NCBI RefSeq assembly: GCF_011764425.1
Contig: NZ_BLPF01000001.1
Location: forward strand, 983,001-1,047,000
Source: Phytohabitans houttuyneae
GTDB lineage: Bacteria > Actinomycetota > Actinomycetes > Mycobacteriales > Micromonosporaceae
Length of the DNA: 64,000 nt
Reading direction: 5' to 3'
Shown: one piece after another, positions 1 to 64,000 of the stretch
Layout of the letters: each line of letters starts with the position of its first letter
Position numbering within the stretch: position 1 is the stretch's first letter
Made by a program: the position numbers and the translations under genes
The notes under the pieces: generated by a model
Told to the model about the DNA's origin: nothing
Databases searched by the model: none
What the model saw: the letters and a program-made list of their open reading frames with translations, nothing else

Positions 1-8
1 ATCCACGG

Positions 9-917
9 ATGGTATCTGAGCCGGCAGTTGGTTTCATAGCGACCGCGGTGGCGACACTGTGGTCGGATCCGGCCGCGGTCCGCCCGGTCGACGCGCCCGC
101 CCTGGCGCCCCGCGCCGATGTCGCGGCCTGGGTGTCCAGGTTGGACCGTGACCAGCGCGTGGGTGACTGTGTCGTCAGTCAGCTGCTGCTGGGCGAGCGG
201 GTGCTCGTCGAGCAGGTACGCCCGGACGGCTGGGCCCGCGTCGTCGCGGTCGAGCAGCCCGCCGCGCCGCTGGACGCGCGTGGCTACCCGGGTTGGCTGC
301 CGGCGTCGCAGCTCGCCTTCGGCGCGCTCCCCGAGCCGTCACTCGTCGTCGACGCCGTCGAGACCGCGCTGCTGGACGCGCCCGGCGGGGAGGTCGCGCT
401 GCCCGGCGTGGTCCTCGGCACCCGCCTCGCCCCGGCCGGCGCACCGGTCGACGGCTTCGCGCCGGTGCACGTGCCGGGTCAGGACCGTCCGCTGTGGGTG
501 GAGTCGGGCGCGGTGCTGCCCCTGCCGTACGCGGCGCCCGCCACCGACGTGCTCGTGCAGGCGCGCCGGCTGCTCGACTCCGTGTACGTGTGGGGCGGCA
601 TGTCCGGTCACGGCATCGACTGCTCCGGGCTGGTCCACCTGGCGTGGCGGCGCCTCGGCGTGCGGCTGCCCCGCGACGCGAGCGACCAGGCGGACGCGAC
701 CGAGCCGGTGCCGCCGGGCGAGGAGCAGCCAGGTGACCTGTACTTTTTCGCCCACCCCGGCCGGCCCGCGCACCATGTGGGCTTCGTGTCCGACCGAGGG
801 CCCGGCCACGTGCTGCACGCCTGCTCCGAGCGGCGCCTCGTGGTCGAGGAGCCGATGCCCCCGCAGCGGGTCGCCACGCTGGCGGCGACCCACCGCGTCG
901 TCAGTGGTCGGCGCTGA
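9..917 (+). CDS. NlpC/P60 (C40) family cysteine peptidase with SH3-like N-terminal region
   Basis: 302 residues. The C-terminal third is an NlpC/P60 domain: the nucleophile lies in GIDCSGLVH (Cys205), the catalytic His in HHVGFVSD (His256) and the third polar residue is probably His270 in LHACSERR. Residues 50-170 look like tandem SH3b-type beta segments. This layout resembles YkfC-type gamma-D-glutamyl peptidases that trim cell-wall peptides. No signal peptide or lipobox is visible, so it may act in the cytoplasm on recycled muropeptides; that is inference. The ATG lies only 8 bases from the window edge, so a slightly earlier start cannot be excluded. Its last 17 bases overlap the 3' end of the convergent terC-like gene. 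Confidence 0.85.
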   Translation: MVSEPAVGFIATAVATLWSDPAAVRPVDAPALAPRADVAAWVSRLDRDQRVGDCVVSQLLLGERVLVEQVRPDGWARVVAVEQPAAPLDARGYPGWLPASQLAFGALPEPSLVVDAVETALLDAPGGEVALPGVVLGTRLAPAGAPVDGFAPVHVPGQDRPLWVESGAVLPLPYAAPATDVLVQARRLLDSVYVWGGMSGHGIDCSGLVHLAWRRLGVRLPRDASDQADATEPVPPGEEQPGDLYFFAHPGRPAHHVGFVSDRGPGHVLHACSERRLVVEEPMPPQRVATLAATHRVVSGRR

Positions 918-1902
918 CCAGCTCTTTCTTGCTGTCCCGCGACGACTTGACGAGGCTGGCCACGGTCGCGATCACCAGCGTGCCAATGATGACGGTCAGC
1001 GACAGCCAGATCGGGATGTGCGGCGCCCAGCCGACGTGCTCGCCGCCGTTGATGAACGGCACGTTGTTGTCGGCGAGCGCCTCGAGCACCAGCTTGACGC
1101 CGATGAAGCCGAGGATCACCGAGAGCCCCAGCGACAGGTAGACAAGCCGCTCCAGGAGGCCGCCGAGCAGGAAGTACAGCTGGCGCAGGCCCATCAGCGC
1201 GAACACGTTGGCGGTGAAGACCAGGTACGGCTCGTCGGTGATGCCGAAGATCGCCGGGATCGAGTCGAGCGCGAAGATGAGGTCGGTCGTGCCGATCGCG
1301 ATCATCACGAGCAGCAGCGGCGTGAACATGCGCCGTCCGGCGCTGTTTGTCGTCGTGAAGCGGCCGGTGCCGTAGTCGTTGGAGACCCGCAGAGCCCTCC
1401 GCGCGTAGCGGATGACGACGTTTTCCTTGTAGTCCTCGGCGTCCATCTCGCCCTCGCGTGCGAGGTTGATGGCCGTGTAGATCAGGAACGCCCCGAAGAT
1501 GTAGAACACCCAGGCGAACTGCGAGATCAGCGCCGCGCCCGCCGCGATGAAGCCACCCCGCATCACCAGCGCCAGGATGATGCCGATGAGCAGCACTTCC
1601 TGCTGGAACTTACGGGGCACCGCGAAGCGGCTCATGATGATCACGAAGACGAACAGGTTGTCGACCGAAAGGCTGTACTCCGTGAGCCAGCCAGCGTAGA
1701 ACTCGCCCGCGATCGTGCCGCCGGTGGTCACCCAGACCCCGACGCCGAAGAGCAGCGCGAGGGCGACGTAGAAGCTCACCCAGATGCTGGACTCTTTGAT
1801 GCTGGGCTCGTGTGGGCGGCGACCGATGATGAGCAGGTCGACAGCGAGCACCGCGCCGAGAACGACGAGGGTGACGACCCACACCCCGGTGGACACGTCC
1901 AA
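901..1902 (-). CDS. terC: TerC/Alx family integral membrane protein (probable metal-ion exporter)
   Basis: 333 residues from a TTG start at 1902. Eight or more hydrophobic segments are visible, with the family-typical stretches SLSVDNLFVFVIIM and TTDLIFALDSIPAIFGIT, whose acidic residues lie inside membrane helices. TerC/Alx proteins are linked to manganese efflux and tellurite resistance. The TTG is chosen because GGAGG (1913-1909) precedes it by 6 nt. The GTG at 1896 would sit 12 nt away, and the ATG at 1935 lies inside the leader. An Mn-sensing yybP-ykoY element lies directly upstream and its 3' strand can pair with the Shine-Dalgarno, so translational control by manganese is likely. Confidence 0.9.
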   Translation of the reverse strand: MDVSTGVWVVTLVVLGAVLAVDLLIIGRRPHEPSIKESSIWVSFYVALALLFGVGVWVTTGGTIAGEFYAGWLTEYSLSVDNLFVFVIIMSRFAVPRKFQQEVLLIGIILALVMRGGFIAAGAALISQFAWVFYIFGAFLIYTAINLAREGEMDAEDYKENVVIRYARRALRVSNDYGTGRFTTTNSAGRRMFTPLLLVMIAIGTTDLIFALDSIPAIFGITDEPYLVFTANVFALMGLRQLYFLLGGLLERLVYLSLGLSVILGFIGVKLVLEALADNNVPFINGGEHVGWAPHIPIWLSLTVIIGTLVIATVASLVKSSRDSKKELVSADH

Positions 1903-1904
1903 AA

Positions 1905-1975
1905 GAAACCTCCGGCAGACATACGACATCGCCCCGTCATGGACGAAGCGATGTGAACTCTGTCGGAGGTCTCTT
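1905..1975 (-). promoter_or_regulatory. Aptamer 3' strand complementary to the terC ribosome binding site
   Basis: The aptamer closing strand ACCTCCGACAGA (about 1971-1960) is complementary at 11 of 12 positions to TCTGCCGGAGGT (1919-1908), which contains the terC Shine-Dalgarno. The two states are therefore mutually exclusive: ligand-bound aptamer frees the SD, and ligand-free RNA hides it. Seen in the sequence; the direction of the switch is inferred. Confidence 0.6.
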
Positions 1976-2092
1976 CCGCCGCCCGCGGGAGAACCCCGGT
2001 GGACTGGCGACCGACAATGCCGGGTCCTCGGCCGGCTTGCACCGGTGACGACCGTGTTGACGACAAAGTCGCGGGGGAATACTCCCCTCCTA
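1962..2092 (-). ncRNA. yybP-ykoY (Mn2+) riboswitch in the terC leader
   Basis: Read on the minus strand the leader holds the family landmarks in order: GGAGGGGAGTA followed by CCCCC (from 2090), the GTCGTCAAC segment of the first internal loop (about 2068-2058), two helical arms, and the closing GGAAGAGACCTCCGAC (about 1977-1962). Elements of this class bind Mn2+ and commonly control TerC/Alx and P-type exporters, which fits the gene behind it. A CATCGC...GCGATG hairpin (about 1955-1929) lies between aptamer and gene. Called from motif recognition only. Confidence 0.8.
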
Positions 2093-2164
2093 CAGCCCCC
2101 ATCATCCACCATCGGCGCGGGTTTTGGCACACCCACGCCCTGCGACTCCTAGCACAGCCACTCA

Positions 2165-2194
2165 AGCTTCCTAGGAGGCTAGGTCCGGTAGGCT
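2165..2194 (+). promoter_or_regulatory. Leaderless promoter with embedded palindrome
   Basis: A -10-like TAGGCT (2189-2194) ends 6 nt before the ATG at 2201, so the transcript would begin at or next to the start codon. A near-perfect palindrome AGCTTCCTAGGAGGCT (2165-2180) covers the -35/spacer region and could be an operator. Confidence 0.45.
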
Positions 2195-2200
2195 GCCCGC

Positions 2201-2494
2201 ATGGTGCTCGAAGTCGCGTTGATCGACGTCAACCCAGGTCAGGAGGACGACTTCGCGGCTGCGTACGCGAAGGGTCACCCGGTCCTCGCCAGCACGCCCG
2301 GCTGCCGTTCCGTCCGCATGACCCGCGGCGTCGAGTCGCCCTCACGCTTCGTGCTCCTCGTGGAGTGGGACTCGATCGAAGCGCACACGCAAAACTTCCG
2401 GGAGAGCGAGCGCTTCACGACGTGGCGCTCGCACATCGGGCCGTATTTCGCGTCGCCGCCGGTGGTGGAGCACTTCTTCGACGTGCCCGCCTGA
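2201..2494 (+). CDS. Antibiotic biosynthesis monooxygenase (ABM) family protein
   Basis: 97 residues, the normal length for this dimeric ferredoxin-like alpha+beta barrel. Family features are the N-terminal strand VLEVALIDVNPGQEDDF, the central GCRSVRMTRGVESPSRFVLLVEWDS and the terminal strand VVEHFFDV. Members are cofactor-free monooxygenases, quinol oxidases or heme-degrading enzymes; no specific substrate can be read here. It stands alone, with a probable leaderless promoter in front. Confidence 0.85.
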   Translation: MVLEVALIDVNPGQEDDFAAAYAKGHPVLASTPGCRSVRMTRGVESPSRFVLLVEWDSIEAHTQNFRESERFTTWRSHIGPYFASPPVVEHFFDVPA

Positions 2495-3165
2495 CCCAGG
2501 CATCTCTCTCCCCTCGGCGGGTTTCGTGACAGCGGCGCGGTCGCTCGGCTTGGCGCTCATCAGGGCCGCGTCAAGGCGGAGGGGTCGGTTCGGCGCGCGC
2601 TGCGTGGCCTCCCGCGGCAGCAGCGTGCGGTGCTCTAAGCGCGCTCCCCGATACCGCCGCGACGGACGCGCCGGGGGCCACTTGGCTTGGGTCGTGGCGC
2701 CGAGAGGGCACACCTCCGGCCTGTCGGTGCTGATGCTGCGCGAGACCGAGGGGATACCGGCAGCCTGACTCACCCCTCGCGCCCAGGCTCGCGGGCTGAC
2801 CATGACCGTGGCGGCCGCGGCGGGTGACGGCGACACTGGTGGTGGCCGGCGGCTTCCGATCGCGCAGCGCAGCTCGCGTCGCCGGCATCGGGCGACCCCG
2901 GCGACGCGGGACCCGGTCCGCCAAGTGGTCTCCCGGACCGCCGCGACGGTGGCCCGGGAGGACAGGACCCATCACGGTGCACGCCAGTTCGCGGGGCGCG
3001 GAACCAACCGAGCTGACCAGATCTGGATCAAGGTGAACCAGCCGGTCGTGCTCGGGTCGGGCGCGCATGTGGCGACCTGGAACCTCGGACCGCACAAACG
3101 CAGACCGAACCAACCAGGTCCCCCACGCCGGCGGCAGGCGGTGTCCGTGAGCGGCTCGCGCGCCG
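2495..3165. other. 670-bp region without a convincing gene; possible sigma-factor relic
   Basis: Open frames here have no recognisable family. One short stretch (about 2588-2638, plus strand) reads RRALRGLPRQQRAVL followed by TAA. It looks like the start of region 4 of an ECF sigma factor, but nothing after the stop continues the domain in any frame. It may be a decayed fragment. Nothing else is supported. Confidence 0.3.
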
Positions 3166-3612
3166 CTACAACGTCCGCTGGTGCTTCGCGGCCGCCTCGG
3201 CCAACCCCTTGGCGCACCCCTGGATGAAGTAGGCCAGGAAGCGCCGGTAAAAGCCGCCCATCCACGGCCGCCTCGCCGTGAACGTCGAGTGCCACCGGAT
3301 CAGCGTCCCGTCGCCGTCCGGGGTGAGGTCGACGTCGGCGCGGTAGCCGTCGAGTGCCATGCCCGACAGCAGCCGGTAGCTGAAGCGGCGGCCCGGCACC
3401 GCCTCGACGATCTCCTCGCGGTTGGTGAACGGCCAGGTCCGGAAGATCCGCACCGCGCCGACCCCCTCGCCGCCCGTCGCGTCGGGCCGCTCCAGCGTGA
3501 ACGAGCCCAACCCCGACCACGTCGGCCAGGTCGCGCCGTCCTGAAGCAGCCGGTACACCACATCGGCGCCCGCCGTCGAGCGCGCCGTCACATCGATGTC
3601 CTGCACACGCAT
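3166..3612 (-). CDS. SRPBCC family protein (polyketide cyclase/START-like fold)
   Basis: 148 residues, the usual length for the family. It begins with the strand MRVQDIDVTARSTAGADVVYRLL, has the helix WPTWSGL typical of the fold (W-x-x-W), and ends in the long C-terminal helix FYRRFLAYFIQGCAKGLAEAAAKH that closes the hydrophobic cavity. Such proteins bind or transform lipidic small molecules. The ATG lies inside the 20-bp palindrome shared with the divergent TetR gene and no other in-frame start is possible upstream, so the message probably has no leader. The TetR protein most likely represses it. Confidence 0.8.
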   Translation of the reverse strand: MRVQDIDVTARSTAGADVVYRLLQDGATWPTWSGLGSFTLERPDATGGEGVGAVRIFRTWPFTNREEIVEAVPGRRFSYRLLSGMALDGYRADVDLTPDGDGTLIRWHSTFTARRPWMGGFYRRFLAYFIQGCAKGLAEAAAKHQRTL

Positions 3613-3629
3613 GTACCATATGGTACATG
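3610..3629. promoter_or_regulatory. 20-bp perfect palindrome spanning both divergent start codons
   Basis: CATGTACC/ATATGGTACATG reads the same on both strands from 3610 to 3629. Its two ends are the ATG of the SRPBCC gene (3612-3610) and the ATG of the TetR gene (3627-3629), leaving only 14 bp between starts. The symmetric arms fit a TetR-family operator that would shut both genes at once. Confidence 0.75.
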
Positions 3630-4214
3630 CCCGATCCCCGGCAGCGCCTCCTCGACGCCGCCATCGACCACCTCGCCGCGCACGGCCTCAGCGACCTGAG
3701 CCTGCGGCAGCTCGCGGCGGCGCTCGGCACCAGCCACCGCATGCTCATCTACCACTTCGGCAGCAAGGAAGGGCTGCTGGTCGAGGTGATCCGGGCGGTC
3801 GAGCGGCGCCAGCGCGAGGCCTTCGGCGACCTCGGCCTGGACGAGGCGGTCACGCCCGGCGACGCGATCCGGCGCATGTGGCGCCGCTTCGCCGACCCCG
3901 CGCTCGCGCCGCACGAGCGGCTGTTCTTCGAGGTGTACGGGCAGGCGCTGCAGGGCCGCACCCACGCGCTGCCGCTGCTGGACGGCATCGTCGAGTCGTG
4001 GCTCGCGCCGGCGGTCGAGTTCGCCCGCGCCCGCGGGGTGCCGGAGGAGGTGGCCCGTGCCGACGCGCGGCTGGGCGTGGCGGTCATGCGCGGGCTGCTG
4101 CTCGACCTGCTCGCCACCGGCGACCGGGCCGGCGTGGACGCGGCGGCCGAGCGCTTCGCGGCGGCCTACGAGGCGCTCACCGCCGAAACTTCGCCCGCCG
4201 ACCCAGCGTCGTGA
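3627..4214 (+). CDS. TetR/AcrR family transcriptional regulator
   Basis: 195 residues. Helix-turn-helix at about residues 25-46: DLSLRQLAAALGTSHRMLIYHFGSKEGLL, with the family YHFGSKEGL end. The remaining residues form the ligand-binding domain, including RLFFEVYGQAL and the GVAVMRGLLLDLLATGDR helix common in small actinobacterial members. It is divergent to the SRPBCC gene with a shared palindrome over both starts, so autoregulation plus repression of that gene is the simplest reading. The ligand is unknown. The 3' end overlaps the convergent GNAT gene by 38 bp. Confidence 0.88.
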   Translation: MPDPRQRLLDAAIDHLAAHGLSDLSLRQLAAALGTSHRMLIYHFGSKEGLLVEVIRAVERRQREAFGDLGLDEAVTPGDAIRRMWRRFADPALAPHERLFFEVYGQALQGRTHALPLLDGIVESWLAPAVEFARARGVPEEVARADARLGVAVMRGLLLDLLATGDRAGVDAAAERFAAAYEALTAETSPADPAS

Positions 4215-5028
4215 AGCCGAGCCGCCGGTAGAGGTGCGCGGCCGGGTTGTCCACGTGGACGTCGAGCAGCGCGTGCCCCGCGCCCTCGGCCCGCATGCGG
4301 CGCAGCGCCTCGGTCACCAGCGCGCCGCCGACGCCCCGGCCGCGCCACGACGGCACCACGCCGACCTGGACGATCCAGCCCTCGCTGCTGGTGACGAAGC
4401 CGGCATCGCCGCCCGGCCCGGCCGCCAGCAGTGACCACTGTGGACGAAACTCGTCGTCGCCGGCGGTCCAGGCCACCCACCGCTCGGCCGGCCAGCCGGG
4501 ATAGCCGGGGCGCTCACGGAAGGCCGCCTCGTACGCGGTGAAGAAGCGGACGGCCAGGTCGGGCGTCCACTCGTGCAGGACGAGGTCCGCCGGGAGCGGC
4601 GCGGCCGGCGGGTCGGCGGCGAGGTCGACGCGCATCACGTCTTCGGCGAAGACCTGGCGCAGCCCCCGGCTGGCGAAGAGCCGCTCGCCCTCCGCCGTGA
4701 GCGCCTCGGTCTCCACCGTCAGGTCCGGACCCGCCGTGCCGATGCCCCAGTCGAGCAGGGCGGCGCCGGCGCCGCGCCCGCGGTGCTCCGGGTCGACGAG
4801 GCCGATGAACGCCGCGCCCGGCGACAGCGGGCGGACGGCGGCCGCCGCGACCAGCACCCCCGTAGCCGTGCGGCCGCCGGTCGTGGTCACGCCGTCGGCC
4901 GCGAACCGGCTGGTGGTGACCTCCGGCATCCCGCCGTCCGCCGCGTGGCACCGCTCCGCCAGCGCGGCCACCGCGTCCCGGTCACCGGCACGGTCGAGCG
5001 GGCCCCAGGTCAACTCTCCGTCGCGCAC
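4177..5028 (-). CDS. GNAT family N-acetyltransferase with two GNAT domains
   Basis: 283 residues from a GTG start. The N-terminal GNAT-like half holds GLVDPEHRGRGAGAALLDWG, and the C-terminal half holds VGVVPSWRGRGVGGALVTEALRRM; both carry the acetyl-CoA pyrophosphate loop (R/Q-x-x-G-x-G/A). Tandem-GNAT proteins of this size (mycothiol synthase-like and others) are common in actinobacteria, but the substrate cannot be assigned. TAGGGT ends 6 nt before the GTG, a leaderless arrangement. Confidence 0.8.
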   Translation of the reverse strand: MRDGELTWGPLDRAGDRDAVAALAERCHAADGGMPEVTTSRFAADGVTTTGGRTATGVLVAAAAVRPLSPGAAFIGLVDPEHRGRGAGAALLDWGIGTAGPDLTVETEALTAEGERLFASRGLRQVFAEDVMRVDLAADPPAAPLPADLVLHEWTPDLAVRFFTAYEAAFRERPGYPGWPAERWVAWTAGDDEFRPQWSLLAAGPGGDAGFVTSSEGWIVQVGVVPSWRGRGVGGALVTEALRRMRAEGAGHALLDVHVDNPAAHLYRRLGFTTLGRRAKFRR

Positions 5029-5088
5029 GCCATGACCCTACGGCGCATCGAGGCTCATGCGCGCCGGATTTTCCGCCGGCCGGTGCGC

Positions 5089-5460
5089 TCAGGGGCGGTA
5101 GGTACCGAACGACCAGCAGTTGCCCTCCAGGTCGCGGGCACCGTACTCGCGGGAGCCGTACGGCTGGTCGGTCAGCGGCATGATCACCTCGGCGCCGGCC
5201 GCGACCGCTCGGGCGTGGTGGGCATCGACGTCGTCCACCGCGAGGTACACGCGCCAGTCGTCCGCGTCCGGCACCGCCGGAACCGGCCCCTGCCGCTGGC
5301 TGACCATGACCATGCCCGTGCCGTGGGTCAGCTCGGCGTGTGCCACTGTGCCGTCGGGCCCTTCGCTGACCGAGGTCCGTTCGAACCCGAACGCGTCGAC
5401 AAGCCAGTCGATCGCGGACTTGGCGTCGGTGTACCGGAAGACCGGGTAGATGCTTCGCAT
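5089..5460 (-). CDS. VOC family protein (glyoxalase/bleomycin-resistance fold)
   Basis: 123 residues, starting MRSIYPVFRYTDAKSAIDWLVDAFGF, the classic beta-alpha start of the fold, and ending RDLEGNCWSFGTYRP, the metal/substrate-side end (D-x-x-G-N-x-W). It belongs to the PhnB/glyoxalase-like branch. It starts 5 nt after the AraC gene stop, so the two are co-transcribed; VOC proteins next to AraC regulators are often detoxification enzymes. The specific substrate is unknown. Confidence 0.8.
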   Translation of the reverse strand: MRSIYPVFRYTDAKSAIDWLVDAFGFERTSVSEGPDGTVAHAELTHGTGMVMVSQRQGPVPAVPDADDWRVYLAVDDVDAHHARAVAAGAEVIMPLTDQPYGSREYGARDLEGNCWSFGTYRP

Positions 5461-5465
5461 GCGGC

Positions 5466-6263
5466 TCAGTCTGCGCCGGCAAGCTCCAGCGCGATTGGAC
5501 GAATGTGACCCGGCGTCGCCCCGGTGAACTCGCGGAAGTCGCGGATCAGGTGCGCCTGGTCGTAGTAGCCACAAGCGGCGGCGACCTCGGCCCACCCGCC
5601 CGCCGGGTGCGAGCGCGCGTGCTGGAAACGCACCACCCGGGCGGCGGTCTTCGGCGTCAGGCCGATCTCCCGGCGGAACGTCGCGGCGAGGTGCCGGCGG
5701 CTCCAGCCCAGCTCGGCCGCCAGCTCGCCGATCGCGACCCCGCCCCGCGCGCGCAGCAGGCGCCGCCACGCCCATGCCACCCGCGACTCCGGCGGTGGCG
5801 CGCCGGCCAGCCGCGCGCCGAGCACCTCGTCCAGCACCGCGAAGCGGCTCGGCCAGTCGGGCTGGGCGGCGAGGCGGTCGGGCAGGTCCGCCCAGCCGCC
5901 GGGCAGCGCGTCGAGCGGGACCGCGCGGTTGGTCAGCTCGCCCGCCGGCAGGCCGAAGAGGCGGCCGGCGTCGAGCGGGTCGAGCATCAGCTGCACGCCG
6001 CGGCCGGTGCCGGTGAGGGTGGTCTCGGCGTACGTGTCGAAGAGGCCGCTGGCGAACGACGCCACCCCGGCCGCCCCGCCGTCCGTCGCGCGCGGGTGCG
6101 CCACGTCGAGCGGGTCGCCCCACCCGACGACGAGCACCACCCGCGAACCGGGCAGCTCCCGCCGGCGCAGCACGCCGCCGGCGCGCTCCACGTAGCCGGT
6201 GTACTCACCCACGTACGGCCGGAGCCGGGGGTGCGGACGGCCACGCGTGAACGCCAGCGCCAC
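5466..6263 (-). CDS. AraC family transcriptional regulator
   Basis: 265 residues from a GTG start. The C-terminal double helix-turn-helix is clear: AIGELAAELGWSRRHLAATFRREIGLTPKTAARVVRFQ and the second HTH WAEVAAACGYYDQAHLIRDFREFTGATPGHIR. The N-terminal 150 residues are the effector domain and begin with RPHPRLRPYVGEYTGY. It lies 3 nt behind uvrB and 5 nt ahead of the VOC gene, so the three form one operon. Confidence 0.85.
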   Translation of the reverse strand: MALAFTRGRPHPRLRPYVGEYTGYVERAGGVLRRRELPGSRVVLVVGWGDPLDVAHPRATDGGAAGVASFASGLFDTYAETTLTGTGRGVQLMLDPLDAGRLFGLPAGELTNRAVPLDALPGGWADLPDRLAAQPDWPSRFAVLDEVLGARLAGAPPPESRVAWAWRRLLRARGGVAIGELAAELGWSRRHLAATFRREIGLTPKTAARVVRFQHARSHPAGGWAEVAAACGYYDQAHLIRDFREFTGATPGHIRPIALELAGAD

Positions 6264-6266
6264 GGC

Positions 6267-8396
6267 CTACTTCACCCCGGCCGCGTCCATCCCGCGCAGC
6301 TCCTTCTTCAGCTCGTGCACCTCGTCGCGGATCCGGGCCGCCAGCTCGAACTGCAGCTCGCGCGCGGCGGCCAGCATCTGGTCGTTGAGGTCCTGGATGA
6401 GCTGGGCCAGGTCGGCGCGGGCCATGCCCTCGCGGGACGGGGTGGCCGCCTTGCCCCGCGAACGCGTCTGCGGCACCGGCGCCTTGCCCCGCGACATCTG
6501 CCGCCCCGAGCCGCCGATCACGTGACCGCCCGGGCCGTGGCCGCCGAGCGCGCCCTCGGTGTCGTCGGCCTCGCGGTAGATGTCGTCGAGGATGTCGTGG
6601 ATCTTCTTGCGGAGTGGCTCCGGGGAGATCCCGTTCGCCTCGTTGTACGCCACCTGCTTGGCGCGCCGCCGGTTGGTCTCGTCGATCGCGGTGGCCATCG
6701 ACGGCGTGATCTTGTCCGCGTACATGTGGACCTCGCCGGACACGTTTCGCGCGGCACGGCCGATCGTCTGGATCAGCGACGTGCCGCTGCGCAGGAAGCC
6801 CTCCTTGTCGGCGTCGAGGATCGCGACCAGCGACACCTCGGGCAGGTCGAGGCCCTCCCGCAGCAGGTTGATGCCGACCAGCACGTCGTAGTCGCCCTTG
6901 CGCAGCTCGCGCAGCAGCTCCACCCGACGCAGCGTGTCCACTTCGGAGTGCAGGTAGCGCACCCGGATGCCGTGCTCCAGCAGGTAGTCCGTGAGATCCT
7001 CGGCCATCTTCTTGGTGAGCGTGGTGACCAGCACCCGCTCGTCGCGCTCGGTGCGCAGCTGGATCTCGTGCATGAGGTCGTCGATCTGGCCCTTGGTCGG
7101 CTTGATCAGCACCTGGGGGTCGACGAGGCCGGTCGGGCGGATCACCTGCTCGACGAACTCGCCGCCGGAGTGCTGCAGCTCCCACGGGCCCGGCGTGGCG
7201 GACAGGAACACCATCTGCCCCACGCGCTCCAGGAACTCGTCGAACCGCAGCGGCCTGTTGTCGGCGGCGCTCGGCAGCCGGAAGCCGTGCTCGATCAGCA
7301 GCCGCTTGCGCGAGGCGTCGCCCTCGTACATCGCGCCGATCTGCGGGATCGTCTGGTGCGACTCGTCGATGACGGTCATGAAGTCGTCGGGGAAGTAGTC
7401 GAGGAGGCAGTGCGGCGGGTCGCCGTGGGTGCGGCCGTCGATGTGCATCGAGTAGTTTTCGATGCCGTTGCAGAAGCCGACCTGGCGCATCATCTCCACG
7501 TCGTACGTCGTGCGCATGCGCAGCCGCTGTGCCTCCAGCAGCTTGCCCTGCCCCTCCAGCTCGGCGAGGCGCTCGGCCAGCTCGGCCTCGATGCCACGCA
7601 GCGCCCGCTCCATCCGCTCCGGCCCGGCCGTGTAGTGGGTGGCCGGGAAGATGAGCAGCTGGTCGACCTCCTTGACCACGTCGCCGGTGAGCGGGTGCAG
7701 GTAGTAGAGCTTTTCCACCTCGTCGCCGAAGAGCTCGACGCGGACGGCCAGCTCCTCGTACGCCGGGATGATCTCGAGCGTGTCGCCGCGTACCCGGAAC
7801 GTGCCGCGGGAGAACGACATGTCGTTGCGCGTGTACTGGATTTCGACGAGGCGGCGCAGCAGCTTGTCGCGGTCGACCTCCTCGCCGACGCGCACGCGCA
7901 CCGACCGGTCGAGGTACTCCGACGGGGTGCCCAGGCCGTAGATCGCCGAGACGGTGGCCACCACGATCACGTCGCGCCGGGTGAGCAGCGACATCGTGGC
8001 CGAGTGGCGCAGCCGCTCGACCTCTTCGTTGACCGAGGAGTCCTTCTCGATGTACGTGTCCGTCTGCGGGATGTACGCCTCGGGCTGGTAGTAGTCGTAG
8101 TACGAGACGAAATACTCCACCGCGTTGTTGGGCATCAGCTCCCGGAACTCCTTGGCGAGCTGCGCACACAGCGTCTTGTTGTGGGCGAGCACCAGCGTGG
8201 GACGCTGCATGCGCTCCACCAGCCAGGCGGTGGTCGCGCTCTTGCCCGTGCCGGTGGCGCCCATGAGCACCGTGTGGCGGTCGCCGCGGCGCACTCGACG
8301 CTCAAGGTCGTCGATGGCCGTCGGCTGGTCGCCGGAAGGTTTGAAGTCGCTCACGACCGCGAAGCGGCCGTCGAGTCGCGGGATGTCGAGACCCAT
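6267..8396 (-). CDS. uvrB: UvrABC excinuclease subunit B
   Basis: 709 residues. UvrB is the damage-verifying, ATP-dependent subunit of nucleotide excision repair. Walker A GATGTGKS at about 46-53; the flexible hairpin [23 protein letters not shown] at about 92-115; motif DESHQTIPQ; helicase motif [13 protein letters not shown]; and the C-terminal UVR domain ending [20 protein letters not shown] that contacts UvrC. The ATG has TACGGT 7 nt upstream, suggesting leaderless transcription. Synteny uvrB-coaE-rpsA-polA is conserved in actinobacteria. Confidence 0.97.
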
Positions 8397-8713
8397 GCGC
8401 TAAACCGTACGCCGCCGGTGTGACAACATCCTCCGCACGGCGTTCCCCATGCGATCAACTTCGATATTGGCGTTGTGTGGGAAAGATCACCGCGCTACCG
8501 TTCTACGTGTAGGCCGCTCGCGGCGGCCGACCGGGATCACGATCGGGCCTCCACACCGGCCGATCAGCCCGGCGCAGGGTCGCAGCCCCGGCACCACGCC
8601 GGTGAGCGCACCCGACGCGGTCGCGCAGGACGCGCTGACCGGCCGCCGCGAGCGCCCCATCTTTTCCAGGGCCTGCCCGCCACCCATCCGACCCGCAGCG
8701 CGTTCAACCTCGC
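8397..8713. other. Divergent intergenic region between uvrB and the lipoprotein gene
   Basis: About 317 bp with no credible gene. It must hold the uvrB promoter (minus strand, TACGGT near 8404-8409) and the promoter of the lipoprotein gene on the plus strand. No clear operator is visible. Confidence 0.4.
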
Positions 8714-10222
8714 GTGAAGGCAAGCTTCGAACGGCGACGGATCATCGCGCTCGCTGCCCTGGTCTGCGTGGCCGCCGGATCGGCCGCCGGGCTCACCACC
8801 GGACTCGTCTCCTGCACCCCGGCCGACAAGCTGGTGGAGGCCCGCCCGCTGTCCGCGTCCGAGGCGGAGCGGCTGGCCGGCATGCGCGCCCGCAACTTCA
8901 AGGACGGGCGGGTCGGCGTGCGGGCCACGCTGGGCAAGCCGGGCGCGGAGATCAAGCTCGCCGGGTGGATCGACTGGCGGCGGCCGCTGGCGTACCTCGC
9001 GGCCACGGCGCCCGCGCCGGGTCCGGACGACGGGCTGCTCCAGGCGGTACCCGGAATAATCGCGACAAGGCCGGGTCGCGCGGACGGCGGCCTTCCGCCG
9101 CAGGCGCCGCCCGGAAAGGATTGGCGGGTACGCCCGTCGACCGCGACGAGCGCCCACCCCGCGCCGATCGACTCCTTCGTGGCGCTGCTCTTCGCGATCG
9201 CGAGCGACAAGCCCGACCAGGCCGAACTGCTCGCCCGGAGCGACTCGCGCTGGCTGGGCACCGACCGCATCGCCGACAGGACGGTGGACGTGCTGCTCGG
9301 CCCGGCGGTGCCGCCGCAGCCCAAGCCGACCGCGACGCCCACCCGGAGCCTGCGCCCCAGCCCGTCGCCGAAGCGCAGCGCGGTCGGGCCGGCCTCCCCC
9401 ACCCCCGGGCCGAACTCGCTGGCCGCGATGGGCGGGGCGGTGCGGTACTGGCTGGACGGCGACGGGCGCCTGCACCGCTTCGAGGCGCTGCTGACCAAGG
9501 ACCTGCCCGTCAAGGTCGACCTCACCCGCGAGGAGCGGCCGGAGCTCGTGGCGATCGACGCGCTGGGCGGCCGCTCCACCAAGCCGCGCCAGGTGACCCC
9601 CGACGAGGCGGCCGCGCTCGCCCTGATGCGGCAGCGCAACCGCGCCGCGGGCGGCGGCCGGATCACGCTCACGGTGCCGATGCTGCCCGCCGGCATGCTG
9701 CTCGCGACCGGGTGGCTGGACTGGCGCGAGACGGTGGCGTACATCGGCGCGTACGACATGGACAAGAAGGACGAACGCGTCCTCATGCGCGCCAACCGCA
9801 CCGGCGTGACCGTGCGGAACGACGGCTTCACCGCCGGAAAGCTCCCGCCGCTGCCACCACCGTCCGGTGGCTGGCAGGCGATCCCGTGGTCGGCGCGCGG
9901 CGACGCGCTCGGCGGTCTCGACCTCGACCTGCTGCTCAACGAGGCGCTCGCGGTCAGCGGCACCGGGAAGGACGACGCCCAGGCGCTGCGCGAGGCGGCG
10001 CTGTGGCTGCGCCGGGACACGCTCGGCGGCGGGCCGGTCAACGTGTACGAGATCGCAAAGGGTGCCGACGTCGGCGGTGCGCGCGGCGCGGCCCGGATCC
10101 GCTACTGGATGGACCGCGCCGGCGTGCTGCGGCGGCTGGAGCTTCGGACGCGGACCGGGGCGTTCGCCCAGCTGGACATCACGCCGGGCGACGTACCGAC
10201 GCTCAGCCGCCCGCGCCTGTGA
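8714..10222 (+). CDS. Lipoprotein with a duplicated unknown domain
   Basis: 502 residues from a GTG start. The N-terminus has basic residues, a hydrophobic segment and the lipobox LVSC (Cys near residue 34), so it should be a lipid-anchored exported protein. Two homologous blocks occur: about residues 40-100 (ASEAERLAGMRARNF...GWIDWRRPLAYLA) and about 300-345 (DEAAALALMRQRNR...GWLDWRETVAYIG), each followed by a module that ends GAVRYWLDGDGRLHRFEA or AARIRYWMDRAGVLRRLEL. A Pro/Ser/Thr-rich linker (about 197-225) joins them. No function is recognised. Its end overlaps coaE by 20 bp on the other strand. Confidence 0.7.
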   Translation: MKASFERRRIIALAALVCVAAGSAAGLTTGLVSCTPADKLVEARPLSASEAERLAGMRARNFKDGRVGVRATLGKPGAEIKLAGWIDWRRPLAYLAATAPAPGPDDGLLQAVPGIIATRPGRADGGLPPQAPPGKDWRVRPSTATSAHPAPIDSFVALLFAIASDKPDQAELLARSDSRWLGTDRIADRTVDVLLGPAVPPQPKPTATPTRSLRPSPSPKRSAVGPASPTPGPNSLAAMGGAVRYWLDGDGRLHRFEALLTKDLPVKVDLTREERPELVAIDALGGRSTKPRQVTPDEAAALALMRQRNRAAGGGRITLTVPMLPAGMLLATGWLDWRETVAYIGAYDMDKKDERVLMRANRTGVTVRNDGFTAGKLPPLPPPSGGWQAIPWSARGDALGGLDLDLLLNEALAVSGTGKDDAQALREAALWLRRDTLGGGPVNVYEIAKGADVGGARGAARIRYWMDRAGVLRRLELRTRTGAFAQLDITPGDVPTLSRPRL

Positions 10223-11054
10223 TGGCGATGCGGGCCGGACGGCCGGGGTCGGCGCTGCCGTGGCCCCGGCCGTCGGGCAGCGGGGGGAAGCCGGCGGGAC
10301 CGAGCGCCTCCGCCCGGTCGGTCTCCACCCGCACCACCCCACCGTCGAGCGACACACTGTCGGTGCCGAGCACGTGCGCCAGGCGGGCGGCGATCCGCGG
10401 GTAGTCCTCCGGCGAGGTCGACGCGCCGGGGCAGGGGACGCGCTGGAGCCGGACGTTCTCCTCGAAGGGCGCGAGCCGCTCGTGCCAGAGCGCGTCCACG
10501 CGGGTGCGCAGGTCGTCGAGGCTGGAGTCGTTGCGCAGCAGCGAGTCGGCGGCCGCCCGCCGCTCGGCGTCGCCCACCTGGGCGCGGATGCGCGCGTACG
10601 CCTGATCGGGTGTCATGCCCCGGTCGCGCACCAGCCGCTGCACGCGGGTCTCCTCGGACGCGTCGACCACGATCACGAGGTGGTACGTCGGCGCGAGCCC
10701 CACCTCCACCAGCAGCGGCACGTCGTTGATCACGACGGCGTCGGGTGCCGCGGCGGCGATGAGCGCGGTCGAGCGCTGCCGGACCCGCGGGTGGATGATC
10801 CCCTCCAGCCGCCGGCGGGCCTCCTCGTCGCCGAAGACCCGCGCGCCGAGCGCCGGCCGGTCCAGCGCGCCGTCGGCACCCAGGACCCCGTCGCCGAACG
10901 CCGAGACGATCTCCGCCAGCCCCTCGGTGCCCGGCGCGACCACCTCCCGCGCCAGCCGATCCGAGTCCACGACGGTGGCCCCATGCGAGGCGAGGCGGGC
11001 CGCGACGGCACTCTTGCCCGCCCCGATCCCCCCGGTCAGCCCGATCAGCAGCAC
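10203..11054 (-). CDS. coaE: Dephospho-CoA kinase with C-terminal extension
   Basis: 283 residues from a GTG at 11054 with GGAGG 8 nt upstream. CoaE performs the last step of coenzyme A synthesis. P-loop GLTGGIGAGKS at about residues 5-15, DSDRLAREVV (Asp), IINDVPLL-type segment VVINDVPLLVE and RLVRDRGMTPDQAYARIRAQ lid region. The kinase ends near residue 200; about 80 extra residues follow. Mycobacterial CoaE also has a C-terminal extension (GrpB/UPF0157-like), but the one here is shorter and does not look like GrpB. Overlaps the convergent lipoprotein gene by 20 bp. Confidence 0.92.
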   Translation of the reverse strand: MLLIGLTGGIGAGKSAVAARLASHGATVVDSDRLAREVVAPGTEGLAEIVSAFGDGVLGADGALDRPALGARVFGDEEARRRLEGIIHPRVRQRSTALIAAAAPDAVVINDVPLLVEVGLAPTYHLVIVVDASEETRVQRLVRDRGMTPDQAYARIRAQVGDAERRAAADSLLRNDSSLDDLRTRVDALWHERLAPFEENVRLQRVPCPGASTSPEDYPRIAARLAHVLGTDSVSLDGGVVRVETDRAEALGPAGFPPLPDGRGHGSADPGRPARIAITGAGG

Positions 11055-11075
11055 GCTCTCATCCTCCCCCGTCCC

Positions 11076-11142
11076 GCGGTTGATCAGGGAGTTGGTGGGC
11101 GTGTCGGTCGGCGCGTCGCGCCACCAGGTCCTGATCAACCGC
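11076..11142. repeat. Palindromic intergenic element (GTTGATCAGG family), copy 1
   Basis: GCGGTTGATCAGG (11076-11088) pairs with CCTGATCAACCGC (11130-11142), with an inner GGTGG/CCACC stem. A near-identical element lies at 49284-49347. It sits between coaE and the rpsA terminator. Confidence 0.7.
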
Positions 11143-11167
11143 CGGGGGAGTTGTGGCGCCGCACAAA

Positions 11168-11204
11168 GACGGGCCCCGCCGCGCTTCGCGCGGCGGGGCC
11201 CGTC
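11168..11204 (-). terminator. Rho-independent-like terminator of rpsA
   Basis: A 17-bp perfect stem (GACGGGCCCCGCC... at 11168-11184 with 11188-11204) closes on a 3-nt loop, starts 10 nt after the rpsA stop and is followed on the minus strand by TTTGTG. Confidence 0.8.
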
Positions 11205-11214
11205 CTGTCGATCC

Positions 11215-12711
11215 TTACTTGCCGCCGGCCAGCTTCTCGCGCAGCGCGGCGAGCGCCTCGTCCGTGGCCAGGGTGCCCGAGGGCTCCTCGGCCTGGCGGG
11301 CCGGCGCGGCCGAAGCCTGCGGGGCACCGCCACCACTCGCGCCACCCGCCGGAGCGGGGGCCGCGGCGGCCTCGACGTCGGCGGCACGCGCCGTCTGCAC
11401 CTGCTTGGTGTGGGCCTCCCAGCGCTGGCGGGCCTCGGCGTACTGCCGCTCCCACTCCTCACGCTGCTTTTCGAAGCCCTCGAGCCACTCGCCCGTCTCC
11501 GGGTCGAAGCCCTCGGGGTAGATGTAGTTGCCCTCGGTGTCGTAGGTCGCGGCCATGCCGTACTGCGTCGGGTCGAAGTGCTCCTCGCCCTCGACGAAGC
11601 CCTCGTTGGCCTGCTTCAGCGACAGCGAGATCCGGCGACGCTCCAGATCGATGTCGATGACCTTGACCATCACGTCGGAACCGACCTGCACCACCTGCTC
11701 CGGGATCTCCACGTGGCGCTCGGCCAGCTCGGAGATGTGGACCAGGCCCTCGATGCCGTCGTCGACCCGCACGAACGCGCCGAACGGCACCAGCTTGGTC
11801 ACCTTGCCCGGCACGATCTGCTGGATCGCGTGGGTGCGGGCGAACTGCCGCCACGGGTCCTCCTGCGTCGCCTTCAGCGACAGCGAGACCCGCTCGCGGT
11901 CGAGGTCGACGTCGAGAACCTCGACCTCCACCTCCTGGCCCACCTCGACGACCTCGGACGGGTGGTCGATGTGCTTCCAGGACAGCTCGGAGACGTGCAC
12001 CAGGCCGTCCACGCCGCCAAGGTCGACGAATGCGCCGAAGTTGACGATCGAGGACACGACGCCCTTGCGGACCTGGCCCTTCTGCAGCTTGTTGAGGAAC
12101 TCGGTGCGCACCTCGGACTGGGTCTGCTCCAGCCACGCGCGGCGGGACAGAACCACGTTGTTGCGGTTCTTGTCCAGCTCGATGATCTTCGCCTCGAGCT
12201 CACGACCCACATAAGGCTGCAGGTCGCGCACGCGCCGCATCTCCACCAGCGAAGCCGGCAGGAAGCCGCGCAGCCCGATGTCGAGGATCAGACCGCCCTT
12301 GACCACCTCGATGACGGAGCCGCGCACGACACCGTCCTCGTCCTTGATCTTCTCGATCGTGCCCCAGGCGCGCTCGTACTGCGCCCGCTTCTTCGAGAGG
12401 ATCAGGCGGCCCTCCTTGTCCTCCTTCTGGAGGACCAGGGCCTCGATGTGGTCACCGACCGACACCACCTCAGCGGGGTCCACGTCATGCTTGATCGACA
12501 ACTCGCGCGAGGGGATGACGCCCTCGGTCTTGTAGCCGATGTCGAGCAGGACCTCGTCCCGATCGACCTTGACGACGGTGCCTTCGACAATGTCGCCGTC
12601 GTTGAAGTACTTGATGGTCTCGTCGATCGCGGCGAGGAACGCCTCCTCGGACCCGAGGTCGTCGACGGTGACCTTGTTGGCGCTCGAGGTGGCCTCGATG
12701 CTGCTCGTCAT
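11215..12711 (-). CDS. rpsA: 30S ribosomal protein S1
   Basis: 498 residues from the ATG at 12711. Four S1 RNA-binding repeats are visible, at about 35-110, 125-190, 205-280 and 290-365; the third and fourth read KGVVSSIVNFGAFVDLGGVDGLVHVSELSW and PGKVTKLVPFGAFVRVDDGIEGLVHISELAE. The C-terminal 100 residues are acidic/alanine-rich, as usual in actinobacteria, ending TDEALAALREKLAGG. S1 brings mRNA to the 30S subunit. Monocistronic between its own terminator and a separate promoter. Confidence 0.97.
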   Translation of the reverse strand: MTSSIEATSSANKVTVDDLGSEEAFLAAIDETIKYFNDGDIVEGTVVKVDRDEVLLDIGYKTEGVIPSRELSIKHDVDPAEVVSVGDHIEALVLQKEDKEGRLILSKKRAQYERAWGTIEKIKDEDGVVRGSVIEVVKGGLILDIGLRGFLPASLVEMRRVRDLQPYVGRELEAKIIELDKNRNNVVLSRRAWLEQTQSEVRTEFLNKLQKGQVRKGVVSSIVNFGAFVDLGGVDGLVHVSELSWKHIDHPSEVVEVGQEVEVEVLDVDLDRERVSLSLKATQEDPWRQFARTHAIQQIVPGKVTKLVPFGAFVRVDDGIEGLVHISELAERHVEIPEQVVQVGSDVMVKVIDIDLERRRISLSLKQANEGFVEGEEHFDPTQYGMAATYDTEGNYIYPEGFDPETGEWLEGFEKQREEWERQYAEARQRWEAHTKQVQTARAADVEAAAAPAPAGGASGGGAPQASAAPARQAEEPSGTLATDEALAALREKLAGGK

Positions 12712-12865
12712 GTGGACTGTTGCTCCGAACGGATGGTGTCGCGGGGACCCTGCTGCGCCCACGGACCCGCCGCCGGGCACAGCTCAGCATCGTTGATGAT
12801 CTGCAAGATGTGTCCGCCGACCGCGGACCTGCTCCCTGCCGAGGTCACGATCCGCGAGTGCATCG

Positions 12866-12898
12866 ACTAGCTTACCGTGCGCATTACCACAGCGTGCA
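12866..12898 (-). promoter_or_regulatory. Possible rpsA promoter
   Basis: On the minus strand TTGCAC (about 12897-12892) is followed 19 nt later by TAAGCT. Spacing is long, so this is only a candidate; the region 12712-12979 otherwise holds no gene. Confidence 0.3.
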
Positions 12899-12979
12899 AG
12901 CCCTACCGGGGCCAGATGTGTGCGTGTCGCCAATCGCCGAAAATGTCCCACTCGCCGGGGCCGTACTAATGTTGCGCCC

Positions 12980-13782
12980 GTGATCGAGGAGGACGCCCGG
13001 GTCGCCCGCCACCCGGTGACCGACGCCGAGGCCCGCCGCGCCAACCGCGGCTGGTGGGACGGCGACGCGGACAACTACCAGGCCGAACACGGTGCCTTCC
13101 TCGGCGAGGTGGACTTCGTCTGGTGCCCCGAGGGCCTCCGCGAGGCCGACGCCCGCCTGCTCGGCGACGTGGCCGGGCGCCGCGTGCTCGAGGTGGGCTG
13201 CGGCGCGGCCTCCGCCGCCCGCTGGCTGGCAAAAGAGGGCGCCGACACCGTCGCCATGGACCTGTCCGCCGGCATGTTGCGGCACGCGGTGGCCGCCGCC
13301 GAGGCTTCGGGGGTACGGGTACCGCTGCTCCAGGCCGACGGGCTGGCCCTGCCGTTCCGGGACGGGGTGTTCGACGTGGCGTGTACCGCGTTCGGCGCCG
13401 TCCCGTTCGTGGCCGACTCGGGGCCCTGATGCGCGAGGTGGCCCGCGTTTTGCGCCCCGGCGGGAGATGGGTGTTTTCGGTCACTCACCCGATGCGGTGG
13501 ATATTTCTCGACGACCCGGGTGAGCGGGGCCTGCTCGCCGTCCACTCGTACTTCGACCGCTCCCCCTACGTCGAGCGGGACGCGGACGGCGAGGCCACGT
13601 ACGTCGAGCAGCACCGCACCCTCGGCGACCGGCTGCGCGAGCTTGTCGCCGCGGGGTTCGTGCTGCGCGATCTGGTGGAGCCGGAGTGGCCGGCCGGCCA
13701 CGAGCAGCTCTGGGGTCAGTGGAGCCCGCTGCGCGGCCGGCTCTTCCCCGGCACCGCCATCTTCTGCTGCGAGAAGGCCTAG
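12980..13782 (+). CDS. Class I SAM-dependent methyltransferase (apparent frameshift)
   Basis: The first part reads VIEEDARVARHPVTDAEARRANRGWWDGDADNYQAEHG, then motif I VLEVGCGAASAARWLA and DMSAGML-like DLSAGMLRHA. At 13421-13424 the frame breaks in a G run (GGGG followed by CCC). Adding one G restores ...SGALMREVARVLRPGGRWVFSVTHPMRW through EPEWPAGHEQLWGQWSPLRGRLFPGTAIFCCEK. The protein would then be about 267 residues, normal for this actinobacterial family found beside rpsA. The GTG at 12980 is chosen; TACTAAT (12964-12970) 9 nt upstream suggests a leaderless message. Confidence 0.75.
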
Positions 13783-13786
13783 GGCA

Positions 13787-14368
13787 CTAGCCTCGGCCGA
13801 CTGGTGGGTGTTCGGTGACCTGCTCGACGCCGTTCGCGGTCTGGCCGTTCGGCGCGGGCTGGTCGGTGCGGTGCTGGCCGGCCGGGCGGTTGGTGGGCCA
13901 CCGGTCCGGCGCCGGGCGGGGTTCGCCGCCGGCGTTGCTGTAGTAGCCGGAACGCTCGCCCGTGATCGAGTCGTCGAACCGGTCCGTGCGTGCGGTGGCC
14001 ATCGACCAGATGACGAAGACCGCGAGCGCGATCATGGCCAGCGACCACAGCGGGTAGTACGGCAGGAAGATGAAGTTGTTGATCGCGACAAGGGCGGCCA
14101 GGCCGATGCCGACTGCCCGTGCCCAGGTGGCGCCGGTGAACAGGAAGAACCCGGCGAGGGCCGCGAGCGCGCCGAGGATGAGGTGGATCCAGCCCCAGGC
14201 GGTTGTGTCGATGTCGTAGGTGTAGTTGGGTCCCACGACGAAGAACTCGTCGTTGACGATCGCGGCGATGCCGACAAAGACCTCCCAGATCCCCAACATG
14301 ATCATCATGGTGGCGGCGAAGACAAGCCCCCCGACCGCCCAGGAGCGGGACGCGCTTGATTTAGCCAT
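13787..14368 (-). CDS. DUF7144-type four-helix membrane protein
   Basis: 193 residues. Four predicted membrane helices (about 10-38, 55-80, 86-104, 106-124) contain the family stretches WAVGGLVFAATMMIMLGIWEVFVGIAAI and WGWIHLILGALAALAGFFL. The last 70 residues are hydrophilic and Pro/Gly/Asn-rich, a cytoplasmic tail. The function of the family is unknown. The stop lies 4 nt from the end of the convergent methyltransferase. Confidence 0.75.
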   Translation of the reverse strand: MAKSSASRSWAVGGLVFAATMMIMLGIWEVFVGIAAIVNDEFFVVGPNYTYDIDTTAWGWIHLILGALAALAGFFLFTGATWARAVGIGLAALVAINNFIFLPYYPLWSLAMIALAVFVIWSMATARTDRFDDSITGERSGYYSNAGGEPRPAPDRWPTNRPAGQHRTDQPAPNGQTANGVEQVTEHPPVGRG

Positions 14369-14452
14369 GACTTCCTCGCTTCCTCCTCGATCCCCTCACC
14401 ATAGATACGCAGACCGGGGTAATAAGGGCGAAAGGCAAACTAGGCTGCGATC

Positions 14453-15495
14453 ATGGTCCGTCCGCGTGGCCGCCGGGGGTCGCGGTTGGTCGCGCAGGCG
14501 TCCGTTCACCCGTTCCGGTTCGGGCTGCTGGCCGGCGCCGGAGCGCTGGTGGCGTACCTCGGGTACCGCGCGCTCGCCGAGATCACCTCGATCATCGTCA
14601 TCCTGCTCGCCTCCGCCCTGCTCGCCGTCGCCCAGAACCGCGCGGTGCTCGCCCTCCGCCGCCGCGGGATGCCCCGCCGCGCCGCGGTCGCGGTGGTGCT
14701 GGTGGTGGCGCTGGGGCTCGTGGTGGTGGCGATGCTCACGTTCGTGCCGTTTGTGGTCGACCAGGTGGACGGCCTGCTGAACGCGCTCTCCGGCTACCTC
14801 GACGGCCTGAAGGGCACCCAGCAGGACGACCTCGTCGACTCGCTCCAGCAGGTGCTCACGCCCGACCGGATCCGCGACGTGGCGAGCGGCGTCTTCGGCG
14901 GTGCCAGCGCGGTCGCGGGCGTGGCGGTGGGCGTGTTCAGCACCCTCGCGCTGACGCTCTACCTGCTCGCCGACTTCGACCACCTGAGCCGCGCGTGGCT
15001 CCGCCTGCTCCCCCGCAGCCAGCGCGGGCGCGCCGCCGAGATCGGCGACGAGATCCTCACCAAGATCGGCGCCTACGTCGTCGGGGTACTCGCCGTGGCC
15101 GCCTGCGCCGGCACGACCGCGCTGCTGTTCATGCTTGTCACCGGCGTCCCGTACCCACTCGTGCTCGCCCTCGTGGTGGCCGCGCTCGACATGATCCCCA
15201 GGTCGGCGCGACGCTGGCCGCCACGGTGGTGGCGCTGGTCGCGCTCTCGGAGAGCCTGGCGCTGGCGCTGGCCGCGGTGGCGTTCTTCCTCGTGTACCAG
15301 CAGATCGAGAACTGGCTCATCTACCCCCGGGTCATGCGCCAGGCGGTGCGCGTCTCCGGCCTCGCCGCGATCTTGAGCGTGCTGGTGGGTACCGCGATCG
15401 CTGGCGTGTTCGGCGCGCTGGTGGCCGTCCCGGTGTACGCGGCCGCCCAGATCGTGGTCCGCCAGGTGTGGCTGCCCCGGCAGGACGCGCGTTGA
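14453..15495 (+). CDS. AI-2E family transporter (apparent frameshift)
   Basis: The N-terminal part carries QASVHPFRFGLLAGAGALVAYLGYRAL, several membrane helices and a long amphipathic stretch. At 15196-15199 (CCCC) the frame breaks; one more C gives LDMIPQVGATLAATVVALVALSES followed by QQIENWLIYPRVMRQAVRVSGLAAILSVLVGTAIAGVFGALVAVPVYAA, the family signature. Restored length is about 347 residues. The family covers autoinducer-2 exporters and Na+/H+ antiporters; substrate unknown. TAGGCT lies 6 nt before the ATG, so transcription is probably leaderless. Confidence 0.8.
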
Positions 15496-15583
15496 AGTTC
15501 GCTACCCAAATTCCGTATACCGGTGCGTAACTAGCAAGTCGGACGCCAGGATACGGGAGGAATGCTCACGAAAGGGTGATCGC

Positions 15584-16093
15584 ATGAGTGACCTCATCGC
15601 CGTTGGCTACCCCGACCCGCAGGCGGCCAAGGCCGCGCTGGCCAAGCTCGGCGAACTACAGAAACAGATGCTCATCCAGCTCGACGACGCCGTCGTGGTC
15701 GAACGCAAGGCCGACGGCAAGATCAAGCTGCACCAGACCAGCGGCACGGTCGGCACGGCCGCGGCCGGCGGCGCGCTGTGGGGCGGCCTGATCGGCCTGC
15801 TCTTCCTCGCCCCGCTCCTCGGCATGGCGATCGGCGCCGGCACCGGCGCGCTGGCCGGCAAGGCCGTGGACACCGGCGTGGACGACGGCTTCATGCGGCG
15901 CCTGGGCGAGCAGCTCCCCCAGGGCGGCGCCGCGCTGGTGCTGCTGGTCCGCACCGTCACCACCGACAAGGTGCTGGAGCAGATGCGCGGGCAGTACGGC
16001 GGCGAACTGCTGCAGACCTCCCTCAGCGCGGAAGCGGAAGCCCAGCTCAAGGCGGCGATCGAGGCTTCCCGCCCGGCCACCTCGGTGGCATAG
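15584..16093 (+). CDS. DUF1269 family protein
   Basis: 169 residues. Starts with a ferredoxin-like strand-helix SDLIAVGYPDPQAAKAALAKLGEL, then a Gly/Ala-rich hydrophobic hairpin GTAAAGGALWGGLIGLLFLAPLLGMAIGAGTGALAGKA, then DDGFMRRLGEQLPQGGAALVLLV. Members are small, possibly membrane-associated proteins of unknown function found widely in actinobacteria and proteobacteria. Monocistronic, with a strong hairpin terminator behind. Confidence 0.8.
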   Translation: MSDLIAVGYPDPQAAKAALAKLGELQKQMLIQLDDAVVVERKADGKIKLHQTSGTVGTAAAGGALWGGLIGLLFLAPLLGMAIGAGTGALAGKAVDTGVDDGFMRRLGEQLPQGGAALVLLVRTVTTDKVLEQMRGQYGGELLQTSLSAEAEAQLKAAIEASRPATSVA

Positions 16094-16108
16094 ACCCCAG
16101 CGGACTGC

Positions 16109-16140
16109 GGGGGCGCGCGGCCAGCGCGCCCCCTTCGCTT
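16109..16140 (+). terminator. Terminator of the DUF1269 gene
   Basis: GGGGGCGCGC (16109-16118) pairs with GCGCGCCCCC (16124-16133) over a 5-nt loop, followed by TTCGCTT. Confidence 0.75.
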
Positions 16141-16175
16141 TCCACCCGCCGCCCTCGCGCCGGACGGGTGAGGCC

Positions 16176-16236
16176 CGCGGAGGGTGAGGCCGCGGGAGCA
16201 ACGGTCCGGACCACGACGGACGCCGCGGTAGCTCAC
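16176..16236 (-). repeat. Dispersed GAGCTACCGCGACGTCCG repeat, copy A
   Basis: On the minus strand about 60 bp closely match copy B (44384-44445): GAGCTACCGCG..., GTGGTCCGGACCG and GCTCCCGCGGCCTCACC all occur in register. The centre can fold (GGTCCGGACC). It lies between the DUF1269 gene and polA, beside a small CAGGAC...GTCCTG hairpin (16242-16260). Confidence 0.75.
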
Positions 16237-16295
16237 CGCAATCAGGACAAGAACCGTCCTGTAACCCGGCTCCCGCCGGCGGGCGCCGCGGTGCG

Positions 16296-18985
16296 TCAGT
16301 GGTCGGCGCTGTTCCAGTCCTGGCCGACGCCGACCGAGACCTCCAGCGGCACTGACAGCGGATGCGCGTTGCCCATCTCGCGGCGGACCAGGCCCTCCAT
16401 CGCCTCGCGCTCCCCCGTCGCGACCTCGAAGACCAGCTCGTCGTGGACCTGCAGCAGCATCCGCGACCGCAGCCCCTCCTCGCGGATCGCCCGGTCGACG
16501 TGGAGCATCGCGACCTTGATGATGTCGGCGGCCGAGCCCTGGATGGGCGCGTTGAGCGCCATCCGCTCGGCCATCTCGCGGCGCTGCCGGTTGTCGCTGA
16601 TCAGGTCGGGCAGGTAGCGGCGGCGGCCCAGGATCGTCTGCGTGTATCCGTCCTGCCGCGCCTGCCCCACGACAGCCTGCAGGTAGTCGCGGACGCCGCC
16701 GAAGCGCTCGAAGTACTCGTCCATCAGCGCGCGGGCCTCGTCGGTGGGGATGTTGAGCTGCTGGGAGAGGCCGTAGACGGAGAGGCCGTAGGCGAGGCCG
16801 TAGTTCATCGCCTTGATCTTGCGGCGGTGGTCGGCGGTGACCTCCTCCAGCGGGATCGAGAAGACCGACGAGGCGGTCGCGGCGTGGAAGTCGGCGCCGG
16901 AGTTGAACGCCTGGATCAGCGCCTCGTCCTTTGACAGGTCGGCCATGATGCGCATCTCGATCTGGCTGTAGTCGGCGCTCATCAGGCACTCGAACCCCGC
17001 GCCGACCACGAACGCGCGCCGGATGCGCCGCCCCTCGGCGGTGCGGATCGGGATGTTTTGCAGGTTGGGGTCGGTGGACGAGAGGCGCCCGGTGGCCGCG
17101 ACCGTCTGGAAGTACGTCGTGTGGATGCGGCCGTCGTCGGAGACCGACTTGAGCAGACCGTCCACCGTGGACTTGAGCTTGGCCACGTCGCGGTGGCGCA
17201 GCAGGTGCTCCAGCAGCGGGTGGCCGGTCTGCGCGAAGAGGCCCTGCAGCGCGTCGGCGTCGGTCGTGTACCCGCTCTTGATGCGCTTGGTCTTCGGCAG
17301 GTCGAGCTCGCCGAAGAGGATCTCCTGCAGCTGCTTGGGCGAGCCGAGGTTGAACTCGCGCCCCACCACCGAATACGCCGCCTGGGCGGCCGCCTTCACC
17401 TCGGCCGCGAAGTTGCTCTCCAGGTCGGAGAGGTATTCCGTGTCGGCCGTGATGCCGGTGCGCTCCATCTCGGCGAGCACCTCGACAAGCGGCAGCTCCA
17501 CGTCGGCCATCAGCCGAGAGGACAGCTCGCCGTCGCGGGACAGCTCGGCGTCGATCGCGCCGGCGAGGTCGAGCGTCGCGCGCGCCCGCAGCATCAGGTT
17601 TTGCTCGACCGCCTCGCCGTCGTCGCCGAGCCCTTCGAGCGTGAGCTGGCCGTTGTCCGGGGCGTCGACCTTGAGCTCGCGGTGCAGGTAGCGCAGGGCG
17701 AGGTCGGTCAGGTCGTAGGTGCGCTGGTCGGGACGGGCCAGGTAGGCCGCGATCGCGGTGTCGCGGGTGACGCCGCGCAGCTGCCAGCCGCGGGCCCGGA
17801 AGGCGAGCAGCGCCGGCTTGCTGTCGTGGATCACCTTGGGACGCTTTTCGTCGGCGAGCCAGGCGCCCACCGCCGCCTCGTCGCCCTCGTCGAGCTCGGC
17901 CGGATCGAACCAGGCGGCCGCCCCCTCGCCGTTTGCCAGGGCGACGCCGGTCAGCTCGCCGGTGCCGCGGCCGAAGCGGCCGGAGACGGCGACGCCGAGC
18001 GGCACACCGGCCGCCGCGTAGGTCTCCAGCCAGCCCGACACCTCGCCGCCGCCCAGGACCGAGCCGTCGAGCTCGAACCCCGCCTCGGCCTCCGGCTCGA
18101 CGGCGTCAAGGTACTGGTACAGCCGCTCGCGCAGCACCCGGAACTCGAGCGCGTCGAAGACCTGGTGCACGGCCTCGCGGTCCCACCCCTGCCAGCGGGC
18201 GTCCTCGGGGCGCAGCGGCAGCTCGAGGTCGCACACGAGCTGGTTGATCTCGTAGTTGCGCATCACGTCGGCCAGGTGCGCGCGGAGGTTGTCGCCGGCC
18301 TTGCCCTTGATCTTGTCGGCGTTGGCGATGACGCCCTCCAGCCCGCCGTACTCCTTGATCCACTTGGCGGCGGTCTTGTCGCCCACGCCGGGCACGCCGG
18401 GCAGGTTGTCGCTGGTCTCGCCGACCAGCGCGGCCTTGTCGCGGTACTGCGAGGGGGCACGAAGTACTTCGCCTCGACCGCGGCCGCGTCCATCCGCCAG
18501 ACCTCGGAGACGCCGCGCACCGGGTAGAGCACCGTCACGTGATCCTCGACAAGCTGGAACGCGTCGCGGTCGCCGGTGCTGATCACCACCTCCATGCCGG
18601 CCTCGCGGCCCTGCTTGGTCAGCGTGCCGATCACGTCGTCGGCCTCGTAGCCCGGCTTTTCCACGATCGGGATGCGCAGCGCGCCGAGCACCTCCTTGAC
18701 CAGGCTCACCTGGCCCTGGAACGGCGCGGGTGTCTCCGAGCGCCCCGCCTTGTACTCCGTGTACTTCTCTGTCCGAAACGACTGCCGTGACACGTCGAAC
18801 GACACGATGATGTGCGTGGGCCGCTCGTCGCGCAGCATGTTGATCAGCATCGACGTGAAGCCGAAGACCGCGTTGGTCGGCTGCCCCGTGGCCGTCGAGA
18901 AGTTTTCCACGGGCAGGGCGAAGAACGCCCGGTATGCGAGTGAATGCCCGTCGAGCAGGAGCAGGCGCGGCGTGGACTCTGTCAC
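16296..18985 (-). CDS. polA: DNA polymerase I (apparent frameshift in the 5' third)
   Basis: GTG start at 18985 with TAGAGT 8 nt upstream. Order: 5'-3' exonuclease (LLLLDGHSLAYRAFFAL, YKAGRSETP, PGYEADDVIGTL, STGDRDAFQLV; then PGVPGVGDKTAAKWI), a 3'-5' exonuclease-like domain that appears to lack the acidic metal ligands, and the polymerase domain (DPNLQNIPIRT, SADYSQIEMRIMA, KAMNYGLAYGLS, LLQVHDELVFEV). The frame breaks in a G run at 18453-18457; one extra base joins AKYFVPP to SQYRDKAALVGETSDNL and gives 896 residues, the expected length. As the gene is normally needed, an assembly error is likely. Confidence 0.93.
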
Positions 18986-19143
18986 AGAAAGCGACTCTAG
19001 TCCGCACCCCCGACACTCCTTCGGCGGGCACGCGCGGGCGGCTGCGAACCCCGTAAGGTGAAGCGCCGACGGTGGCACGAGCGAGCTATGGCCACGGCCA
19101 CGACGGCGGACGAGCGCAGTGGGCACAGCGAGGAGGCGACGCG

Positions 19144-19935
19144 ATGGACCGGCCGGCTTGGGCGCCACCCGAGGTCGACCTGGAGCGTCCGAGCACCGCT
19201 CGGATCTACGACTACATGCTCGGTGGCCTGCACAACTTCGCGATCGACCGGCAGATGGCCGAGCAGGTGCTCGCGGTCGGCCCCCAGATCCGCCTGGCCG
19301 CGCACGCCAACCGCGGCTTCCTGCGCCGCGCGGTGGAGTACCTGGCGGGTGCGGGCATCCGGCAGTTCCTCGACCTGGGCTCCGGCATCCCCACGGTCGG
19401 TAACGTCCACGAGGCGGCACACCACGTCGCGCCGGACGCGAAGGTGGTCTACGTCGACGCCGACCCGGTGGCGGTGGCACACAGCGTGGCGATCGTCGAG
19501 GGGGACGAGCGCGTCACGGTGGTGCAGGCCGACATCCGCGACCCCGACGCCATCCTCAAAGACCCGCGCGTCACCGCCGCGCTCGACTTCACCCAGCCGG
19601 TCGCCGTGCTGATCGTGGCCGTCCTGCACTTCGTGCCGGACGCCGACAACCCGGCCGGCATCGTGGCCCGCCTGCGCGACGCGATCGTGCCGGGCAGCTA
19701 CATCGGGATCTCGCAGGTGGCCACCATCCCGAATGTGACGCCCGAGCAGCAGGAGGTCGCCAACCGGTACACGCAGGCCAATGCGGTGGCACTGCGCGAC
19801 CGCGAGCAGATCGCGACCTTTTTCGATGGGCTGGAGCTCGTGGAGCCGGGCCTTGTTGACCCGGCGAAGTGGCGCGCCGACGATGACGTCACGGAGATGG
19901 TGCCTTCGTTTGCGGGTGTGGGCCGCAAGCCCTGA
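19144..19935 (+). CDS. SAM-dependent methyltransferase, DUF574 type
   Basis: 263 residues. Starts with the family hallmark PSTARIYDYMLGGLHNFAIDRQMAEQV, followed by QFLDLGSGIPTVGNVHE (SAM site), VVYVDADPVAVAHS and AVLIVAVLHFVPD. Streptomycetes and relatives have dozens of these proteins; substrates are unknown. The ATG at 19144 is chosen over that at 19072 because GAGGAGG precedes it by 7 nt and the family N-terminus starts here. Confidence 0.85.
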   Translation: MDRPAWAPPEVDLERPSTARIYDYMLGGLHNFAIDRQMAEQVLAVGPQIRLAAHANRGFLRRAVEYLAGAGIRQFLDLGSGIPTVGNVHEAAHHVAPDAKVVYVDADPVAVAHSVAIVEGDERVTVVQADIRDPDAILKDPRVTAALDFTQPVAVLIVAVLHFVPDADNPAGIVARLRDAIVPGSYIGISQVATIPNVTPEQQEVANRYTQANAVALRDREQIATFFDGLELVEPGLVDPAKWRADDDVTEMVPSFAGVGRKP

Positions 19936-20144
19936 CCCTCGGCCGCCTGCGGCGGTGGTGGGTTGTTCGCGGTGCGCGGCTGGCACGGGAGCGGTTGGCC
20001 CGCGCAGCGCTCGGCCCGGTAGACCCGGCGCTCGGTCCGCAGGACGCTCCGCCCGCCGGCCCTTGCACTCACCGCTCGCGGCTGTCCAGGTCTGGTCGCC
20101 AAGCACGAGCGCCGCAGAGCGCGACGGGCCCGCGAAACGCGAAA

Positions 20145-20201
20145 GGGCCTGCCCGCAAGCCCCCGCCGGTAGCTACCGGCAGAACTCCCGCGAACAGGCC
20201 C
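20145..20201 (-). terminator. Terminator at the end of the liv operon
   Basis: GGGCCTG (20145-20151) pairs with CAGGCCC (20195-20201), with an inner perfect palindrome GCCGGTAGCTACCGGC (20165-20180). On the minus strand it is followed by CTTTCGCGTTTCG. The region 19936-20144 holds no gene. Confidence 0.6.
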
Positions 20202-20215
20202 CTGCGCAACAAGCG

Positions 20216-20926
20216 TCAGGCGACGCCCAGGTACGCCTCCTTGACCGCCGGGTCGTGGAGGAGCTCCTGCCCGCTGCCCTCCTTCACGATCGACCCGGTC
20301 TCCAGCACGTAGCCGCGGTGGGCCCGAGAGAGCGCCTGCTGGGCGTTCTGCTCCACCAGCAGCACCGTGGTGCCCTGCTCGTTGATCCGGGTAATGATCT
20401 CGAAGATCTGCTGGATCAGCATCGGCGCCAGACCCATCGAAGGCTCGTCGAGCAGTAGCAGCTTGGGCCGGGTCATCATCGCCCGCCCCACGGCCAGCAT
20501 CTGCTGCTCGCCGCCGGAAAGCGTGCCGCCGGCCTGCCGCTGCCGCTCCCTGAGCCGCGGAAACAGGTCGAACACCATCGCCAGGTCCTGCGCGATGCCT
20601 CCCCGGTCGCGCCGGGTGTACGCGCCCATCTCCAGGTTTTCCTGCACCGACATGCCCGGGAACACTCCCCGGCCCTCGGGCGCCTGCCCGATGCCACGGA
20701 TCACGCGCAGATCGGCCCGCATCTTCGTGACGTCCTGGCCGGCGAAGAGGATCTTTCCGCTCGCCACCGGGCGGAGGCCGGAGATGGCCCGCATGGTGGT
20801 GGTCTTGCCGGCACCGTTGGCCCCGATGAGCGCGACGACCTCGCCCTCGTTGACGTGCAGGCTGATCCCGTGCAGGGCCTGGATCCGCCCGTACAGCAGG
20901 GTCAGGTTTTCGATCTCAAGCAGCAT
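20216..20926 (-). CDS. livF: Branched-chain amino acid ABC transporter, ATP-binding protein LivF
   Basis: 236 residues. Walker A GANGAGKTT, Q-loop region GIGQAPEGRGVFPGMSV, signature LSGGEQQMLAVGRAMM, Walker B LLLLDEPSMGLAP and switch His in VLLVEQN (LivF has Gln/Asn here). One of the two cytoplasmic ATPases that power uptake of leucine, isoleucine and valine. Overlaps livG by 11 bp and is last in the operon. Confidence 0.95.
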   Translation of the reverse strand: MLLEIENLTLLYGRIQALHGISLHVNEGEVVALIGANGAGKTTTMRAISGLRPVASGKILFAGQDVTKMRADLRVIRGIGQAPEGRGVFPGMSVQENLEMGAYTRRDRGGIAQDLAMVFDLFPRLRERQRQAGGTLSGGEQQMLAVGRAMMTRPKLLLLDEPSMGLAPMLIQQIFEIITRINEQGTTVLLVEQNAQQALSRAHRGYVLETGSIVKEGSGQELLHDPAVKEAYLGVA

Positions 20927-21734
20927 CGGTCGGCACTCCCAGGTACGCGGCGATGACGGCGGGGTTGTCCCGAACCTCGGCGGGCAGGCCCTCGGCGATC
21001 TTCTTGCCGAACTCCAGCACCACGATCCGGTCGGTGACGCCCATGACCAGCCGCATGTCGTGCTCGATCAGCAGCACCGTGACGCCCGTGTCGCGGATCT
21101 TGCGGATGAGCTTGAGCAGCGAGTCCTTTTCCGCCGGGTTGAAGCCGGCGGCCGGCTCGTCGAGGCACAGCAGCGTCGGGCTGGTCGCCAGTGCCCGGGC
21201 GATCTCCAGCCGCCGCTGCTCGCCGTACGACAGGTTGCGCGCCAGCTCGCCCGGCCGCTCGATGCCCACGAAGCGGAGCAGGTCGTGTGCCCTGTCGCGC
21301 CCGCTGCGCTCCTCCTTCCAAAACCGCGGCAGCCGGAAGAGCGCCGAGATCACGCTGGCCTTGTGGTGCGCGTCGGCACCGACCATGACGTTTTCGAGGG
21401 CGGTCATCTCGGGGAAGAGCCGGATGTTCTGGAACGTGCGGGCGATGCCCATCCGCGTGATCCGGTGCCGAGCACGGCCGCTGACCCGCTCGCCCTTGAA
21501 CCGGATCTCGCCCTGCGTCGGCGTGTACACACCCGTCATCGCGTTGAAGCAGGTGGTCTTGCCGGCGCCGTTGGGTCCGATCAGGCCGAGGATCTCGCCC
21601 TTGTAAAGCGTGAAGTCGACGTCGTTGAGGGCGACCACGCCACCGAAGCGGAGCGTGACGTGATCGACCTCGAGCAGCGCCTCCCGCTGTGGTGTGGCAG
21701 CCGGCGTCGTCGTGTCCGGAGCGGTGTCGCTCAT
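20916..21734 (-). CDS. livG: Branched-chain amino acid ABC transporter, ATP-binding protein LivG
   Basis: 272 residues. Walker A GPNGAGKTT, GIARTFQNIRLFPEMTALENVMVG, signature LSYGEQRRLEIARALA, Walker B LLCLDEPAAGFNPAE, and IEHDMRLVMGVTDRIVVL with the switch His. Typical LivG is about 260 residues; a short polar N-terminal extension is present. Its start overlaps the livM stop by 4 bp. Confidence 0.95.
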   Translation of the reverse strand: MSDTAPDTTTPAATPQREALLEVDHVTLRFGGVVALNDVDFTLYKGEILGLIGPNGAGKTTCFNAMTGVYTPTQGEIRFKGERVSGRARHRITRMGIARTFQNIRLFPEMTALENVMVGADAHHKASVISALFRLPRFWKEERSGRDRAHDLLRFVGIERPGELARNLSYGEQRRLEIARALATSPTLLCLDEPAAGFNPAEKDSLLKLIRKIRDTGVTVLLIEHDMRLVMGVTDRIVVLEFGKKIAEGLPAEVRDNPAVIAAYLGVPTDAA

Positions 21735-22867
21735 GTGCTCGCCTCCGTCGGTGCCGCCTCCTGACGCCGGTCGGCGAACTCCGCCGCCCGCCGTCTGCTC
21801 GGCAGGATGCCTTGCGGCCGGAAGATCATCATGATGATCAGCACGGCCCCGAAGATCAGGATTCGGTACTCCGCGACGTTGATCTCAAGGCCGATCACAC
21901 CGCCGATGCCGCGCACCCACTCCGGCAGGTACCAGGTGATGAACGCGCCGACCACCGCGCCGTAGATGTTGCCCGCGCCACCCAGGATGACGGCGGCCAG
22001 CACCAGGATCGAGTTGGTCAGCTGGAAGCTGTCGGAGTTGATGAAGCTCTGCTTCCCGGCGAAGAGCGCACCGGAGAGGCCGCCCACCGCCGCGCCGATC
22101 GCGAACGCCCACAGCTTGTACTTGAACGTGGGCACGCCCATGATCTGCGCCGCGTCCTCGTCCTCGCGGATCGCCACCCAGGCCCGCCCGACCCGGCTGC
22201 GGGCGAGGTTTCGCACGCCGAGGATCACGAAGATGATGATCGTGAGCGTCAGCCAGTAGTACGGCCGCGCGTCGACCACCCCGAACAGCGACTGCCCGTC
22301 GCTGCCCTTCACGCCCGGCACCGGGTGCGGGATCTCCGGGATGCCGCGCTGCCCGTTCGCGATGCCTTCGTTGCGCGCCGCGTACAGGCGGATCATCTCG
22401 GCGAAGCCGAGCGTCACGATCGCCAGATAGTCGCCGCGCAATCGAAGTGTCGGACCGCCGAGTATGACGCCGGAGAGCATCGTGACCGCGATCGCCACCG
22501 GCACCGCCGCCAGCCAGGGCCACCCGATGTCGAAGCGGCTCTCCGGTGAGGTGAGGAGGGCCACCGTGTACGCGCCGACCGCGAAGAAGCCGAAGTATCC
22601 AAGGTCGAGCAGGCCGGCGAAGCCGACCACGACGTTGAGTCCGACCGCCAGCAGGACGAAGAACGAGGTCTCGAACAGGACCGTGGCCATGTCCGATTCC
22701 ATCGTGCGGAAGTACCAGAGGTTGATGTAGAACCAGCGGTTGGGCAGCAGGTACAGGAAGACGAGCAACGCGATGATCGCGACCCAGCGCACCTGGCGCG
22801 GCATGTTGTCCCAGCGCGCACGCATCCGGGCTCCGCGGGACCTGACCTTTTCGACGTGTGCGTTCAT
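21731..22867 (-). CDS. livM: Branched-chain amino acid ABC transporter permease LivM
   Basis: 378 residues from the ATG at 22867, overlapping the livH stop (ATGA). About ten membrane helices. The EAA-like loop reads GRAWVAIREDEDAAQIMGVPTFKYKLWAFAIGAAVGGLSGALF, the contact to LivG, and GGAGNIYGAVVGAF is the LivM signature. The 26-residue N-terminal basic extension is hydrophilic. Confidence 0.93.
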   Translation of the reverse strand: MNAHVEKVRSRGARMRARWDNMPRQVRWVAIIALLVFLYLLPNRWFYINLWYFRTMESDMATVLFETSFFVLLAVGLNVVVGFAGLLDLGYFGFFAVGAYTVALLTSPESRFDIGWPWLAAVPVAIAVTMLSGVILGGPTLRLRGDYLAIVTLGFAEMIRLYAARNEGIANGQRGIPEIPHPVPGVKGSDGQSLFGVVDARPYYWLTLTIIIFVILGVRNLARSRVGRAWVAIREDEDAAQIMGVPTFKYKLWAFAIGAAVGGLSGALFAGKQSFINSDSFQLTNSILVLAAVILGGAGNIYGAVVGAFITWYLPEWVRGIGGVIGLEINVAEYRILIFGAVLIIMMIFRPQGILPSRRRAAEFADRRQEAAPTEAST

Positions 22868-23835
22868 GCCCGAGCCCTCCCGAGCGACTCGCCCAGCAGG
22901 CCCGTGGGCCGGAACATCAGCAGCACGATGAGCACGACGAAGCCGGTGAAGTCCTTCCACTCGCCGCCGAACAATCCGGATGCGTAGTTTTCCACCACGC
23001 CGAGGAGCAGGCCGCCGACCAGCGCGCCGCGCAGGTTGCCGATGCCGCCCAGGACCGCCGCGGAGAACGCCTTCAGGCCGATCAGGAAGCCGACGTCGAA
23101 GCGGCTGAAGGCGTAGGTGACGTTCCAGAGCAGGGCGGCGGCGCCGGCCATGATGCCGCCGAGCACGAAGACGAGCAGGATCACCCGGTCCTTGTTGACG
23201 CCCATCAGCGCCGCGGTGTCCGGGTCCTGAGCCACCGCGCGGATGCCCCGGCCGAGCCGGCTGCGGTTGATGAAGAGGTCGAGGGCGACCAGCATGCCGA
23301 CCGCGGAGAGGATCACCAGCAGCTGCGTGTTGGTGATGTGCCACGCGCCAATATTGATCACGTCTTTGGAGGCGATGACGTCCACCATCCCGAACGGTCC
23401 CCGCTCACCGCCGATGCCGAGGTCGTCGCTGAAGAGGCCGACCGCCTCGAAGAGGACGAACGACGCGCCGATCGCGGTGATCAGGAACGCCAGAGGTGGG
23501 GCGTTGCGGCGGCGGAGCGGCCGGTAGGCCACCCGTTCCACCGCGACCGCGGTCAGTGTGGAGGCCACCACGGCGGCTAGGAGGCCGGCGAGGAGGAGGA
23601 GCAGGACGGTCCCGATCCCGCTGACAGATGAGTTTTGGTTGTAGCCAATCGCCTGCCAGGTCCCCAGAGCGGCAACCGTGCCGATCATGAAGACCTCGGA
23701 GTGCGCGAAGTTGATGAGGCGCAGGACACCGTACACCAGCGTGTAGCCAAGAGCGACGAGCGCGTAGATGGCGCCCTGCTCGAGGCCTGTGGTGGTCAGG
23801 TCGGGGAAGTCCCGCAGCAAGCCGTCGAAGTCCAA
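22864..23835 (-). CDS. livH: Branched-chain amino acid ABC transporter permease LivH
   Basis: 323 residues from a TTG start with GGAG 6 nt upstream. Helices include GAIYALVALGYTLVYGVLRLINFAHSEVFMIG (the LivH signature) and GRGIRAVAQDPDTAALMGVNKDRVILLVFVLGGIMAGAAALLW, the ATPase-contact loop. Forms the membrane channel with LivM. Confidence 0.93.
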   Translation of the reverse strand: MDFDGLLRDFPDLTTTGLEQGAIYALVALGYTLVYGVLRLINFAHSEVFMIGTVAALGTWQAIGYNQNSSVSGIGTVLLLLLAGLLAAVVASTLTAVAVERVAYRPLRRRNAPPLAFLITAIGASFVLFEAVGLFSDDLGIGGERGPFGMVDVIASKDVINIGAWHITNTQLLVILSAVGMLVALDLFINRSRLGRGIRAVAQDPDTAALMGVNKDRVILLVFVLGGIMAGAAALLWNVTYAFSRFDVGFLIGLKAFSAAVLGGIGNLRGALVGGLLLGVVENYASGLFGGEWKDFTGFVVLIVLLMFRPTGLLGESLGRARA

Positions 23836-23868
23836 GTAGTGCTCCAGGGGAAAGAGTATGCATAGTCA

Positions 23869-23902
23869 GGTGCGGCCGGGAGCGCCTGCTCCCGGCCGCA
23901 CC
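23869..23902 (-). terminator. Hairpin between livK and livH (attenuator or mRNA stabiliser)
   Basis: A perfect 15-bp stem (GGTGCGGCCGGGAGC with its complement) over a 4-nt loop lies in the 94-bp gap between livK and livH. Only partial termination is expected, which would raise binding-protein output relative to the permease. Confidence 0.65.
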
Positions 23903-23929
23903 CACTTGACTCGGTGACCCGATCGGCCG

Positions 23930-25102
23930 TCAGGCCTTCGGGATCTCCACGTCCGGAACAACCTTTCCGGCCTGCACCTTGAACGCCCAGACGATGACCT
24001 GGGTGGGGTCAAGCTCGCCGTTGCTCTCGAACTTGTAGGTCACACCCGTGGCCGTACCCGCCTTGTTGTAGGCCTTGATCCAGGACAGCATGTCGGCACG
24101 CGTCGCCTTGCCGTCCTTCAGGCCCTCGAGCACGATCTTGGTGATGTCGAACGACACGTCCGCGTAGGTGCCCGGCTCGGCGTTGTCGAACGCGGCCTTG
24201 TAGTCGGTCACGAACGTGCCCTTGGCGGCCGTGGCCGGCGCGCAGGGGCAGGTCAGGATCGTGCCCTCGGCCACCGCCTGGCCGGCGACCGTGATGAAGT
24301 TGGCGTCGTTGACGCCGTCACCAGCGATCATCGTGCCCTGCCAGCCCGCACCCTTGAGCTGCTTGAGCAGCAGGCCCGCCTCGGTGTAGTAGCCACCGAA
24401 GAACAGCGCCGTGGCGCCGGAGTTACGGATCTTGGTCACGACCGCGGAGAAGTTGGTCTGCTTGACCTGGACCTTGTCCTCGCCGACCGGGGTGCCGATG
24501 ACCTTCTTGACCTCGTCGGCAAGACCAGCGCCGTACGCCGACTGGTCGTCCACGACGTAGACCTTCTCGGCCTTCAGCACGTTCTTGATGTACCGACCGG
24601 CGGCCGGGCCCTGCGACTCGTCGTTACCCACGCCGCGGTGGAAGACGCTCCAGCCCTTGGTGCTCAGGCTCGGGCGGGTCGCGGACGGGGTGATGGTCGG
24701 CAGGTTGCCCGACTGGAAGATCGGGTCGGCGACCTCGGACTCACCCGAGAACGCGGGGCCGATGACCGCGATGACCTTCTGGTCGCCGACGGCCTGCGTC
24801 GCGAGGGCCGGCGCCTTGGCCGGGTCGCCCTGCGAGTCGTACTCCACCAGCTCCGCGGTGCAGTCTGCGTTTTCCTTGTTGTACTGGTCAATGGCGAGCT
24901 TGGTGCCATTGCGCATGTGAATACCCAAGCCGGCCGCGTCACCGGTCAGCGCGCCGAAGAAGCCGATCTTCATGCCACACGCGGCGTTGCTACCGCTACC
25001 GCTGTCCCCGCCGTCGTCTTCCCCGGCCTGGCACGCGGCGCCACCGAATACGAGCGCGGCGATGGCGATGCCACCGAACGCCCGCGCGAGCTTCTGCCTC
25101 AA
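23930..25102 (-). CDS. livK: Branched-chain amino acid ABC transporter substrate-binding lipoprotein
   Basis: 390 residues from a TTG start with GGAGGAGGG 8 nt upstream. N-terminal signal with lipobox-like GGAAC (Cys24), an acidic/Gly/Ser linker, then the periplasmic-binding type 1 fold: IGFFGALTGDAAGLGIHMRNGTKLAIDQYN, VIGPAFSGESEVADPIF, PSATRPSL and VYVVDDQSAYGAGLADEVKK. Captures Leu/Ile/Val type ligands outside the membrane. First gene of the liv operon. Confidence 0.93.
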   Translation of the reverse strand: MRQKLARAFGGIAIAALVFGGAACQAGEDDGGDSGSGSNAACGMKIGFFGALTGDAAGLGIHMRNGTKLAIDQYNKENADCTAELVEYDSQGDPAKAPALATQAVGDQKVIAVIGPAFSGESEVADPIFQSGNLPTITPSATRPSLSTKGWSVFHRGVGNDESQGPAAGRYIKNVLKAEKVYVVDDQSAYGAGLADEVKKVIGTPVGEDKVQVKQTNFSAVVTKIRNSGATALFFGGYYTEAGLLLKQLKGAGWQGTMIAGDGVNDANFITVAGQAVAEGTILTCPCAPATAAKGTFVTDYKAAFDNAEPGTYADVSFDITKIVLEGLKDGKATRADMLSWIKAYNKAGTATGVTYKFESNGELDPTQVIVWAFKVQAGKVVPDVEIPKA

Positions 25103-25300
25103 GGCTCGAACCCTCCTCCATCAAATGGCCCGAACCACCCGCTGCCGATTGGCTCTTGCGGGACAGACGAGCCCGACCGCTATCTCGGTCTGCGCGGGGA
25201 CGTTATCCCACCAGGCGGGCAGCCCGTAAGGGCTTGGCGGAGCAGTTGACGAAACCGTTACGTAGCGTGCTCGGTCTGACGATAACGCTGTCATAAAGCT

Positions 25301-25921
25301 TTACTGTTTTGGCTGCTCAGAGCCCTCGCTCGGGGTCTCGGTCAAAATCCGCTCAGCCACCTCACGCATGGTCATCCGGTGGTCCATCGCGGTGCGCTGA
25401 ATCCACTTGAAAGCCTGTGGCTCCGTCATCCCGTATGTGGTCATGAGTGTCCCCTTGGCCCGCTCCACGGCCTTTCGGGTCTCCAGGCGGTCGGTCAGCC
25501 CGGCCACCTCGGACTCAAGGGCGGCGATCTCCTGGTACCGGGAGAGGGCGATCTCGATCGCCGGCACAAGGTCGCTCTTCTGGAACGGCTTCACCAGGTA
25601 GGCCATCGCGCCGGCTGCACGGGCCCGCTCCACAAGGTCGCGCTGGCTGAACGCGGTGAGGATGACGACCGGCGCCACCCGCTCCCCCGCGATCCGCTCG
25701 GCGGCGGCCAGTCCATCCATGATCGGCATTTTGATGTCGAGGATGACGAGGTCGGGCTTGAGATCGAGGGCCAGGCGCACGGCCGTCTCGCCGTCGCCGG
25801 CCTCGCCGACCACGTCGTAGCCCTCTTCGACCAGCATCTCGGCCAGATCCAGGCGGATCAGCGCCTCGTCCTCGGCGATCAGCACCCGCCTGCGCTCGGC
25901 ACCCGCCTGCGTGTCGGCCAC
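25301..25921 (-). CDS. Response regulator with ANTAR RNA-binding domain
   Basis: 206 residues from a GTG start. Receiver domain with the acidic pair in VLIAEDEALIRLDL, phospho-acceptor Asp in DLVILDIKMPIMDG, and the Lys in AYLVKPFQKSDL. The C-terminal ANTAR domain reads RKAVERAKGTLMTTYGMTEPQAFKWIQRTAMDHRMTMREVAERIL; ANTAR domains bind dual hairpins in nascent RNA and prevent termination. It is the likely ortholog of mycobacterial PdtaR (Rv1626), which also lies near polA/rpsA. No partner histidine kinase is next to it. Confidence 0.93.
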   Translation of the reverse strand: MADTQAGAERRRVLIAEDEALIRLDLAEMLVEEGYDVVGEAGDGETAVRLALDLKPDLVILDIKMPIMDGLAAAERIAGERVAPVVILTAFSQRDLVERARAAGAMAYLVKPFQKSDLVPAIEIALSRYQEIAALESEVAGLTDRLETRKAVERAKGTLMTTYGMTEPQAFKWIQRTAMDHRMTMREVAERILTETPSEGSEQPKQ

Positions 25922-26024
25922 GAACCCCTACCCCTCACCTTGCCCCGACACTCCGACCGGTCGGGTGCCGCCGCCATCAGCGTAGTGGGTAGTCTGGTCG
26001 CGGTCAGTTCCCGACCCGACCGTC

Positions 26025-26098
26025 GTCCCCGTATCCCAACCGGCAGAGGAACGGAGCTCAAACCTCCGACAGTGTGGGTTCGAATCCCACCGGGGGCA
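26025..26098 (+). tRNA. tRNA with anticodon CAA and a short variable loop (Leu by anticodon)
   Basis: 74 nt fold into a full cloverleaf: acceptor GTCCCCG/CGGGGGC, D-arm TCC/GGA with GG in the loop, anticodon stem CGGAG/CTCCG with loop CTCAAAC (anticodon CAA), variable loop ACAGT (5 nt), T-arm GTGGG-TTCGAAT-CCCAC, discriminator A. CCA is not encoded (CGA follows). The anticodon reads the Leu codon UUG, but bacterial tRNA-Leu normally has a long class II variable arm, absent here. The gene is clearly tRNA-like; its charging identity is open. Confidence 0.7.
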
Positions 26099-26281
26099 CG
26101 ACTTACCAGGGAAAACCCGGCCGCAGGGCCGGGACAGCCCGGGTCGCGCGGGACGACTTTTGTCCGCTTCCCGACCGTTCGCCGCCTTCTCACTATCGGA
26201 AAAGCAAGCTCGGAGTGGAAGGGGCCCCTCGCCAGCCGCGACGATTGTGCGCAGTCAAGACCCGCTGGCGACGGGAGAGGC

Positions 26282-27809
26282 GTGTACTCGACGGTGAGCC
26301 CGACGGCACCCGCGGCGCGGCATGCGATCGACGAGGTGTTCGGGCCCTCCCCTGCACCGGCTGGCCGACGCCGCGCTGTCCCGCGCCCGCGCGCTCGGCG
26401 GCGGGTACGCGAGCTGCCGCATCCAGCGCGTCCGCTCGGCCCGCCTGGAGGTCGCGGACGGCGCGGTGCGCGGCAGCGAGGACACCACCCGCACCGGGCT
26501 TGGCGTACGCGTCTTCTGGGGCGGCGGCTGGGGCTTCGCGGCGGTACCCGAGCTCACCCCGCGGGCCGCCGCGGCCGCGGTCGACCGGGCGGTCACGCTC
26601 GCCAAGGCCTGCCCCGGCGGCGACGCCGACCTGGCCGCCGAGCCGGTGTACCCCGAAGCGACCTGGGTCTCGCCGTACCGGACGAACCCCTTCGATCTGC
26701 CGGAGGCCGACCGCGTCGCGGTGCTCGCCGGCTGGAGCGCCCGGCTGCTGCGCGCCCCGCACGTGCGCACCGTCGTGGCGTACCTCTCGACCGTCCAGGA
26801 CAACACCTTCTACGCCGACCTCGCCGGCACCACCGCGCTGCAGCAGCGGGTACGCGTGCACCCGGTGCTGTTCGCGTTCGGCGAGGACCCCCGCACCGGC
26901 GCACGGGCCGCGCTGCGCACGCTCGGCCCGCCCACCGCCCGCGGCTGGGAGTACCTGGAAGGCGACGGCTGGGACTGGGACGCCGAGCTCGCCTCGGTCC
27001 CCGAGGAGCTGGCCGCCAAGCTGCGCGCCACCCCTGTCGAGCCGGGCCGGTACGACCTGGTGATGGACCCCTCCCACCTGTGGCTGACGATCCACGAGAC
27101 GGTCGGGCACGCGACCGAGGCGGACCGGGCGCTCGGGCACGAGATGTCGTACGCGGGCGGCACGTTCGTGCGGCCGGAGGACGTCGGCTCGCTCCGCTTC
27201 GGCTCCCCGCTCATGCACGTCACCGCGGACCGCACGTCGGCGCACGGGCTGGCCACCGTCGGGTACGACGACGAGGGTGTCGCGGCGCGATCCTGGGACC
27301 TGGTCCGGGACGGCGTCCTCACCGGGCTGCAGCACGACCGGCGCACCGCGGCGCGGACCGGCGCCGGCCGCTCCACCGGCTGCGCCTACGCGGAGTCCGC
27401 CACGCACGTGCCGCTGCCCCGCATGCCGAACGTCTCACTCCGCCCGGCCACCGGCGGCCCCGGCACCGGCGCGCTGATCGCCGGCGTCGAGGACGGCATC
27501 TACCTCGTCGGCTCCGACGCGTGGTCGATCGACACCCGGCGGCACAGCTTCCAGTTCACCGCCCAGCGCTGCTACCGGATCCGCCACGGCCGGCTGGCCG
27601 GCCAGCTCGCCGGCGTGGCGTACCAGGGCGACACCACCGGCTTCTGGGGCGCGCTGCGCGGCGTCGGCGGGCCGGACACGTACGGGGTCTTCGGCGCCGA
27701 CCAGTGCGGCAAGGGACAGCCCCTCCAGCTCGCCGCGACCAGCCACGGCTGCCCGGCCACGCTCTTCGGCGGCGTGCGCGTGGTCAACACCGGGACGGCC
27801 GCGCCGTGA
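26282..27809 (+). CDS. tldD: TldD family metalloprotease (apparent frameshift near the start)
   Basis: Begins VYSTVSPTAPAARHAIDEVFGP, then the frame slips in a C run at 26349-26352; removing one C joins it to LHRLADAALSRARALGGGYASCRIQRVRSARLEV. The zinc motif is IHETVGHATEADRALG (HExxxH), followed by TVGYDDEGVAARSWDLVRDGVLTGLQHDR. Restored length is about 508 residues. TldD with TldE/PmbA forms a heterodimeric peptidase known for processing microcin B17 leader and degrading CcdA. The stop overlaps the probable start of the next gene (GTGA at 27806). Confidence 0.85.
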
Positions 27810-27819
27810 CCCCCGGGAG

Positions 27820-29178
27820 GTGGTCGAGACCGCCCTGGCCGCCGCCGGGGCCCGGGGCACCGAGGTCGTGGCGATCCTCGACGAGGTCTCCTCCGCGCAC
27901 GTCCGGTGGGCGCGGAACGCGTTCACCACCAACGGCATCGCGGACGACCGCCGGCTGACCGTGGTGGCTCTCGGCGCGGGCCGGCCGCCCGGCGTGGCCA
28001 CCGTCTCCGGCGCCCTGACCGGCGAGGCGGTCACCGCGATCGTCGCCGCCGCGGACGCCGCGCGCGGCCGTGGGGACGAGCCGGAACCCCCGCCGCCGGT
28101 CACCACGGACGAGGGTGACGGCTGGGCCCGGCCACCGGCCGCACCGGCCGCGGGCGGGCTGCCCACGTTCGCCGCACGGCTCGCGGCCTCCTTCAGGTCC
28201 GCGGCGGCCGCCAGCCATTCCCTCCATGGGTACGCCGAGCAGCGCACCCGCACCACGTACGTGGCCTCGTCGGCGGGGCTGCGCCGCCGGCACGAGGAGT
28301 CCAGCGCGCTGCTGGACCACACCGTCCGGTCCACGGACGGGACGGCGTCGACCTGGACGGGCACCACCGCCCGCGAACTGTCCCAGCTGGACCTCGACGC
28401 GGCGTACGACGGGGCGCGCCGCCGGCTCGGCTGGTGGCGCCGGCGGGTGGCGCTGCCCACCGGCGAGTACGAGGTGCTGCTGACGCCCTCCTGCGTCGCC
28501 GACCTGATGCTCCGCCTCTACAAGGCCGCCGACGCGCGGGCGACCCTGGACGGGCGGACCGTGTTCGCGGCGGACGGCGGCGGCACCCGGGCCGGCGAGC
28601 GGCTGGCACCGGCGCCGCTCACGCTGCACAGCGACCCGCGCAAGCCGGGGCTCGAGTGCGCGCCGTTCACGGTCGCGCGGGGCACCGGCGCCGCCTCCGT
28701 GTACGACAACGGGCTGCCGCTGACCCGGACCGGCTGGATCGACCGCGGCGTCCTCTCCACCCTCGTGGGCGGCAGGCAGGTCGCCGCGGGCGGCGTGCCG
28801 GCGGCTCCGGAGATCGGCAACCTCGTGCTCTCCGCCGAGGGCGGCGGCGTGGGCACGCTGGACGAGCTCGTCGCCCGGACCGCGCGCGGCCTGCTGGTCA
28901 CCTCGCTCTGGTACCTGCGCGAGGTCGACCCCCGCTCGCTGCTGCTGACCGGGCTCACCCGGGACGGCGTCTACCTTGTCGAGGACGGCGAGGTACGCGC
29001 CGCGACAAACCCGTTCCGCTTCAACGCGAGCCCGCTCGACGTGCTCGCCCGGGTGCGCGAGGCCGGCCGTACCGAACCGACGCTGCCCCGCGAGCACGAC
29101 GAAAGCACGCCGCGCACCGCGATGCCACCGTTGCGGGTGGCCGGGTTCGCCATGTCGGCGGTCAGCGATGCCGTGTAG
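27820..29178 (+). CDS. TldE/PmbA family protein
   Basis: 452 residues from the GTG at 27820. Contains FPCRFAVARG-like [38 protein letters not shown], and [48 protein letters not shown], typical of PmbA, the non-catalytic partner of TldD. The true start may be the GTG at 27806 ([11 protein letters not shown]-like): five Cs at 27810-27814 where six would keep the frame. The gene follows tldD at once. Confidence 0.85.
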
Positions 29179-29184
29179 CTGCCG

Positions 29185-29892
29185 CTACTCCCGCCCCGCC
29201 GCCGCGGACAGCGGCCGCATCGCGCCGGCCTCCAGCCCGAGCAGCTCGCAGCAGCGCAGCACCGCCTCGATGTCGCCCTCCATCTTCAGCCGGCCGGTCA
29301 CCATCGCGGCGAGGGGCGTCTGCTGCCCGGCGCCGATCTCGATGAATGTGGCGGCGTCGACTCGGACGATCATCGCGGGCGACTCGGCCGGACCCTTGAG
29401 CGCCCTGGCATCGCCGTCGCGCACGTCGATGTGGAAGATCTCGTCGTCCACCTCGAACTGGTACGCCTCGTCGAAACCGGGGACCCGCTCCTGGTCGAGC
29501 ATCGCCTCGACGGCGAGGAAGCCCCAGTGCGGGCGGACGACCTCGTTCGGCGAATACGCCCCGACGAACTCCATGCCCCACTTGGCCAGCCCGAGCACCA
29601 TCGGGCGGAGCTCCTGCCCCACCTCGGTCAGCTCGTACGCCAAGCGGGCACCGCCGCTGGGCAGGTGGACCTGCCGGGCCACCCCCCGGTCGACCAGGGA
29701 CTTGAGCCGCTCGGCGAGCAGGTTGGTCCCGAGACCGGGGAGGTCGTTCAGCAGGTCGATGTAGCGCCTGGGGCCCATCAGGAGCTCCCGGACGATCAGC
29801 AGGGTCCAGCGTTCGCCCAGAACATCGAGGGCGGACGCGAGCCCGCAGTACTGGTTGTAGGTACGTCGCGTACCCGTGCTGGTTTTGCTCAC
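29185..29892 (-). CDS. HxlR-type winged-helix regulator fused to an SCP2-like domain
   Basis: 235 residues from a GTG start. The N-terminal HxlR domain reads NQYCGLASALDVLGERWTLLIVRELLMGPRRYIDLLNDLPGLGTNLLAERLKSLVDRGV. The C-terminal 100 residues (EIFHIDVRDGDARALKGPAESPAMIVRVDAATF to GRLKMEGDIEAVLRCCELL) resemble SCP2 sterol-binding domains, a plausible ligand sensor. An imperfect CTAT-N9-ATAG-type repeat lies in its upstream region (29896-29912). Convergent with the TldE/PmbA gene, 6 nt apart. Confidence 0.85.
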   Translation of the reverse strand: MSKTSTGTRRTYNQYCGLASALDVLGERWTLLIVRELLMGPRRYIDLLNDLPGLGTNLLAERLKSLVDRGVARQVHLPSGGARLAYELTEVGQELRPMVLGLAKWGMEFVGAYSPNEVVRPHWGFLAVEAMLDQERVPGFDEAYQFEVDDEIFHIDVRDGDARALKGPAESPAMIVRVDAATFIEIGAGQQTPLAAMVTGRLKMEGDIEAVLRCCELLGLEAGAMRPLSAAAGRE

Positions 29893-29895
29893 CCA

Positions 29896-29912
29896 GCTAT
29901 CGTAACTAATAG
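29896..29912 (+). promoter_or_regulatory. GCTA-N9-ATAG site upstream of the HxlR gene (variant of the cluster motif)
   Basis: GCTA (29896-29899), N9, ATAG (29909-29912), then TGT gives a TAGTGT hexamer. It has the exact spacing of the cluster motif but no gene follows on the plus strand; read on the minus strand it lies just ahead of the HxlR gene and could be its operator. Confidence 0.3.
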
Positions 29913-29937
29913 TGTTCGGTCTCGCCTACCGCATCCC

Positions 29938-31230
29938 TCACGCGGCGTTGCGATGGCCGAATAGCCCACGCATAAGTACCGGTTTGGCCGTCTCCTGGAA
30001 GTCCATGTCGGGGTCCAGCTCGCGGACGGTCCCTTCAATCACCAGTAGGGACAGCAGGGGAAAGATCAGCTCGGGAGCGGCGTGGACGCCGAACTTGCGC
30101 TGCAGGTCGAACATCTCGCTCGCGAACGCGATCAGGCTGAACTCCTTGGCCGGCACCTTGTGGTTGCGGTGCACGAGGTCGGCCATCCGCACCTGGAAGC
30201 CCTCCGGGTCGGCGTTGTCGCGCAGCCCTTCCGCGCTCTCCAGCACGATCTCGGCGCACCGGTCGCCGCGCCCGATCGACATGTTCATGAAGAACTCGGC
30301 GAAGAGGCGGCGCAGCCGCTCGGTCAGCTGCACGCTGAAGCCGGCGTCGAGCACGACCACCTGGGCGCGCTCGGTGAAGTACAGGTTGCCCGGATGCATG
30401 TCGCAGTGCACGAACCCGTCCACGAACAGCATCTGGTAGATGGACGTGAGTCCGGAGGCGGCGAACCGGCGCCGCGCGGCCGGGCTGCAGCGCCGGGGGG
30501 CGTCGACGTCGAGCCCGGGGATGAACTCCATGACGATGCACCGCGGCCGCGACTGCTCGAGGTGGACAAGCGGCACCCACACGCGGGGTACGACCGCGAG
30601 GTTGGCGCGCAGCCGCCGCAGGCTCGCCGCCTCGCGCGCGAAGTCGAGCTGCCCCAGCACGGCACCGCCCATGTGCCGCATCACGTCGTTGACCGGCAGG
30701 TCCCGCATGACCGGCAGGCGGGCCATCACCGCGGCGACCCGCTGGATGACCGTGACGTCGAGCGTCATCAGGCGCTCCACGTCCGGCCGGCGCAGCTTCA
30801 CCGCGACCTCGCGTCCGGAGTGGAGCTTCGCCTTGTACACGCAGGCGACGCTGCCGCTGGCCACCGGCTCGGTGTCGAACTCGGCGAAGACGGCGTCCGG
30901 GTCGTCGTACGCCTCGCGCAGCGCCCGCGCGGTCTCCGCCGGGCGCAGCGGCGGCACGCTGTCCTGCAGCACCGAGAGCTCGTCGCAGAGCGCGGCGGGC
31001 AGCACGTCGCGGCGGGTGCCGAGCACCTGGCCGGCCTTGACGAACGTCGGCCCCAGGACGGTGACCAGGTGCACGAGCCGGCGGTACAGGTGACGGCGGC
31101 CGGCGGCCCGGCCCCGGAACACTGTCCGGGCCAGGGCGCCGAAGGTGGCGGGGATGAGGACGGCGGCGGCGACCGCGCAGACGTACACCGCCCGGACGGC
31201 TAGCGCTCTCCTGGTCGGCACGGCACTCAA
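29938..31230 (-). CDS. ABC1/AarF (UbiB-like) atypical kinase
   Basis: 430 residues. TTG start overlapping the upstream stop (TTGA); the GTG at 31221 is an alternative. Family motifs: GPTFVKAGQVLGTRRDVLP (KxGQ), PVASGSVACVYKAKLHSGREVAVKLRRPDV (Ala-rich loop and Lys), FVHCDMHPGNLYF and VVLDAGFSVQL (metal-binding Asp). One N-terminal hydrophobic helix. UbiB-like proteins support lipid or quinone metabolism; a role in this operon is unknown. Last gene of the four-gene run starting at 34073. Confidence 0.82.
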   Translation of the reverse strand: MSAVPTRRALAVRAVYVCAVAAAVLIPATFGALARTVFRGRAAGRRHLYRRLVHLVTVLGPTFVKAGQVLGTRRDVLPAALCDELSVLQDSVPPLRPAETARALREAYDDPDAVFAEFDTEPVASGSVACVYKAKLHSGREVAVKLRRPDVERLMTLDVTVIQRVAAVMARLPVMRDLPVNDVMRHMGGAVLGQLDFAREAASLRRLRANLAVVPRVWVPLVHLEQSRPRCIVMEFIPGLDVDAPRRCSPAARRRFAASGLTSIYQMLFVDGFVHCDMHPGNLYFTERAQVVVLDAGFSVQLTERLRRLFAEFFMNMSIGRGDRCAEIVLESAEGLRDNADPEGFQVRMADLVHRNHKVPAKEFSLIAFASEMFDLQRKFGVHAAPELIFPLLSLLVIEGTVRELDPDMDFQETAKPVLMRGLFGHRNAA

Positions 31231-31865
31231 CCCTTCGTTATGCCCGGTACCTCGATCGCTCTGAGCTGGAGTGTCGTGAAGTCGCAGTACCAGATCCGGC
31301 GCCCGTCCCAGGTGACGCCGGTGGGGTTGCCGGCCACCGAGTACGAGGCCACGTCGCGCCGCGCGTCGAGGTCGAGGATGTTGACCGTGCCGGCGTGGTG
31401 GTCGGCGTAGACGACGTAGCTGTCCGAGACCGTGAGGCCGGCGATGGGGTGCCGCACCCGGTACGTCTCCAGCAGCTCGAACGTCCGCTTGTCACGCAGG
31501 TCGACGATGCGCAGGTCCTCGTACCCCATCCAGATCCCGTGTCCGGTGGCCTCCAGGCCGCAGAGCAGGTTGCCCGGCCGGGGGTTGGGCAGCTCGGCCA
31601 TCACCTGCCCGTCCTCGGGGTCGATGACCCGCAGCGCGCGCTCCTTGCCGACAACCTGGACGAGGTTTCCATCCACAGTGGTCAGATCGGTGCGCACGCC
31701 GGTGCAGGACACCCGGTGCTCCACCTTCCCGGTGTACGGGTCGAGCGCCATGATCTGGTTGGACACGGCCTCGGAGAACCAGAGGAACTGGCCGGTCCAG
31801 GTGAGCCCGCACAGCTTCAACGCGCGGACCGGGATGTCACGCACGGAGCCTGCCGAGAAGTGCAT
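31227..31865 (-). CDS. Beta-propeller-like protein of unknown function
   Basis: 212 residues. Repeating strands such as LTWTGQFLWFSEAVSNQIMALDPYTGKV, NLVQVVGKERALRVIDPEDGQVMAEL, GIWMGYEDLRIVDLRDKRTFELL and YVVYADHHAGTVNILDLDARRDVAS look like YncE/NHL propeller blades, though only about four blades fit. No signal peptide. It lies 3 nt after the methyltransferase and overlaps the AarF gene by 4 bp. It could be a binding or accessory protein. Confidence 0.6.
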   Translation of the reverse strand: MHFSAGSVRDIPVRALKLCGLTWTGQFLWFSEAVSNQIMALDPYTGKVEHRVSCTGVRTDLTTVDGNLVQVVGKERALRVIDPEDGQVMAELPNPRPGNLLCGLEATGHGIWMGYEDLRIVDLRDKRTFELLETYRVRHPIAGLTVSDSYVVYADHHAGTVNILDLDARRDVASYSVAGNPTGVTWDGRRIWYCDFTTLQLRAIEVPGITKG

Positions 31866-31868
31866 TGC

Positions 31869-32756
31869 CTACCTCCCCTGGCGGTTGATGCCGCAGTCGA
31901 GCCGCCACTGCGTGGCCAGGCGCGCCTGCCCGCGCGCCGGCGGCCGGATCTGCATGCGGACCTCGTCGCCGGCCTCCACAGTGGTGTGTCGCAGCGGCCA
32001 GACCCACACCGCCCAGTTGCATCCCGGGTACGACGGGAAGTTGGCGAGCGTCTCGTCGCCGAGGTCGGCGCTGAAGTAGCCGAGGATGGCGTCCAGCCGC
32101 CCGGACCGGGTCACCGGGACGCGCGCGAGCCGCGGCGGGTCGGCCGGCGGGCCGCCGAGCCTGCTGTCCACCACCGCCACGGGGTCGGCGAGCAGCGCCG
32201 GCTCCCGCTGGAAAAAGTGCATGTGTGCCTCGGCGAGCGCGTCCTCGGCGACGGCGTCCAGCCGGTACCCGAAGAAGTCGTCCTGCCACAGGCCCCAGCC
32301 CTCGTTGTCGAACTGGACCGGCACCAGCCAGGTGCGCAGCCGGCTCGGCACCACCCGGCCCTCGGGCCGCAGGTTGCGCCGGGCGACCGCGCCGACCACC
32401 TCGGACATCGCCTCCTCCGGGCCGAGGTTGCCCATCAGCTCGGCGACGAGGACGTCCGCGCGCTCCGGCAGCCGCACCGCGCGGGCGTCGCCCTGGATCA
32501 GCGTGACCCGGCCGGTGAGGTCGTTGGCCTTGACCACGCGCTCGGCCACCTCGGCCATCTGCGGGTCGGCCTCGATCGCGTACACGTGGCCGGCGCCGTG
32601 CCGGAGGGCGAGCAGCGACAGGGCGAGCGTGCCCGCGCCCACGTCGATGACCACGTCGTCCGGCTTGACCGCCTGCTCCAAGGCGCGGTCGTACGCCCTT
32701 AGCCGGGGTCGGTCGCCGAGCATCACTTGGTGCATGAGAAGAAGGCGTTGATCCAC
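31869..32756 (-). CDS. PRMT-like class I SAM-dependent methyltransferase
   Basis: 295 residues from the GTG at 32756, preferred because GGGGGA lies 6 nt upstream. The ATG at 32780 would have its SD immediately adjacent and inside a hairpin. Motif I VVIDVGAGTLALSLLALRHGAGHVYAIEADPQM, then GRVTLIQGDARAVRLPERADVLVAELMGNLGPEE, an arrangement like protein arginine methyltransferases (acidic post-motif I and V-x-E-x-M-G-N). The C-terminal 130 residues form a beta-barrel-like region ending WVWPLRHTTVEAGDEVRMQI, also PRMT-like. Possible substrate: a small molecule or protein of the cluster. Confidence 0.72.
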   Translation of the reverse strand: MDQRLLLMHQVMLGDRPRLRAYDRALEQAVKPDDVVIDVGAGTLALSLLALRHGAGHVYAIEADPQMAEVAERVVKANDLTGRVTLIQGDARAVRLPERADVLVAELMGNLGPEEAMSEVVGAVARRNLRPEGRVVPSRLRTWLVPVQFDNEGWGLWQDDFFGYRLDAVAEDALAEAHMHFFQREPALLADPVAVVDSRLGGPPADPPRLARVPVTRSGRLDAILGYFSADLGDETLANFPSYPGCNWAVWVWPLRHTTVEAGDEVRMQIRPPARGQARLATQWRLDCGINRQGR

Positions 32757-32775
32757 GTGGCGTCCCCCAGTTACG

Positions 32776-32812
32776 GGCATCCCTCCCGGACGCGAGGACC
32801 GGGAGGGATGCC
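32776..32812 (-). terminator. Strong hairpin between the unknown 399-aa gene and the methyltransferase
   Basis: GGCATCCCTCCCGG (32776-32789) pairs perfectly with CCGGGAGGGATGCC (32799-32812), 14 bp over a 9-nt loop. No T-run follows, so partial termination or mRNA end protection is more likely than a full stop. Confidence 0.6.
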
Positions 32813-32873
32813 GTCACGAGCGCGGCACTACTGGAAATTCCAGTAAACCTGCTGCTCCGAGTGCCGTCAAGCG

Positions 32874-34073
32874 TCAGACGGCGACGGTCGCGTGCTCGCC
32901 CACGAGGGCGTCGCGCATGACCAGGTTGACGCCCGTGATGCGGGCCTTGACCTCGTCGTTGGTGGTGACGAGGGCGGTGTCCCCGCCGTCGAGCTTGAGC
33001 TCGGTGCCGGTCGCGTCCATGTCGCTCAGCTTGCCGGCCACGTGGACGGCGTTCGTCGCGTACAGGGTGTGCGCCGGGGTGACGAGCTCGAACTCGGCGT
33101 CGATGTGCAGCTCGCTCGGGAACTTGACGCGGCTGATGCTGTCCTCGTTGCCCTCGCCCAGCGTGCCGCCGGAAACCCGCGGCCAGCTCGCGCGCAACAT
33201 GACCCGGCCGCCCAGCTCGGCGCACTCGCCCACGACGGCCACGCGGGCCATCTGGGCCAGCACACCGGAGCCGCCGTCGTGCTTGTCCGGGCCGAACAGC
33301 AGGATCTCGGTGCCCGCGGCCTGCCGGTAGTCACCGGCCAGCTCGATGCGCGCCGTCTTGCCGTTGACCTCGACCTCAAGCTGGCCCTCGAGCGAGACCT
33401 GCATGATCATCGAGGGGTCCACCAGCATCGACATGCACGGACCCGCGCTGGGCGCGAAGAACATGCTCGGGGTGATGCCCACGGGCTCGTTCTCGTCGTT
33501 GGCCGGGTACCACGCCTCGGGCAGCGTCGTGCCCTTGACGACGTTCGGGGCCTGCGCGACGTCGAACGGACCGTCGCCGCGCGGCTTGCCGAGGTAGGGA
33601 CCGGTCAGCGGCTTCTTGAACGGCGGCACCGCGTCGACCACGCCGTAGATGTCGATGACGTTGCGGTGCGCCAGCCGGAGCGTGCTCGACTCCAGGATGC
33701 CGAACCGGCGGATGTAGAACTCGGCCGGGAAGTTCTTGCCCGGCACGATCTGGCGGACGTGCCCGCTGTTGGGCAGGAACGGGTTCGACAGCACCTGGAT
33801 GCGGTCGTTCAGCTCGTAGCTGAAGCCCTTGATGCCGACCTCGGGGGCACTGATGAGCTCGGTCGCAAACTCGGCGTACCCCTTCTCGTCGACCTTGTGC
33901 TCGAAGCCGGGCATCGGCCACTTGTTGAGCTGCACGAAGCCGGACAGGTTGATCGTCTCACGGCGGCCGTTGTAGTAGTCGTCACCGAAGACGACCGTGC
34001 TGGCGGCCAGGATGTGCGGGCGGATCGGCTTGGGCTCGAGGTTGAGCGACTCGTAGGTCTCCCTGATCGACAA
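32874..34073 (-). CDS. Conserved-looking protein of unknown function, 399 aa
   Basis: I do not recognise the family. The TTG at 34073 is chosen because GGAGG lies 8 nt upstream (the ATG at 34094 precedes that SD). The protein starts SIRETYESLNLEPKPIRPHIL, has no signal peptide or membrane helix, and is rich in beta-strand-like stretches (VVFGDDYYNGRRETINLSGFVQL, LEGQLEVEVNGKTARIEL, ELHIDAEFELVTPAHTLYATNAVHV). Cysteines are few. An AT-rich cluster-motif promoter lies 85-110 nt upstream. It heads the operon with the PRMT-like methyltransferase, the propeller protein and the AarF-like kinase. Confidence 0.6.
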   Translation of the reverse strand: MSIRETYESLNLEPKPIRPHILAASTVVFGDDYYNGRRETINLSGFVQLNKWPMPGFEHKVDEKGYAEFATELISAPEVGIKGFSYELNDRIQVLSNPFLPNSGHVRQIVPGKNFPAEFYIRRFGILESSTLRLAHRNVIDIYGVVDAVPPFKKPLTGPYLGKPRGDGPFDVAQAPNVVKGTTLPEAWYPANDENEPVGITPSMFFAPSAGPCMSMLVDPSMIMQVSLEGQLEVEVNGKTARIELAGDYRQAAGTEILLFGPDKHDGGSGVLAQMARVAVVGECAELGGRVMLRASWPRVSGGTLGEGNEDSISRVKFPSELHIDAEFELVTPAHTLYATNAVHVAGKLSDMDATGTELKLDGGDTALVTTNDEVKARITGVNLVMRDALVGEHATVAV

Positions 34074-34163
34074 GGCAGACACCTCCAACATGGGGTTGAG
34101 CGATGGACGAGGATCGCCGACGCCCCAGGCGTACGACGGTGGAGCGCGCCCCACGACCATACG

Positions 34164-34180
34164 CTATATATTTTTAAACT
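34164..34180 (-). promoter_or_regulatory. Cluster motif site 1 (AGTT-N9-ATAG, TAGCGT)
   Basis: Minus strand; the flanks TTAG...TATAGCGTA closely match site 2. It points to the unknown 399-aa gene (start 34073) in an extremely AT-rich stretch (34160-34185). Confidence 0.6.
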
Positions 34181-34236
34181 AAGTCGTCAACCGGCTGGGC
34201 CTTATATACGCTGCACCATTTGAAATGAATGGCCCG

Positions 34237-35670
34237 TCAGCGCAGCAGACCGCGGGCGACACCCCACCCCGCGGCCAGGTCGCTCTCCAGCTGCCGCAGC
34301 CGCGCGGTGACCACCTGGTCGAAGCCGTCCAGGAACAGCTCGTCGCCCGGCTCGGCCTCGATCCGCCGCCCCGAGGCGACGAACTCCTCGATGACCTGGC
34401 CCAGCCCGACGGCCGGCGAAACCCGCCCGGCGACGTACCGGTCGGTCCGGGCCAGCCCGGGGAAGGCCGCCTCGCGGTACAAAAACACGTTGCCTAGCGG
34501 GTCGACCTGGAGAGCCACCTGCGGGTGCGCGCCGGGCCGCAGCTCGGCGTGCCCGAGCCGGGGCAGCACCGCTGGCGTCCCCTCGCGCAGGGCGTGCAGC
34601 GCGTACCCGTAGTCGACGCGCAGGCCGGGCGCGCGCTCGCGGACCCGCCGCTCGAACGCGCCCAGCGCCACGCGCAGCTCCTCGCGGTCCTCGGTGGACA
34701 GTCCGCCGGCGCCGGGACGCCCGCTGTACTCCTCGCGCAGGTTGAGGAAGGCCACCGGCCGCTCCGGGCAGGCCTCGTTCAGCTCCGCGACGAGGTCCAC
34801 GAGCCGGGTGATCCGGTGCACCTGCTCCGGCAGGATCACGTAGTTGAAGCCGAGCGCCGGCCCGTGCCCGCGCCGCCGGACCGCCCGCTGGTACTCGAGC
34901 AGGTTCGCCCGCACCCGGGTGAAGGCGCCGGCCCGGCCGGTCGTGCCGGTGTACTCCCCCTCGTCGGTGCCGTAGAGGGAGACCCGCAGCGCGCCGAGGT
35001 CCCACAGCCCCGGCTGGCGCCGCAGCGTGCCCGGTGTCAGCGCGAACGCGTTGGTGTAGCAGGTGACGTTGAAGCCGCGGGCGGCCGCGCGGCGCACCAG
35101 CTCGCCCGTGCCGGGGTTGGTCAGCGGCTCCAGCCCGCCGGAGATGTGCAGCCGCTCCGGGTCGTCGGTGGGCAGCTCGTCGATGATCGCGGCGAACGTG
35201 TCGTTGCCGGACGCGATGGCCGGCGTCTCGTACCGCACGCCGGTCAGCCGGCCGCAGAAGCCGCACCGCAGCATGCAGGTCGGCCCCGGGTAGAACCCGA
35301 TCATCTGCGGGTACCGGGGCAGGCCGCGCAGGACCGCGTCGAGGCTGCCGGACTGCTCCAGCGGCAGCACGGTCTTGGCCCAGTACTTCTGCGTCGGTCC
35401 GGTGAGCACCGCCTCCCGCAGCTGCGGCACCTCGTGGAACGCGCGCAGCAGAGCGGCAAGGCGCGTACGGTCCACGCCAAGCCGGCGGCGCGCCTCCTCC
35501 AGCGTGAGGAAGGGCTCCGCGACGTACATTCCGGTGAGCCTCACCAGCTCGGTCGCGGTGCGGGCCGGGTCGTCGGGCAGGTCCGGCTCGTAGGGCGGGC
35601 GGACCGGCCGGCGCCGCAGCGCGGCGAGCACCCGGTCCCGGAGGTCACGACTCTGGACGTCGGTGGTCAC
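34237..35670 (-). CDS. desII: DesII/EryCV-like radical SAM NDP-4-amino-sugar deaminase
   Basis: 477 residues from a GTG with GGGAG 8 nt upstream. The sequence follows DesII closely: GPTQKYWAKTVLPLEQSG, YPGPTCMLRCGFCGRLTGVRYE with the cluster cysteines C132, C136, C139, SGGLEPLTNPGTGELV, GYALHALREGTPAVLPR, and the end FLDGFDQVVTARLRQLESD. DesII removes the 4-amino group of TDP-4-amino-4,6-dideoxyglucose to give the 3-keto-4-deoxy sugar in desosamine synthesis. No dTDP-glucose genes occur in the window, so here the substrate may be a UDP-pentose; that is inference. Encoded 145 bp after the DesI-like gene. Confidence 0.88.
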   Translation of the reverse strand: MTTDVQSRDLRDRVLAALRRRPVRPPYEPDLPDDPARTATELVRLTGMYVAEPFLTLEEARRRLGVDRTRLAALLRAFHEVPQLREAVLTGPTQKYWAKTVLPLEQSGSLDAVLRGLPRYPQMIGFYPGPTCMLRCGFCGRLTGVRYETPAIASGNDTFAAIIDELPTDDPERLHISGGLEPLTNPGTGELVRRAAARGFNVTCYTNAFALTPGTLRRQPGLWDLGALRVSLYGTDEGEYTGTTGRAGAFTRVRANLLEYQRAVRRRGHGPALGFNYVILPEQVHRITRLVDLVAELNEACPERPVAFLNLREEYSGRPGAGGLSTEDREELRVALGAFERRVRERAPGLRVDYGYALHALREGTPAVLPRLGHAELRPGAHPQVALQVDPLGNVFLYREAAFPGLARTDRYVAGRVSPAVGLGQVIEEFVASGRRIEAEPGDELFLDGFDQVVTARLRQLESDLAAGWGVARGLLR

Positions 35671-35815
35671 GTGCGAATCTCCCTTCGGTTCGTCCGCCCC
35701 CGGGGGCTGGCGGGATCCGGGTCCGAGGAGCGCAGCGACGAGGCCGGATGGCGCCGGCCCCGGGCGCGCCCAGCGAGCGAAGCGAGCGCAACAAGCACAG
35801 CCCCGCCGCACCGGT

Positions 35816-37012
35816 TCACCCCGCCAGGTACGCCTCCGCGCGGTTGGCGAGGGTCGGCGCGTGCGCGACGGCGAACCGGATGAGGTCGCAGATCCGGCGC
35901 ACGTCCTCAAGGGAGACCGACGGCCCGGTGGGGAGCGCGAGGACCCGCGCGGCGAGGGCGTCGGCGTGCGGCAGCGACACCGCGGCCCGGTCCCGGTACG
36001 GCGGCAGCCGGTGGCAGCCGGGCGAGAAGTACTTCTGGACGATCACGTTTTCGGCGGTGAGCACCTCGGCGAGCGTGTCGCGGCCCAGCCCGGCGCCCGG
36101 GTCGACGGCCACGACCTCGTAGTGGTAGTTGTTGCGCTGCCGCTCGTCGAAGCGGAGCAGCCGGACGCCGTCGACGCCGGCCAGCTCCCGCGCGTACCGC
36201 CGGTGGTTGGCGAGGTTGTGCGCGGCCGACGCGTCGTACGCCTCCAGCGAGGTCAGCCCCATCGCGGCCGCCGCCTCGCTCATCTTCGCGTTGGTGCCGG
36301 GGCCGAGCACATCGCGGGACCCGTTCATCCCGAAGTTGCACATGGCCCGGAGCCGCTCGGCCAGGTCGGCGTCGTCGGTCACCACGCAGCCGCCCTCGAA
36401 CGCGTTCACCACCTTGGTGGCGTGGAAGCTGAACACCTCCGCGGCGCCGAACCCGCCGACCGGACGGCCCCGGTACGACGCCCCGAACGCCTGCGCGGCG
36501 TCGAAGACGAGCGTGAGCCCGTGCCGGTCGGCCAGCGCCTCCAGCTCCTCCGCCGCGCACGGCCGGCCCCACAGGTGCACGGCCAGGATCGCTGTCGTGC
36601 GCGGCGTGATGGCGGCCGCGACGGTGGCGGCGTCCGCGTTGCCCGTGCGCGGGTCGACGTCGCAGAAGACCGGTCGCAGGCCCAGCCACTGCAGCGCGTG
36701 CGGTGTGGCCACGAACGTCAGCGCCGGAACGACCACGTCGCCCCGCATGCCGGTGGCCCGCGCGAGCAGCTGCAGCGCGGCCGTGCCGTTGCAGGTCGCG
36801 ACGCAGTACCGCACACCCGCGCGCTCGGCCACCCGCCGCTCGAACTCGCGCACCAGCGGGCCGCCGTTGGTGAGCCAGTTGCGGTCCAGCACACCCTGGA
36901 GCCGTGCGAACAGCCGCGCGGTGTCGCCGACGTTCGGCCGGCCGACGAACAGCGGCTCGGCGAACTCCGGTGTCCCGCCCAGAACGGCGAGATCGGCGGC
37001 CTGAAGCTTCAC
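35816..37012 (-). CDS. desI: DesI/EryCIV-like sugar 4-aminotransferase (DegT family)
   Basis: 398 residues from a GTG with GGGGAAGG 8 nt upstream. PLP fold type I sugar aminotransferase: GRPNVGDTARLFARLQGVLDRNWLTNGGPLVREFE, TCNGTAALQLLARA, FDAAQAFGASYRGRPVGGFGAAEVFSFHATKVVNAFEGG (the Lys forms the Schiff base), and FSPGCHRLPPYR. It matches DesI rather than the 3-aminotransferase DesV. DesI installs the 4-amino group that DesII removes; the two genes adjoin here as a functional pair. Confidence 0.87.
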   Translation of the reverse strand: MKLQAADLAVLGGTPEFAEPLFVGRPNVGDTARLFARLQGVLDRNWLTNGGPLVREFERRVAERAGVRYCVATCNGTAALQLLARATGMRGDVVVPALTFVATPHALQWLGLRPVFCDVDPRTGNADAATVAAAITPRTTAILAVHLWGRPCAAEELEALADRHGLTLVFDAAQAFGASYRGRPVGGFGAAEVFSFHATKVVNAFEGGCVVTDDADLAERLRAMCNFGMNGSRDVLGPGTNAKMSEAAAAMGLTSLEAYDASAAHNLANHRRYARELAGVDGVRLLRFDERQRNNYHYEVVAVDPGAGLGRDTLAEVLTAENVIVQKYFSPGCHRLPPYRDRAAVSLPHADALAARVLALPTGPSVSLEDVRRICDLIRFAVAHAPTLANRAEAYLAG

Positions 37013-37069
37013 GCGCGTGGCCTTCCCCAAACGGGCGAGCGCCGGGCCGACCAGCCCGGCTTGCCGTTA

Positions 37070-37086
37070 GCTTCTAAAACATATAG
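37070..37086 (+). promoter_or_regulatory. Cluster motif site 2 (GCTT-N9-ATAG, TAGCGT) pointing at clpC
   Basis: Full match TTAGCTTCTAAAACATATAG with TAGCGT as -10-like hexamer. The predicted start of transcription near 37095 leaves about 57 nt of leader before the clpC ATG. Confidence 0.6.
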
Positions 37087-37153
37087 CGTACGCCTATCCG
37101 GGGTCAACGACGCCGAGTACGCCAGCCGGCCTGCACCGAGTGGGGTGGTCGAC

Positions 37154-39679
37154 ATGTTCGAGCGGTTCACCGACCGAGCGCGACGGGTTGTCGTCCTGGC
37201 TCAGGAAGAAGCCCGGATGCTCAACCACAACTACATCGGTACGGAGCACATCCTGCTGGGTTTGATCCATGAGGGTGAAGGCGTCGCGGCGAAGGCTTTG
37301 GAGAGTCTGGGTATTTCGTTGGAGGGCGTCCGCCAGCAGGTGGAGGAGATCATCGGGCAGGGTCAGCAGGCGCCGAGCGGGCATATTCCGTTCACGCCGC
37401 GGGCCAAGAAGGTGTTGGAGCTGTCGCTGCGTGAGGCGTTGCAGCTTGGTCACAACTACATCGGTACTGAGCACATCCTGCTGGGGTTGATCCGGGAGGG
37501 TGAGGGTGTCGCGGCTCAGGTGCTGGTGAAGTTGGGTGCTGATTTGAACCGGGTGCGGCAGCAGGTGATCCAGTTGCTGTCCGGCTACCAGGGCAAGGAG
37601 CCCGCTGCGGCGGGTGCTGCCGCCGGTGAGGCCGCCCCGTCGACGAGTTTGGTGTTGGACCAGTTTGGTCGGAACCTGACCCAGGCTGCCCGGGAGGGCA
37701 AGCTGGACCCGGTGATCGGGCGGGAGAAGGAGATCGAGCGGGTCATGCAGGTGCTGTCCCGCCGGACGAAGAACAACCCGGTCCTGATCGGTGAGCCCGG
37801 TGTGGGTAAGACCGCCGTGGTGGAGGGGCTGTCTCAGCGGATCGTCAAGGGTGAGGTCCCGGAGACGTTGAAGGACAAGCAGCTGTACACCCTGGATTTG
37901 GGTGCGTTGGTGGCGGGGTCCCGGTACCGCGGTGACTTCGAGGAGCGGTTGAAGAAGGTCCTCAAGGAGATCCGCACCCGCGGCGACATCATCTTGTTCA
38001 TCGACGAGATCCACACCCTGGTGGGTGCGGGTGCGGCGGAGGGTGCGATCGACGCCGCCTCGATTTTGAAGCCGATGCTGGCCCGGGGTGAGTTGCAGAC
38101 GATCGGCGCGACCACGCTGGATGAGTACCGTAAGCATTTGGAGAAGGACGCGGCGTTGGAGCGGCGGTTCCAGCCGATCCAGGTCGGTGAGCCCTCGTTG
38201 GCGCACACGATCGAGATTTTGAAGGGGTTGCGGGACCGGTACGAGGCCCATCACCGGGTGTCGATCACCGACGCCGCGCTGGTCGCCGCGGCCACCCTCG
38301 CCGACCGCTACATTTCGGATCGGTATCTGCCGGACAAGGCGATCGACTTGATCGATGAGGCGGGTGCGCGGATGCGGATCCGTCGGATGACCGCGCCGCC
38401 GGACCTGCGGGACTTCGATGAGCGGATCGCTCAGGTGCGCAGGGACAAGGAGTCCGCGATCGACGCGCAGGACTTCGAGCGGGCGGCGCAGCTGCGGGAC
38501 AAGGAGAAGCAGCTGCTGGGTCAGAAGGCGCAGCGGGAGAAGGAGTGGAAGGCCGGCGACCTCGACGTGGTCTCCGAGGTTGATGACGAGCAGATCGCTG
38601 AGGTGTTGGCGAACTGGACCGGTATTCCGGTGTACAAGCTGACCGAGGAGGAGACCTCGCGGCTGCTGCGGATGGAAGACGAGCTGCACAAGCGGGTCGT
38701 CGGGCAGGAAGACGCGGTCAAGGCGGTGTCCAAGGCGATCCGCCGCACGAGGGCCGGGTTGAAGGACCCGAAGCGGCCTTCTGGTTCGTTCATCTTCGCC
38801 GGGCCGTCGGGTGTGGGTAAGACCGAGTTGTCCAAAGCCCTGGCCGAGTTCCTGTTCGGGTCCGAGGACGCGTTGATTCAGCTGGACATGTCGGAGTTCC
38901 ACGACCGGTACACGGTGTCCCGGCTGGTCGGTGCCCCACCCGGGTACGTCGGCTACGACGAGGGTGGTCAGCTGACCGAGAAGGTCCGCCGGCGGCCGTT
39001 CTCGGTGGTGCTGTTCGACGAGATCGAAAAGGCCCACCCGGACGTGTTCAACACGCTGCTGCAGATCCTGGAGGACGGGCGGCTGACCGATGGTCAGGGC
39101 CGGATCGTCGACTTCAAGAACACGGTGATCATCCTGACCACCAACCTCGGCACCCGCGACGTCGCCAAAGCCGTCAGCTTGGGGTTCCAGGCTTCGGAGG
39201 ACTCCGAGTCGAACTACGAGCGGATGAAGCAGAAGGTCAACGACGAGCTCAAGCAGCACTTCCGGCCCGAGTTCCTGAACCGGATCGACGACACGATCGT
39301 GTTCCACCAGCTGCAAGAAGACGAAATCCTGGAGATCGTGGACATCATGATCGCCCGGATCGAAACCCAGCTGCGGAACAAGGACATGTCCATGGAGCTG
39401 ACCGACAACGCCAAAAAGTATTTGGCGAAGAAGGGCTTCGACCCCGTCCTGGGCGCCCGCCCACTACGCCGCACCATCCAACGCGACATCGAAGACAACC
39501 TCTCCGAGCGGATCCTGTTCAACGAACTCAAACCCGGCCAGATCGTCGTCGTCGACTGCGAAGGCGACCCGGAGGACGTGTTCCGGTCGACGCTGCTCTT
39601 CCGCAGCGCCGCCAAGCCGGAGCCCGCTCCCGCGCACGTGCCCGCCGACCTGCTGGCCCGCGGTACCGATCAGGAGTAG
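37154..39679 (+). CDS. clpC: ATP-dependent Clp protease ATP-binding subunit ClpC
   Basis: 841 residues, full length. N-terminal double Clp repeat ([29 protein letters not shown]... and [24 protein letters not shown]) with the [19 protein letters not shown] segment to which cyclomarin, ecumicin and rufomycin bind in mycobacterial ClpC1; it is unchanged here. AAA1 Walker [12 protein letters not shown]2 Walker [12 protein letters not shown] middle domain, and ClpP-loop region near [10 protein letters not shown]. Catalytic residues look intact. Wobble positions use more G and T (TTG, GGT) than the neighbours. It stands between sugar genes under a cluster-motif promoter. Confidence 0.96.
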
Positions 39680-40686
39680 CCGTAGGCGGCCGCGCCCAGT
39701 GCTTCAAGGCGTCGCCGGGTCACCTCGTCGCAGAGGGCCCCGGCGACGCCCGCTTCGTAGGCGGCCGAGGGCGGGACGCCCAGCCGCTCCGCGACCGTCC
39801 ACTCGCGACCCAGGTCGGTGTCGAACATCGCCGGGTCGTCGGTACCGACCGAGCAGCGGACACCGGCCGCGTGCAGCGCCGGCAGCGGGTGGTCGTCGAG
39901 CGTCTCCACGACCCGGGTGCGCAGGTTGGAGGTCGGGCAGACGTCGAGCACGATCCCCCGGTCCACGATCTCCTTCAGCAGGCCGGGATCGTCGACCACG
40001 CGCAGGCCGTGCCGCACCCGCGCCGGGTCGAAGCCGAGCACCTCCCGCACCGAGTCGCTGCCGCCGGCCTCCCCCGCGTGCGGCACCAGCGCCAGCCCAC
40101 CCTCGCGGGCGATGGCGAACGCGCGCGCGTACCGCGACGCCGGCGCCGCCAGCTCCGGACCGCCGATGCCGAACCCGACCACCCCGCGGTCGCGGTAGCG
40201 GACGACCTGCCGGGCACACTCCTGCGCCAGCTCGGGATCCAGCTCGCGGTCGATGTCCGGGGTCAGGCGCACCACGACACCGTGCTCCTGCTCGGCCGCC
40301 GCGGCGCCGTCCGCGTACCCCTCGAGGATCTCCGCCCAGCCGACGCCGCGCATCACCCGCTCCGCCGGCGAGAAGATCCCCTCCAGGTACACGGCGCCGT
40401 GCCCCGCCGCCTCCGCCGCGTAGTCCACCACGACCTGCCGGAAGTCGTCCGCGGTGCGCAGGCAGTTCGTGGTCATGCTCCACACGCGGATGAAGTTGGC
40501 GAAGTCGGTGAACTCGTAGAGCCTGCGCAGCTCGTCCACCGTGTCCACCGGCAGGCGCTGCCCGTTGCGCCGGGCGATCGCCAGGAGCGTGTCCGGGCGG
40601 ACCGTCCCTTCCAGATGCACATGAAGCTCGATCTTCGGCGCCGGACTGCCGGCCGCCCTCGTCGTCACGCCGTCCCGCTCGAGCAC
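39670..40686 (-). CDS. Adenosine deaminase family protein
   Basis: 338 residues. Metal motif ELHVHLEGTVRPDTL (HxH), HAGE in ALVPHAGEAGGSDSV, and STDDPAMFDTDL (SxxDDP) are all present, so catalysis is likely on adenosine, adenine or a related aminopurine. The GTG at 40686 gives a 22-bp overlap with the AraC gene; the GTG at 40668 (GTGA overlap) is an alternative. Convergent with clpC, overlapping by 10 bp. Its link to the biosynthetic cluster is uncertain. Confidence 0.88.
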   Translation of the reverse strand: MLERDGVTTRAAGSPAPKIELHVHLEGTVRPDTLLAIARRNGQRLPVDTVDELRRLYEFTDFANFIRVWSMTTNCLRTADDFRQVVVDYAAEAAGHGAVYLEGIFSPAERVMRGVGWAEILEGYADGAAAAEQEHGVVVRLTPDIDRELDPELAQECARQVVRYRDRGVVGFGIGGPELAAPASRYARAFAIAREGGLALVPHAGEAGGSDSVREVLGFDPARVRHGLRVVDDPGLLKEIVDRGIVLDVCPTSNLRTRVVETLDDHPLPALHAAGVRCSVGTDDPAMFDTDLGREWTVAERLGVPPSAAYEAGVAGALCDEVTRRRLEALGAAAYGYS

Positions 40687-41012
40687 GCCTGCTCACGATA
40701 CGCGCTCGGCGACAGCCCGACCCTCAGCTTGAACCGCGAGCTGAACGTGCCCACGCTCGCGTACCCGACCCGCTGGCTGATCTCGGCCACGCTCAGGTCG
40801 GTGGCGAGCAGCAGGCGCTGGGCCTCCTGGATCCGCAGCGCGGCCAGAAACCGGCCCGGCGTCACGCCCGTCGTCTGCCGGAAGAGCCGGATGAAGTGGT
40901 ACTTGCTGAACACCGCCGTGCGGGCCATGTCGTCGGCCGTGAACGAGTCGCCCAGGTTGTCGTGCATCGCTTCGACCACGCGCCGGACAGCATCTTCGGC
41001 AACGGTCCCCAT
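40665..41012 (-). CDS. Short AraC-type regulator (DNA-binding domain only)
   Basis: 115 residues from the ATG at 41012, almost entirely the double HTH: FTADDMARTAVFSKYHFIRLFRQTTGVTPGRFLAALRIQEAQRLLLATDLSVAEISQRVGYASVGTFSSRFKLRVGLSPSAYR. No effector domain. Such short AraC proteins (SoxS/MarA-like size) act as direct activators. Located inside the cluster beside two copies of the RSTT-N9-ATAG motif, it is the best candidate for the protein that reads that motif; not proven. Confidence 0.85.
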   Translation of the reverse strand: MGTVAEDAVRRVVEAMHDNLGDSFTADDMARTAVFSKYHFIRLFRQTTGVTPGRFLAALRIQEAQRLLLATDLSVAEISQRVGYASVGTFSSRFKLRVGLSPSAYREQACSSGTA

Positions 41013-41034
41013 GTGTCGCCCCCCAGCCACGGAA

Positions 41035-41051
41035 GCTTTTAAAAAGGCTAG
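41035..41051 (+). promoter_or_regulatory. Cluster motif site 3 (GCTT-N9-CTAG, TAGCAT)
   Basis: AAGCTTTTAAAAAGGCTAGCAT, one mismatch in the second box. It lies in the divergent region between the AraC gene and the aldo/keto reductase, in tandem with site 4. Confidence 0.5.
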
Positions 41052-41108
41052 CATTGAGATCGCTTGCTCCACCATAGCCAGCCTTCGAGCCAAGTGGTCT
41101 TTACCTTA

Positions 41109-41125
41109 GCTTCAGAACCACATAG
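41109..41125 (+). promoter_or_regulatory. Cluster motif site 4 (GCTT-N9-ATAG, TAGCAT), leaderless promoter
   Basis: TTAGCTTC...ACATAGCAT matches site 2 at about 18 of 24 positions. TAGCAT ends 8 nt before the GTG of the aldo/keto reductase at 41137, so the message should begin at the start codon; no SD is visible. Confidence 0.65.
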
Positions 41126-41136
41126 CATTTTGTATC

Positions 41137-42132
41137 GTGACCAACCCTCTCCACACGGCCCTCGGCCGCACCGGCCTGCAGGTGAGCAGGCTGGGCCTGG
41201 GCACGGTCAACTTCGGTGGCCGGGTCGAGGAACCGGAGGCCCGCCTGCTGCTCGACGCGGCGGTGGACCGGGGGATCAACCTGGTCGACACGGCCAACAT
41301 CTACGGCTGGCGGGTCCACAAGGGATACACCGAGGAGCTGCTCGGGCGCTGGCTGTCCAGCCGCCCCCGGCGCCGCGACGACCTCGTGCTGGCGACCAAG
41401 GTGGGCTGGCCGATGACCGACCGGGTCAACGACCGCGGCCTCTCCGCCCGCAACATCATCGCGGCCTGCGAGGCCTCCCTGCGCCGGCTCCGGACCGACT
41501 GGATCGACCTGTACCAGATGCACGAGGTCGACCGCGCGGTCGGCTGGGTGGAGATCTGGGAGGCGATGGAGACGCTGATCCGCCAGGGCAAGGTGCGGTA
41601 CGTCGGGTCGTCCAACTTCGCCGGCTGGGACATCGCCTCCGCGCAGGAGGTCGCGGAGCGGCGCGGGCTGCTCGGCCTCGCCGCCGAGCAGTGCTGCTAC
41701 AACCTGGTCACCCGGCACACGGAGCTGGAGGTGATCCCGGCGGCCGCGGCCCGCGGGCTCGGCGTGCTGGCGTGGTCGCCCCTGCACGGCGGGCTGCTCG
41801 GCGGGGTGCTGCGCAAGCTGGGGGAAGGCACGGCGGTCAAGTCCGCGCAGGGCCGCGCGGTGCCGGCGCTGGAGCGCGACCGGGCCACGATCGCCGAGTT
41901 CGAGCGCTACTGCGCCAAGGTCGAACGGGATCCCGCGGAGGTCGCCATGGCCTGGGTGCTCGCCCAGCCGCACGTCACCGGCATCATCACCGGCCCGCGC
42001 ACACCGTCCCATCTGGACGCCGCGTTCGCGGCGCTCGAACGCGGGCTCTCCGGCGAGGAGCTGGCCCAGCTCGACGAGCTGTTCCCGCCGATCGGCAACG
42101 GTGGACCGGCACCGCAGGCGTGGATGTCATGA
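41137..42132 (+). CDS. Aldo/keto reductase, NDP-hexose 2,3-enoyl reductase type (EryBII/TylCII-like)
   Basis: 331 residues from a GTG. AKR fold: HTALGRTGLQVSRLGLGTVNFGG, INLVDTANIYGW (Asp/Tyr of the tetrad), LVLATKVGWPM (Lys), IDLYQMHEVDRAVGW (His) and the nucleotide site GIITGPRTPSHLDAA. Relatives reduce the 2,3-unsaturated or 3-keto intermediate after 2,3-dehydratase action on deoxysugars. Here it begins a three-gene operon with an O-methyltransferase and the 2,3-dehydratase, which supports that role. Start overlaps nothing; ends 4 bp into the next gene (ATGA at 42129). Confidence 0.86.
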   Translation: MTNPLHTALGRTGLQVSRLGLGTVNFGGRVEEPEARLLLDAAVDRGINLVDTANIYGWRVHKGYTEELLGRWLSSRPRRRDDLVLATKVGWPMTDRVNDRGLSARNIIAACEASLRRLRTDWIDLYQMHEVDRAVGWVEIWEAMETLIRQGKVRYVGSSNFAGWDIASAQEVAERRGLLGLAAEQCCYNLVTRHTELEVIPAAAARGLGVLAWSPLHGGLLGGVLRKLGEGTAVKSAQGRAVPALERDRATIAEFERYCAKVERDPAEVAMAWVLAQPHVTGIITGPRTPSHLDAAFAALERGLSGEELAQLDELFPPIGNGGPAPQAWMS

Positions 42133-42904
42133 CCAGCAACAGCTACCGCGACCCGAGCCACCTTCCGCACGAGTCCTCCCGCGAGCGGGACGTCCGGGAG
42201 CGGCTGAGCCACCTGCTCGGCACGACGCCGATCCGCTCCGAGTACCTGATCGACAACCTCGCGCTCTACATGCGCCGGCACCAGCTCACCGACCTGCTCT
42301 CGATGGACGAGCTGTACCGGATGATCCTCGACGTCCCCGGCGTGATCATGGAGTTCGGCGTGCTGCACGGCCGCCACCTGGCCACGCTGACCGCGCTGCG
42401 CGGCATGTACGAGCACTACGACACGGCACGCCGCATCATCGGCTTCGACACGTTCAACGGCTTTCCCGACATCGCCGACGTCGACGAGGTCAGCCCCAGC
42501 GCGGTCGTCGGCCGGTTCGCGACGCCGCCCGGATACCCCGAGCACCTGCGCGAGGTGCTGGCGGCGCACGAGGCCGGCGAGGCCAGCGGCCACGTGCGGC
42601 GCACGTTCGCGATCGAGGGTGACGTGCGGGAGACACTTCCCAAGTACCTGGCCGACCACCCGGAGACGGTGATCGCCCTCGCATACTTCGACCTCGACCT
42701 GTACGAGCCGACCCGGCACGCGCTCGAGGCGATCCAGCCGTACCTGACCCGCGGCAGCGTCATCGCCTTCGACGAGATCGGCTACCCCCGGTGGCCCGGC
42801 GAGACGGTCGCGGTGCGGGAAACCATGGGCCTGGCCGGGTCGGCCCTGCGCAAGCTCGCGACTCCGCGCGACCCCCGGTCGTGTACCTGCGCTGGGGTCT
42901 CTGA
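42129..42904 (+). CDS. TylF/MycF-like sugar O-methyltransferase (apparent frameshift at the 3' end)
   Basis: About 258 residues. MTSNSYRDPSHLPHESS, then NLALYMRRHQLTDLLSMDELYRMILDVPGVIMEFGVLHGRHLATL (SAM site), IIGFDTFNGFPDIADVDE, LAYFDLDLYEPTRHALEAIQPYLTRGSVIAFDEIGYPRWPGET. TylF/MycF enzymes are Mg-dependent methylases of sugar hydroxyls on glycosides. After PRDPR the frame runs on into the next gene; one more C in the run at 42872-42876 gives ...PVVYLRWGL and TGA at 42904, the expected end. A 3-O-methyl group is a plausible product. Confidence 0.82.
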
Positions 42905-42920
42905 CGAAAGGCAGCGTGTC

Positions 42921-44312
42921 ATGACCAACGTAGAGGCGCGCCCCCGCCCCGGTACGGCGCCGGCGACCCCCACCGACCTGCCCGAGCGGCTCGCCGCCTC
43001 GGCCGCACAGGCACCGCGCTCCGCGGCCGAGATCGCCGGCTGGCTCGACGAGCGGCGCCGCGGCAACCCGTCCACTGTGGAGCGGGTACCGTTCGCGGAC
43101 CTGACCGGCTGGGAGTTCGCCGCCGGCAGCGGCGACCTCGTGCACAGCACCGGCCGCTTCTTCAGCGTGCACGGCCTGCGGGTGCGTACCGACTACGGCC
43201 ACCGCCCAGAGTGGGAGCAGCCCATCATCGACCAGCGGGACGTCGCGATCCTCGGCATCGTCGCCCGCGAGATCGACGGTGTGCTGCACTTCCTGATGCA
43301 GGCGAAGATGGAGCCGGGCAACGTCAACACCGTCCAGCTCTCCCCCACCGTGCAGGCCACGTCGAGCAACTACCTGCGCGCGCACAAGGGCGCCGCGTCG
43401 CGGTACGTCGAGTACTTCATCGACCGCACCCGCGGCCGCGCGCTCGTCGACGTGCTCCAGTCGGAGCAGGGCTCCTGGTTCGTCGGCAAGCGCAACCGCA
43501 ACGTCGTGGTCGAGGCCCTCGGCCCGGTCGAGCCGCACGACGACTTCATCTGGCTCACGCTGGGCGAGATCTTCGCGCTGCTGCGGGAGCCGCACCTGGT
43601 CAACATGGACGCCCGTACCGTGCTGTCCTGCCTGCCGATCCCCACACCCGGGGGCGCGAGCAGCACGTCGTGGCGGACCATGCCCGAGGTGCGCAGCTGG
43701 CTCACCGAGCGCAAGGCCAACTACGCGCTCGCCGCGGACTACGCGCCGCTGGCGTCGGTGTCCGGCTGGCGGCGCACGGCCGACGAGATCGTGCACGACG
43801 AGGAGCGTTACTTCCGGGTCATCGGCGTACGCGTGTCGGCCTCCAACCGCGAGGTGCCCGGCTGGTGCCAGCCGCTGCTGGCACCGTGCAGCACGGGCCT
43901 CGCCGCGTTCGTCATGCGCCGCATCGGCGGTACCCCGCACGTCCTGGCCCGCGCCGACCTGCGCCCCGGCTACCGCGACGTGGTCGAGGTGGGCCCCACG
44001 GTGCAGTGCACGCCGGACAACTACACCGGCCGCCCCGCCGACGAGTGGCCCGCCTACCTCGACCTGGTCCTGTCCCGCCGGGTACGCCCCATCTTCGACG
44101 TGGTGCAGTCCGAGGAGGGCGGCCGCTTCCATCACGCCCTCACCCGGCACCTGATCGTCGAGGTCGGCGGCGGCTTCCCGCTGGGCACCCCGCCGGACTT
44201 CGCGTGGCTCACCCTCGACCAGCTCGGCGAGCTCACCCGCCACAGCTACCAGCTCGACATGGAGGCGCGCAGCCTGCTGCTCTGCCTGCGCGGCCTGGCC
44301 ACCTACCGCTAG
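42921..44312 (+). CDS. NDP-hexose 2,3-dehydratase (EvaA/CalS14-like)
   Basis: 463 residues made of two homologous halves of about 200: GDLVHSTGRFFSVHGLRVRT...QPIIDQRDVAILGIV...QAKMEPGNVNTVQLSPTVQAT, and DEIVHDEERYFRVIGVRVSA...QPLLAPCSTGLAAFVM...RADLRPGYRDVVEVGPTVQCT. This tandem architecture is the hallmark of the family, which removes the C2 hydroxyl of NDP-4-keto sugars. GAAAGG precedes the ATG by about 11 nt. Together with the EryBII-like reductase it makes a 2-deoxy sugar. Confidence 0.9.
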   Translation: MTNVEARPRPGTAPATPTDLPERLAASAAQAPRSAAEIAGWLDERRRGNPSTVERVPFADLTGWEFAAGSGDLVHSTGRFFSVHGLRVRTDYGHRPEWEQPIIDQRDVAILGIVAREIDGVLHFLMQAKMEPGNVNTVQLSPTVQATSSNYLRAHKGAASRYVEYFIDRTRGRALVDVLQSEQGSWFVGKRNRNVVVEALGPVEPHDDFIWLTLGEIFALLREPHLVNMDARTVLSCLPIPTPGGASSTSWRTMPEVRSWLTERKANYALAADYAPLASVSGWRRTADEIVHDEERYFRVIGVRVSASNREVPGWCQPLLAPCSTGLAAFVMRRIGGTPHVLARADLRPGYRDVVEVGPTVQCTPDNYTGRPADEWPAYLDLVLSRRVRPIFDVVQSEEGGRFHHALTRHLIVEVGGGFPLGTPPDFAWLTLDQLGELTRHSYQLDMEARSLLLCLRGLATYR

Positions 44313-44383
44313 CGACCCTTCGGGGTCGGGGGCGGGGTGGGTGGGACCTCCGCGGCCTTCAGTAAATCCAACCCAAACGAGAC

Positions 44384-44445
44384 GCGAGCTACCGCGACGC
44401 CCGCGGTGGTCCGGACCGTCGCTCCCGCGGCCTCACCCTCCGCGG
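44384..44445 (+). repeat. Dispersed GAGCTACCGCGACGTCCG repeat, copy B
   Basis: About 60 bp nearly identical to copy A on the other strand at 16176-16236. In the 420-bp gene-free stretch behind the 2,3-dehydratase gene. Confidence 0.75.
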
Positions 44446-44477
44446 TCGCCCCGCTCCACCCAGGAGCCCACTCCGGC

Positions 44478-44527
44478 AGATCTTGGCAAGTTAGCGTCGA
44501 AATGGCGGGGCTAACTCACCAAGATCT
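44478..44527. repeat. Inverted repeat AGATCTTGG...CCAAGATCT
   Basis: AGATCTTGGCAAGTTAG (44478-44494) is complementary at 15 of 17 positions to CTAACTCACCAAGATCT (44511-44527), with a 16-nt loop. Lies between convergent genes, so it may serve as a bidirectional terminator. The rest of 44313-44735 shows no gene. Confidence 0.65.
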
Positions 44528-44735
44528 CGAAGCTCACACCGACCCAACAGATCGACAGTCACAGACCGCGACGACGGTGCCGAACCGCGGCGGCCCCAGA
44601 CAGGTGGATCTTGCATCTTGCCTTGTCAATGCCATACCCCGTAACCGGCCAACGCGGCGCGGACACACCGTGAGCTGGGAAGACGCCGGAAGCTGTCCGA
44701 CGGCGCAGGGCGAGGCCCGCAACCGCGAAAGGTCG

Positions 44736-44882
44736 CTAGCGGATGCGGCCGCGGAAGAGGTCCATGCTCAGGGCGGCGAGCACGATGGTCATCAGCGGCA
44801 ACGTCAGCAGGTGTCCCACGACGATGACGTTGGTGATCTCGCTCATCGACGGGATGGTGGCGTAGATGATGTCCTGTCGCAT
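44736..44882 (-). CDS. 48-residue membrane peptide directly behind the radical SAM gene
   Basis: ATG at 44882 with GGGAG 5 nt upstream, TAG at 44738-44736. It begins MRQDIIYATIPSMSEITNV and ends SMDLFRGRIR. Residues 17-39 form one hydrophobic helix, followed by a basic tail, so a single-pass inner-membrane peptide is likely. It starts 30 nt after the stop of the cobalamin radical SAM gene and must be co-transcribed. No known family is recognised and no Cys-rich or leader/core pattern is evident. It could be a small partner or membrane anchor, or a peptide substrate. Confidence 0.6.
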   Translation of the reverse strand: MRQDIIYATIPSMSEITNVIVVGHLLTLPLMTIVLAALSMDLFRGRIR

Positions 44883-44912
44883 GGCGGCTCCCGGCCGGCT
44901 CCAGCGCGGGCG

Positions 44913-46415
44913 TCAGGAGGCGACCGCGGCCCACTTCTTCTTGGCGTTCTTCCAGGTGGAGGAGTTGATTTCGCTCCAGGCGCGACTGCGCATCTCCTCG
45001 AGGACGTCCGGGGGCACGAGGGTGCCGCTCATGTTCGCGTTGTAGATGTTCATCGTGTCCGGGTCGAAGTCCTCGCTGATGTGACCGCCGGCGACCGCCT
45101 GGTCGAAGAGCGGGGAGCCGGGCAGCGGCACGACGAGGAAGAAGTTCGCGGCGTCCAGGCCGTACGACACGTGCTCGCGGGCGAGGTCCAGCGTGCGTTC
45201 GATCTCCTCGAGCGTCTCGTCCGGGTACCCCATCATGTAGTTGCCGTAGATCTTGAAGCCGTACTCCTTCATCGCGATGATCAGGCCCTTGATGTCCGCC
45301 ATCTCGATGTTGAGCTTGTTGCTCGCGTACTTGCGCATGATGCGCAGGTTGCCCGTCTCGAACGGCATGTTGATCTGGGTGAAACCGGCGTTCGCCAGCG
45401 CCTCGAGGACCTCGTGGTCCGGCTTCCACTTCTTCAGCAGGTGGATGATGTTGATGCCGTTGAGGTCGCAGATGGTCACGCCGGCGCCCTGGATCTTGCG
45501 CAGCAGCCGCAGTCCCCGCCGCTTGTCGCCCAGCAGCGAGTCGTCCTCGATGAACACGTCGGTCACGCCGAGGCCCTTGAGCGTGTCGATCTCGGCCAGC
45601 ACCCGGTCGTCGGACTTGACGCGGAACTTGCCGATCGGGCCGCTCAGGCTGCCCTCCTGCTCGCCCGCGATGTGGCAGTACGCGCAGTGGAAGGGGCAGC
45701 CGAGCGAGGTCATCATCTGCGCGTACCGCAGCTCGACGCCGGGCTCGAACATGCCCGAGTGCGGCCGGGCGATCTTCCAGTACCGCGCGTTGGGCATCAG
45801 GTCCCAGGCGGGCATCGGCAGCTTGTCCAGGTCCCAGACGACGTCCTGCGCGCGGGCGGGGTTGGCCAGGATCCGGCCCTCGCCGGGCAGCGCGACCCCG
45901 TGTATCCCGCTGAAGTCGGGGTTCGGCGAGCGCCGGGCCGCGTCGACGATCTCGACGATCGCCTGCTCGCCCTCGGAAAGGGCGATCGCGTCGAACCCGG
46001 CCGCGAAGAAGCGCGGCATGCGCGACCGCGCGTTCACGCCGCCGGTGATGAGGAGCTTCTCGGGGTACGCCGCGCGGATCAGCCGCGCGCAGTGCAGGAC
46101 CATCGTCTCCTGGTCCGTGAAGATCGAGGTGATGCCGACGATGTCGTAGTCGGCGGCGACCTCGAGGATGCGCTCGTCGCTCACGCCGGTGCGCAGGAAG
46201 CCGCTGGGCAGTGGCACGGGCTTCGCGAACATCTCCTCCAGCGGGTCGCCGTCGCTGCCCACGCACGCGTCGAAGATCCGCACGTCGACGCCGTGCTCGC
46301 GCAGGGCGCCGGCGAGGTTGGGGTAGGCGAGCGACCCGTTCGGCTTGCACACCGCCCCCGGGGCGGTCTGGGCCGGCGGGTACAGGAGCAGCACGCGTAC
46401 ATCACGAAGACCCAT
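44913..46415 (-). CDS. Cobalamin-dependent radical SAM enzyme (copy 1)
   Basis: 500 residues from the ATG at 46415. N-terminal B12-binding Rossmann domain (about 1-155: VRVLLLYPPA, LREHGVDVRIFDA, YDIVGITSIFTDQ, LLITGGVNARSRMP) without a clear DxHxxG. Radical SAM core with C240-C244-C247 (GCPFHCAYC), then DVFIEDDSLLGDKRRGLRLLRKI and FETGNLRIMRKYASNKLN. Enzymes of this class often methylate unactivated carbons. A paralog lies at 60877. The cluster-motif -10 (TAGTCT) ends 7 nt before the ATG, a leaderless start. Confidence 0.88.
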   Translation of the reverse strand: MGLRDVRVLLLYPPAQTAPGAVCKPNGSLAYPNLAGALREHGVDVRIFDACVGSDGDPLEEMFAKPVPLPSGFLRTGVSDERILEVAADYDIVGITSIFTDQETMVLHCARLIRAAYPEKLLITGGVNARSRMPRFFAAGFDAIALSEGEQAIVEIVDAARRSPNPDFSGIHGVALPGEGRILANPARAQDVVWDLDKLPMPAWDLMPNARYWKIARPHSGMFEPGVELRYAQMMTSLGCPFHCAYCHIAGEQEGSLSGPIGKFRVKSDDRVLAEIDTLKGLGVTDVFIEDDSLLGDKRRGLRLLRKIQGAGVTICDLNGINIIHLLKKWKPDHEVLEALANAGFTQINMPFETGNLRIMRKYASNKLNIEMADIKGLIIAMKEYGFKIYGNYMMGYPDETLEEIERTLDLAREHVSYGLDAANFFLVVPLPGSPLFDQAVAGGHISEDFDPDTMNIYNANMSGTLVPPDVLEEMRSRAWSEINSSTWKNAKKKWAAVAS

Positions 46416-46425
46416 GCCCACAAGA

Positions 46426-46442
46426 CTATCTAATTTTCAAGC
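46426..46442 (-). promoter_or_regulatory. Cluster motif site 5 (GCTT-N9-ATAG, TAGTCT), leaderless promoter
   Basis: Minus strand; the -10-like TAGTCT (46428-46423) is 7 nt from the ATG of radical SAM gene 1. Perfect match in both boxes. Confidence 0.65.
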
Positions 46443-46457
46443 TATGGCAAGGGCGTC

Positions 46458-47039
46458 CTAGCGCAGCACATGACCGCTGCGGCCGTACGGCGGCCACTGT
46501 GGAATCCCCGCGTGCGAGGGGTCTCCGGTGTGGACGAACGCCGCGACCGTCCGGAGCACCCCGCCGGCCAGTGCGCCCGCCGCGGCGCCGTCGATGCCGG
46601 CGAGCATCGGCGCTTCCGCGAAGGCGGGCAGCGAGTCGAAAGCGTAGGCGGATTCGGCCGCGTCGCCCAGGAAGTTGTCGCAGATCCGCACGGCTCCGGC
46701 GTGGTCGGCGGCGCGGACCCGCTCGTCCACGGGTGCCCACGCGGCGGCCTCGTGCCGCGTGTACCCGAGCATCCGGCTCGCGACCGCACCGCTCGCGGCG
46801 GCGACCGGGTCTCGGACCGACGACGCTCGACAGGCGGCCGGCGGCTGTGGCGCGCCCGGCCCTCGGGTCGTCGCGTCCCGCACGCCGGACCACGGCGGCG
46901 GCTCCCGCGGCGCGGCGAAGCGCAGCGGTCCCACCGGCGCCGCGGCGTACGGGACGGCGAAGAACGCGGTGGTCGTGCCGGCCCGCCGGCCACGCACCGC
47001 GCCGCCCGCCGTGCGCACCACGACGTCCGAAGTGGACAT
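46458..47039 (-). pseudogene. Carboxylesterase type B with a large internal deletion
   Basis: 193 residues. The N-terminus is a clear type-B carboxylesterase start (VVVRTAGGAVRGRRAGTTTAFFAVPYAAAPVGPLRFAAPREPPPWSGVRDAT), and the C-terminus is the normal end (LAGGVLRTVAAFVHTGDPSHAGIPQWPPYG). The roughly 300 residues between them, with the nucleophile elbow GxSxG, Glu and His, are missing, though the frame is intact. It therefore cannot be an active esterase. It is kept in a three-gene operon, its ATG touching the stop of the EF-hand gene. It may be a scar or a small binding protein. Confidence 0.7.
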
Positions 47040-47527
47040 CAATCTCCGGTGCGGCGGTAGAAGTCCTCGATGTACTTCGTGAACGGCTCGCGGTCGAGGT
47101 AACCGTCGCCGTTTTCGTCCAGGCGCTGAAACGCCTCCAGGCTCGCGACCTGCGGATAGTCCGAGACCGACTGGGTGGTCATCCAGACCTGCAGCGAGAC
47201 CCGGCCCTCGCCGTCGGCGCCCATGTCGAAGACGGACACGGCCCACGGCATCGCGACCCGCTCCACGAAGTCCCAGTCGTCGTGCGCGGCCACCCAGTCG
47301 TCGAGGCTCACCACCTTGTCGCCGGCCTCGTCGATCCGGCCCGGAAGGTGCTGCCAAAGGCGGTTGGAGTGCGTGGTGATCGCGTACCACTGTGGACAGC
47401 CGGGAGCCACGTGCAGTGCCACGCACCAGCGCTGGTTGAGAAGGTCCAGATCGGACTGCCGGATCAGGCCGTCACCGTTGTGGTCGTACCGCTTGAAAAG
47501 CCCTTCGTACTCGGCCCTCGTGGCCAT
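47039..47527 (-). CDS. EF-hand calcium-binding protein (calerythrin-like)
   Basis: 162 residues with four EF-hand-like loops: DHNGDGLIRQSD near residue 15, DEAGDKVVSLDD near 66 (degenerate), DMGADGEGRVSL near 100, and DENGDGYLDREP near 138. Loops 1 and 4 are complete canonical Ca2+ loops. The size and order resemble calerythrin of Saccharopolyspora. Probably a cytoplasmic Ca buffer or sensor. It starts 3 nt after the START-domain gene. Confidence 0.88.
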   Translation of the reverse strand: MATRAEYEGLFKRYDHNGDGLIRQSDLDLLNQRWCVALHVAPGCPQWYAITTHSNRLWQHLPGRIDEAGDKVVSLDDWVAAHDDWDFVERVAMPWAVSVFDMGADGEGRVSLQVWMTTQSVSDYPQVASLEAFQRLDENGDGYLDREPFTKYIEDFYRRTGD

Positions 47528-47530
47528 GGG

Positions 47531-48001
47531 TCACCCTCCAAACCGGTTGCCGATGCGCTCCGCCACCACTGGCAGCAGGCGCCGCTCCAGCAGGTCGCGC
47601 CAGGCCGACTCGTGGCCGGCTCTCGTCTCGTCGTCGGGAAAGCCGCTGTGGGTGAGGCGCTGCGCGCTGCCGTCGCCGTCCGGCCACAGCTCGACCCGGA
47701 GCACGGTCTCGTGCCCGCGGGTGCCGGCCTCGTTGACCCAGGTCAGCACCAGCAGCCGGTCGCGCTCGACGCCGAGGAAGCGCCCGTAGTGCGGATGGCG
47801 CCGTCCATCGTGGAACGTCTCGAAGAAGTACGGCGCGTTGACCTCGGGGGTCAGCACCATCGCGCCCGGCTCGGCGAACCAGCGGTCGAAGCCCGCCGTC
47901 CAGGCGTGGAAGAGCACCGGCGGCGGTGCGGGGAACGTGCGCTCGACGACCAGCTCGTGCGGCCGGGCCGACAGGTCCGGCGGGCAGATCGGCTCAGTCA
48001 A
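47531..48001 (-). CDS. AHSA1/START-domain (SRPBCC) protein
   Basis: 156 residues from a TTG with GGAGG 7 nt upstream. HELVVERTFPAPPPVLFHAWTAGFDRWFAEPGAMVLTPEVNAPYFFETFHDGRRHPHYGRFL and a C-terminal helix AWRDLLERRLLPVVAERIG give the AHSA1 fold. The calicheamicin self-resistance proteins CalC, CalU16 and CalU19 have this fold, which makes a protective role possible, but AHSA1 proteins are common and no specific residue match can be claimed. First gene of a three-gene operon, divergent from the glycosyltransferase. Confidence 0.8.
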   Translation of the reverse strand: MTEPICPPDLSARPHELVVERTFPAPPPVLFHAWTAGFDRWFAEPGAMVLTPEVNAPYFFETFHDGRRHPHYGRFLGVERDRLLVLTWVNEAGTRGHETVLRVELWPDGDGSAQRLTHSGFPDDETRAGHESAWRDLLERRLLPVVAERIGNRFGG

Positions 48002-48025
48002 GGCGGCGCCTCCAGGTATATGAGC

Positions 48026-48042
48026 ACTTGCAATTGATATAG
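48026..48042 (+). promoter_or_regulatory. Cluster motif site 6 (ACTT-N9-ATAG, TAGTAA)
   Basis: In the 117-bp divergent region between the START-domain gene and the glycosyltransferase; reads toward the glycosyltransferase, leaving about 65 nt of leader. Confidence 0.5.
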
Positions 48043-48118
48043 TAATGTAGATCCTGCTCGCACGGAACACCGGCCGGGCCCGAGAGCGCCGGCCACGGTC
48101 TGCCGAGAGGATCCCGCG

Positions 48119-49267
48119 ATGCGCGTGCTGCTGACCTCCGTCCCCGCAGTCGGACACTTCTTCCCCCTCGTCCCGCTGGCGCACGCGTTCCGCGCCGCCG
48201 GGCACGAGGTGCTCGTGGCGCTCGCCGAGCACCCCGAGTGGGCCGCCAGCGCCGGCCTGCCGGTCGTCGACCCCGCACCGGGCTACGAGGCGGTGGCCCT
48301 CGCGATGGGGACCCTCGAAGCGGACCCGGCATTCCGCGACGAGTGGTTCAAGCCGATCGGACCGGACCGCGACATCTCCCCGCGGGCGAAGATGTTCGCC
48401 GGCTTCAACGGCCCGCTCGTCGCCGGCACGCTGGAGCTCGCCGAGCAGTGGAAGCCGCACCTGGTGGTGCACGAGCAGACCACGAGCGTCGGCGCGATGG
48501 TGGCGGCGAAGCTCGGCGTGCCGGCCGTGCAGCGCAACATCGGGCCGGTCGTCACCAACAACACCCACCGGCTCACCGCCGAGCTGCTGGCCGATCTCAA
48601 CGAGAAGTACGACATCCCGCCGGTGCCGGCGACCGCGGAGATCGTCGAGCTGCTGCCGCCGAGCATGCTGACCGCGCCGGCCGAGGGCATCTTCATGGGC
48701 GGCGCGCCGTACAACGGCGGTGGCCTGCTCGGCCACAGCCTGCCGCGCCGCTCGGAGCGGCCGCAGGTCGTGCTCTCGATGGGCGGCGGCTTCTCGGCGC
48801 GGTTCTTCGGCCTCGGCGCGATGCACCCGCTGCTCGCCTCCGCCGCCGAGGTCGACGCGGACTTCGTGCTGGCGCTCGGCAGCGCCGACATCAGCAGCCT
48901 CGGCACGCTCCCGCCGAACGTGCGGCCCAGCGGCTGGATCCCCTTCGGCGAGCTGTTCCGCACCTGCACGGCCGTCGTGCACCACGGCGGCGGCAGCACC
49001 GCTCTCGCCGCGATCGACGCGGGCATCCCCCAGCTCGTCGCGCTCGACCCGATGGACGTGGGTTCCGGCCCGCTGGCCGCGTCGGTGCAGGAGCGCGGGG
49101 TGGGCCTGGTGGCCGCGCCCGACGACGTGACCCCGGCTGTGCTGGAGCGCCTGATCGGCGACGACACCCTCCGCACGGCCACTGCCGAGGTCCGCATGGA
49201 GATCGCCGCCCTCCCCTCGCCCTCCCAGGTCGCCACCCGCCTCGCCGACCTGGCCGCGCGCATCTGA
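48119..49267 (+). CDS. Glycosyltransferase, GT1 family (macrolide/antibiotic type)
   Basis: 382 residues, ATG with GAGAGG 8 nt upstream. GT-B fold: MRVLLTSVPAVGHFFPLVPLAHAFRAAGHEVLVA, HEQTTSVGAMVAAKLGVP, and the donor-site block WIPFGELFRTCTAVVHHGGGSTALAAIDAGIPQLVALDPMDVGSG. Transfers an NDP-activated deoxysugar to the cluster aglycone. It is the only glycosyltransferase in the window, although the sugar genes suggest more than one sugar, so others may lie beyond the edge. No DesVIII-type P450-like helper is next to it. Confidence 0.9.
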   Translation: MRVLLTSVPAVGHFFPLVPLAHAFRAAGHEVLVALAEHPEWAASAGLPVVDPAPGYEAVALAMGTLEADPAFRDEWFKPIGPDRDISPRAKMFAGFNGPLVAGTLELAEQWKPHLVVHEQTTSVGAMVAAKLGVPAVQRNIGPVVTNNTHRLTAELLADLNEKYDIPPVPATAEIVELLPPSMLTAPAEGIFMGGAPYNGGGLLGHSLPRRSERPQVVLSMGGGFSARFFGLGAMHPLLASAAEVDADFVLALGSADISSLGTLPPNVRPSGWIPFGELFRTCTAVVHHGGGSTALAAIDAGIPQLVALDPMDVGSGPLAASVQERGVGLVAAPDDVTPAVLERLIGDDTLRTATAEVRMEIAALPSPSQVATRLADLAARI

Positions 49268-49283
49268 GCGCACACCCCCTAGG

Positions 49284-49347
49284 CGTTGATCAGGGACTTG
49301 GTGGAGCGAAACGCCGTACGGCACGCCCACCAAGTCCCTGATCAACG
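49284..49347. repeat. Palindromic intergenic element (GTTGATCAGG family), copy 2
   Basis: A 21-bp perfect stem: CGTTGATCAGGGACTTGGTGG (shown in part at 49284-49304) with its complement at 49327-49347, loop 22 nt. Same family as 11076-11142. Lies between two convergent genes, suggesting a bidirectional terminator. Confidence 0.75.
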
Positions 49348-49360
49348 GCATCAACGGGGT

Positions 49361-51061
49361 TCAGTCGGGTCCGTCCAGCCAGATGTTGGCGGCGTCCAGC
49401 CAGCGGTCGATCTGGGGCATGGGCATCGCGTTGCGGACGCGGGGGCTGGTCATGTGGGGGATCGTGGGCTCGCAGGCCAGGATGGGCACGATGGCCACGT
49501 CTTCCAGGACCTGGCGGTCGACCTGGTGCCACAGCTCCTCGGCGCGCGCGGGGTCGGGCTCAGCTAGGGCCTCCGAGATCAGCCGGTCGACCACCGGGTT
49601 GCGGTAGTCGCCGTAGTTGGCGGTACCGGCCGCGAAGTTGGACTGGAACATCGGCTGCACGTACGCGCGGCCGTTGTTGCCGAACCAGTCCGGCGTCCAC
49701 GCCGCCGCGGTGATGTCCCACTCCCCCGCCTCGGCCCTGGCCGGGTTCTGCAGCAGCCGGTAGTACTCGTCGGCCGAGCCGGCGAACACGAGCTCGACCG
49801 TGATCCCGACCGCCTCCAGGTCCTCCGCGTACGACTTGGCGATCGAGTCGTGCGGCGCGTCCTCGCGGTACAGGGCCTTCAGGGTGAGGCCGCCGGCGTA
49901 CCCCGCCTCCGCGAGCAGCTCCCGGGCGCGGCGCGGGTCGCCCCGGTCGCCGAGCGTGGGGTACCGGTCGTACTCGCGGTGCCCCACGTTCCCGTACGGG
50001 ATCGCGGTGTGCGCGGTGACCGTCACGGTGCCCACGTTCATCTCGTCGAGGAAGCGCACCATCGCGGCCTTGTCCACGGCGTACGCGATGGCCCGCCGCA
50101 CGTTCAGGTCGCGCACCGCGCCGCCCTGGTTCGGGCTGCGCATGTTGAACACGAGGTACGGGTTGAGCGCGTACCCGAGGTGCCGGTCGGCGTCGAGCAC
50201 CCGCCGGTCCGGGCTGATCACCGGCGCGCCCCAGGAAAGGTCGGCCGCGCCGCTGGCGATCTCCTGGCGCACCGCCTCGTCGCTGGCCCGGGCCATGCGC
50301 ACCTCGATACGCTCCACGTACTGGTGGCGGACCGGGTCGGTCTCCTGCCGCCAGGCCGGGTTGCGCTCCATCGTGAGCGAGCGCGCCGCCTCGTAGCCGG
50401 TCAGCCGGTACGGGCCGAGCGAGCGCAGGTTTCGGATCAGCTCGGGGCTGTCCGGCACGTACGCGTCGTACTCCACCGGCGCCGGCGACGCGAACATCAT
50501 CGCCAGGATGTTCAGCATGTCGTTGGCCGGCCGGACCAGGTCGATCACGAGCACGTCGTCGCCCTCGGCGGTGAGCCCGGAAATCTCGTGCCGGTTCTGG
50601 TAGTCGGCCAGCTCCTCGGCCGTCGCGGACCTGCCGTCGAAGGCGCGGCGGTACCCCTCGGCGAACTCCGCCATGCCGCGGATCGTGCTCGTGTAGTACG
50701 TGATCGCGCCGGCGCCGGCGATCGGGTTGCACATCCGCTTGAAGCCGCGCACGAAGTCCGCCGCCGTCACCGGACGCGGCGGGTCCGTGTCCCACAGCAC
50801 ACCCGGGCGCAGCCGGATCCGGTAGCGCCGGCCGTCCGGGCTGAGGCCGCCGCCCGCGACCGTCGGCACCTCGGCGGCGACGTCCGGCACCGGTACCAGG
50901 GCCGACTCGTCCAATGTGGTCCGATAGCTGAACAGCTGCCGGGTGAACAGCCGGGTGATCTGGTGCGAGAACGCGTAGTACGCGCACGCCGGGTCCACGT
51001 GGTCCATGCCACCGGGGCCGTAGTAGCGCAGGGTGCCGCCGTACCGCGGGTCCGTACCCAT
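49361..51061 (-). CDS. Oligopeptide/nickel-type ABC substrate-binding protein (SBP family 5) without a signal peptide
   Basis: 566 residues. SBP_bac_5 fold: GGTLRYYGPGGMDHVDPACAYY, SPDGRRYRIRLRPGVLWDTDPPRPVTAADFVRGFKRMC, NMRSPNQGGAVRDLNVRRAIAYAVDKAAMVRFL and WDITAAAWTPDWFGNNGRAYVQPMF. The N-terminus starts directly MGTDPRYGG, with no signal sequence or lipobox, and no permease or ATPase genes are near. It may bind a cluster metabolite inside the cell or be exported by another route. Third gene in an operon with the HDIFGH protein and the SufS-like enzyme. Confidence 0.85.
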   Translation of the reverse strand: MGTDPRYGGTLRYYGPGGMDHVDPACAYYAFSHQITRLFTRQLFSYRTTLDESALVPVPDVAAEVPTVAGGGLSPDGRRYRIRLRPGVLWDTDPPRPVTAADFVRGFKRMCNPIAGAGAITYYTSTIRGMAEFAEGYRRAFDGRSATAEELADYQNRHEISGLTAEGDDVLVIDLVRPANDMLNILAMMFASPAPVEYDAYVPDSPELIRNLRSLGPYRLTGYEAARSLTMERNPAWRQETDPVRHQYVERIEVRMARASDEAVRQEIASGAADLSWGAPVISPDRRVLDADRHLGYALNPYLVFNMRSPNQGGAVRDLNVRRAIAYAVDKAAMVRFLDEMNVGTVTVTAHTAIPYGNVGHREYDRYPTLGDRGDPRRARELLAEAGYAGGLTLKALYREDAPHDSIAKSYAEDLEAVGITVELVFAGSADEYYRLLQNPARAEAGEWDITAAAWTPDWFGNNGRAYVQPMFQSNFAAGTANYGDYRNPVVDRLISEALAEPDPARAEELWHQVDRQVLEDVAIVPILACEPTIPHMTSPRVRNAMPMPQIDRWLDAANIWLDGPD

Positions 51062-51076
51062 CGTCGTCGCCTCCGG

Positions 51077-52333
51077 TCAGAGGAATCGCTCGGTCGGGTG
51101 CTCGTGCGTCCAGAAGCCGGGCTCCACGGTACGCAGCGCGTCCCGCACCTGCCGCATCTCGGCCTCGGTGTTGTAGACGGCGAAGGACATCCGCACGGTG
51201 CCCACCAGACCGAGCTCGTCGACGAACGTGTTGGCGCACTGCACGCCGCTGCGCACCGCGATGCCGAACTTGTCCAGGTGACCGCCGACGTCGTACGGGT
51301 GGATGCCCGGCATGGTGATCGAGACGATGCCGGCCGGGTCGCCCGCGGGGTCGCCGAGTACCTGTACCGCGGGCAGCTCGGTGAGCAGCTCGACCGCGGT
51401 GCGCACGAGCGCGTCGTTGTGCGCCTGGACGTTCTGCCAGCCGAGCTTCTCGACGTATTCGAGGGCGGCGGCGAGGCCCACCGCGGCGGCCACGTTCGGC
51501 GTGCCGGCTTCGAGGCGGGCGGGCACCGGCACGTACTTCACCGGCGCGGTGTGCGTCACGCCCTTCACGGTGCCGCCGCCGACCTGGTACGGCTCCAGCT
51601 CGCTGAGCAGCTCGCGGCGGCCGTAGAGCACGCCGATGCCCATCGGGCCGTACACCTTGTGGCCGGAGAAGACGTAGAAGTCGGCGCCGACGTCGCGCAG
51701 GTCGACCTGCCAGTGCGGCACGGCCTGCGCACCGTCCACCACGACCGGTACGCCGTGCCGGTGTGACTCGGCGACCAGCTCGCGGATCGGGTTCACGGTG
51801 CCGAGGACGTTGGAGACGTGGGTGAGGGCGACGAGTCGCACCCGCTCGTCCAGCGCGGCCGCCAGCCGCGCCGGGGAGATCCGGCCGGTCGCGTCCCCGG
51901 AGACCACGACGAGCTCGGCGCCGGTCGTCTCGCAGAGCCGCCGCCAGGGCAGGAGGTTGGAGTTGTGCTCCATCCCGCTGACCACGACCCGGTCCCCCTC
52001 GTGCACCACCGAGCGGCCGAACGTGTCGGCGACGAGGTTGAGGGCGGCGGTGGTGCCGGGCGTGAAGACGATCTCGTCCGCGTGCTCGGCGTTGAGCGCA
52101 CGCTGCACGACCCCGCGGCTGTGCTCGTACGCGTCCGTCGCGGCGAAGCTCAGCCGGTAGTACCCGCGGCCGATGTTGCTGTTGGTCGTCTCGTAGTAGT
52201 CCCGCATCGCGTCCAGCACCGCGACCGGCTTCTGCGTGGTCGCCGCGTTGTCCAGGTACACCAGCGGCCTGCCGTCGATCCGGCGGCGCAGGATGGGGAA
52301 GTCGTCGCGGATCGAATCGTCCAGTGTGGACAT
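51077..52333 (-). CDS. SufS-like cysteine desulfurase / class V aminotransferase
   Basis: 418 residues. PLP fold type I class V: YLDNAATTQKP, SGMEHNSNLLPWRRLCE, VDGAQAVPHWQVDLRDVGADFYVFSGHKVYGPMGIGVLYG with Lys226, and RSGVQCAN with Cys366 at the position of the SufS active-site cysteine. No SufBCDU genes are adjacent, so iron-sulfur assembly is unlikely. It could supply sulfur for the natural product or assist the radical SAM enzymes. 9 nt behind the HDIFGH gene. Confidence 0.87.
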   Translation of the reverse strand: MSTLDDSIRDDFPILRRRIDGRPLVYLDNAATTQKPVAVLDAMRDYYETTNSNIGRGYYRLSFAATDAYEHSRGVVQRALNAEHADEIVFTPGTTAALNLVADTFGRSVVHEGDRVVVSGMEHNSNLLPWRRLCETTGAELVVVSGDATGRISPARLAAALDERVRLVALTHVSNVLGTVNPIRELVAESHRHGVPVVVDGAQAVPHWQVDLRDVGADFYVFSGHKVYGPMGIGVLYGRRELLSELEPYQVGGGTVKGVTHTAPVKYVPVPARLEAGTPNVAAAVGLAAALEYVEKLGWQNVQAHNDALVRTAVELLTELPAVQVLGDPAGDPAGIVSITMPGIHPYDVGGHLDKFGIAVRSGVQCANTFVDELGLVGTVRMSFAVYNTEAEMRQVRDALRTVEPGFWTHEHPTERFL

Positions 52334-52342
52334 CGTGGTCCC

Positions 52343-53095
52343 CTATCCGTCGGTCGGGGCCGGCCCGGTGGCGACCCCGGCGAACATGCCTTTGAACTGA
52401 TCGAGGAAGAACCGCGGGAACTCGAAGACCTTCTGCTCCGGGTACCGCCGGTCGCCGTCCGTCAGGTGCGGGCCGAAGTAGTACCAGCAGATCTGCGCCA
52501 CCTGCTCGGTGAACAGCACCGGGTGCACGTCCTCGGAGTACATCTCCATGTGGCAGAAGGTGGCGCGGAACTCGCCGCGGGCGGAGAAGGAGTTGCCGTA
52601 CATGACGTGGCCGAAGATGTCGTGCACCGCCCGGAAGAGGTCGTTGTGCGCCAGCTCGACGCCGTCCACAGTGACGCCCGAGGGCTGCCGCAGCGGGTGG
52701 AAGCCGGGCGTCGGCGTCGACCCGTGGCCCTCGCTGGTCAGGTACACGTAGAGGGTGCCGGTCGCGCGGACCGACGCGCACAGCTCGGCCGAGCTGGCGT
52801 ACGGCTGGCCGGGCCGCAGCCAGGGCGCCACCCGCAGCCCCGCGTCGACGATCGCGTGAAACTGCCGCACGGTCTCCCACTTGAACCGGTCGTAGAGCTG
52901 GCTCAGCCGGGCGTCGTACGCCAGCGCCGGCCCCCGGTCGTACCACGCCGCGACGCGGCGGCAGTACCCCTCGTCCCAGCGTGGCACCGCGCCCGCCATC
53001 GGTCCCGCGGTGCGCCGGCCAGGGAACCACCGGTCGAGGTAAGCCTGCGCGAGCCGGGTCAGCACGATGTCCGGCGCCGCCTTCCCCGCATCCAT
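52343..53095 (-). CDS. Unknown protein with HDIFGH/GEFR metal-site pattern (putative non-heme iron enzyme)
   Basis: 250 residues, ATG with GGAG 5 nt upstream. The core is LAHNDLFRAVHDIFGHVMYGNSFSARGEFRATFCHMEMYSED. H158 and H163 in HDIFGH and E175 recall the 2-His-1-carboxylate set of aromatic amino acid hydroxylases, but overall similarity to those is not evident. Proteins with VHDIFGH are known as unannotated phage and bacterial proteins. The N-terminal third is helical. First gene of an operon with the SufS-like enzyme and the SBP, preceded by cluster-motif site 7. Confidence 0.6.
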   Translation of the reverse strand: MDAGKAAPDIVLTRLAQAYLDRWFPGRRTAGPMAGAVPRWDEGYCRRVAAWYDRGPALAYDARLSQLYDRFKWETVRQFHAIVDAGLRVAPWLRPGQPYASSAELCASVRATGTLYVYLTSEGHGSTPTPGFHPLRQPSGVTVDGVELAHNDLFRAVHDIFGHVMYGNSFSARGEFRATFCHMEMYSEDVHPVLFTEQVAQICWYYFGPHLTDGDRRYPEQKVFEFPRFFLDQFKGMFAGVATGPAPTDG

Positions 53096-53121
53096 GTCCG
53101 CTCCAGACCGCTACAGGTTTG

Positions 53122-53138
53122 CTATATATCTTTCTAGC
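53122..53138 (-). promoter_or_regulatory. Cluster motif site 7 (GCTA-N9-ATAG, TAGCAA)
   Basis: Minus strand; it is also a perfect inverted repeat TTGCTA-N10-TAGCAA. About 23 nt of leader with an SD precede the ATG at 53095. Confidence 0.6.
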
Positions 53139-53173
53139 AACTCAAGCCGCTCACGTCCATCGGAGACTCGTCC

Positions 53174-53190
53174 GCTTCACTTCGATATAG
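53174..53190 (+). promoter_or_regulatory. Cluster motif site 8 (GCTT-N9-ATAG, TAGTTA)
   Basis: Plus strand, pointing to the methyltransferase at 53228; both boxes match exactly. Back to back with site 7. Confidence 0.6.
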
Positions 53191-53227
53191 TTATGCCGAT
53201 TGCCAGGATTCGAGCGAGGGGGCCGCC

Positions 53228-54115
53228 GTGGTACAGCCGACGATCGATCCGGTCCGGATCAAGCAGCAGCAGCGGGTGACCTGGGACGCGGTCAGCGTCG
53301 GGTGGGAGGCGTCCACGGACCTCTTCGAGCGGTACGCCGCGCAGGTCACCCGGCACCTGCTGGCCGCCGGCGGTGTCGGGCCGGGCCAAGCGGTGCTGGA
53401 CGTCGGCACGGGGCTCGGCGAGCCGGCGCTGAGCGCGGCCCGCCTGGTCGGCCCGCGCGGCCGGGTGCTCGGCATAGACCTCGCGCCCGCGATGGTCGAG
53501 GCGGCCCGCCGGCGCGCGGCCGGGATGCCCAATGTGGAGTACGCGGTGGCCGACGTCGAGGACGGCGACCGGCTGCCCGCCGGCCCGTTCGACGTCGCGC
53601 TCAGCCGCTGGGGCCTGATGTTCGCGGTCGACCACGTGGCCGCGTTCCGCGCGATCGCCCGGCTGCTCGTGCCCGGCGGCGTCCTCGCGGCGGCCGTGTG
53701 GGGCCCGCCACCGGCCGCGCCGATCGTGGCCTTCAGCTTCGCCGCGGTGAGCCAGCGCCTCCAGCTGCCGCCACCGCCGCCCGGCCTGCCGGGCCCGTTC
53801 AGCATGGCCGACCCGGCGCAGCTGGCGGCGGAGGTGCGCGCGGCCGGCTTCGTCGACGTGACGGTCGAGGAGGTCATGGTCCCGTTCCGCTTCGCGTCCG
53901 TGGCGGAGTACACCGGCTTCAGCCGCGCGATCACCCCGCCCGGCCTGCTCGACACGATCCGCGAGCGCACCGGCGACGCCGGCGACCCGGCCACCTGGCG
54001 CGCGGTCGGCGAGGCGGCCCGCGAGCGGTTCGCCGACGGCGACGGCCTGCTGCTCCGGTCGACCGCGCTCTGCCTGCGCGCCACCACCCCGCGCGCGGCC
54101 TCACCCGCCGCCTGA
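53228..54115 (+). CDS. Class I SAM-dependent methyltransferase
   Basis: 295 residues from a GTG with GAGGGG 6 nt upstream. RIKQQQRVTWDAVSVGWEASTDLFERYAAQVTRHLL, motif I AVLDVGTGLGEPALSAARLVGPRGRVLGIDLAPAMVEAA, DVALSRWGLMFAVDHVAAFRAIARLLVPGGVLAAAVW. Methyltransf_11/UbiE-like; the substrate is probably the cluster product or an intermediate. Single gene with its own motif site. Confidence 0.83.
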   Translation: MVQPTIDPVRIKQQQRVTWDAVSVGWEASTDLFERYAAQVTRHLLAAGGVGPGQAVLDVGTGLGEPALSAARLVGPRGRVLGIDLAPAMVEAARRRAAGMPNVEYAVADVEDGDRLPAGPFDVALSRWGLMFAVDHVAAFRAIARLLVPGGVLAAAVWGPPPAAPIVAFSFAAVSQRLQLPPPPPGLPGPFSMADPAQLAAEVRAAGFVDVTVEEVMVPFRFASVAEYTGFSRAITPPGLLDTIRERTGDAGDPATWRAVGEAARERFADGDGLLLRSTALCLRATTPRAASPAA

Positions 54116-54131
54116 GCACATTCCGGATCCG

Positions 54132-54188
54132 GGCTACCGCGACGTCCGCGGCGGTCCGGACCGTCGCGCGCGGCCTCGCCCGCCGCGG
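54132..54188 (+). repeat. Dispersed GAGCTACCGCGACGTCCG repeat, copy C
   Basis: GGCTACCGCGACGTCCGCGG followed by CGGTCCGGACCGTCGC and CGGCCTCGCC match copies A and B. Between convergent genes. Confidence 0.7.
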
Positions 54189-54200
54189 TGGCCAAGCTCA

Positions 54201-54247
54201 GATCGTGGTACGCACCTGCCCCTCTGAGGCGTATGCGTACCACGATC
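54201..54247. terminator. Bidirectional hairpin GATCGTGGTACGCA / TGCGTACCACGATC
   Basis: A perfect 14-bp stem over a 19-nt loop, between the convergent methyltransferase and homocysteine methyltransferase genes. Confidence 0.65.
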
Positions 54248-54270
54248 CGTTCCGCGCCCACAGGCGCGGC

Positions 54271-55176
54271 TCAGTCCTTGACGAGGCGCGACATGGCGGC
54301 GATGTGTTCGGGAGTGGCGCCGCAGCAGCCGCCGACCATCGCCAGCCCGTAGTCCTGGCGCCACCGGGCCATCAGCTCGCCGAACGCCTCCGGCTCCAGC
54401 GCGGCCGGCAGCTCGCCGTCGAAGTGGGTCCAGCGGGGCAGGCTGCTGCGGTCCTCGACGTTGGGGTACGCGCCGATCGGGCCGGAGCAGGCCTCGCGCA
54501 GCGCCCGCAGGCAGTCCTCGGTGTCCGCCAGCGCGGTGCAGTTGACAAGCACCGCCTCGGCACCGTCGGCCTCCACGGCCTTGGCGACCCGGTCGAGCGG
54601 TTCGCCGGACAGCAGCCGGGCGCCGCTGTCGCAGATGAAGCTCACCCACGCGCGGCGGCCGCCGGCCAGCGCCGCCTCGAGGGCGATCCGGGCCTCGCGC
54701 TCGCTGTTCATGGTCTCGATCAGCGTGAGGTCGACGACGGTGGAGCGGCTCAGCTCGGTGGCCAGCCACGCGTGCTCGGTGCGCAGCTCCTCGTCGCTCG
54801 GCACCAGGTCCGGCCGGTAGCAGTCCTCGACGGGCGCGACCGAGGCGGCGATCTGCGTCCGCGGCGTACCCGCGGCGTTGCGGGCGGCGAAGGCCACGCC
54901 GACCGCGGCGTGGACCATCCAGGCCAGCCCGGCGTCCTGCAGGCCGGCCCGGCTCAGCGCGCGGAGGTTGCACCGGAACGTGTTCGCGGTGATCACGTCC
55001 GCGCCGGCGCTCAGGAAGCGCTCGTGCGTGTCGCGCAGCACCGTGCGGCGCGCATCCGTGAGCACCGCGCGGGTCGTCCACCAGGGTGCGCTCAGCGGGA
55101 CGCCGGCGCGGCGAAGCTCGGTGGCCGTGCCCCCGTCGAGGCGCAGTGTCGCGGGACCGTTGTCGGCTCGGCTCAT
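54271..55176 (-). CDS. Homocysteine S-methyltransferase (MmuM-like)
   Basis: 301 residues. Zinc ligands: the first Cys in VLVNCTALADTED and the Cys pair in MVGGCCGATPEHIAAM. DGGTATELRRAGVPLS and DVITANTFRCN are family blocks. Transfers methyl from S-methylmethionine or SAM to homocysteine to make methionine. It lies 27 bp behind the cystathionine-synthase-like gene, so the pair can make methionine, feeding the many SAM-dependent steps of the cluster. Confidence 0.88.
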   Translation of the reverse strand: MSRADNGPATLRLDGGTATELRRAGVPLSAPWWTTRAVLTDARRTVLRDTHERFLSAGADVITANTFRCNLRALSRAGLQDAGLAWMVHAAVGVAFAARNAAGTPRTQIAASVAPVEDCYRPDLVPSDEELRTEHAWLATELSRSTVVDLTLIETMNSEREARIALEAALAGGRRAWVSFICDSGARLLSGEPLDRVAKAVEADGAEAVLVNCTALADTEDCLRALREACSGPIGAYPNVEDRSSLPRWTHFDGELPAALEPEAFGELMARWRQDYGLAMVGGCCGATPEHIAAMSRLVKD

Positions 55177-55203
55177 GTCTGTGTGCTCCTCCCAGCGGGT
55201 TGG

Positions 55204-56343
55204 TCACTCCTCGGCGCGGAGGGCGGCGAGAAGGTCGTCCACGAGATCGACGGGGTCCTCGATGCCGATGGACAGGCGGACGAGGCTGTCGGTGATGCCC
55301 AGGCGGTCCCGCTGGTCCTTCGGCACGCCCCAGTGGGTCATCGTGGCCGGGCACTCCACAAGCGACTGCACCGCGCCGAGGCTGACCGCGCAGATGAAGA
55401 TCCGCAGGCGGTCCATCAGCTTCTGCGGGTCGCCGCGGTACTCGAAGGAGATCATCGAACCGGGCGCGGTCATCTGGCGGGCGACCACCTCGCGCTGCGG
55501 GTGGTCCGGCAGGCCGGGGTAGTACAGCGCGCCGACGGACGGCTCGGCACGCAACGCCGCCACCACCCGCTGCGCGCTCTCCACCTGCCGCTGGATCCGC
55601 ACGGACAGCGTCTTGAGGCCGCGGTGGATCAGGAAGCAGTCGAGGCCGCCGGGCACGTTGCCCGCGGTGGTGCGGTAGCGCAGGAAACCCTCGTGCAGCG
55701 CGGCCTCGTCGGTGACCAGCGCGCCGCCGACCGCGTCGAGGTGGCCGGCGATGAACTTCGTGGTGCTGTACAGCGACACGTCCGCGCCATGCGCGAGCGG
55801 CTGCTGCAACGCGGGGCTCGCGAACGTGTTGTCCACGACCACGTACGCGCCGAGGGCGTGCGCCCGGCGGCTGACCTCCGCGATGTCGGTGACCTTCAGC
55901 ATCGGGTTGGTGGGCGTCTCGACCCACACCGCGCCCAGGTCGGGCCCGGCGGCGTCGAACGCCGCGTCGCGGGCGGCCGGGTCGGCCAGGTCGACCTGCG
56001 TGATCCGGATCCCGTAGCCGGCGAGCAGGGCGAACAGCGAATACGTGCCGCCGTACACGTCGTCGGAGGCGAGCACGGTCTGCCCGGGCGACAGCACGGA
56101 GAGCGCGGTCATGCCGGCCGCCTGCCCGGAGGCGTAGACGGTGGCGAACCGGGCGTCCTCGAGCGCCGCAAGGCAGCTCTCCAGGTCCTCCCGGGTGGGT
56201 TGCTCGCCGCGCGCGTAGAAGTAGCGGGGCGGATCCTGGACCCGCCGTTCGTAGGTGGTGGCGACGTGGATTGGCGGGACGGCCGCACCGGTACCGGGCG
56301 ACGCTTGCTGTCCTATGTGGACGAGCCTGGTGTCGAAACGCAT
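55204..56343 (-). CDS. Cystathionine gamma-synthase / methionine gamma-lyase family PLP enzyme
   Basis: 379 residues from the ATG at 56343. MRFDTRLVHIGQQASPGTGAAVPPIHVATTYE, PTREDLESCLAALEDARFATVYASGQAAGMTALSVL, SDDVYGGTY, TPTNPMLKVTDI, and the Schiff-base Lys in SLYSTTKFIAGHLDAVGG. The family covers gamma-synthase, gamma-lyase and methionine gamma-lyase activities, which cannot be separated by eye. The calicheamicin enzyme CalE6 is of this family. Operon with the homocysteine methyltransferase. Confidence 0.87.
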   Translation of the reverse strand: MRFDTRLVHIGQQASPGTGAAVPPIHVATTYERRVQDPPRYFYARGEQPTREDLESCLAALEDARFATVYASGQAAGMTALSVLSPGQTVLASDDVYGGTYSLFALLAGYGIRITQVDLADPAARDAAFDAAGPDLGAVWVETPTNPMLKVTDIAEVSRRAHALGAYVVVDNTFASPALQQPLAHGADVSLYSTTKFIAGHLDAVGGALVTDEAALHEGFLRYRTTAGNVPGGLDCFLIHRGLKTLSVRIQRQVESAQRVVAALRAEPSVGALYYPGLPDHPQREVVARQMTAPGSMISFEYRGDPQKLMDRLRIFICAVSLGAVQSLVECPATMTHWGVPKDQRDRLGITDSLVRLSIGIEDPVDLVDDLLAALRAEE

Positions 56344-56384
56344 CTGCCCCTCGCAAAGCGCCGCGGATCGAACGGAGGCGTTTG

Positions 56385-56401
56385 AGTTTAACATGACATA
56401 G
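56385..56401 (+). promoter_or_regulatory. Cluster motif site 9 (AGTT-N9-ATAG, TAGTCT)
   Basis: Weaker copy in the 198-bp divergent region ahead of the UDP-glucose dehydrogenase operon, in tandem with site 10. Confidence 0.4.
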
Positions 56402-56459
56402 TCTCTTGGAGACCAGCCACGCCCTCAGCAGCTTGGCAACCTCGCTCCCCCGATCACAT

Positions 56460-56476
56460 GCTTTAATGAAGCATAG
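56460..56476 (+). promoter_or_regulatory. Cluster motif site 10 (GCTT-N9-ATAG, TAGCGA)
   Basis: ATGCTTTAATGAAGCATAGCGA, both boxes exact, with an embedded ATGCTT/AAGCAT inverted repeat. Reads toward the sugar operon at 56542. Confidence 0.6.
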
Positions 56477-56541
56477 CGATCAGGAGCCCCGCGCAGGCCG
56501 GCATCGCCGCCGGCGGTCGAGAAGGGTGGTGCGCAGCCGTC

Positions 56542-57894
56542 ATGCGTTTTCTCCCCGATTCACACGCTCCCTCGGTCACGGTCGTCGGCTTCGGCTACGT
56601 CGGGTCCTGCCTGGGCGTGACCCTCGCCGAGCGGGGCCTCCGCGTCACCGGCGTCGACAGCAACCGCGCGCTCGTCGACGAGCTGCGCGACGGGCGCTGC
56701 CCCATCCCCGAGCCCGGGCTCGCCGATGCCGTCGCCCGGCTGGCCGGCTCGGGGCGGTTCACCTGCACCACGGGGTACGAGGACGCCGGCGCGACCGACG
56801 TCGTGGTCATCACCGTCGGCACGCCCGTCGGCCCGGACCACCGGATCGTCACCGACCAGCTCGAGGAGGCGTGCAAGCGGCTCGCCACCCGGCTGCGCCG
56901 CGGGCAGCTCGTCGTCGTCAAGAGCACCGTCCCGCCAGGCACCACCCGCGAGCTGGTCCTGCCCCTGCTGGAGCGCAGCGGGCTGGTCGCCGGGCGCGAC
57001 TTCGGGCTGGCGTACTGCCCCGAGCGGCTGGCGCAGGGCAGCGCGCTGCGCCAGCTCGCCGAGCTTCCCGTGGTCGTCGGCGGCTACGACCCGGAGAGCA
57101 CCGCGGCCGCCGTGCAGTTCTGGAAGCAGGCGCTCGACGTACCGGTCCAGACGCTGCCCGGCCTGGAGACCGCCGAGGTGGTCAAGCTGGCCTCCAACTG
57201 GTGGATCGACGTGAACGTGGCGCTCGCCAACGAGCTGGCCCAGTTCTGCGCCCCGCACGGCGTGGACGTGCTGGACGTGATCGCCGCGGCGAACGCGCTG
57301 CCCAAGGGCGAGGGCCGGGTCAACATCCTGCTGCCCAGCGTCGGCGTGGGCGGCTCCTGCCTCACCAAGGACCCGTGGATGGCCTGGCGGGCGGCCGCCG
57401 ACCGGGGCATCGCCCTGGAGACCGTCGAGACCGCGCGCCGGGTAAACGACGCCATGCCCACCCGGGCCGGCCAGCTCATCGCGGACGAGCTGGCCGCGCT
57501 GGGCAAGGCGCCGGCGGAGTGCACGGTGGCGGTGCTCGGCGTCGCGTTCAAGAGCAACACCGGCGACCTGCGGGACACCCCGGTCGTCGGGGTGGTCGAC
57601 GCGCTGCGCGCCACCGGCGCCGCGGTGCGCCTCTTCGACCCGCTCGCGGACCCGGCCGACGTGGAGGCGCGCTTCGGCGCCCGGCCGGTCGCGTCGGTCG
57701 AGGCCGCGGTGTCCGGTGTGGACGCGATCGCCATCCTCGCGGGCCACCAGGAGTTCCACCGGCTCGACTTCGCGCGGCTGCGCGCCGAGGTGGCCATGCC
57801 GTGCCTCATCTTCGACGGCCGGATGTACTACCCGCCGGACACCATCGCCGACCTGACGTCGCTCGGCTACCGGTACCGGGGAGTCGGCCGATGA
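56542..57894 (+). CDS. UDP-glucose 6-dehydrogenase (CalS8-like)
   Basis: 450 residues. NAD site VTVVGFGYVGSCLGVTLAERG, KSTVPPGTTRELVLPLL, YCPERLAQGSALRQL, KLASNWWIDVNVALANELA, the catalytic Cys in VGVGGSCLTKDPWM, and GVAFKSNTGDLRDTPVVGVVDAL. Makes UDP-glucuronate from UDP-glucose; UDP-N-acetylmannosamine dehydrogenase is a possible confusion, but the gene behind it is a glucuronate decarboxylase. First of four overlapping or closely spaced sugar genes. Confidence 0.88.
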   Translation: MRFLPDSHAPSVTVVGFGYVGSCLGVTLAERGLRVTGVDSNRALVDELRDGRCPIPEPGLADAVARLAGSGRFTCTTGYEDAGATDVVVITVGTPVGPDHRIVTDQLEEACKRLATRLRRGQLVVVKSTVPPGTTRELVLPLLERSGLVAGRDFGLAYCPERLAQGSALRQLAELPVVVGGYDPESTAAAVQFWKQALDVPVQTLPGLETAEVVKLASNWWIDVNVALANELAQFCAPHGVDVLDVIAAANALPKGEGRVNILLPSVGVGGSCLTKDPWMAWRAAADRGIALETVETARRVNDAMPTRAGQLIADELAALGKAPAECTVAVLGVAFKSNTGDLRDTPVVGVVDALRATGAAVRLFDPLADPADVEARFGARPVASVEAAVSGVDAIAILAGHQEFHRLDFARLRAEVAMPCLIFDGRMYYPPDTIADLTSLGYRYRGVGR

Positions 57895-58868
57895 CCGCGG
57901 TCGTGACCGGTGGCAGCGGCTTCATCGGCAGCCACCTCGTGGAGCGGCTTGCCGTGGAGGGCGGCCAGGTCCGCACGTTCGACCTCGGCCCTCCCCCGCC
58001 CGACGCGGGCGCGCACACCGCCGGCGTGGAGCACGTCGTCGGGGACATCCGCGACGAGGCCGCACTGCGCAGTGCGATCCGGCCGGGCGTCGAGGTGGTA
58101 TACCACCTGTCGGCGGTGGTCGGCGTCGACCGGTACCTCGCCTCCCCGCTGGACGTCATCGAGGTCAACCTGCTCGGCACCCGCAACGTGCTGCGGCTCG
58201 CGCACGAGGTGGGCGCGAAGGTGGTGGTCGCCAGCACCAGCGAGATCTACGGCAAGAACCCCCAGGTGCCGTGGGCCGAGGACGGCGACCGCGTGCTCGG
58301 GCCGACGAACACCGACCGCTGGTCGTACTCGTCGAGCAAGGCGCTGGCCGAGCACCTCACGTTCGCGTACGCGCGCGGCACCGGCCTGCGCGCCTGCGTC
58401 GTGCGGTACTTCAACGTGTACGGCCCGCGCCAGCGCCCCGCCTACGTGGTCAGCCGCACCATCCACCGGGTGCTGCGCGGCGAGCGCCCGCTCGTGTACG
58501 ACGGCGGCCTGCAGACCCGCGCGTTCACGTACGTCGCGGACGCGGTCGCCGGCACGCTGCTGGCCGGCGCCGACCCCGCCGTCGACGGCGAGATCGTCAA
58601 CCTCGGCAGCGACCGGGAGAGCACCGTCGCCGAGGTGGTGGAGCTCGTCTGCGCGCTGTCCGGCACCGGGCTCTCACCGAAGCCGCTGGCGACCGGCGAG
58701 GCGTTCGGCGCCGCGTACGAGGACATCCCCCGCCGCGTGCCCGACGTGGCCAAGGCGCGGCGGCTGCTCGGCTGGAAGTGCGAGACCCCGCTGCGCGAGG
58801 GCATCGACCGGACGATCCGGTGGGCTCGGGCGAACCCGTGGTGGATGGCGCCCGGCCTGCGCACCTGA
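57891..58868 (+). CDS. UDP-glucuronate decarboxylase-like SDR (CalS9-like)
   Basis: 325 residues, ATGA overlap with the dehydrogenase. Extended SDR: GGSGFIGSHLVERLA, VVYHLSAVVGVDRYL, catalytic YSSSK, RYFNVYGPRQRPAYVVSRTIHRVLRGE. STSEIYGKN carries the Ser-Glu pair that in ArnA and UXS enzymes promotes decarboxylation. Product: UDP-xylose or UDP-4-keto-pentose, giving a pentose precursor for the aminotransferase encoded next. Confidence 0.85.
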   Translation: MTAVVTGGSGFIGSHLVERLAVEGGQVRTFDLGPPPPDAGAHTAGVEHVVGDIRDEAALRSAIRPGVEVVYHLSAVVGVDRYLASPLDVIEVNLLGTRNVLRLAHEVGAKVVVASTSEIYGKNPQVPWAEDGDRVLGPTNTDRWSYSSSKALAEHLTFAYARGTGLRACVVRYFNVYGPRQRPAYVVSRTIHRVLRGERPLVYDGGLQTRAFTYVADAVAGTLLAGADPAVDGEIVNLGSDRESTVAEVVELVCALSGTGLSPKPLATGEAFGAAYEDIPRRVPDVAKARRLLGWKCETPLREGIDRTIRWARANPWWMAPGLRT

Positions 58869-58895
58869 ACCCCTACCGAGGAAAGGGCCGAACCA

Positions 58896-60028
58896 TGATC
58901 CCCTTGTTCAAGGTCGCGATGTCGCCGGCGGCGATGGGCCGGATCGCGGACGTGTTCAGCAGCGGCATGATGGTGCACGGTCCCACCGTGGGCGCGTTCG
59001 AGGAGGCACTGCGCCGGGTCGTCGGCAACCCGCACCTGGCCGCGGTCAACAACGGCACCAGCGCGCTGCACCTGGCCATGCGGCTGGCCGCCGACCCCGG
59101 TCCGGGCGCCGAGCCGCGGCCGGCGGGGCGGGACGAGGTGCTGGCGACGCCGCTCACCTTCGAGGCGGCCAACTTCGCGGTGCTGGCCAACGGGCTGCGC
59201 CTGCGGTGGGTCGACGTCGACCCGGGGACGTTCACCATCGACCTCGACGACCTGGCCCGCAAGATCTCGCCGGCCACCGCCGCGATCTCGCTGGTGCACT
59301 GGGCCGGCTACCCGGTGGACCTGGACCGGCTCAGCCGCATCCTGGACGACGCCGAGGCCGCGCACGGCCACCGGCCGCTGGTCGTCGAGGACTGCGCGCA
59401 CGCCTGGGGCACCACGCTGCGCGGCCGCCGGCTGGGCAACCACGGCAACGTGTGCATCTTCAGCTTCCACGCGCTCAAGCACCTGACCTGCGGTACCGGC
59501 GGCATGATCACGCTGCCCGACCAGCGGATGCACGAGCGGGTGCAGCTGCTGCGCTGGCTCGGCATCGACCGGCGGGCCGACCGGATCAACGCGAGCTACG
59601 ACGTGCCGGAGTGGGGGTACAACTTCCAGCTCAACGACATCGCCGCCGCGATGGGGCTGGCCAACTTGGAGATCGTCGACGAAAACCTGCGCCGGCACCG
59701 GGCCAACGCCGCCTACTACGACGAGGAGCTGGCCGGCGTGACCGGGCTGGAGCTCACCGACCGCGCGCCCGGCCACGACTCGTCGTTCTGGCTGTACCCG
59801 CTCAAGGTCCGCGACCGGGACGCGTTCATGCGGAAGATGACCGAGGCCGGCATCGCGGTGACCCGCTTCGTGCGGCGCAACGACTGGCACTCCGCCGTGC
59901 GCGAGTTCCGGGTCCCGCTGCCGGGCCTCGACGGCGTCTACGACCAGATGGTGTACATCCCGGTCGGGTGGTGGCTCACCGAGGAGGACCGGGCGTACGT
60001 CGCGAAGACCATCCGGGCCGGTTGGTGA
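58896..60028 (+). CDS. Sugar aminotransferase, DegT/DnrJ/EryC1 family (CalS13/AtmS13-like)
   Basis: 377 residues. MIPLFKVAMSPAAMGRIADVFSSGMMVHGPTVGAFEEAL, NNGTSALHLAMRLA, EDCAHAWGTTLRGRRLGNHGNVCIFSFHALKHLTCGTGG with the PLP-Lys, then YNFQLNDIAAAMGLANLE. Installs an amino group on a keto-sugar, here most likely C4 of the UDP-4-keto-pentose made by the two preceding gene products. AGGAAAGG lies about 8 nt ahead of the ATG. Distinct from the DesI-like enzyme at 35816. Confidence 0.87.
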
Positions 60029-60063
60029 CCGCGTCCGGCCGAGCGCTACAGGAGGGGCAGAAC

Positions 60064-60834
60064 ATGACGACCGTCGAGCAGCCGGCGGAGCGCGTGGACT
60101 ACGGCGGCTACTACGGGCCGCTGAGCCAGTGGTACGACATGGTCTACATCGGACGGGGCAAGGACTTCACCAGTGAGGCCAAGGACGTGGCCGCCATCAT
60201 CCGGGCCCGCCGCCCCGACGCGACGTCCCTGCTCGACGTCGGCTGCGGTACCGGCGAGCACCTGCTCCGCTGGCGCACGATGTTCGCTCTGGTCGAAGGC
60301 GTCGACATCTCGCCCGACATGCGCGCCGTCGCGCAGGCCAAGGTGCCCGACGTGCGGATCCACCTCGGCGACATGCGCGACTTCGACCTGGGCCGTACGT
60401 TCGACGGCATCTGCTCGCTGTTCAGCACGATCGGCTACATGACGTCGACGGCCGAGCTCGACGCCGCGATCGCCAACCTCGCCCGCCACCTGACCCCCGG
60501 CGGCGTGCTCGTGGCGGAGCCGTGGTGGTTTCCCGAGCAGTTCCTCGACGGCTACATCGGGCACGACGTCGTCGTGAGGGAGGGCGCCACGGTCGCCCGG
60601 GTGGTCCGCACGACGATGGTCGACGGCACCGCGCACCTGGAGGCCCACTACGCCGCCGCGGACGCGGACGGCATCCGCAGCTTCGTGCACGTTCAGCGGT
60701 TCACCCTGTTCGAGTACACCGACTACCGCGACGCCTTCGTGCGCGCCGGCTGCGACGTCGAGTACCTGCGCGACCCGGGCGCCAACATGACCAGCACCGG
60801 CCGCGGCCTCTTCGTCGGCGTGAAGCGCGGTTAG
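60064..60834 (+). CDS. DesVI/TylM1-like sugar N-methyltransferase
   Basis: 256 residues; AGGAGGGG precedes the ATG by 6 nt. YDMVYIGRGKDFTSEAKDVAAIIRARRPDATSLLDVGCGTGEHL, HLGDMRDFDLGRTFDGICSLFSTIGYM, PGGVLVAEPWWFPEQFLDGYI and GRGLFVGVKRG align with DesVI block by block. DesVI dimethylates the 3-amino group of the desosamine precursor. Here it follows a pentose aminotransferase gene, so it should N-methylate the 4-amino pentose. Ends in a shared bidirectional terminator. Confidence 0.9.
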   Translation: MTTVEQPAERVDYGGYYGPLSQWYDMVYIGRGKDFTSEAKDVAAIIRARRPDATSLLDVGCGTGEHLLRWRTMFALVEGVDISPDMRAVAQAKVPDVRIHLGDMRDFDLGRTFDGICSLFSTIGYMTSTAELDAAIANLARHLTPGGVLVAEPWWFPEQFLDGYIGHDVVVREGATVARVVRTTMVDGTAHLEAHYAAADADGIRSFVHVQRFTLFEYTDYRDAFVRAGCDVEYLRDPGANMTSTGRGLFVGVKRG

Positions 60835-60858
60835 GGCCCGTCTCCCGGAGACGGGCCC
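60834..60858. terminator. Bidirectional terminator GGGCCCGTCTCC/GGAGACGGGCCC
   Basis: A perfect 12-bp inverted repeat with a 1-nt centre begins at the last base of the N-methyltransferase stop codon and faces the convergent radical SAM gene. Confidence 0.75.
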
Positions 60859-60876
60859 TGACCAGGGGGTCTGGCT

Positions 60877-62376
60877 CTATTTCGTGGCCGTCTGCCGCTT
60901 CTTCTCGACGTACCAGGGCCTGTTGATCTCCTCCCACGCACGGTGCCGGATCTCCTCGAGCTTGTCGGCCGGCACGAGGGTTCCGCTCATGTTGGCGTGG
61001 TAGATGTTCATGTTGTCCGGATCGAAGTCCGGGGAGAAGTGCCCTTCGGCGATCGACAGGTCGTAGAGGGCGGAGCCGGGCAGCGGCACCACGACGAAGA
61101 AGCTCGCGGCGTCCATGCCGTACGACATGTGTTCGCGGGCGAGCTGGAGGGTCGTCTCGATCTCCTCCATCGTCTCGTCCGGGTACCCGATCATGTAGTT
61201 GCCGGTGATCCTGAAGTTGTACTCCTTCATCGCGACGATCAGCGACTCGATGTCGGCCATCTCGATGTTCAGCTTGTTGCTGGCGTACTTGCGCATGACC
61301 CGCAGGTTGCCCGTCTCGAACGGCAGGTTGATCTGGGTGAAACCCGCGTTCGCCAGCGCCTCCAGGACCTCGTGGTCCGCCTTCCACTTCTTCAGCAGGT
61401 GGATGATGTTGATGCCGTTCAGGTCGCAGATCGTGAAGCCGGCACCCTGGATCTTCCGCAGCAGCCGCAGCCCCCGCCGCTTGTCACCCAACAGCGAGTC
61501 GTCCTCGATGAAGACGTCCGTCACGCCGAGGTCCTTGAGGAAGTCGAGCTCGGCCAGCACCCGGTCGTCCGACTTCACGCGGAACTTGCCGATCGGCCCG
61601 GCGATGCTGCCCTCCTGCTCGCCGGAGATGTGGCAGTACGCGCAGTGGAACGGGCAGCCCAGCGAGGTCATCAACTGCGCGTACCGCAGCTCGACACCCG
61701 GCTCGAACATGCCCGAGTGCGGCCGGGCAATCTTCCAGTACCGCTTGTTGGGCAGGAGGTCCCAGGCCGGCATCGGCAGCTTGTCCAGGTCCCACACCAC
61801 GTCCTTGGACCGGGCGGGGTTGATCCGGGTGACTCCGCTGGAGTCGACGAACGCCACCCCGTGGATGGACGAGTAGTCCGGGCGGCTCGACTGCCGGACC
61901 GCGTCGATGATCTCCACGATGGTGAACTCGGCCTCCGACAGGCAGACCACGTCGAACCCCGCATCGAAGAACCGTGGCAGGCGGGACCGCGCGTTCACTC
62001 CCCCGGAGATGAGGATCTTGTCCGGGTACGCCTCGCGGATCTGCCGCGCGCAGTGCAGGACCCTCGTCTCCTGGTCCGTGAAGATCGACGAGATGCCGAT
62101 GATGTCGTAGTCCGCCGCCACCTCCAGGACCCGCTCGTCGCTGACTCCGGTGCGCATGTAGCCGCTGGGCAGCATCGTGGGGTTGTCGAACATCTCCTGG
62201 AGCGGGTCGTCCCCGTCACCGACGCAGGCGTCGAAGATCCGCACGTCCACGCCGTGGGCGCGCACCGCACCGGCCAGGTTCGGGTAGGCGAGCGACGCGT
62301 TCGGCTTGTTCGTCGTCCCCACGGGGGACTGGACCGGCGGAGAGAGCAACAGCACCCTGACATCGCGAAGAGCCAT
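60877..62376 (-). CDS. Cobalamin-dependent radical SAM enzyme (copy 2)
   Basis: 499 residues, close paralog of the enzyme at 44913 along the whole length, including the unusual WKIARPHSGMFEPGVELRYAQ block and C241-C245-C248 (GCPFHCAYC). The B12-binding domain (about 1-155) differs more than the SAM core. Two such enzymes could perform successive methylations of one site or act on two substrates. TAGTAT of site 11 ends 6 nt before the ATG: leaderless. No small peptide gene follows it. Confidence 0.88.
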   Translation of the reverse strand: MALRDVRVLLLSPPVQSPVGTTNKPNASLAYPNLAGAVRAHGVDVRIFDACVGDGDDPLQEMFDNPTMLPSGYMRTGVSDERVLEVAADYDIIGISSIFTDQETRVLHCARQIREAYPDKILISGGVNARSRLPRFFDAGFDVVCLSEAEFTIVEIIDAVRQSSRPDYSSIHGVAFVDSSGVTRINPARSKDVVWDLDKLPMPAWDLLPNKRYWKIARPHSGMFEPGVELRYAQLMTSLGCPFHCAYCHISGEQEGSIAGPIGKFRVKSDDRVLAELDFLKDLGVTDVFIEDDSLLGDKRRGLRLLRKIQGAGFTICDLNGINIIHLLKKWKADHEVLEALANAGFTQINLPFETGNLRVMRKYASNKLNIEMADIESLIVAMKEYNFRITGNYMIGYPDETMEEIETTLQLAREHMSYGMDAASFFVVVPLPGSALYDLSIAEGHFSPDFDPDNMNIYHANMSGTLVPADKLEEIRHRAWEEINRPWYVEKKRQTATK

Positions 62377-62385
62377 AGCAAAATA

Positions 62386-62402
62386 CTATCAGTATTTAAA
62401 GC
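62386..62402 (-). promoter_or_regulatory. Cluster motif site 11 (GCTT-N9-ATAG, TAGTAT), leaderless promoter
   Basis: Minus strand; both boxes exact. TAGTAT (62388-62383) lies 6 nt ahead of the ATG at 62376 of radical SAM gene 2. An AAATACT-GAT-AGTATTT inverted repeat overlaps it. Confidence 0.65.
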
Positions 62403-62490
62403 GTTCACAAGACCGCGATGCTGGCGGCAGAGGGCATGACCAGCAACCTTCGACCGTGACCGTCCACAGTGCAGCGCGCCCCCACCTGGG

Positions 62491-62528
62491 CAGCGGTCCG
62501 GGCCACGGCGGACGTCGCGGCAGCTCGC
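62491..62528 (-). repeat. Dispersed GAGCTACCGCGACGTCCG repeat, partial copy D
   Basis: GCGAGCTGCCGCGACGTCCG followed by CCGTGGCCCGGACCGCTG, matching the first two thirds of copies A-C, behind the P450 gene. Confidence 0.6.
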
Positions 62529-62532
62529 CTCT

Positions 62533-63765
62533 TCAGCCCACCGCCACCGGGAAGAGGTCGAGCCCGCGGCCGATCCAGGTGTCGCGCCGGACCGGTTCGC
62601 CGGCGACCGCCATGTCCGGGAAACGGCGCAGCAGGCGGGGAAGCGCGATCCGCGCCTCCATCCTGGACAGTGGCGCGCCGAGGCAGAAGTGGCCGCCGGC
62701 GCCGAGGCTCAGCGGGACGAACGGCGGCCGGTCCGGGTCGAACCGGTCCGGGTGGGCGAAGCGGCGGGGGTCGCGGTTGCCGGCGGCGAGCATGATGACC
62801 AGCTTGGTACCGGCCGGCACCAGCTGGCCGGCGAGCGGGACATCGCTCCCGGCCCACCGGCTCGTCGCCTGCACCGGCGGCTCGAAGCGCAGCGTCTCCT
62901 CGACGTACCCGGTGGCGAAGCCCGGCTCGCCGCGCAGGCGGGCGGCGTGCGCCGGCGTGCGCAGGGCGATCAGCAGCGCGTGGCCGAGCAGGAAGCTCGT
63001 CGTCTCGAAGCCGGCCGTGAGCATCAGCATCATGTTGCCGATCAGCTCGTCGCGGCTGAGCCGCTCCCCTTCGGTGTCGTGCGCCTGGACCAGCGCGCTG
63101 GCAACGTCGTCCGCCGGCGCCGCACGGCGCCGCGCGACGAGGTCGTCGAAGTAGGCGGCCAGCTCGTCCATCGCCGTGTCGGCCACAGCCAGGCGATCCA
63201 CATTGGTGATCCCCTCCAGTGCGATCGTGATCCGTGCCGCCACGTCGCGGAACCACGCCTGGTCCCGCTCGGGAACGCCGAGCAGCTCGCTGATCACGGC
63301 GATCGGCAGGCGCGAGGCGAACTCGGCGATGAAGTCGACCGGCCCGTCCGCGCCCAGCTCGGCCATCCGGTCCAGCAGCCGGTCGGTGACCCGCTCGATC
63401 GGTCCGCGCAGGGCCTCCACCCGCCGCGGCGCGAACCCGTGGCTGACCAGCCGCCGCATCCGCGTGTGGTCCGGCGGGTTCCGGTAGAGCATCGAGTCGG
63501 TGTACGCGCGCAGCGACGAGTGCGCCCGCCAGGCGGGGTAGATCTGGTCGTAGCTCTCCCCGTCCTGCACCCGCAGCCGCGTCTCGCGCAGCGCCTCGTC
63601 GCACTCGGCGTACCCGACGGCCACCATGAGGCCGGGCTTGACCGCGACAAGCCCGCCGTGGGCGCGGATCACCTCGTACAGCGGGTACGGGTCGCGCCGA
63701 CCCTCGGGTGACACCAGGGCGGCCACCGCCTCGCGGGGGCCCATCGTGCGCGTGCCGGCCGGCAT
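62533..63765 (-). CDS. Cytochrome P450
   Basis: 410 residues. I-helix AGFETTSF near 251, ExxR in VEETLRFEPPVQATSRWA near 289-292, and the heme-thiolate loop LGAGGHFCLGAPLSRMEARIAL with Cys361. Actinobacterial soluble class (CYP105/107-like). Probably hydroxylates or couples the cluster product. Start ATG overlaps the stop of the upstream methyltransferase by one base, so they are co-transcribed and belong to an operon that enters from the right edge. Confidence 0.92.
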   Translation of the reverse strand: MPAGTRTMGPREAVAALVSPEGRRDPYPLYEVIRAHGGLVAVKPGLMVAVGYAECDEALRETRLRVQDGESYDQIYPAWRAHSSLRAYTDSMLYRNPPDHTRMRRLVSHGFAPRRVEALRGPIERVTDRLLDRMAELGADGPVDFIAEFASRLPIAVISELLGVPERDQAWFRDVAARITIALEGITNVDRLAVADTAMDELAAYFDDLVARRRAAPADDVASALVQAHDTEGERLSRDELIGNMMLMLTAGFETTSFLLGHALLIALRTPAHAARLRGEPGFATGYVEETLRFEPPVQATSRWAGSDVPLAGQLVPAGTKLVIMLAAGNRDPRRFAHPDRFDPDRPPFVPLSLGAGGHFCLGAPLSRMEARIALPRLLRRFPDMAVAGEPVRRDTWIGRGLDLFPVAVG

Positions 63766-64000
63766 CAGCGGGCCGCGCTGAGCTGGACGACGGACAGCTG
63801 CCGGGCCGGGTGCACGGCCCTCACCGCGAGCCCCACCCGCGCGGCCAGCTCGCCGATCTCGGCGACGCCGCGCGACTTGCCCGCGGTGAGCGTGAGCATC
63901 CGCAGGTCCATGCCGCGCATCGGGGAGGCGCCGTCCGGGCCCACGTTCTCCGCCACGAAGACGGAGCCGGTGGCGCCCGCGGCGGCCGCGCACGCGCGCA
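63765..64000 (-). CDS. O-methyltransferase family 2, C-terminal part (runs off the window)
   Basis: Only the last 77 or so residues are present: GSVFVAENVGPDGASPMRGMDLRMLTLTAGKSRGVAEIGELAARVGLAVRAVHPARQLSVVQLSAA. This is the typical end of dimeric SAM O-methyltransferases (V-E-x-V-x-P-D-G ... D-L-x-M-L-x-L-T-x-G-K-x-R). The N-terminal dimerisation domain and SAM site lie beyond base 64000. It stands upstream of the P450 in the same operon. Confidence 0.75.
   Translation of the reverse strand, partial: RACAAAAGATGSVFVAENVGPDGASPMRGMDLRMLTLTAGKSRGVAEIGELAARVGLAVRAVHPARQLSVVQLSAAR

Follow-up and report, generated by a model that had tools for sequence, protein, structure and literature searches.

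Enediynes are very potent DNA-cleaving antibiotics that are studied as cancer-drug payloads, and how their producers keep the corresponding clusters silent is, to our knowledge, poorly known. The closest described system is that of tiancimycin, in which TnmR1, a regulator of the HxlR family, is reported to be a repressor, TnmR2 and TnmR3 belong to the ABC1/UbiB kinase family, and TnmR7 is an activator of the AraC type (PMC9464397). Overexpression of TnmR1 lowered target transcripts and loss of TnmR3 tended to raise them; deletion of tnmR1 lowered the titre, with a downward trend in target transcripts that the authors ascribe to early cell death (PMC9464397). TnmR1 bound its promoter fragments only partly, tnmR7 is counted among its direct targets, and the main text gives no operator, the terms 'motif' and 'binding site' having 0 matches (PMC9464397).

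Other related regulators have been described. According to the accessible part of PMC2657911, SgcE1 of C-1027 is likewise an HxlR-type protein within an enediyne cluster. The Bacillus regulators YodB, CatR and HypR (MarR/DUF24, HxlR family) have related winged-helix sequences but control quinone and azo detoxification genes. In the locus studied here, a recurrent motif is probably the operator of an HxlR protein with an SCP2 domain (HxlR-SCP2, positions 29185-29892), and sequence comparison suggests that this protein is a pathway repressor of the TnmR1 type for an enediyne cluster. Sites of this kind are also present in related clusters from other actinobacteria.

Motif sites and their setting

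The window, the whole 64,000-nucleotide stretch of DNA that was analysed, had been described in an earlier note as carrying eleven sites with two boxes nine bases apart, and a sequence check found 11 of 11 in place. The putative operators begin on the minus strand with AGTTTAAAAATATATAG (34164-34180), before a DUF6004 gene, followed on the plus strand by GCTTCTAAAACATATAG (37070-37086), before a ClpC-like gene, by the CTAG variant GCTTTTAAAAAGGCTAG (41035-41051) and by GCTTCAGAACCACATAG (41109-41125), with a start codon at 41137. GCTTGAAAATTAGATAG (46426-46442, minus) precedes a B12 radical-SAM gene starting at 46415, and ACTTGCAATTGATATAG (48026-48042, plus) a glycosyltransferase gene. GCTAGAAAGATATATAG (53122-53138, minus) is followed by GCTTCACTTCGATATAG (53174-53190, plus), before a methyltransferase gene, and two plus-strand sites, AGTTTAACATGACATAG (56385-56401) and GCTTTAATGAAGCATAG (56460-56476), precede a sugar operon. 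The last, GCTTTAAATACTGATAG (62386-62402, minus), lies before another B12 radical-SAM gene, which starts at 62376.

The box letters are also as described: the left box is GCTT in seven sites, AGTT in two, ACTT in one and GCTA in one, and the right box is ATAG in ten and CTAG in one. Nine of the eleven match RSTT-N9-ATAG exactly, with one mismatch each at 41035 and 53122. The window holds 10 exact matches in all, the tenth being a weak one at 26193, vs 0 for the reversed pattern; the match at 26193 (minus strand) has a matrix score of only 12.4 and was kept out of the feature set. This matrix comprises 22 sites hand-picked, after the data had been seen, from a list allowing at most one mismatch, with weak rows such as 985166, 1056492, 1071586, 1082236, 1088464 and 1088528 left out.

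The nine-base spacing is specific, with 16 matches in 80 kb (C1:1009-1089 kb) vs 0-2 for each other spacing from 5 to 14. Across the genome, RSTT-N9-ATAG occurs 89 times and the reversed pattern 129 times, so the motif is enriched in the cluster stretch and not over the genome as a whole. The enrichment expected by the earlier note is indeed seen there: 16 of the 89 sites fall within one 80-kb stretch that has 0 reversed matches (Poisson p = 1.5e-17, an optimistic value because the stretch was drawn round the sites). Sites continue to the right of the window, up to 1088661. This 80-kb stretch is an enediyne biosynthetic cluster that extends past the right end of the window; the cluster includes an enediyne PKS and associated genes, the PKS being of the 9-membered type by similarity. 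In Phytohabitans suffuscus, 8 of the 11 window sites can be paired, and their 24-bp cores are 89% identical vs 46% for the ungapped flanks, a comparison that favours the cores because the pairs were drawn from motif matches.

Motif architecture

With the consensus RCTTNA-N6-TATAGY, the motif forms an imperfect dyad, and its right half often serves as a -10 element too. Among the 114 sites outside the own genome, complementary bases stand at positions 1-18, 2-17, 3-16 and 6-13 in 58, 100, 102 and 68 cases (background about 31); for pairs 4-15, 7-12 and 8-11 complementarity falls below background. Covariation beyond what column make-up explains is not clear for any pair, and the case for the dyad is therefore based on the consensus and on near-perfect copies. 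The difference between the two halves may arise because the right half also serves as the -10.

One near-perfect dyad, ACTATTAGTTACGATAGC (29896-29913, minus strand), lies 3 nt ahead of the predicted start of HxlR-SCP2 and is a proposed autoregulatory operator. In a set of 9 genomes that encode a full-length HxlR, such dyads stand ahead of the gene in 4 and are missing in 5; besides the own locus, P. suffuscus, Winogradskya humida and a Nocardiopsis have dyads at this place.

The leaderless spacing given in the note is right at the three sites concerned, where 6, 7 and 8 nt separate TAGNNT from the starts at 62376, 46415 and 41137. The idea of a cluster-specific regulator site over the core promoter is supported. 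The suggested lack of a normal -35 applies to most sites but not to all, since TTG occurs 15-19 bp upstream of TAG at 23 of 135 sites vs 3-12 in shifted controls; no conserved columns mark a -35 at a fixed distance. Orientation along transcription is clear in the own cluster, where 20 of the 22 hand-picked sites have a same-strand start at most 206 bp downstream by our own gene calling, but is looser across relatives: the 135 sites divide into 92 with a start on the same strand within 300 bp, 35 with one on the opposite strand only and 8 with neither. These 135 sites come from 31 regions picked after their sites had been seen and thus describe the motif without serving as an enrichment test; here, as in the region scans and a final recount, double matches on both strands were merged.

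The candidate regulator and the tiancimycin system

HxlR-SCP2 (29185-29892, minus strand) is a winged-helix protein of 235 aa and the candidate binder of the motif. It belongs to the HxlR family (Pfam PF01638, 1e-20, 73.8 bits vs a cut-off of 20.8), carries an SCP2 domain (Pfam, 4.7e-11) and matches the YodB and HxlR chains in the PDB. It is homologous to TnmR1 over the whole length, with an aligned identity of 50%, and the presence of HxlR and an SCP2-like C-terminal half in both places it with the TnmR1 type, SCP2 in TnmR1 being just above the cut-off. Directly upstream is a gene for an ABC1/UbiB-type kinase (29938-31230, minus strand; Pfam ABC1, 2.3e-54), a TnmR3-type partner. The HxlR-SCP2 gene thus sits beside an ABC1 gene in a cluster with an enediyne PKS, and in the tiancimycin system tnmR3 likewise shares a cluster with the HxlR gene.

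Cys16 of HxlR-SCP2 is invariant in 18 aligned homologues, and two of the three PDB relatives shown have a Cys at the matching position; the matched PDB chains are short, and the YodB alignment begins after its Cys, leaving Cys6 of YodB outside the comparison. The PKS region of an S. globisporus locus, L042, which is not necessarily the sgcE1 locus, matches the winged-helix part only (48%) and has no site scoring at least 20. The second HxlR of the own genome (52%) has no site of at least 20 nearby and one at 18.6.

The tiancimycin cluster was identified through a protein that matches PDB TnmK2 with full identity across 489 residues, and its other gene names were assigned by order and size. Scored with the matrix, which was built only from the cluster of this window, the fragments bound by TnmR1, at several promoters of the cluster, carry the motif: tnmC-D reaches 23.2, tnmR1-J 21.9, tnmB-R3 16.1 and tnmT2-S3 9.3, vs 3.1 for tnmM2-N and -6.0 for tnmI-R1, which are unbound. 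Fragment limits were drawn in this analysis and are not the published probes, and the comparison covers the six published fragments whose gel-shift results the text names. The four bound fragments rank 2nd to 5th among 18 gaps. None of 300 column-shuffled matrices reached the mean difference between bound and unbound fragments, while 15 of 300 also separated them by rank. The gap before tnmR7 has no site (score -7.1). The two systems differ in that tiancimycin is a 10-membered anthraquinone-fused enediyne, whereas the cluster here has, judged by similarity, a PKS of the 9-membered type, and its sites are far more numerous.

Distribution of sites and HxlR across genomes

In 80 enediyne-PKS loci, sites of at least 20 occur in 6 of 16 from genomes with HxlR vs 0 of 64 (1.57 Mb) from genomes without it (Fisher p = 2.7e-5), HxlR being called present above 180 bits, a line set after the matches had been seen, or, for L049, by a split match; the PKS genomes G014, G017, G020, G021 and G069, whose best matches reach 160-177 bits, were counted as lacking it. 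The other 10 of 16 HxlR-positive loci have no such site within their 26 kb, some having sites elsewhere in the cluster.

HxlR loci chosen by protein similarity only (2.2-3.7 kb) gave 30 matches of at least 18 in 22 of 48, vs 0 for the reversed control; in one similarity set, only the returned loci were scanned and 11 lower matches were left out. With 8 loci of genomes already met removed, 29 matches remain in 21 of 40 new loci, and 17 of 40 have a match of at least 20. Several of the 40 are close relatives with a nearly identical site. Homologues at least 64% identical outside the own genome have a site in 11 of 13 cases.

Regions with both HxlR and an enediyne PKS carry at least one site of at least 20 in 22 of 23 (own included), with 101 sites vs 2 for the reversed matrix. 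An S. anulatus region with HxlR (48%) and PKS has no site of at least 17, and among 10 regions where HxlR and ABC1 occur with no PKS in the stretch, 3 have no site of at least 20, including G1115 at 75% identity. Eight regions with an HxlR of 40-52% and without a match to seven queried cluster proteins yielded one site in 212 kb.

Proposed mechanism and alternatives

In the proposed mechanism, an HxlR dimer would occupy the dyad, cover the -10 region of the cluster operons, those of the enediyne PKS and of the HxlR gene among them, and keep RNA polymerase off during cell growth. A signal could release it from the DNA, with the partner kinase ABC1, the SCP2 domain or Cys16, which is invariant, as the route. 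Tentatively, and with considerable doubt, a single operator code may be common to 9- and 10-membered-type enediyne clusters, with the HxlR-SCP2 repressor sensing an enediyne, a precursor or the thiol/redox state through the SCP2 pocket or Cys16 and freeing all operons at once; if so, the pair of HxlR and operator would serve to predict silent enediyne clusters and to switch them.

The earlier note knew of no described regulator with this site, and our literature search likewise found no described operator; the regulator class itself, the TnmR1 type, is already known. The analysis provides a concrete predicted operator for a repressor type that has gel shifts but no defined site in the main text of PMC9464397, and extends TnmR1-type regulators, studied in a 10-membered anthraquinone-fused cluster, to one of the 9-membered type. 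The promoters that HxlR should control are now listed, and operator plus HxlR offers a sequence marker with which such clusters can be found and studied.

The regulator may instead bind the motif as an activator, the sign proposed in the earlier note. In its favour, a -35 is missing from most sites, PDB entries give B. subtilis HxlR the name of an activator, and the tnmR1 deletion, with its downward trend in target transcripts, weakens the case for repression. Against this, the site overlaps the -10 region, TnmR1 overexpression lowered target transcripts, and TnmR3 loss tended to raise them. Activation by HxlR-SCP2 is rather unlikely, and less likely than repression because the homologue TnmR1 is reported to repress.

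It is very unlikely that an AraC-type activator binds the motif and recruits polymerase, be it AraC-1 (40665-41012, minus strand; 115 aa, with the Pfam match on a longer ORF), which the note favoured, or AraC-2 (C1:1087547-1088389, possibly TnmR7-like). AraC sites are usually direct and not dyadic. Both genes lie within the cluster, several motif-bearing clusters have AraC-2 homologues, and the tiancimycin activator TnmR7 is an AraC protein, but the motif does not follow AraC genes. AraC-1-like matches (some to AraC-2-type genes) occur in 55 of the 64 HxlR-negative PKS loci, where sites of at least 20 number 0 of 64; in a 96-kb P. suffuscus region with 16 strong sites the sole AraC-1 match is its AraC-2 gene, and 40-kb regions of G470 and G354, with 8 and 7 sites, have no AraC-2 match at 1e-10.

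A promoter for a special sigma factor, such as the ECF-type protein at C1:1101067, is highly improbable. TAGNNT at leaderless spacing and an ECF-like gene near the PKS would fit it, but among the 80 enediyne loci that gene has matches in no more than 2, each of them HxlR-negative, and among the motif-bearing regions compared in none. An operator agrees better with the dyad and with the less strict orientation in relatives, and a sigma factor leaves the dyad, the site at the HxlR gene start and the co-occurrence with HxlR unexplained.

That a SARP-type regulator (C1:1085527-1087338) binds the motif, with GCTT as the 3' heptamer of a direct repeat, is scarcely credible: SARP operators are direct heptamer repeats about 11 bp apart upstream of the -10, and although a variant site (1085512) precedes the SARP gene and the position relative to the -10 presumably resembles that of SARP sites, no conserved upstream repeat or columns were found, and the A. 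alba, A. oligospora, G470 and G354 regions, with 6, 12, 8 and 7 sites, have no SARP match.

A. oligospora had been considered as a non-enediyne carrier of the motif and was dropped as such on its gene content and its own enediyne PKS in the extended region. Its PksE locus, L035, lies on another contig than the motif cluster first examined.

Motif enrichment in the enediyne cluster

The stretch C1:1009193-1088677 (C1, contig NZ_BLPF01000001.1) is an enediyne biosynthetic cluster. Its 1917-aa PKS has UnbV-type and DUF1702 neighbours, accompanied by NDP-hexose, aminotransferase, glycosyltransferase, P450, halogenase and B12 radical-SAM enzyme genes. The PKS shares 60% identity with one from S. 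globisporus and 47% with the tiancimycin PKS, identities by which the cluster would be classed as 9-membered-type. A neocarzinostatin-family apoprotein gene (C1:1050498-1050899, right of the window), beside divergent motif sites at 1050172 and 1050336, suggests that the product is a chromoprotein enediyne.

The earlier note described 11 window sites of the form RSTT-N9-ATAG, and all were found as described. The 11.34-Mb genome holds 89 exact matches and 129 to the reversed form. The motif is enriched within the cluster, with 16 of the 89 matches and no reversed match in C1:1009193-1088677 (Poisson p 1.5e-17, the stretch being drawn round the sites). There, the nine-base spacing claimed for the boxes yields the 16 matches, versus 0-2 for each other spacing from 5 to 14. 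The last site, 1088661, stands ahead of the PKS operon. Part of the genome-wide background is due to a AAGTTAGCGTCGAAAT-type repeat with conserved flanks, seen in several places, including window position 44489, C1:945682 and C1:1119058.

A logo and matrix built from 22 hand-picked own-cluster sites gave the consensus WARSTTNARWAWNRTATAGYRWT, an imperfect dyad (RCTTNA-N6-TATAGY). The logo contains no conserved -35. As the earlier note had it, the sites point in the direction of transcription, with a same-strand gene start at most 206 bp away for 20 of the 22. The two CTAG-variant sites, at window 41035-41085 and C1:1056358-1056405, also have downstream sequence in common, GCTAGCATT...GATC...CACCATAGCC, which would fit a duplicated promoter-leader unit. 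The gene caller places no same-strand gene within 3.5 kb of the latter copy.

In Phytohabitans suffuscus (enediyne PKS 87% identical), counterparts could be assigned to 8 of the 11 window sites. The paired cores show 89% identity versus 46% in ungapped flanks, although picking pairs from motif hits favours core identity. A ClpC-type AAA+ chaperone gene within the cluster (window 37217-39679), with a motif site ahead of it, is 98% identical in P. suffuscus.

Association with an HxlR-SCP2 regulator

A near-perfect dyad lies directly upstream of the start of the window's HxlR-SCP2 gene (29185-29892, minus strand), which is why this protein was considered as the motif's regulator. The upstream dyad recurs in P. 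suffuscus, W. humida and one Nocardiopsis; five other genomes compared have no such dyad upstream of a full-length HxlR. The 22-site matrix was scanned over 80 enediyne-PKS loci from other species, and HxlR was sought in all 79 genomes. Sites scoring at least 20 occur in 6 of the 80 loci, all from genomes encoding a close HxlR-SCP2 homologue (6/16 PKS loci from HxlR genomes versus 0/64 from genomes without; p = 2.7e-5). M. sonchi and M. qiuiae, initially apparent exceptions, each have HxlR on a separate contig beside ABC1 (ABC1/UbiB-type kinase) and SARP genes. We infer that each such contig is part of the same cluster; the M. sonchi gene is 7.6 kb from a contig end, and that of M. qiuiae is on a 16.6-kb contig.

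For an independent test, HxlR homologues were gathered by protein similarity only from 394 class genomes (E up to 1e-50) and from 392 Streptomyces and 354 family genomes (E up to 1e-45). Matches came from 5 class, 11 Streptomyces and 40 family genomes, the own genome counting in the class and family sets. Among the matches listed, 22 of 48 HxlR loci, some of them close relatives of one another, carry 30 hits of at least 18, versus none for the reversed matrix; without 8 loci from already-met genomes, 29 hits remain in 21 of 40. When the flanks were widened, one or more sites scoring at least 20 were present in 22 of the 23 regions containing both HxlR and an enediyne PKS (101 sites in total, versus 2 for the reversed matrix), S. 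anulatus being the sole region without. HxlR and ABC1 regions with no PKS in the stretch have a site in 7 of 10 cases. Eight regions whose HxlR is more distant, and in which seven queried cluster proteins have no match, contain one site in 212 kb. A second HxlR-SCP2 gene in the own genome (G000:C2:917307-917954), 52% identical, has no site of at least 20 in the surrounding 20 kb and one at 18.6.

Agreement with published TnmR1 binding

The regulator class is already known. The main text of PMC9464397 describes TnmR1 of the tiancimycin cluster, 50% identical to the window HxlR, as an HxlR-family regulator that represses, in a cluster also encoding the ABC1/UbiB protein TnmR3 and the AraC activator TnmR7. 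No described operator for enediyne HxlR, HxlR-SCP2 or TnmR1 regulators was found among the papers listed by main-text searches, where name variants may escape a search. In PMC9464397 itself the name is written with a capital I, so "HxlR" finds no match there, and searches by that name can miss such papers.

The tiancimycin cluster was located in genome G478, where one protein is identical to PDB TnmK2 over 489 residues. The own-cluster matrix, built without any tiancimycin sequence, scores the four fragments bound by TnmR1 in the gel shifts of that main text at 23.2, 21.9, 16.1 and 9.3, and the two unbound fragments at 3.1 and -6.0, with fragment limits set in this analysis and gene names except tnmK2 assigned by order and size. 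These are six of the seven fragments, those for which the main text gives a result. The bound fragments rank 2-5 among 18 gaps. Shuffled matrices split bound from unbound by rank alone in 15 of 300 cases, and none of 300 reached the mean difference. Against this agreement, the highest-scoring gap (24.7), ahead of the PKS operon, is absent from the fragments that the main text names as tested, and the gap ahead of tnmR7, counted there as a direct TnmR1 target, has no site by the own-cluster matrix.

Proposed mechanism

HxlR dimers may bind RCTTNA-N6-TATAGY, covering the -10 region, and would then prevent transcription of the HxlR gene itself as well as of most operons. In a logo of 114 sites from other genomes, the dyad persists at 1-18, 2-17, 3-16 and 6-13, with T/T at 4/15, as expected if the right half doubles as the -10. 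A TTG stands 15-19 bp upstream of TAG at 23 of 135 sites, a minority but an enrichment over the 3-12 in shifted controls. Repression as the sign of control is the weakest step, because in the main text of PMC9464397 tnmR1 overexpression lowered its targets and deletion, in trend, did so too, which its authors attribute to early death. Signal input may come through the SCP2 half, through the ABC1 partner (window 29938-31230, minus strand), a role proposed for TnmR3 in that text, or through Cys16. This N-terminal-proximal cysteine is invariant in all 18 aligned HxlR-SCP2 homologues (alignment A1), TnmR1 among them, and recalls the redox-sensing YodB-type repressors described in the text of PMC6798810.
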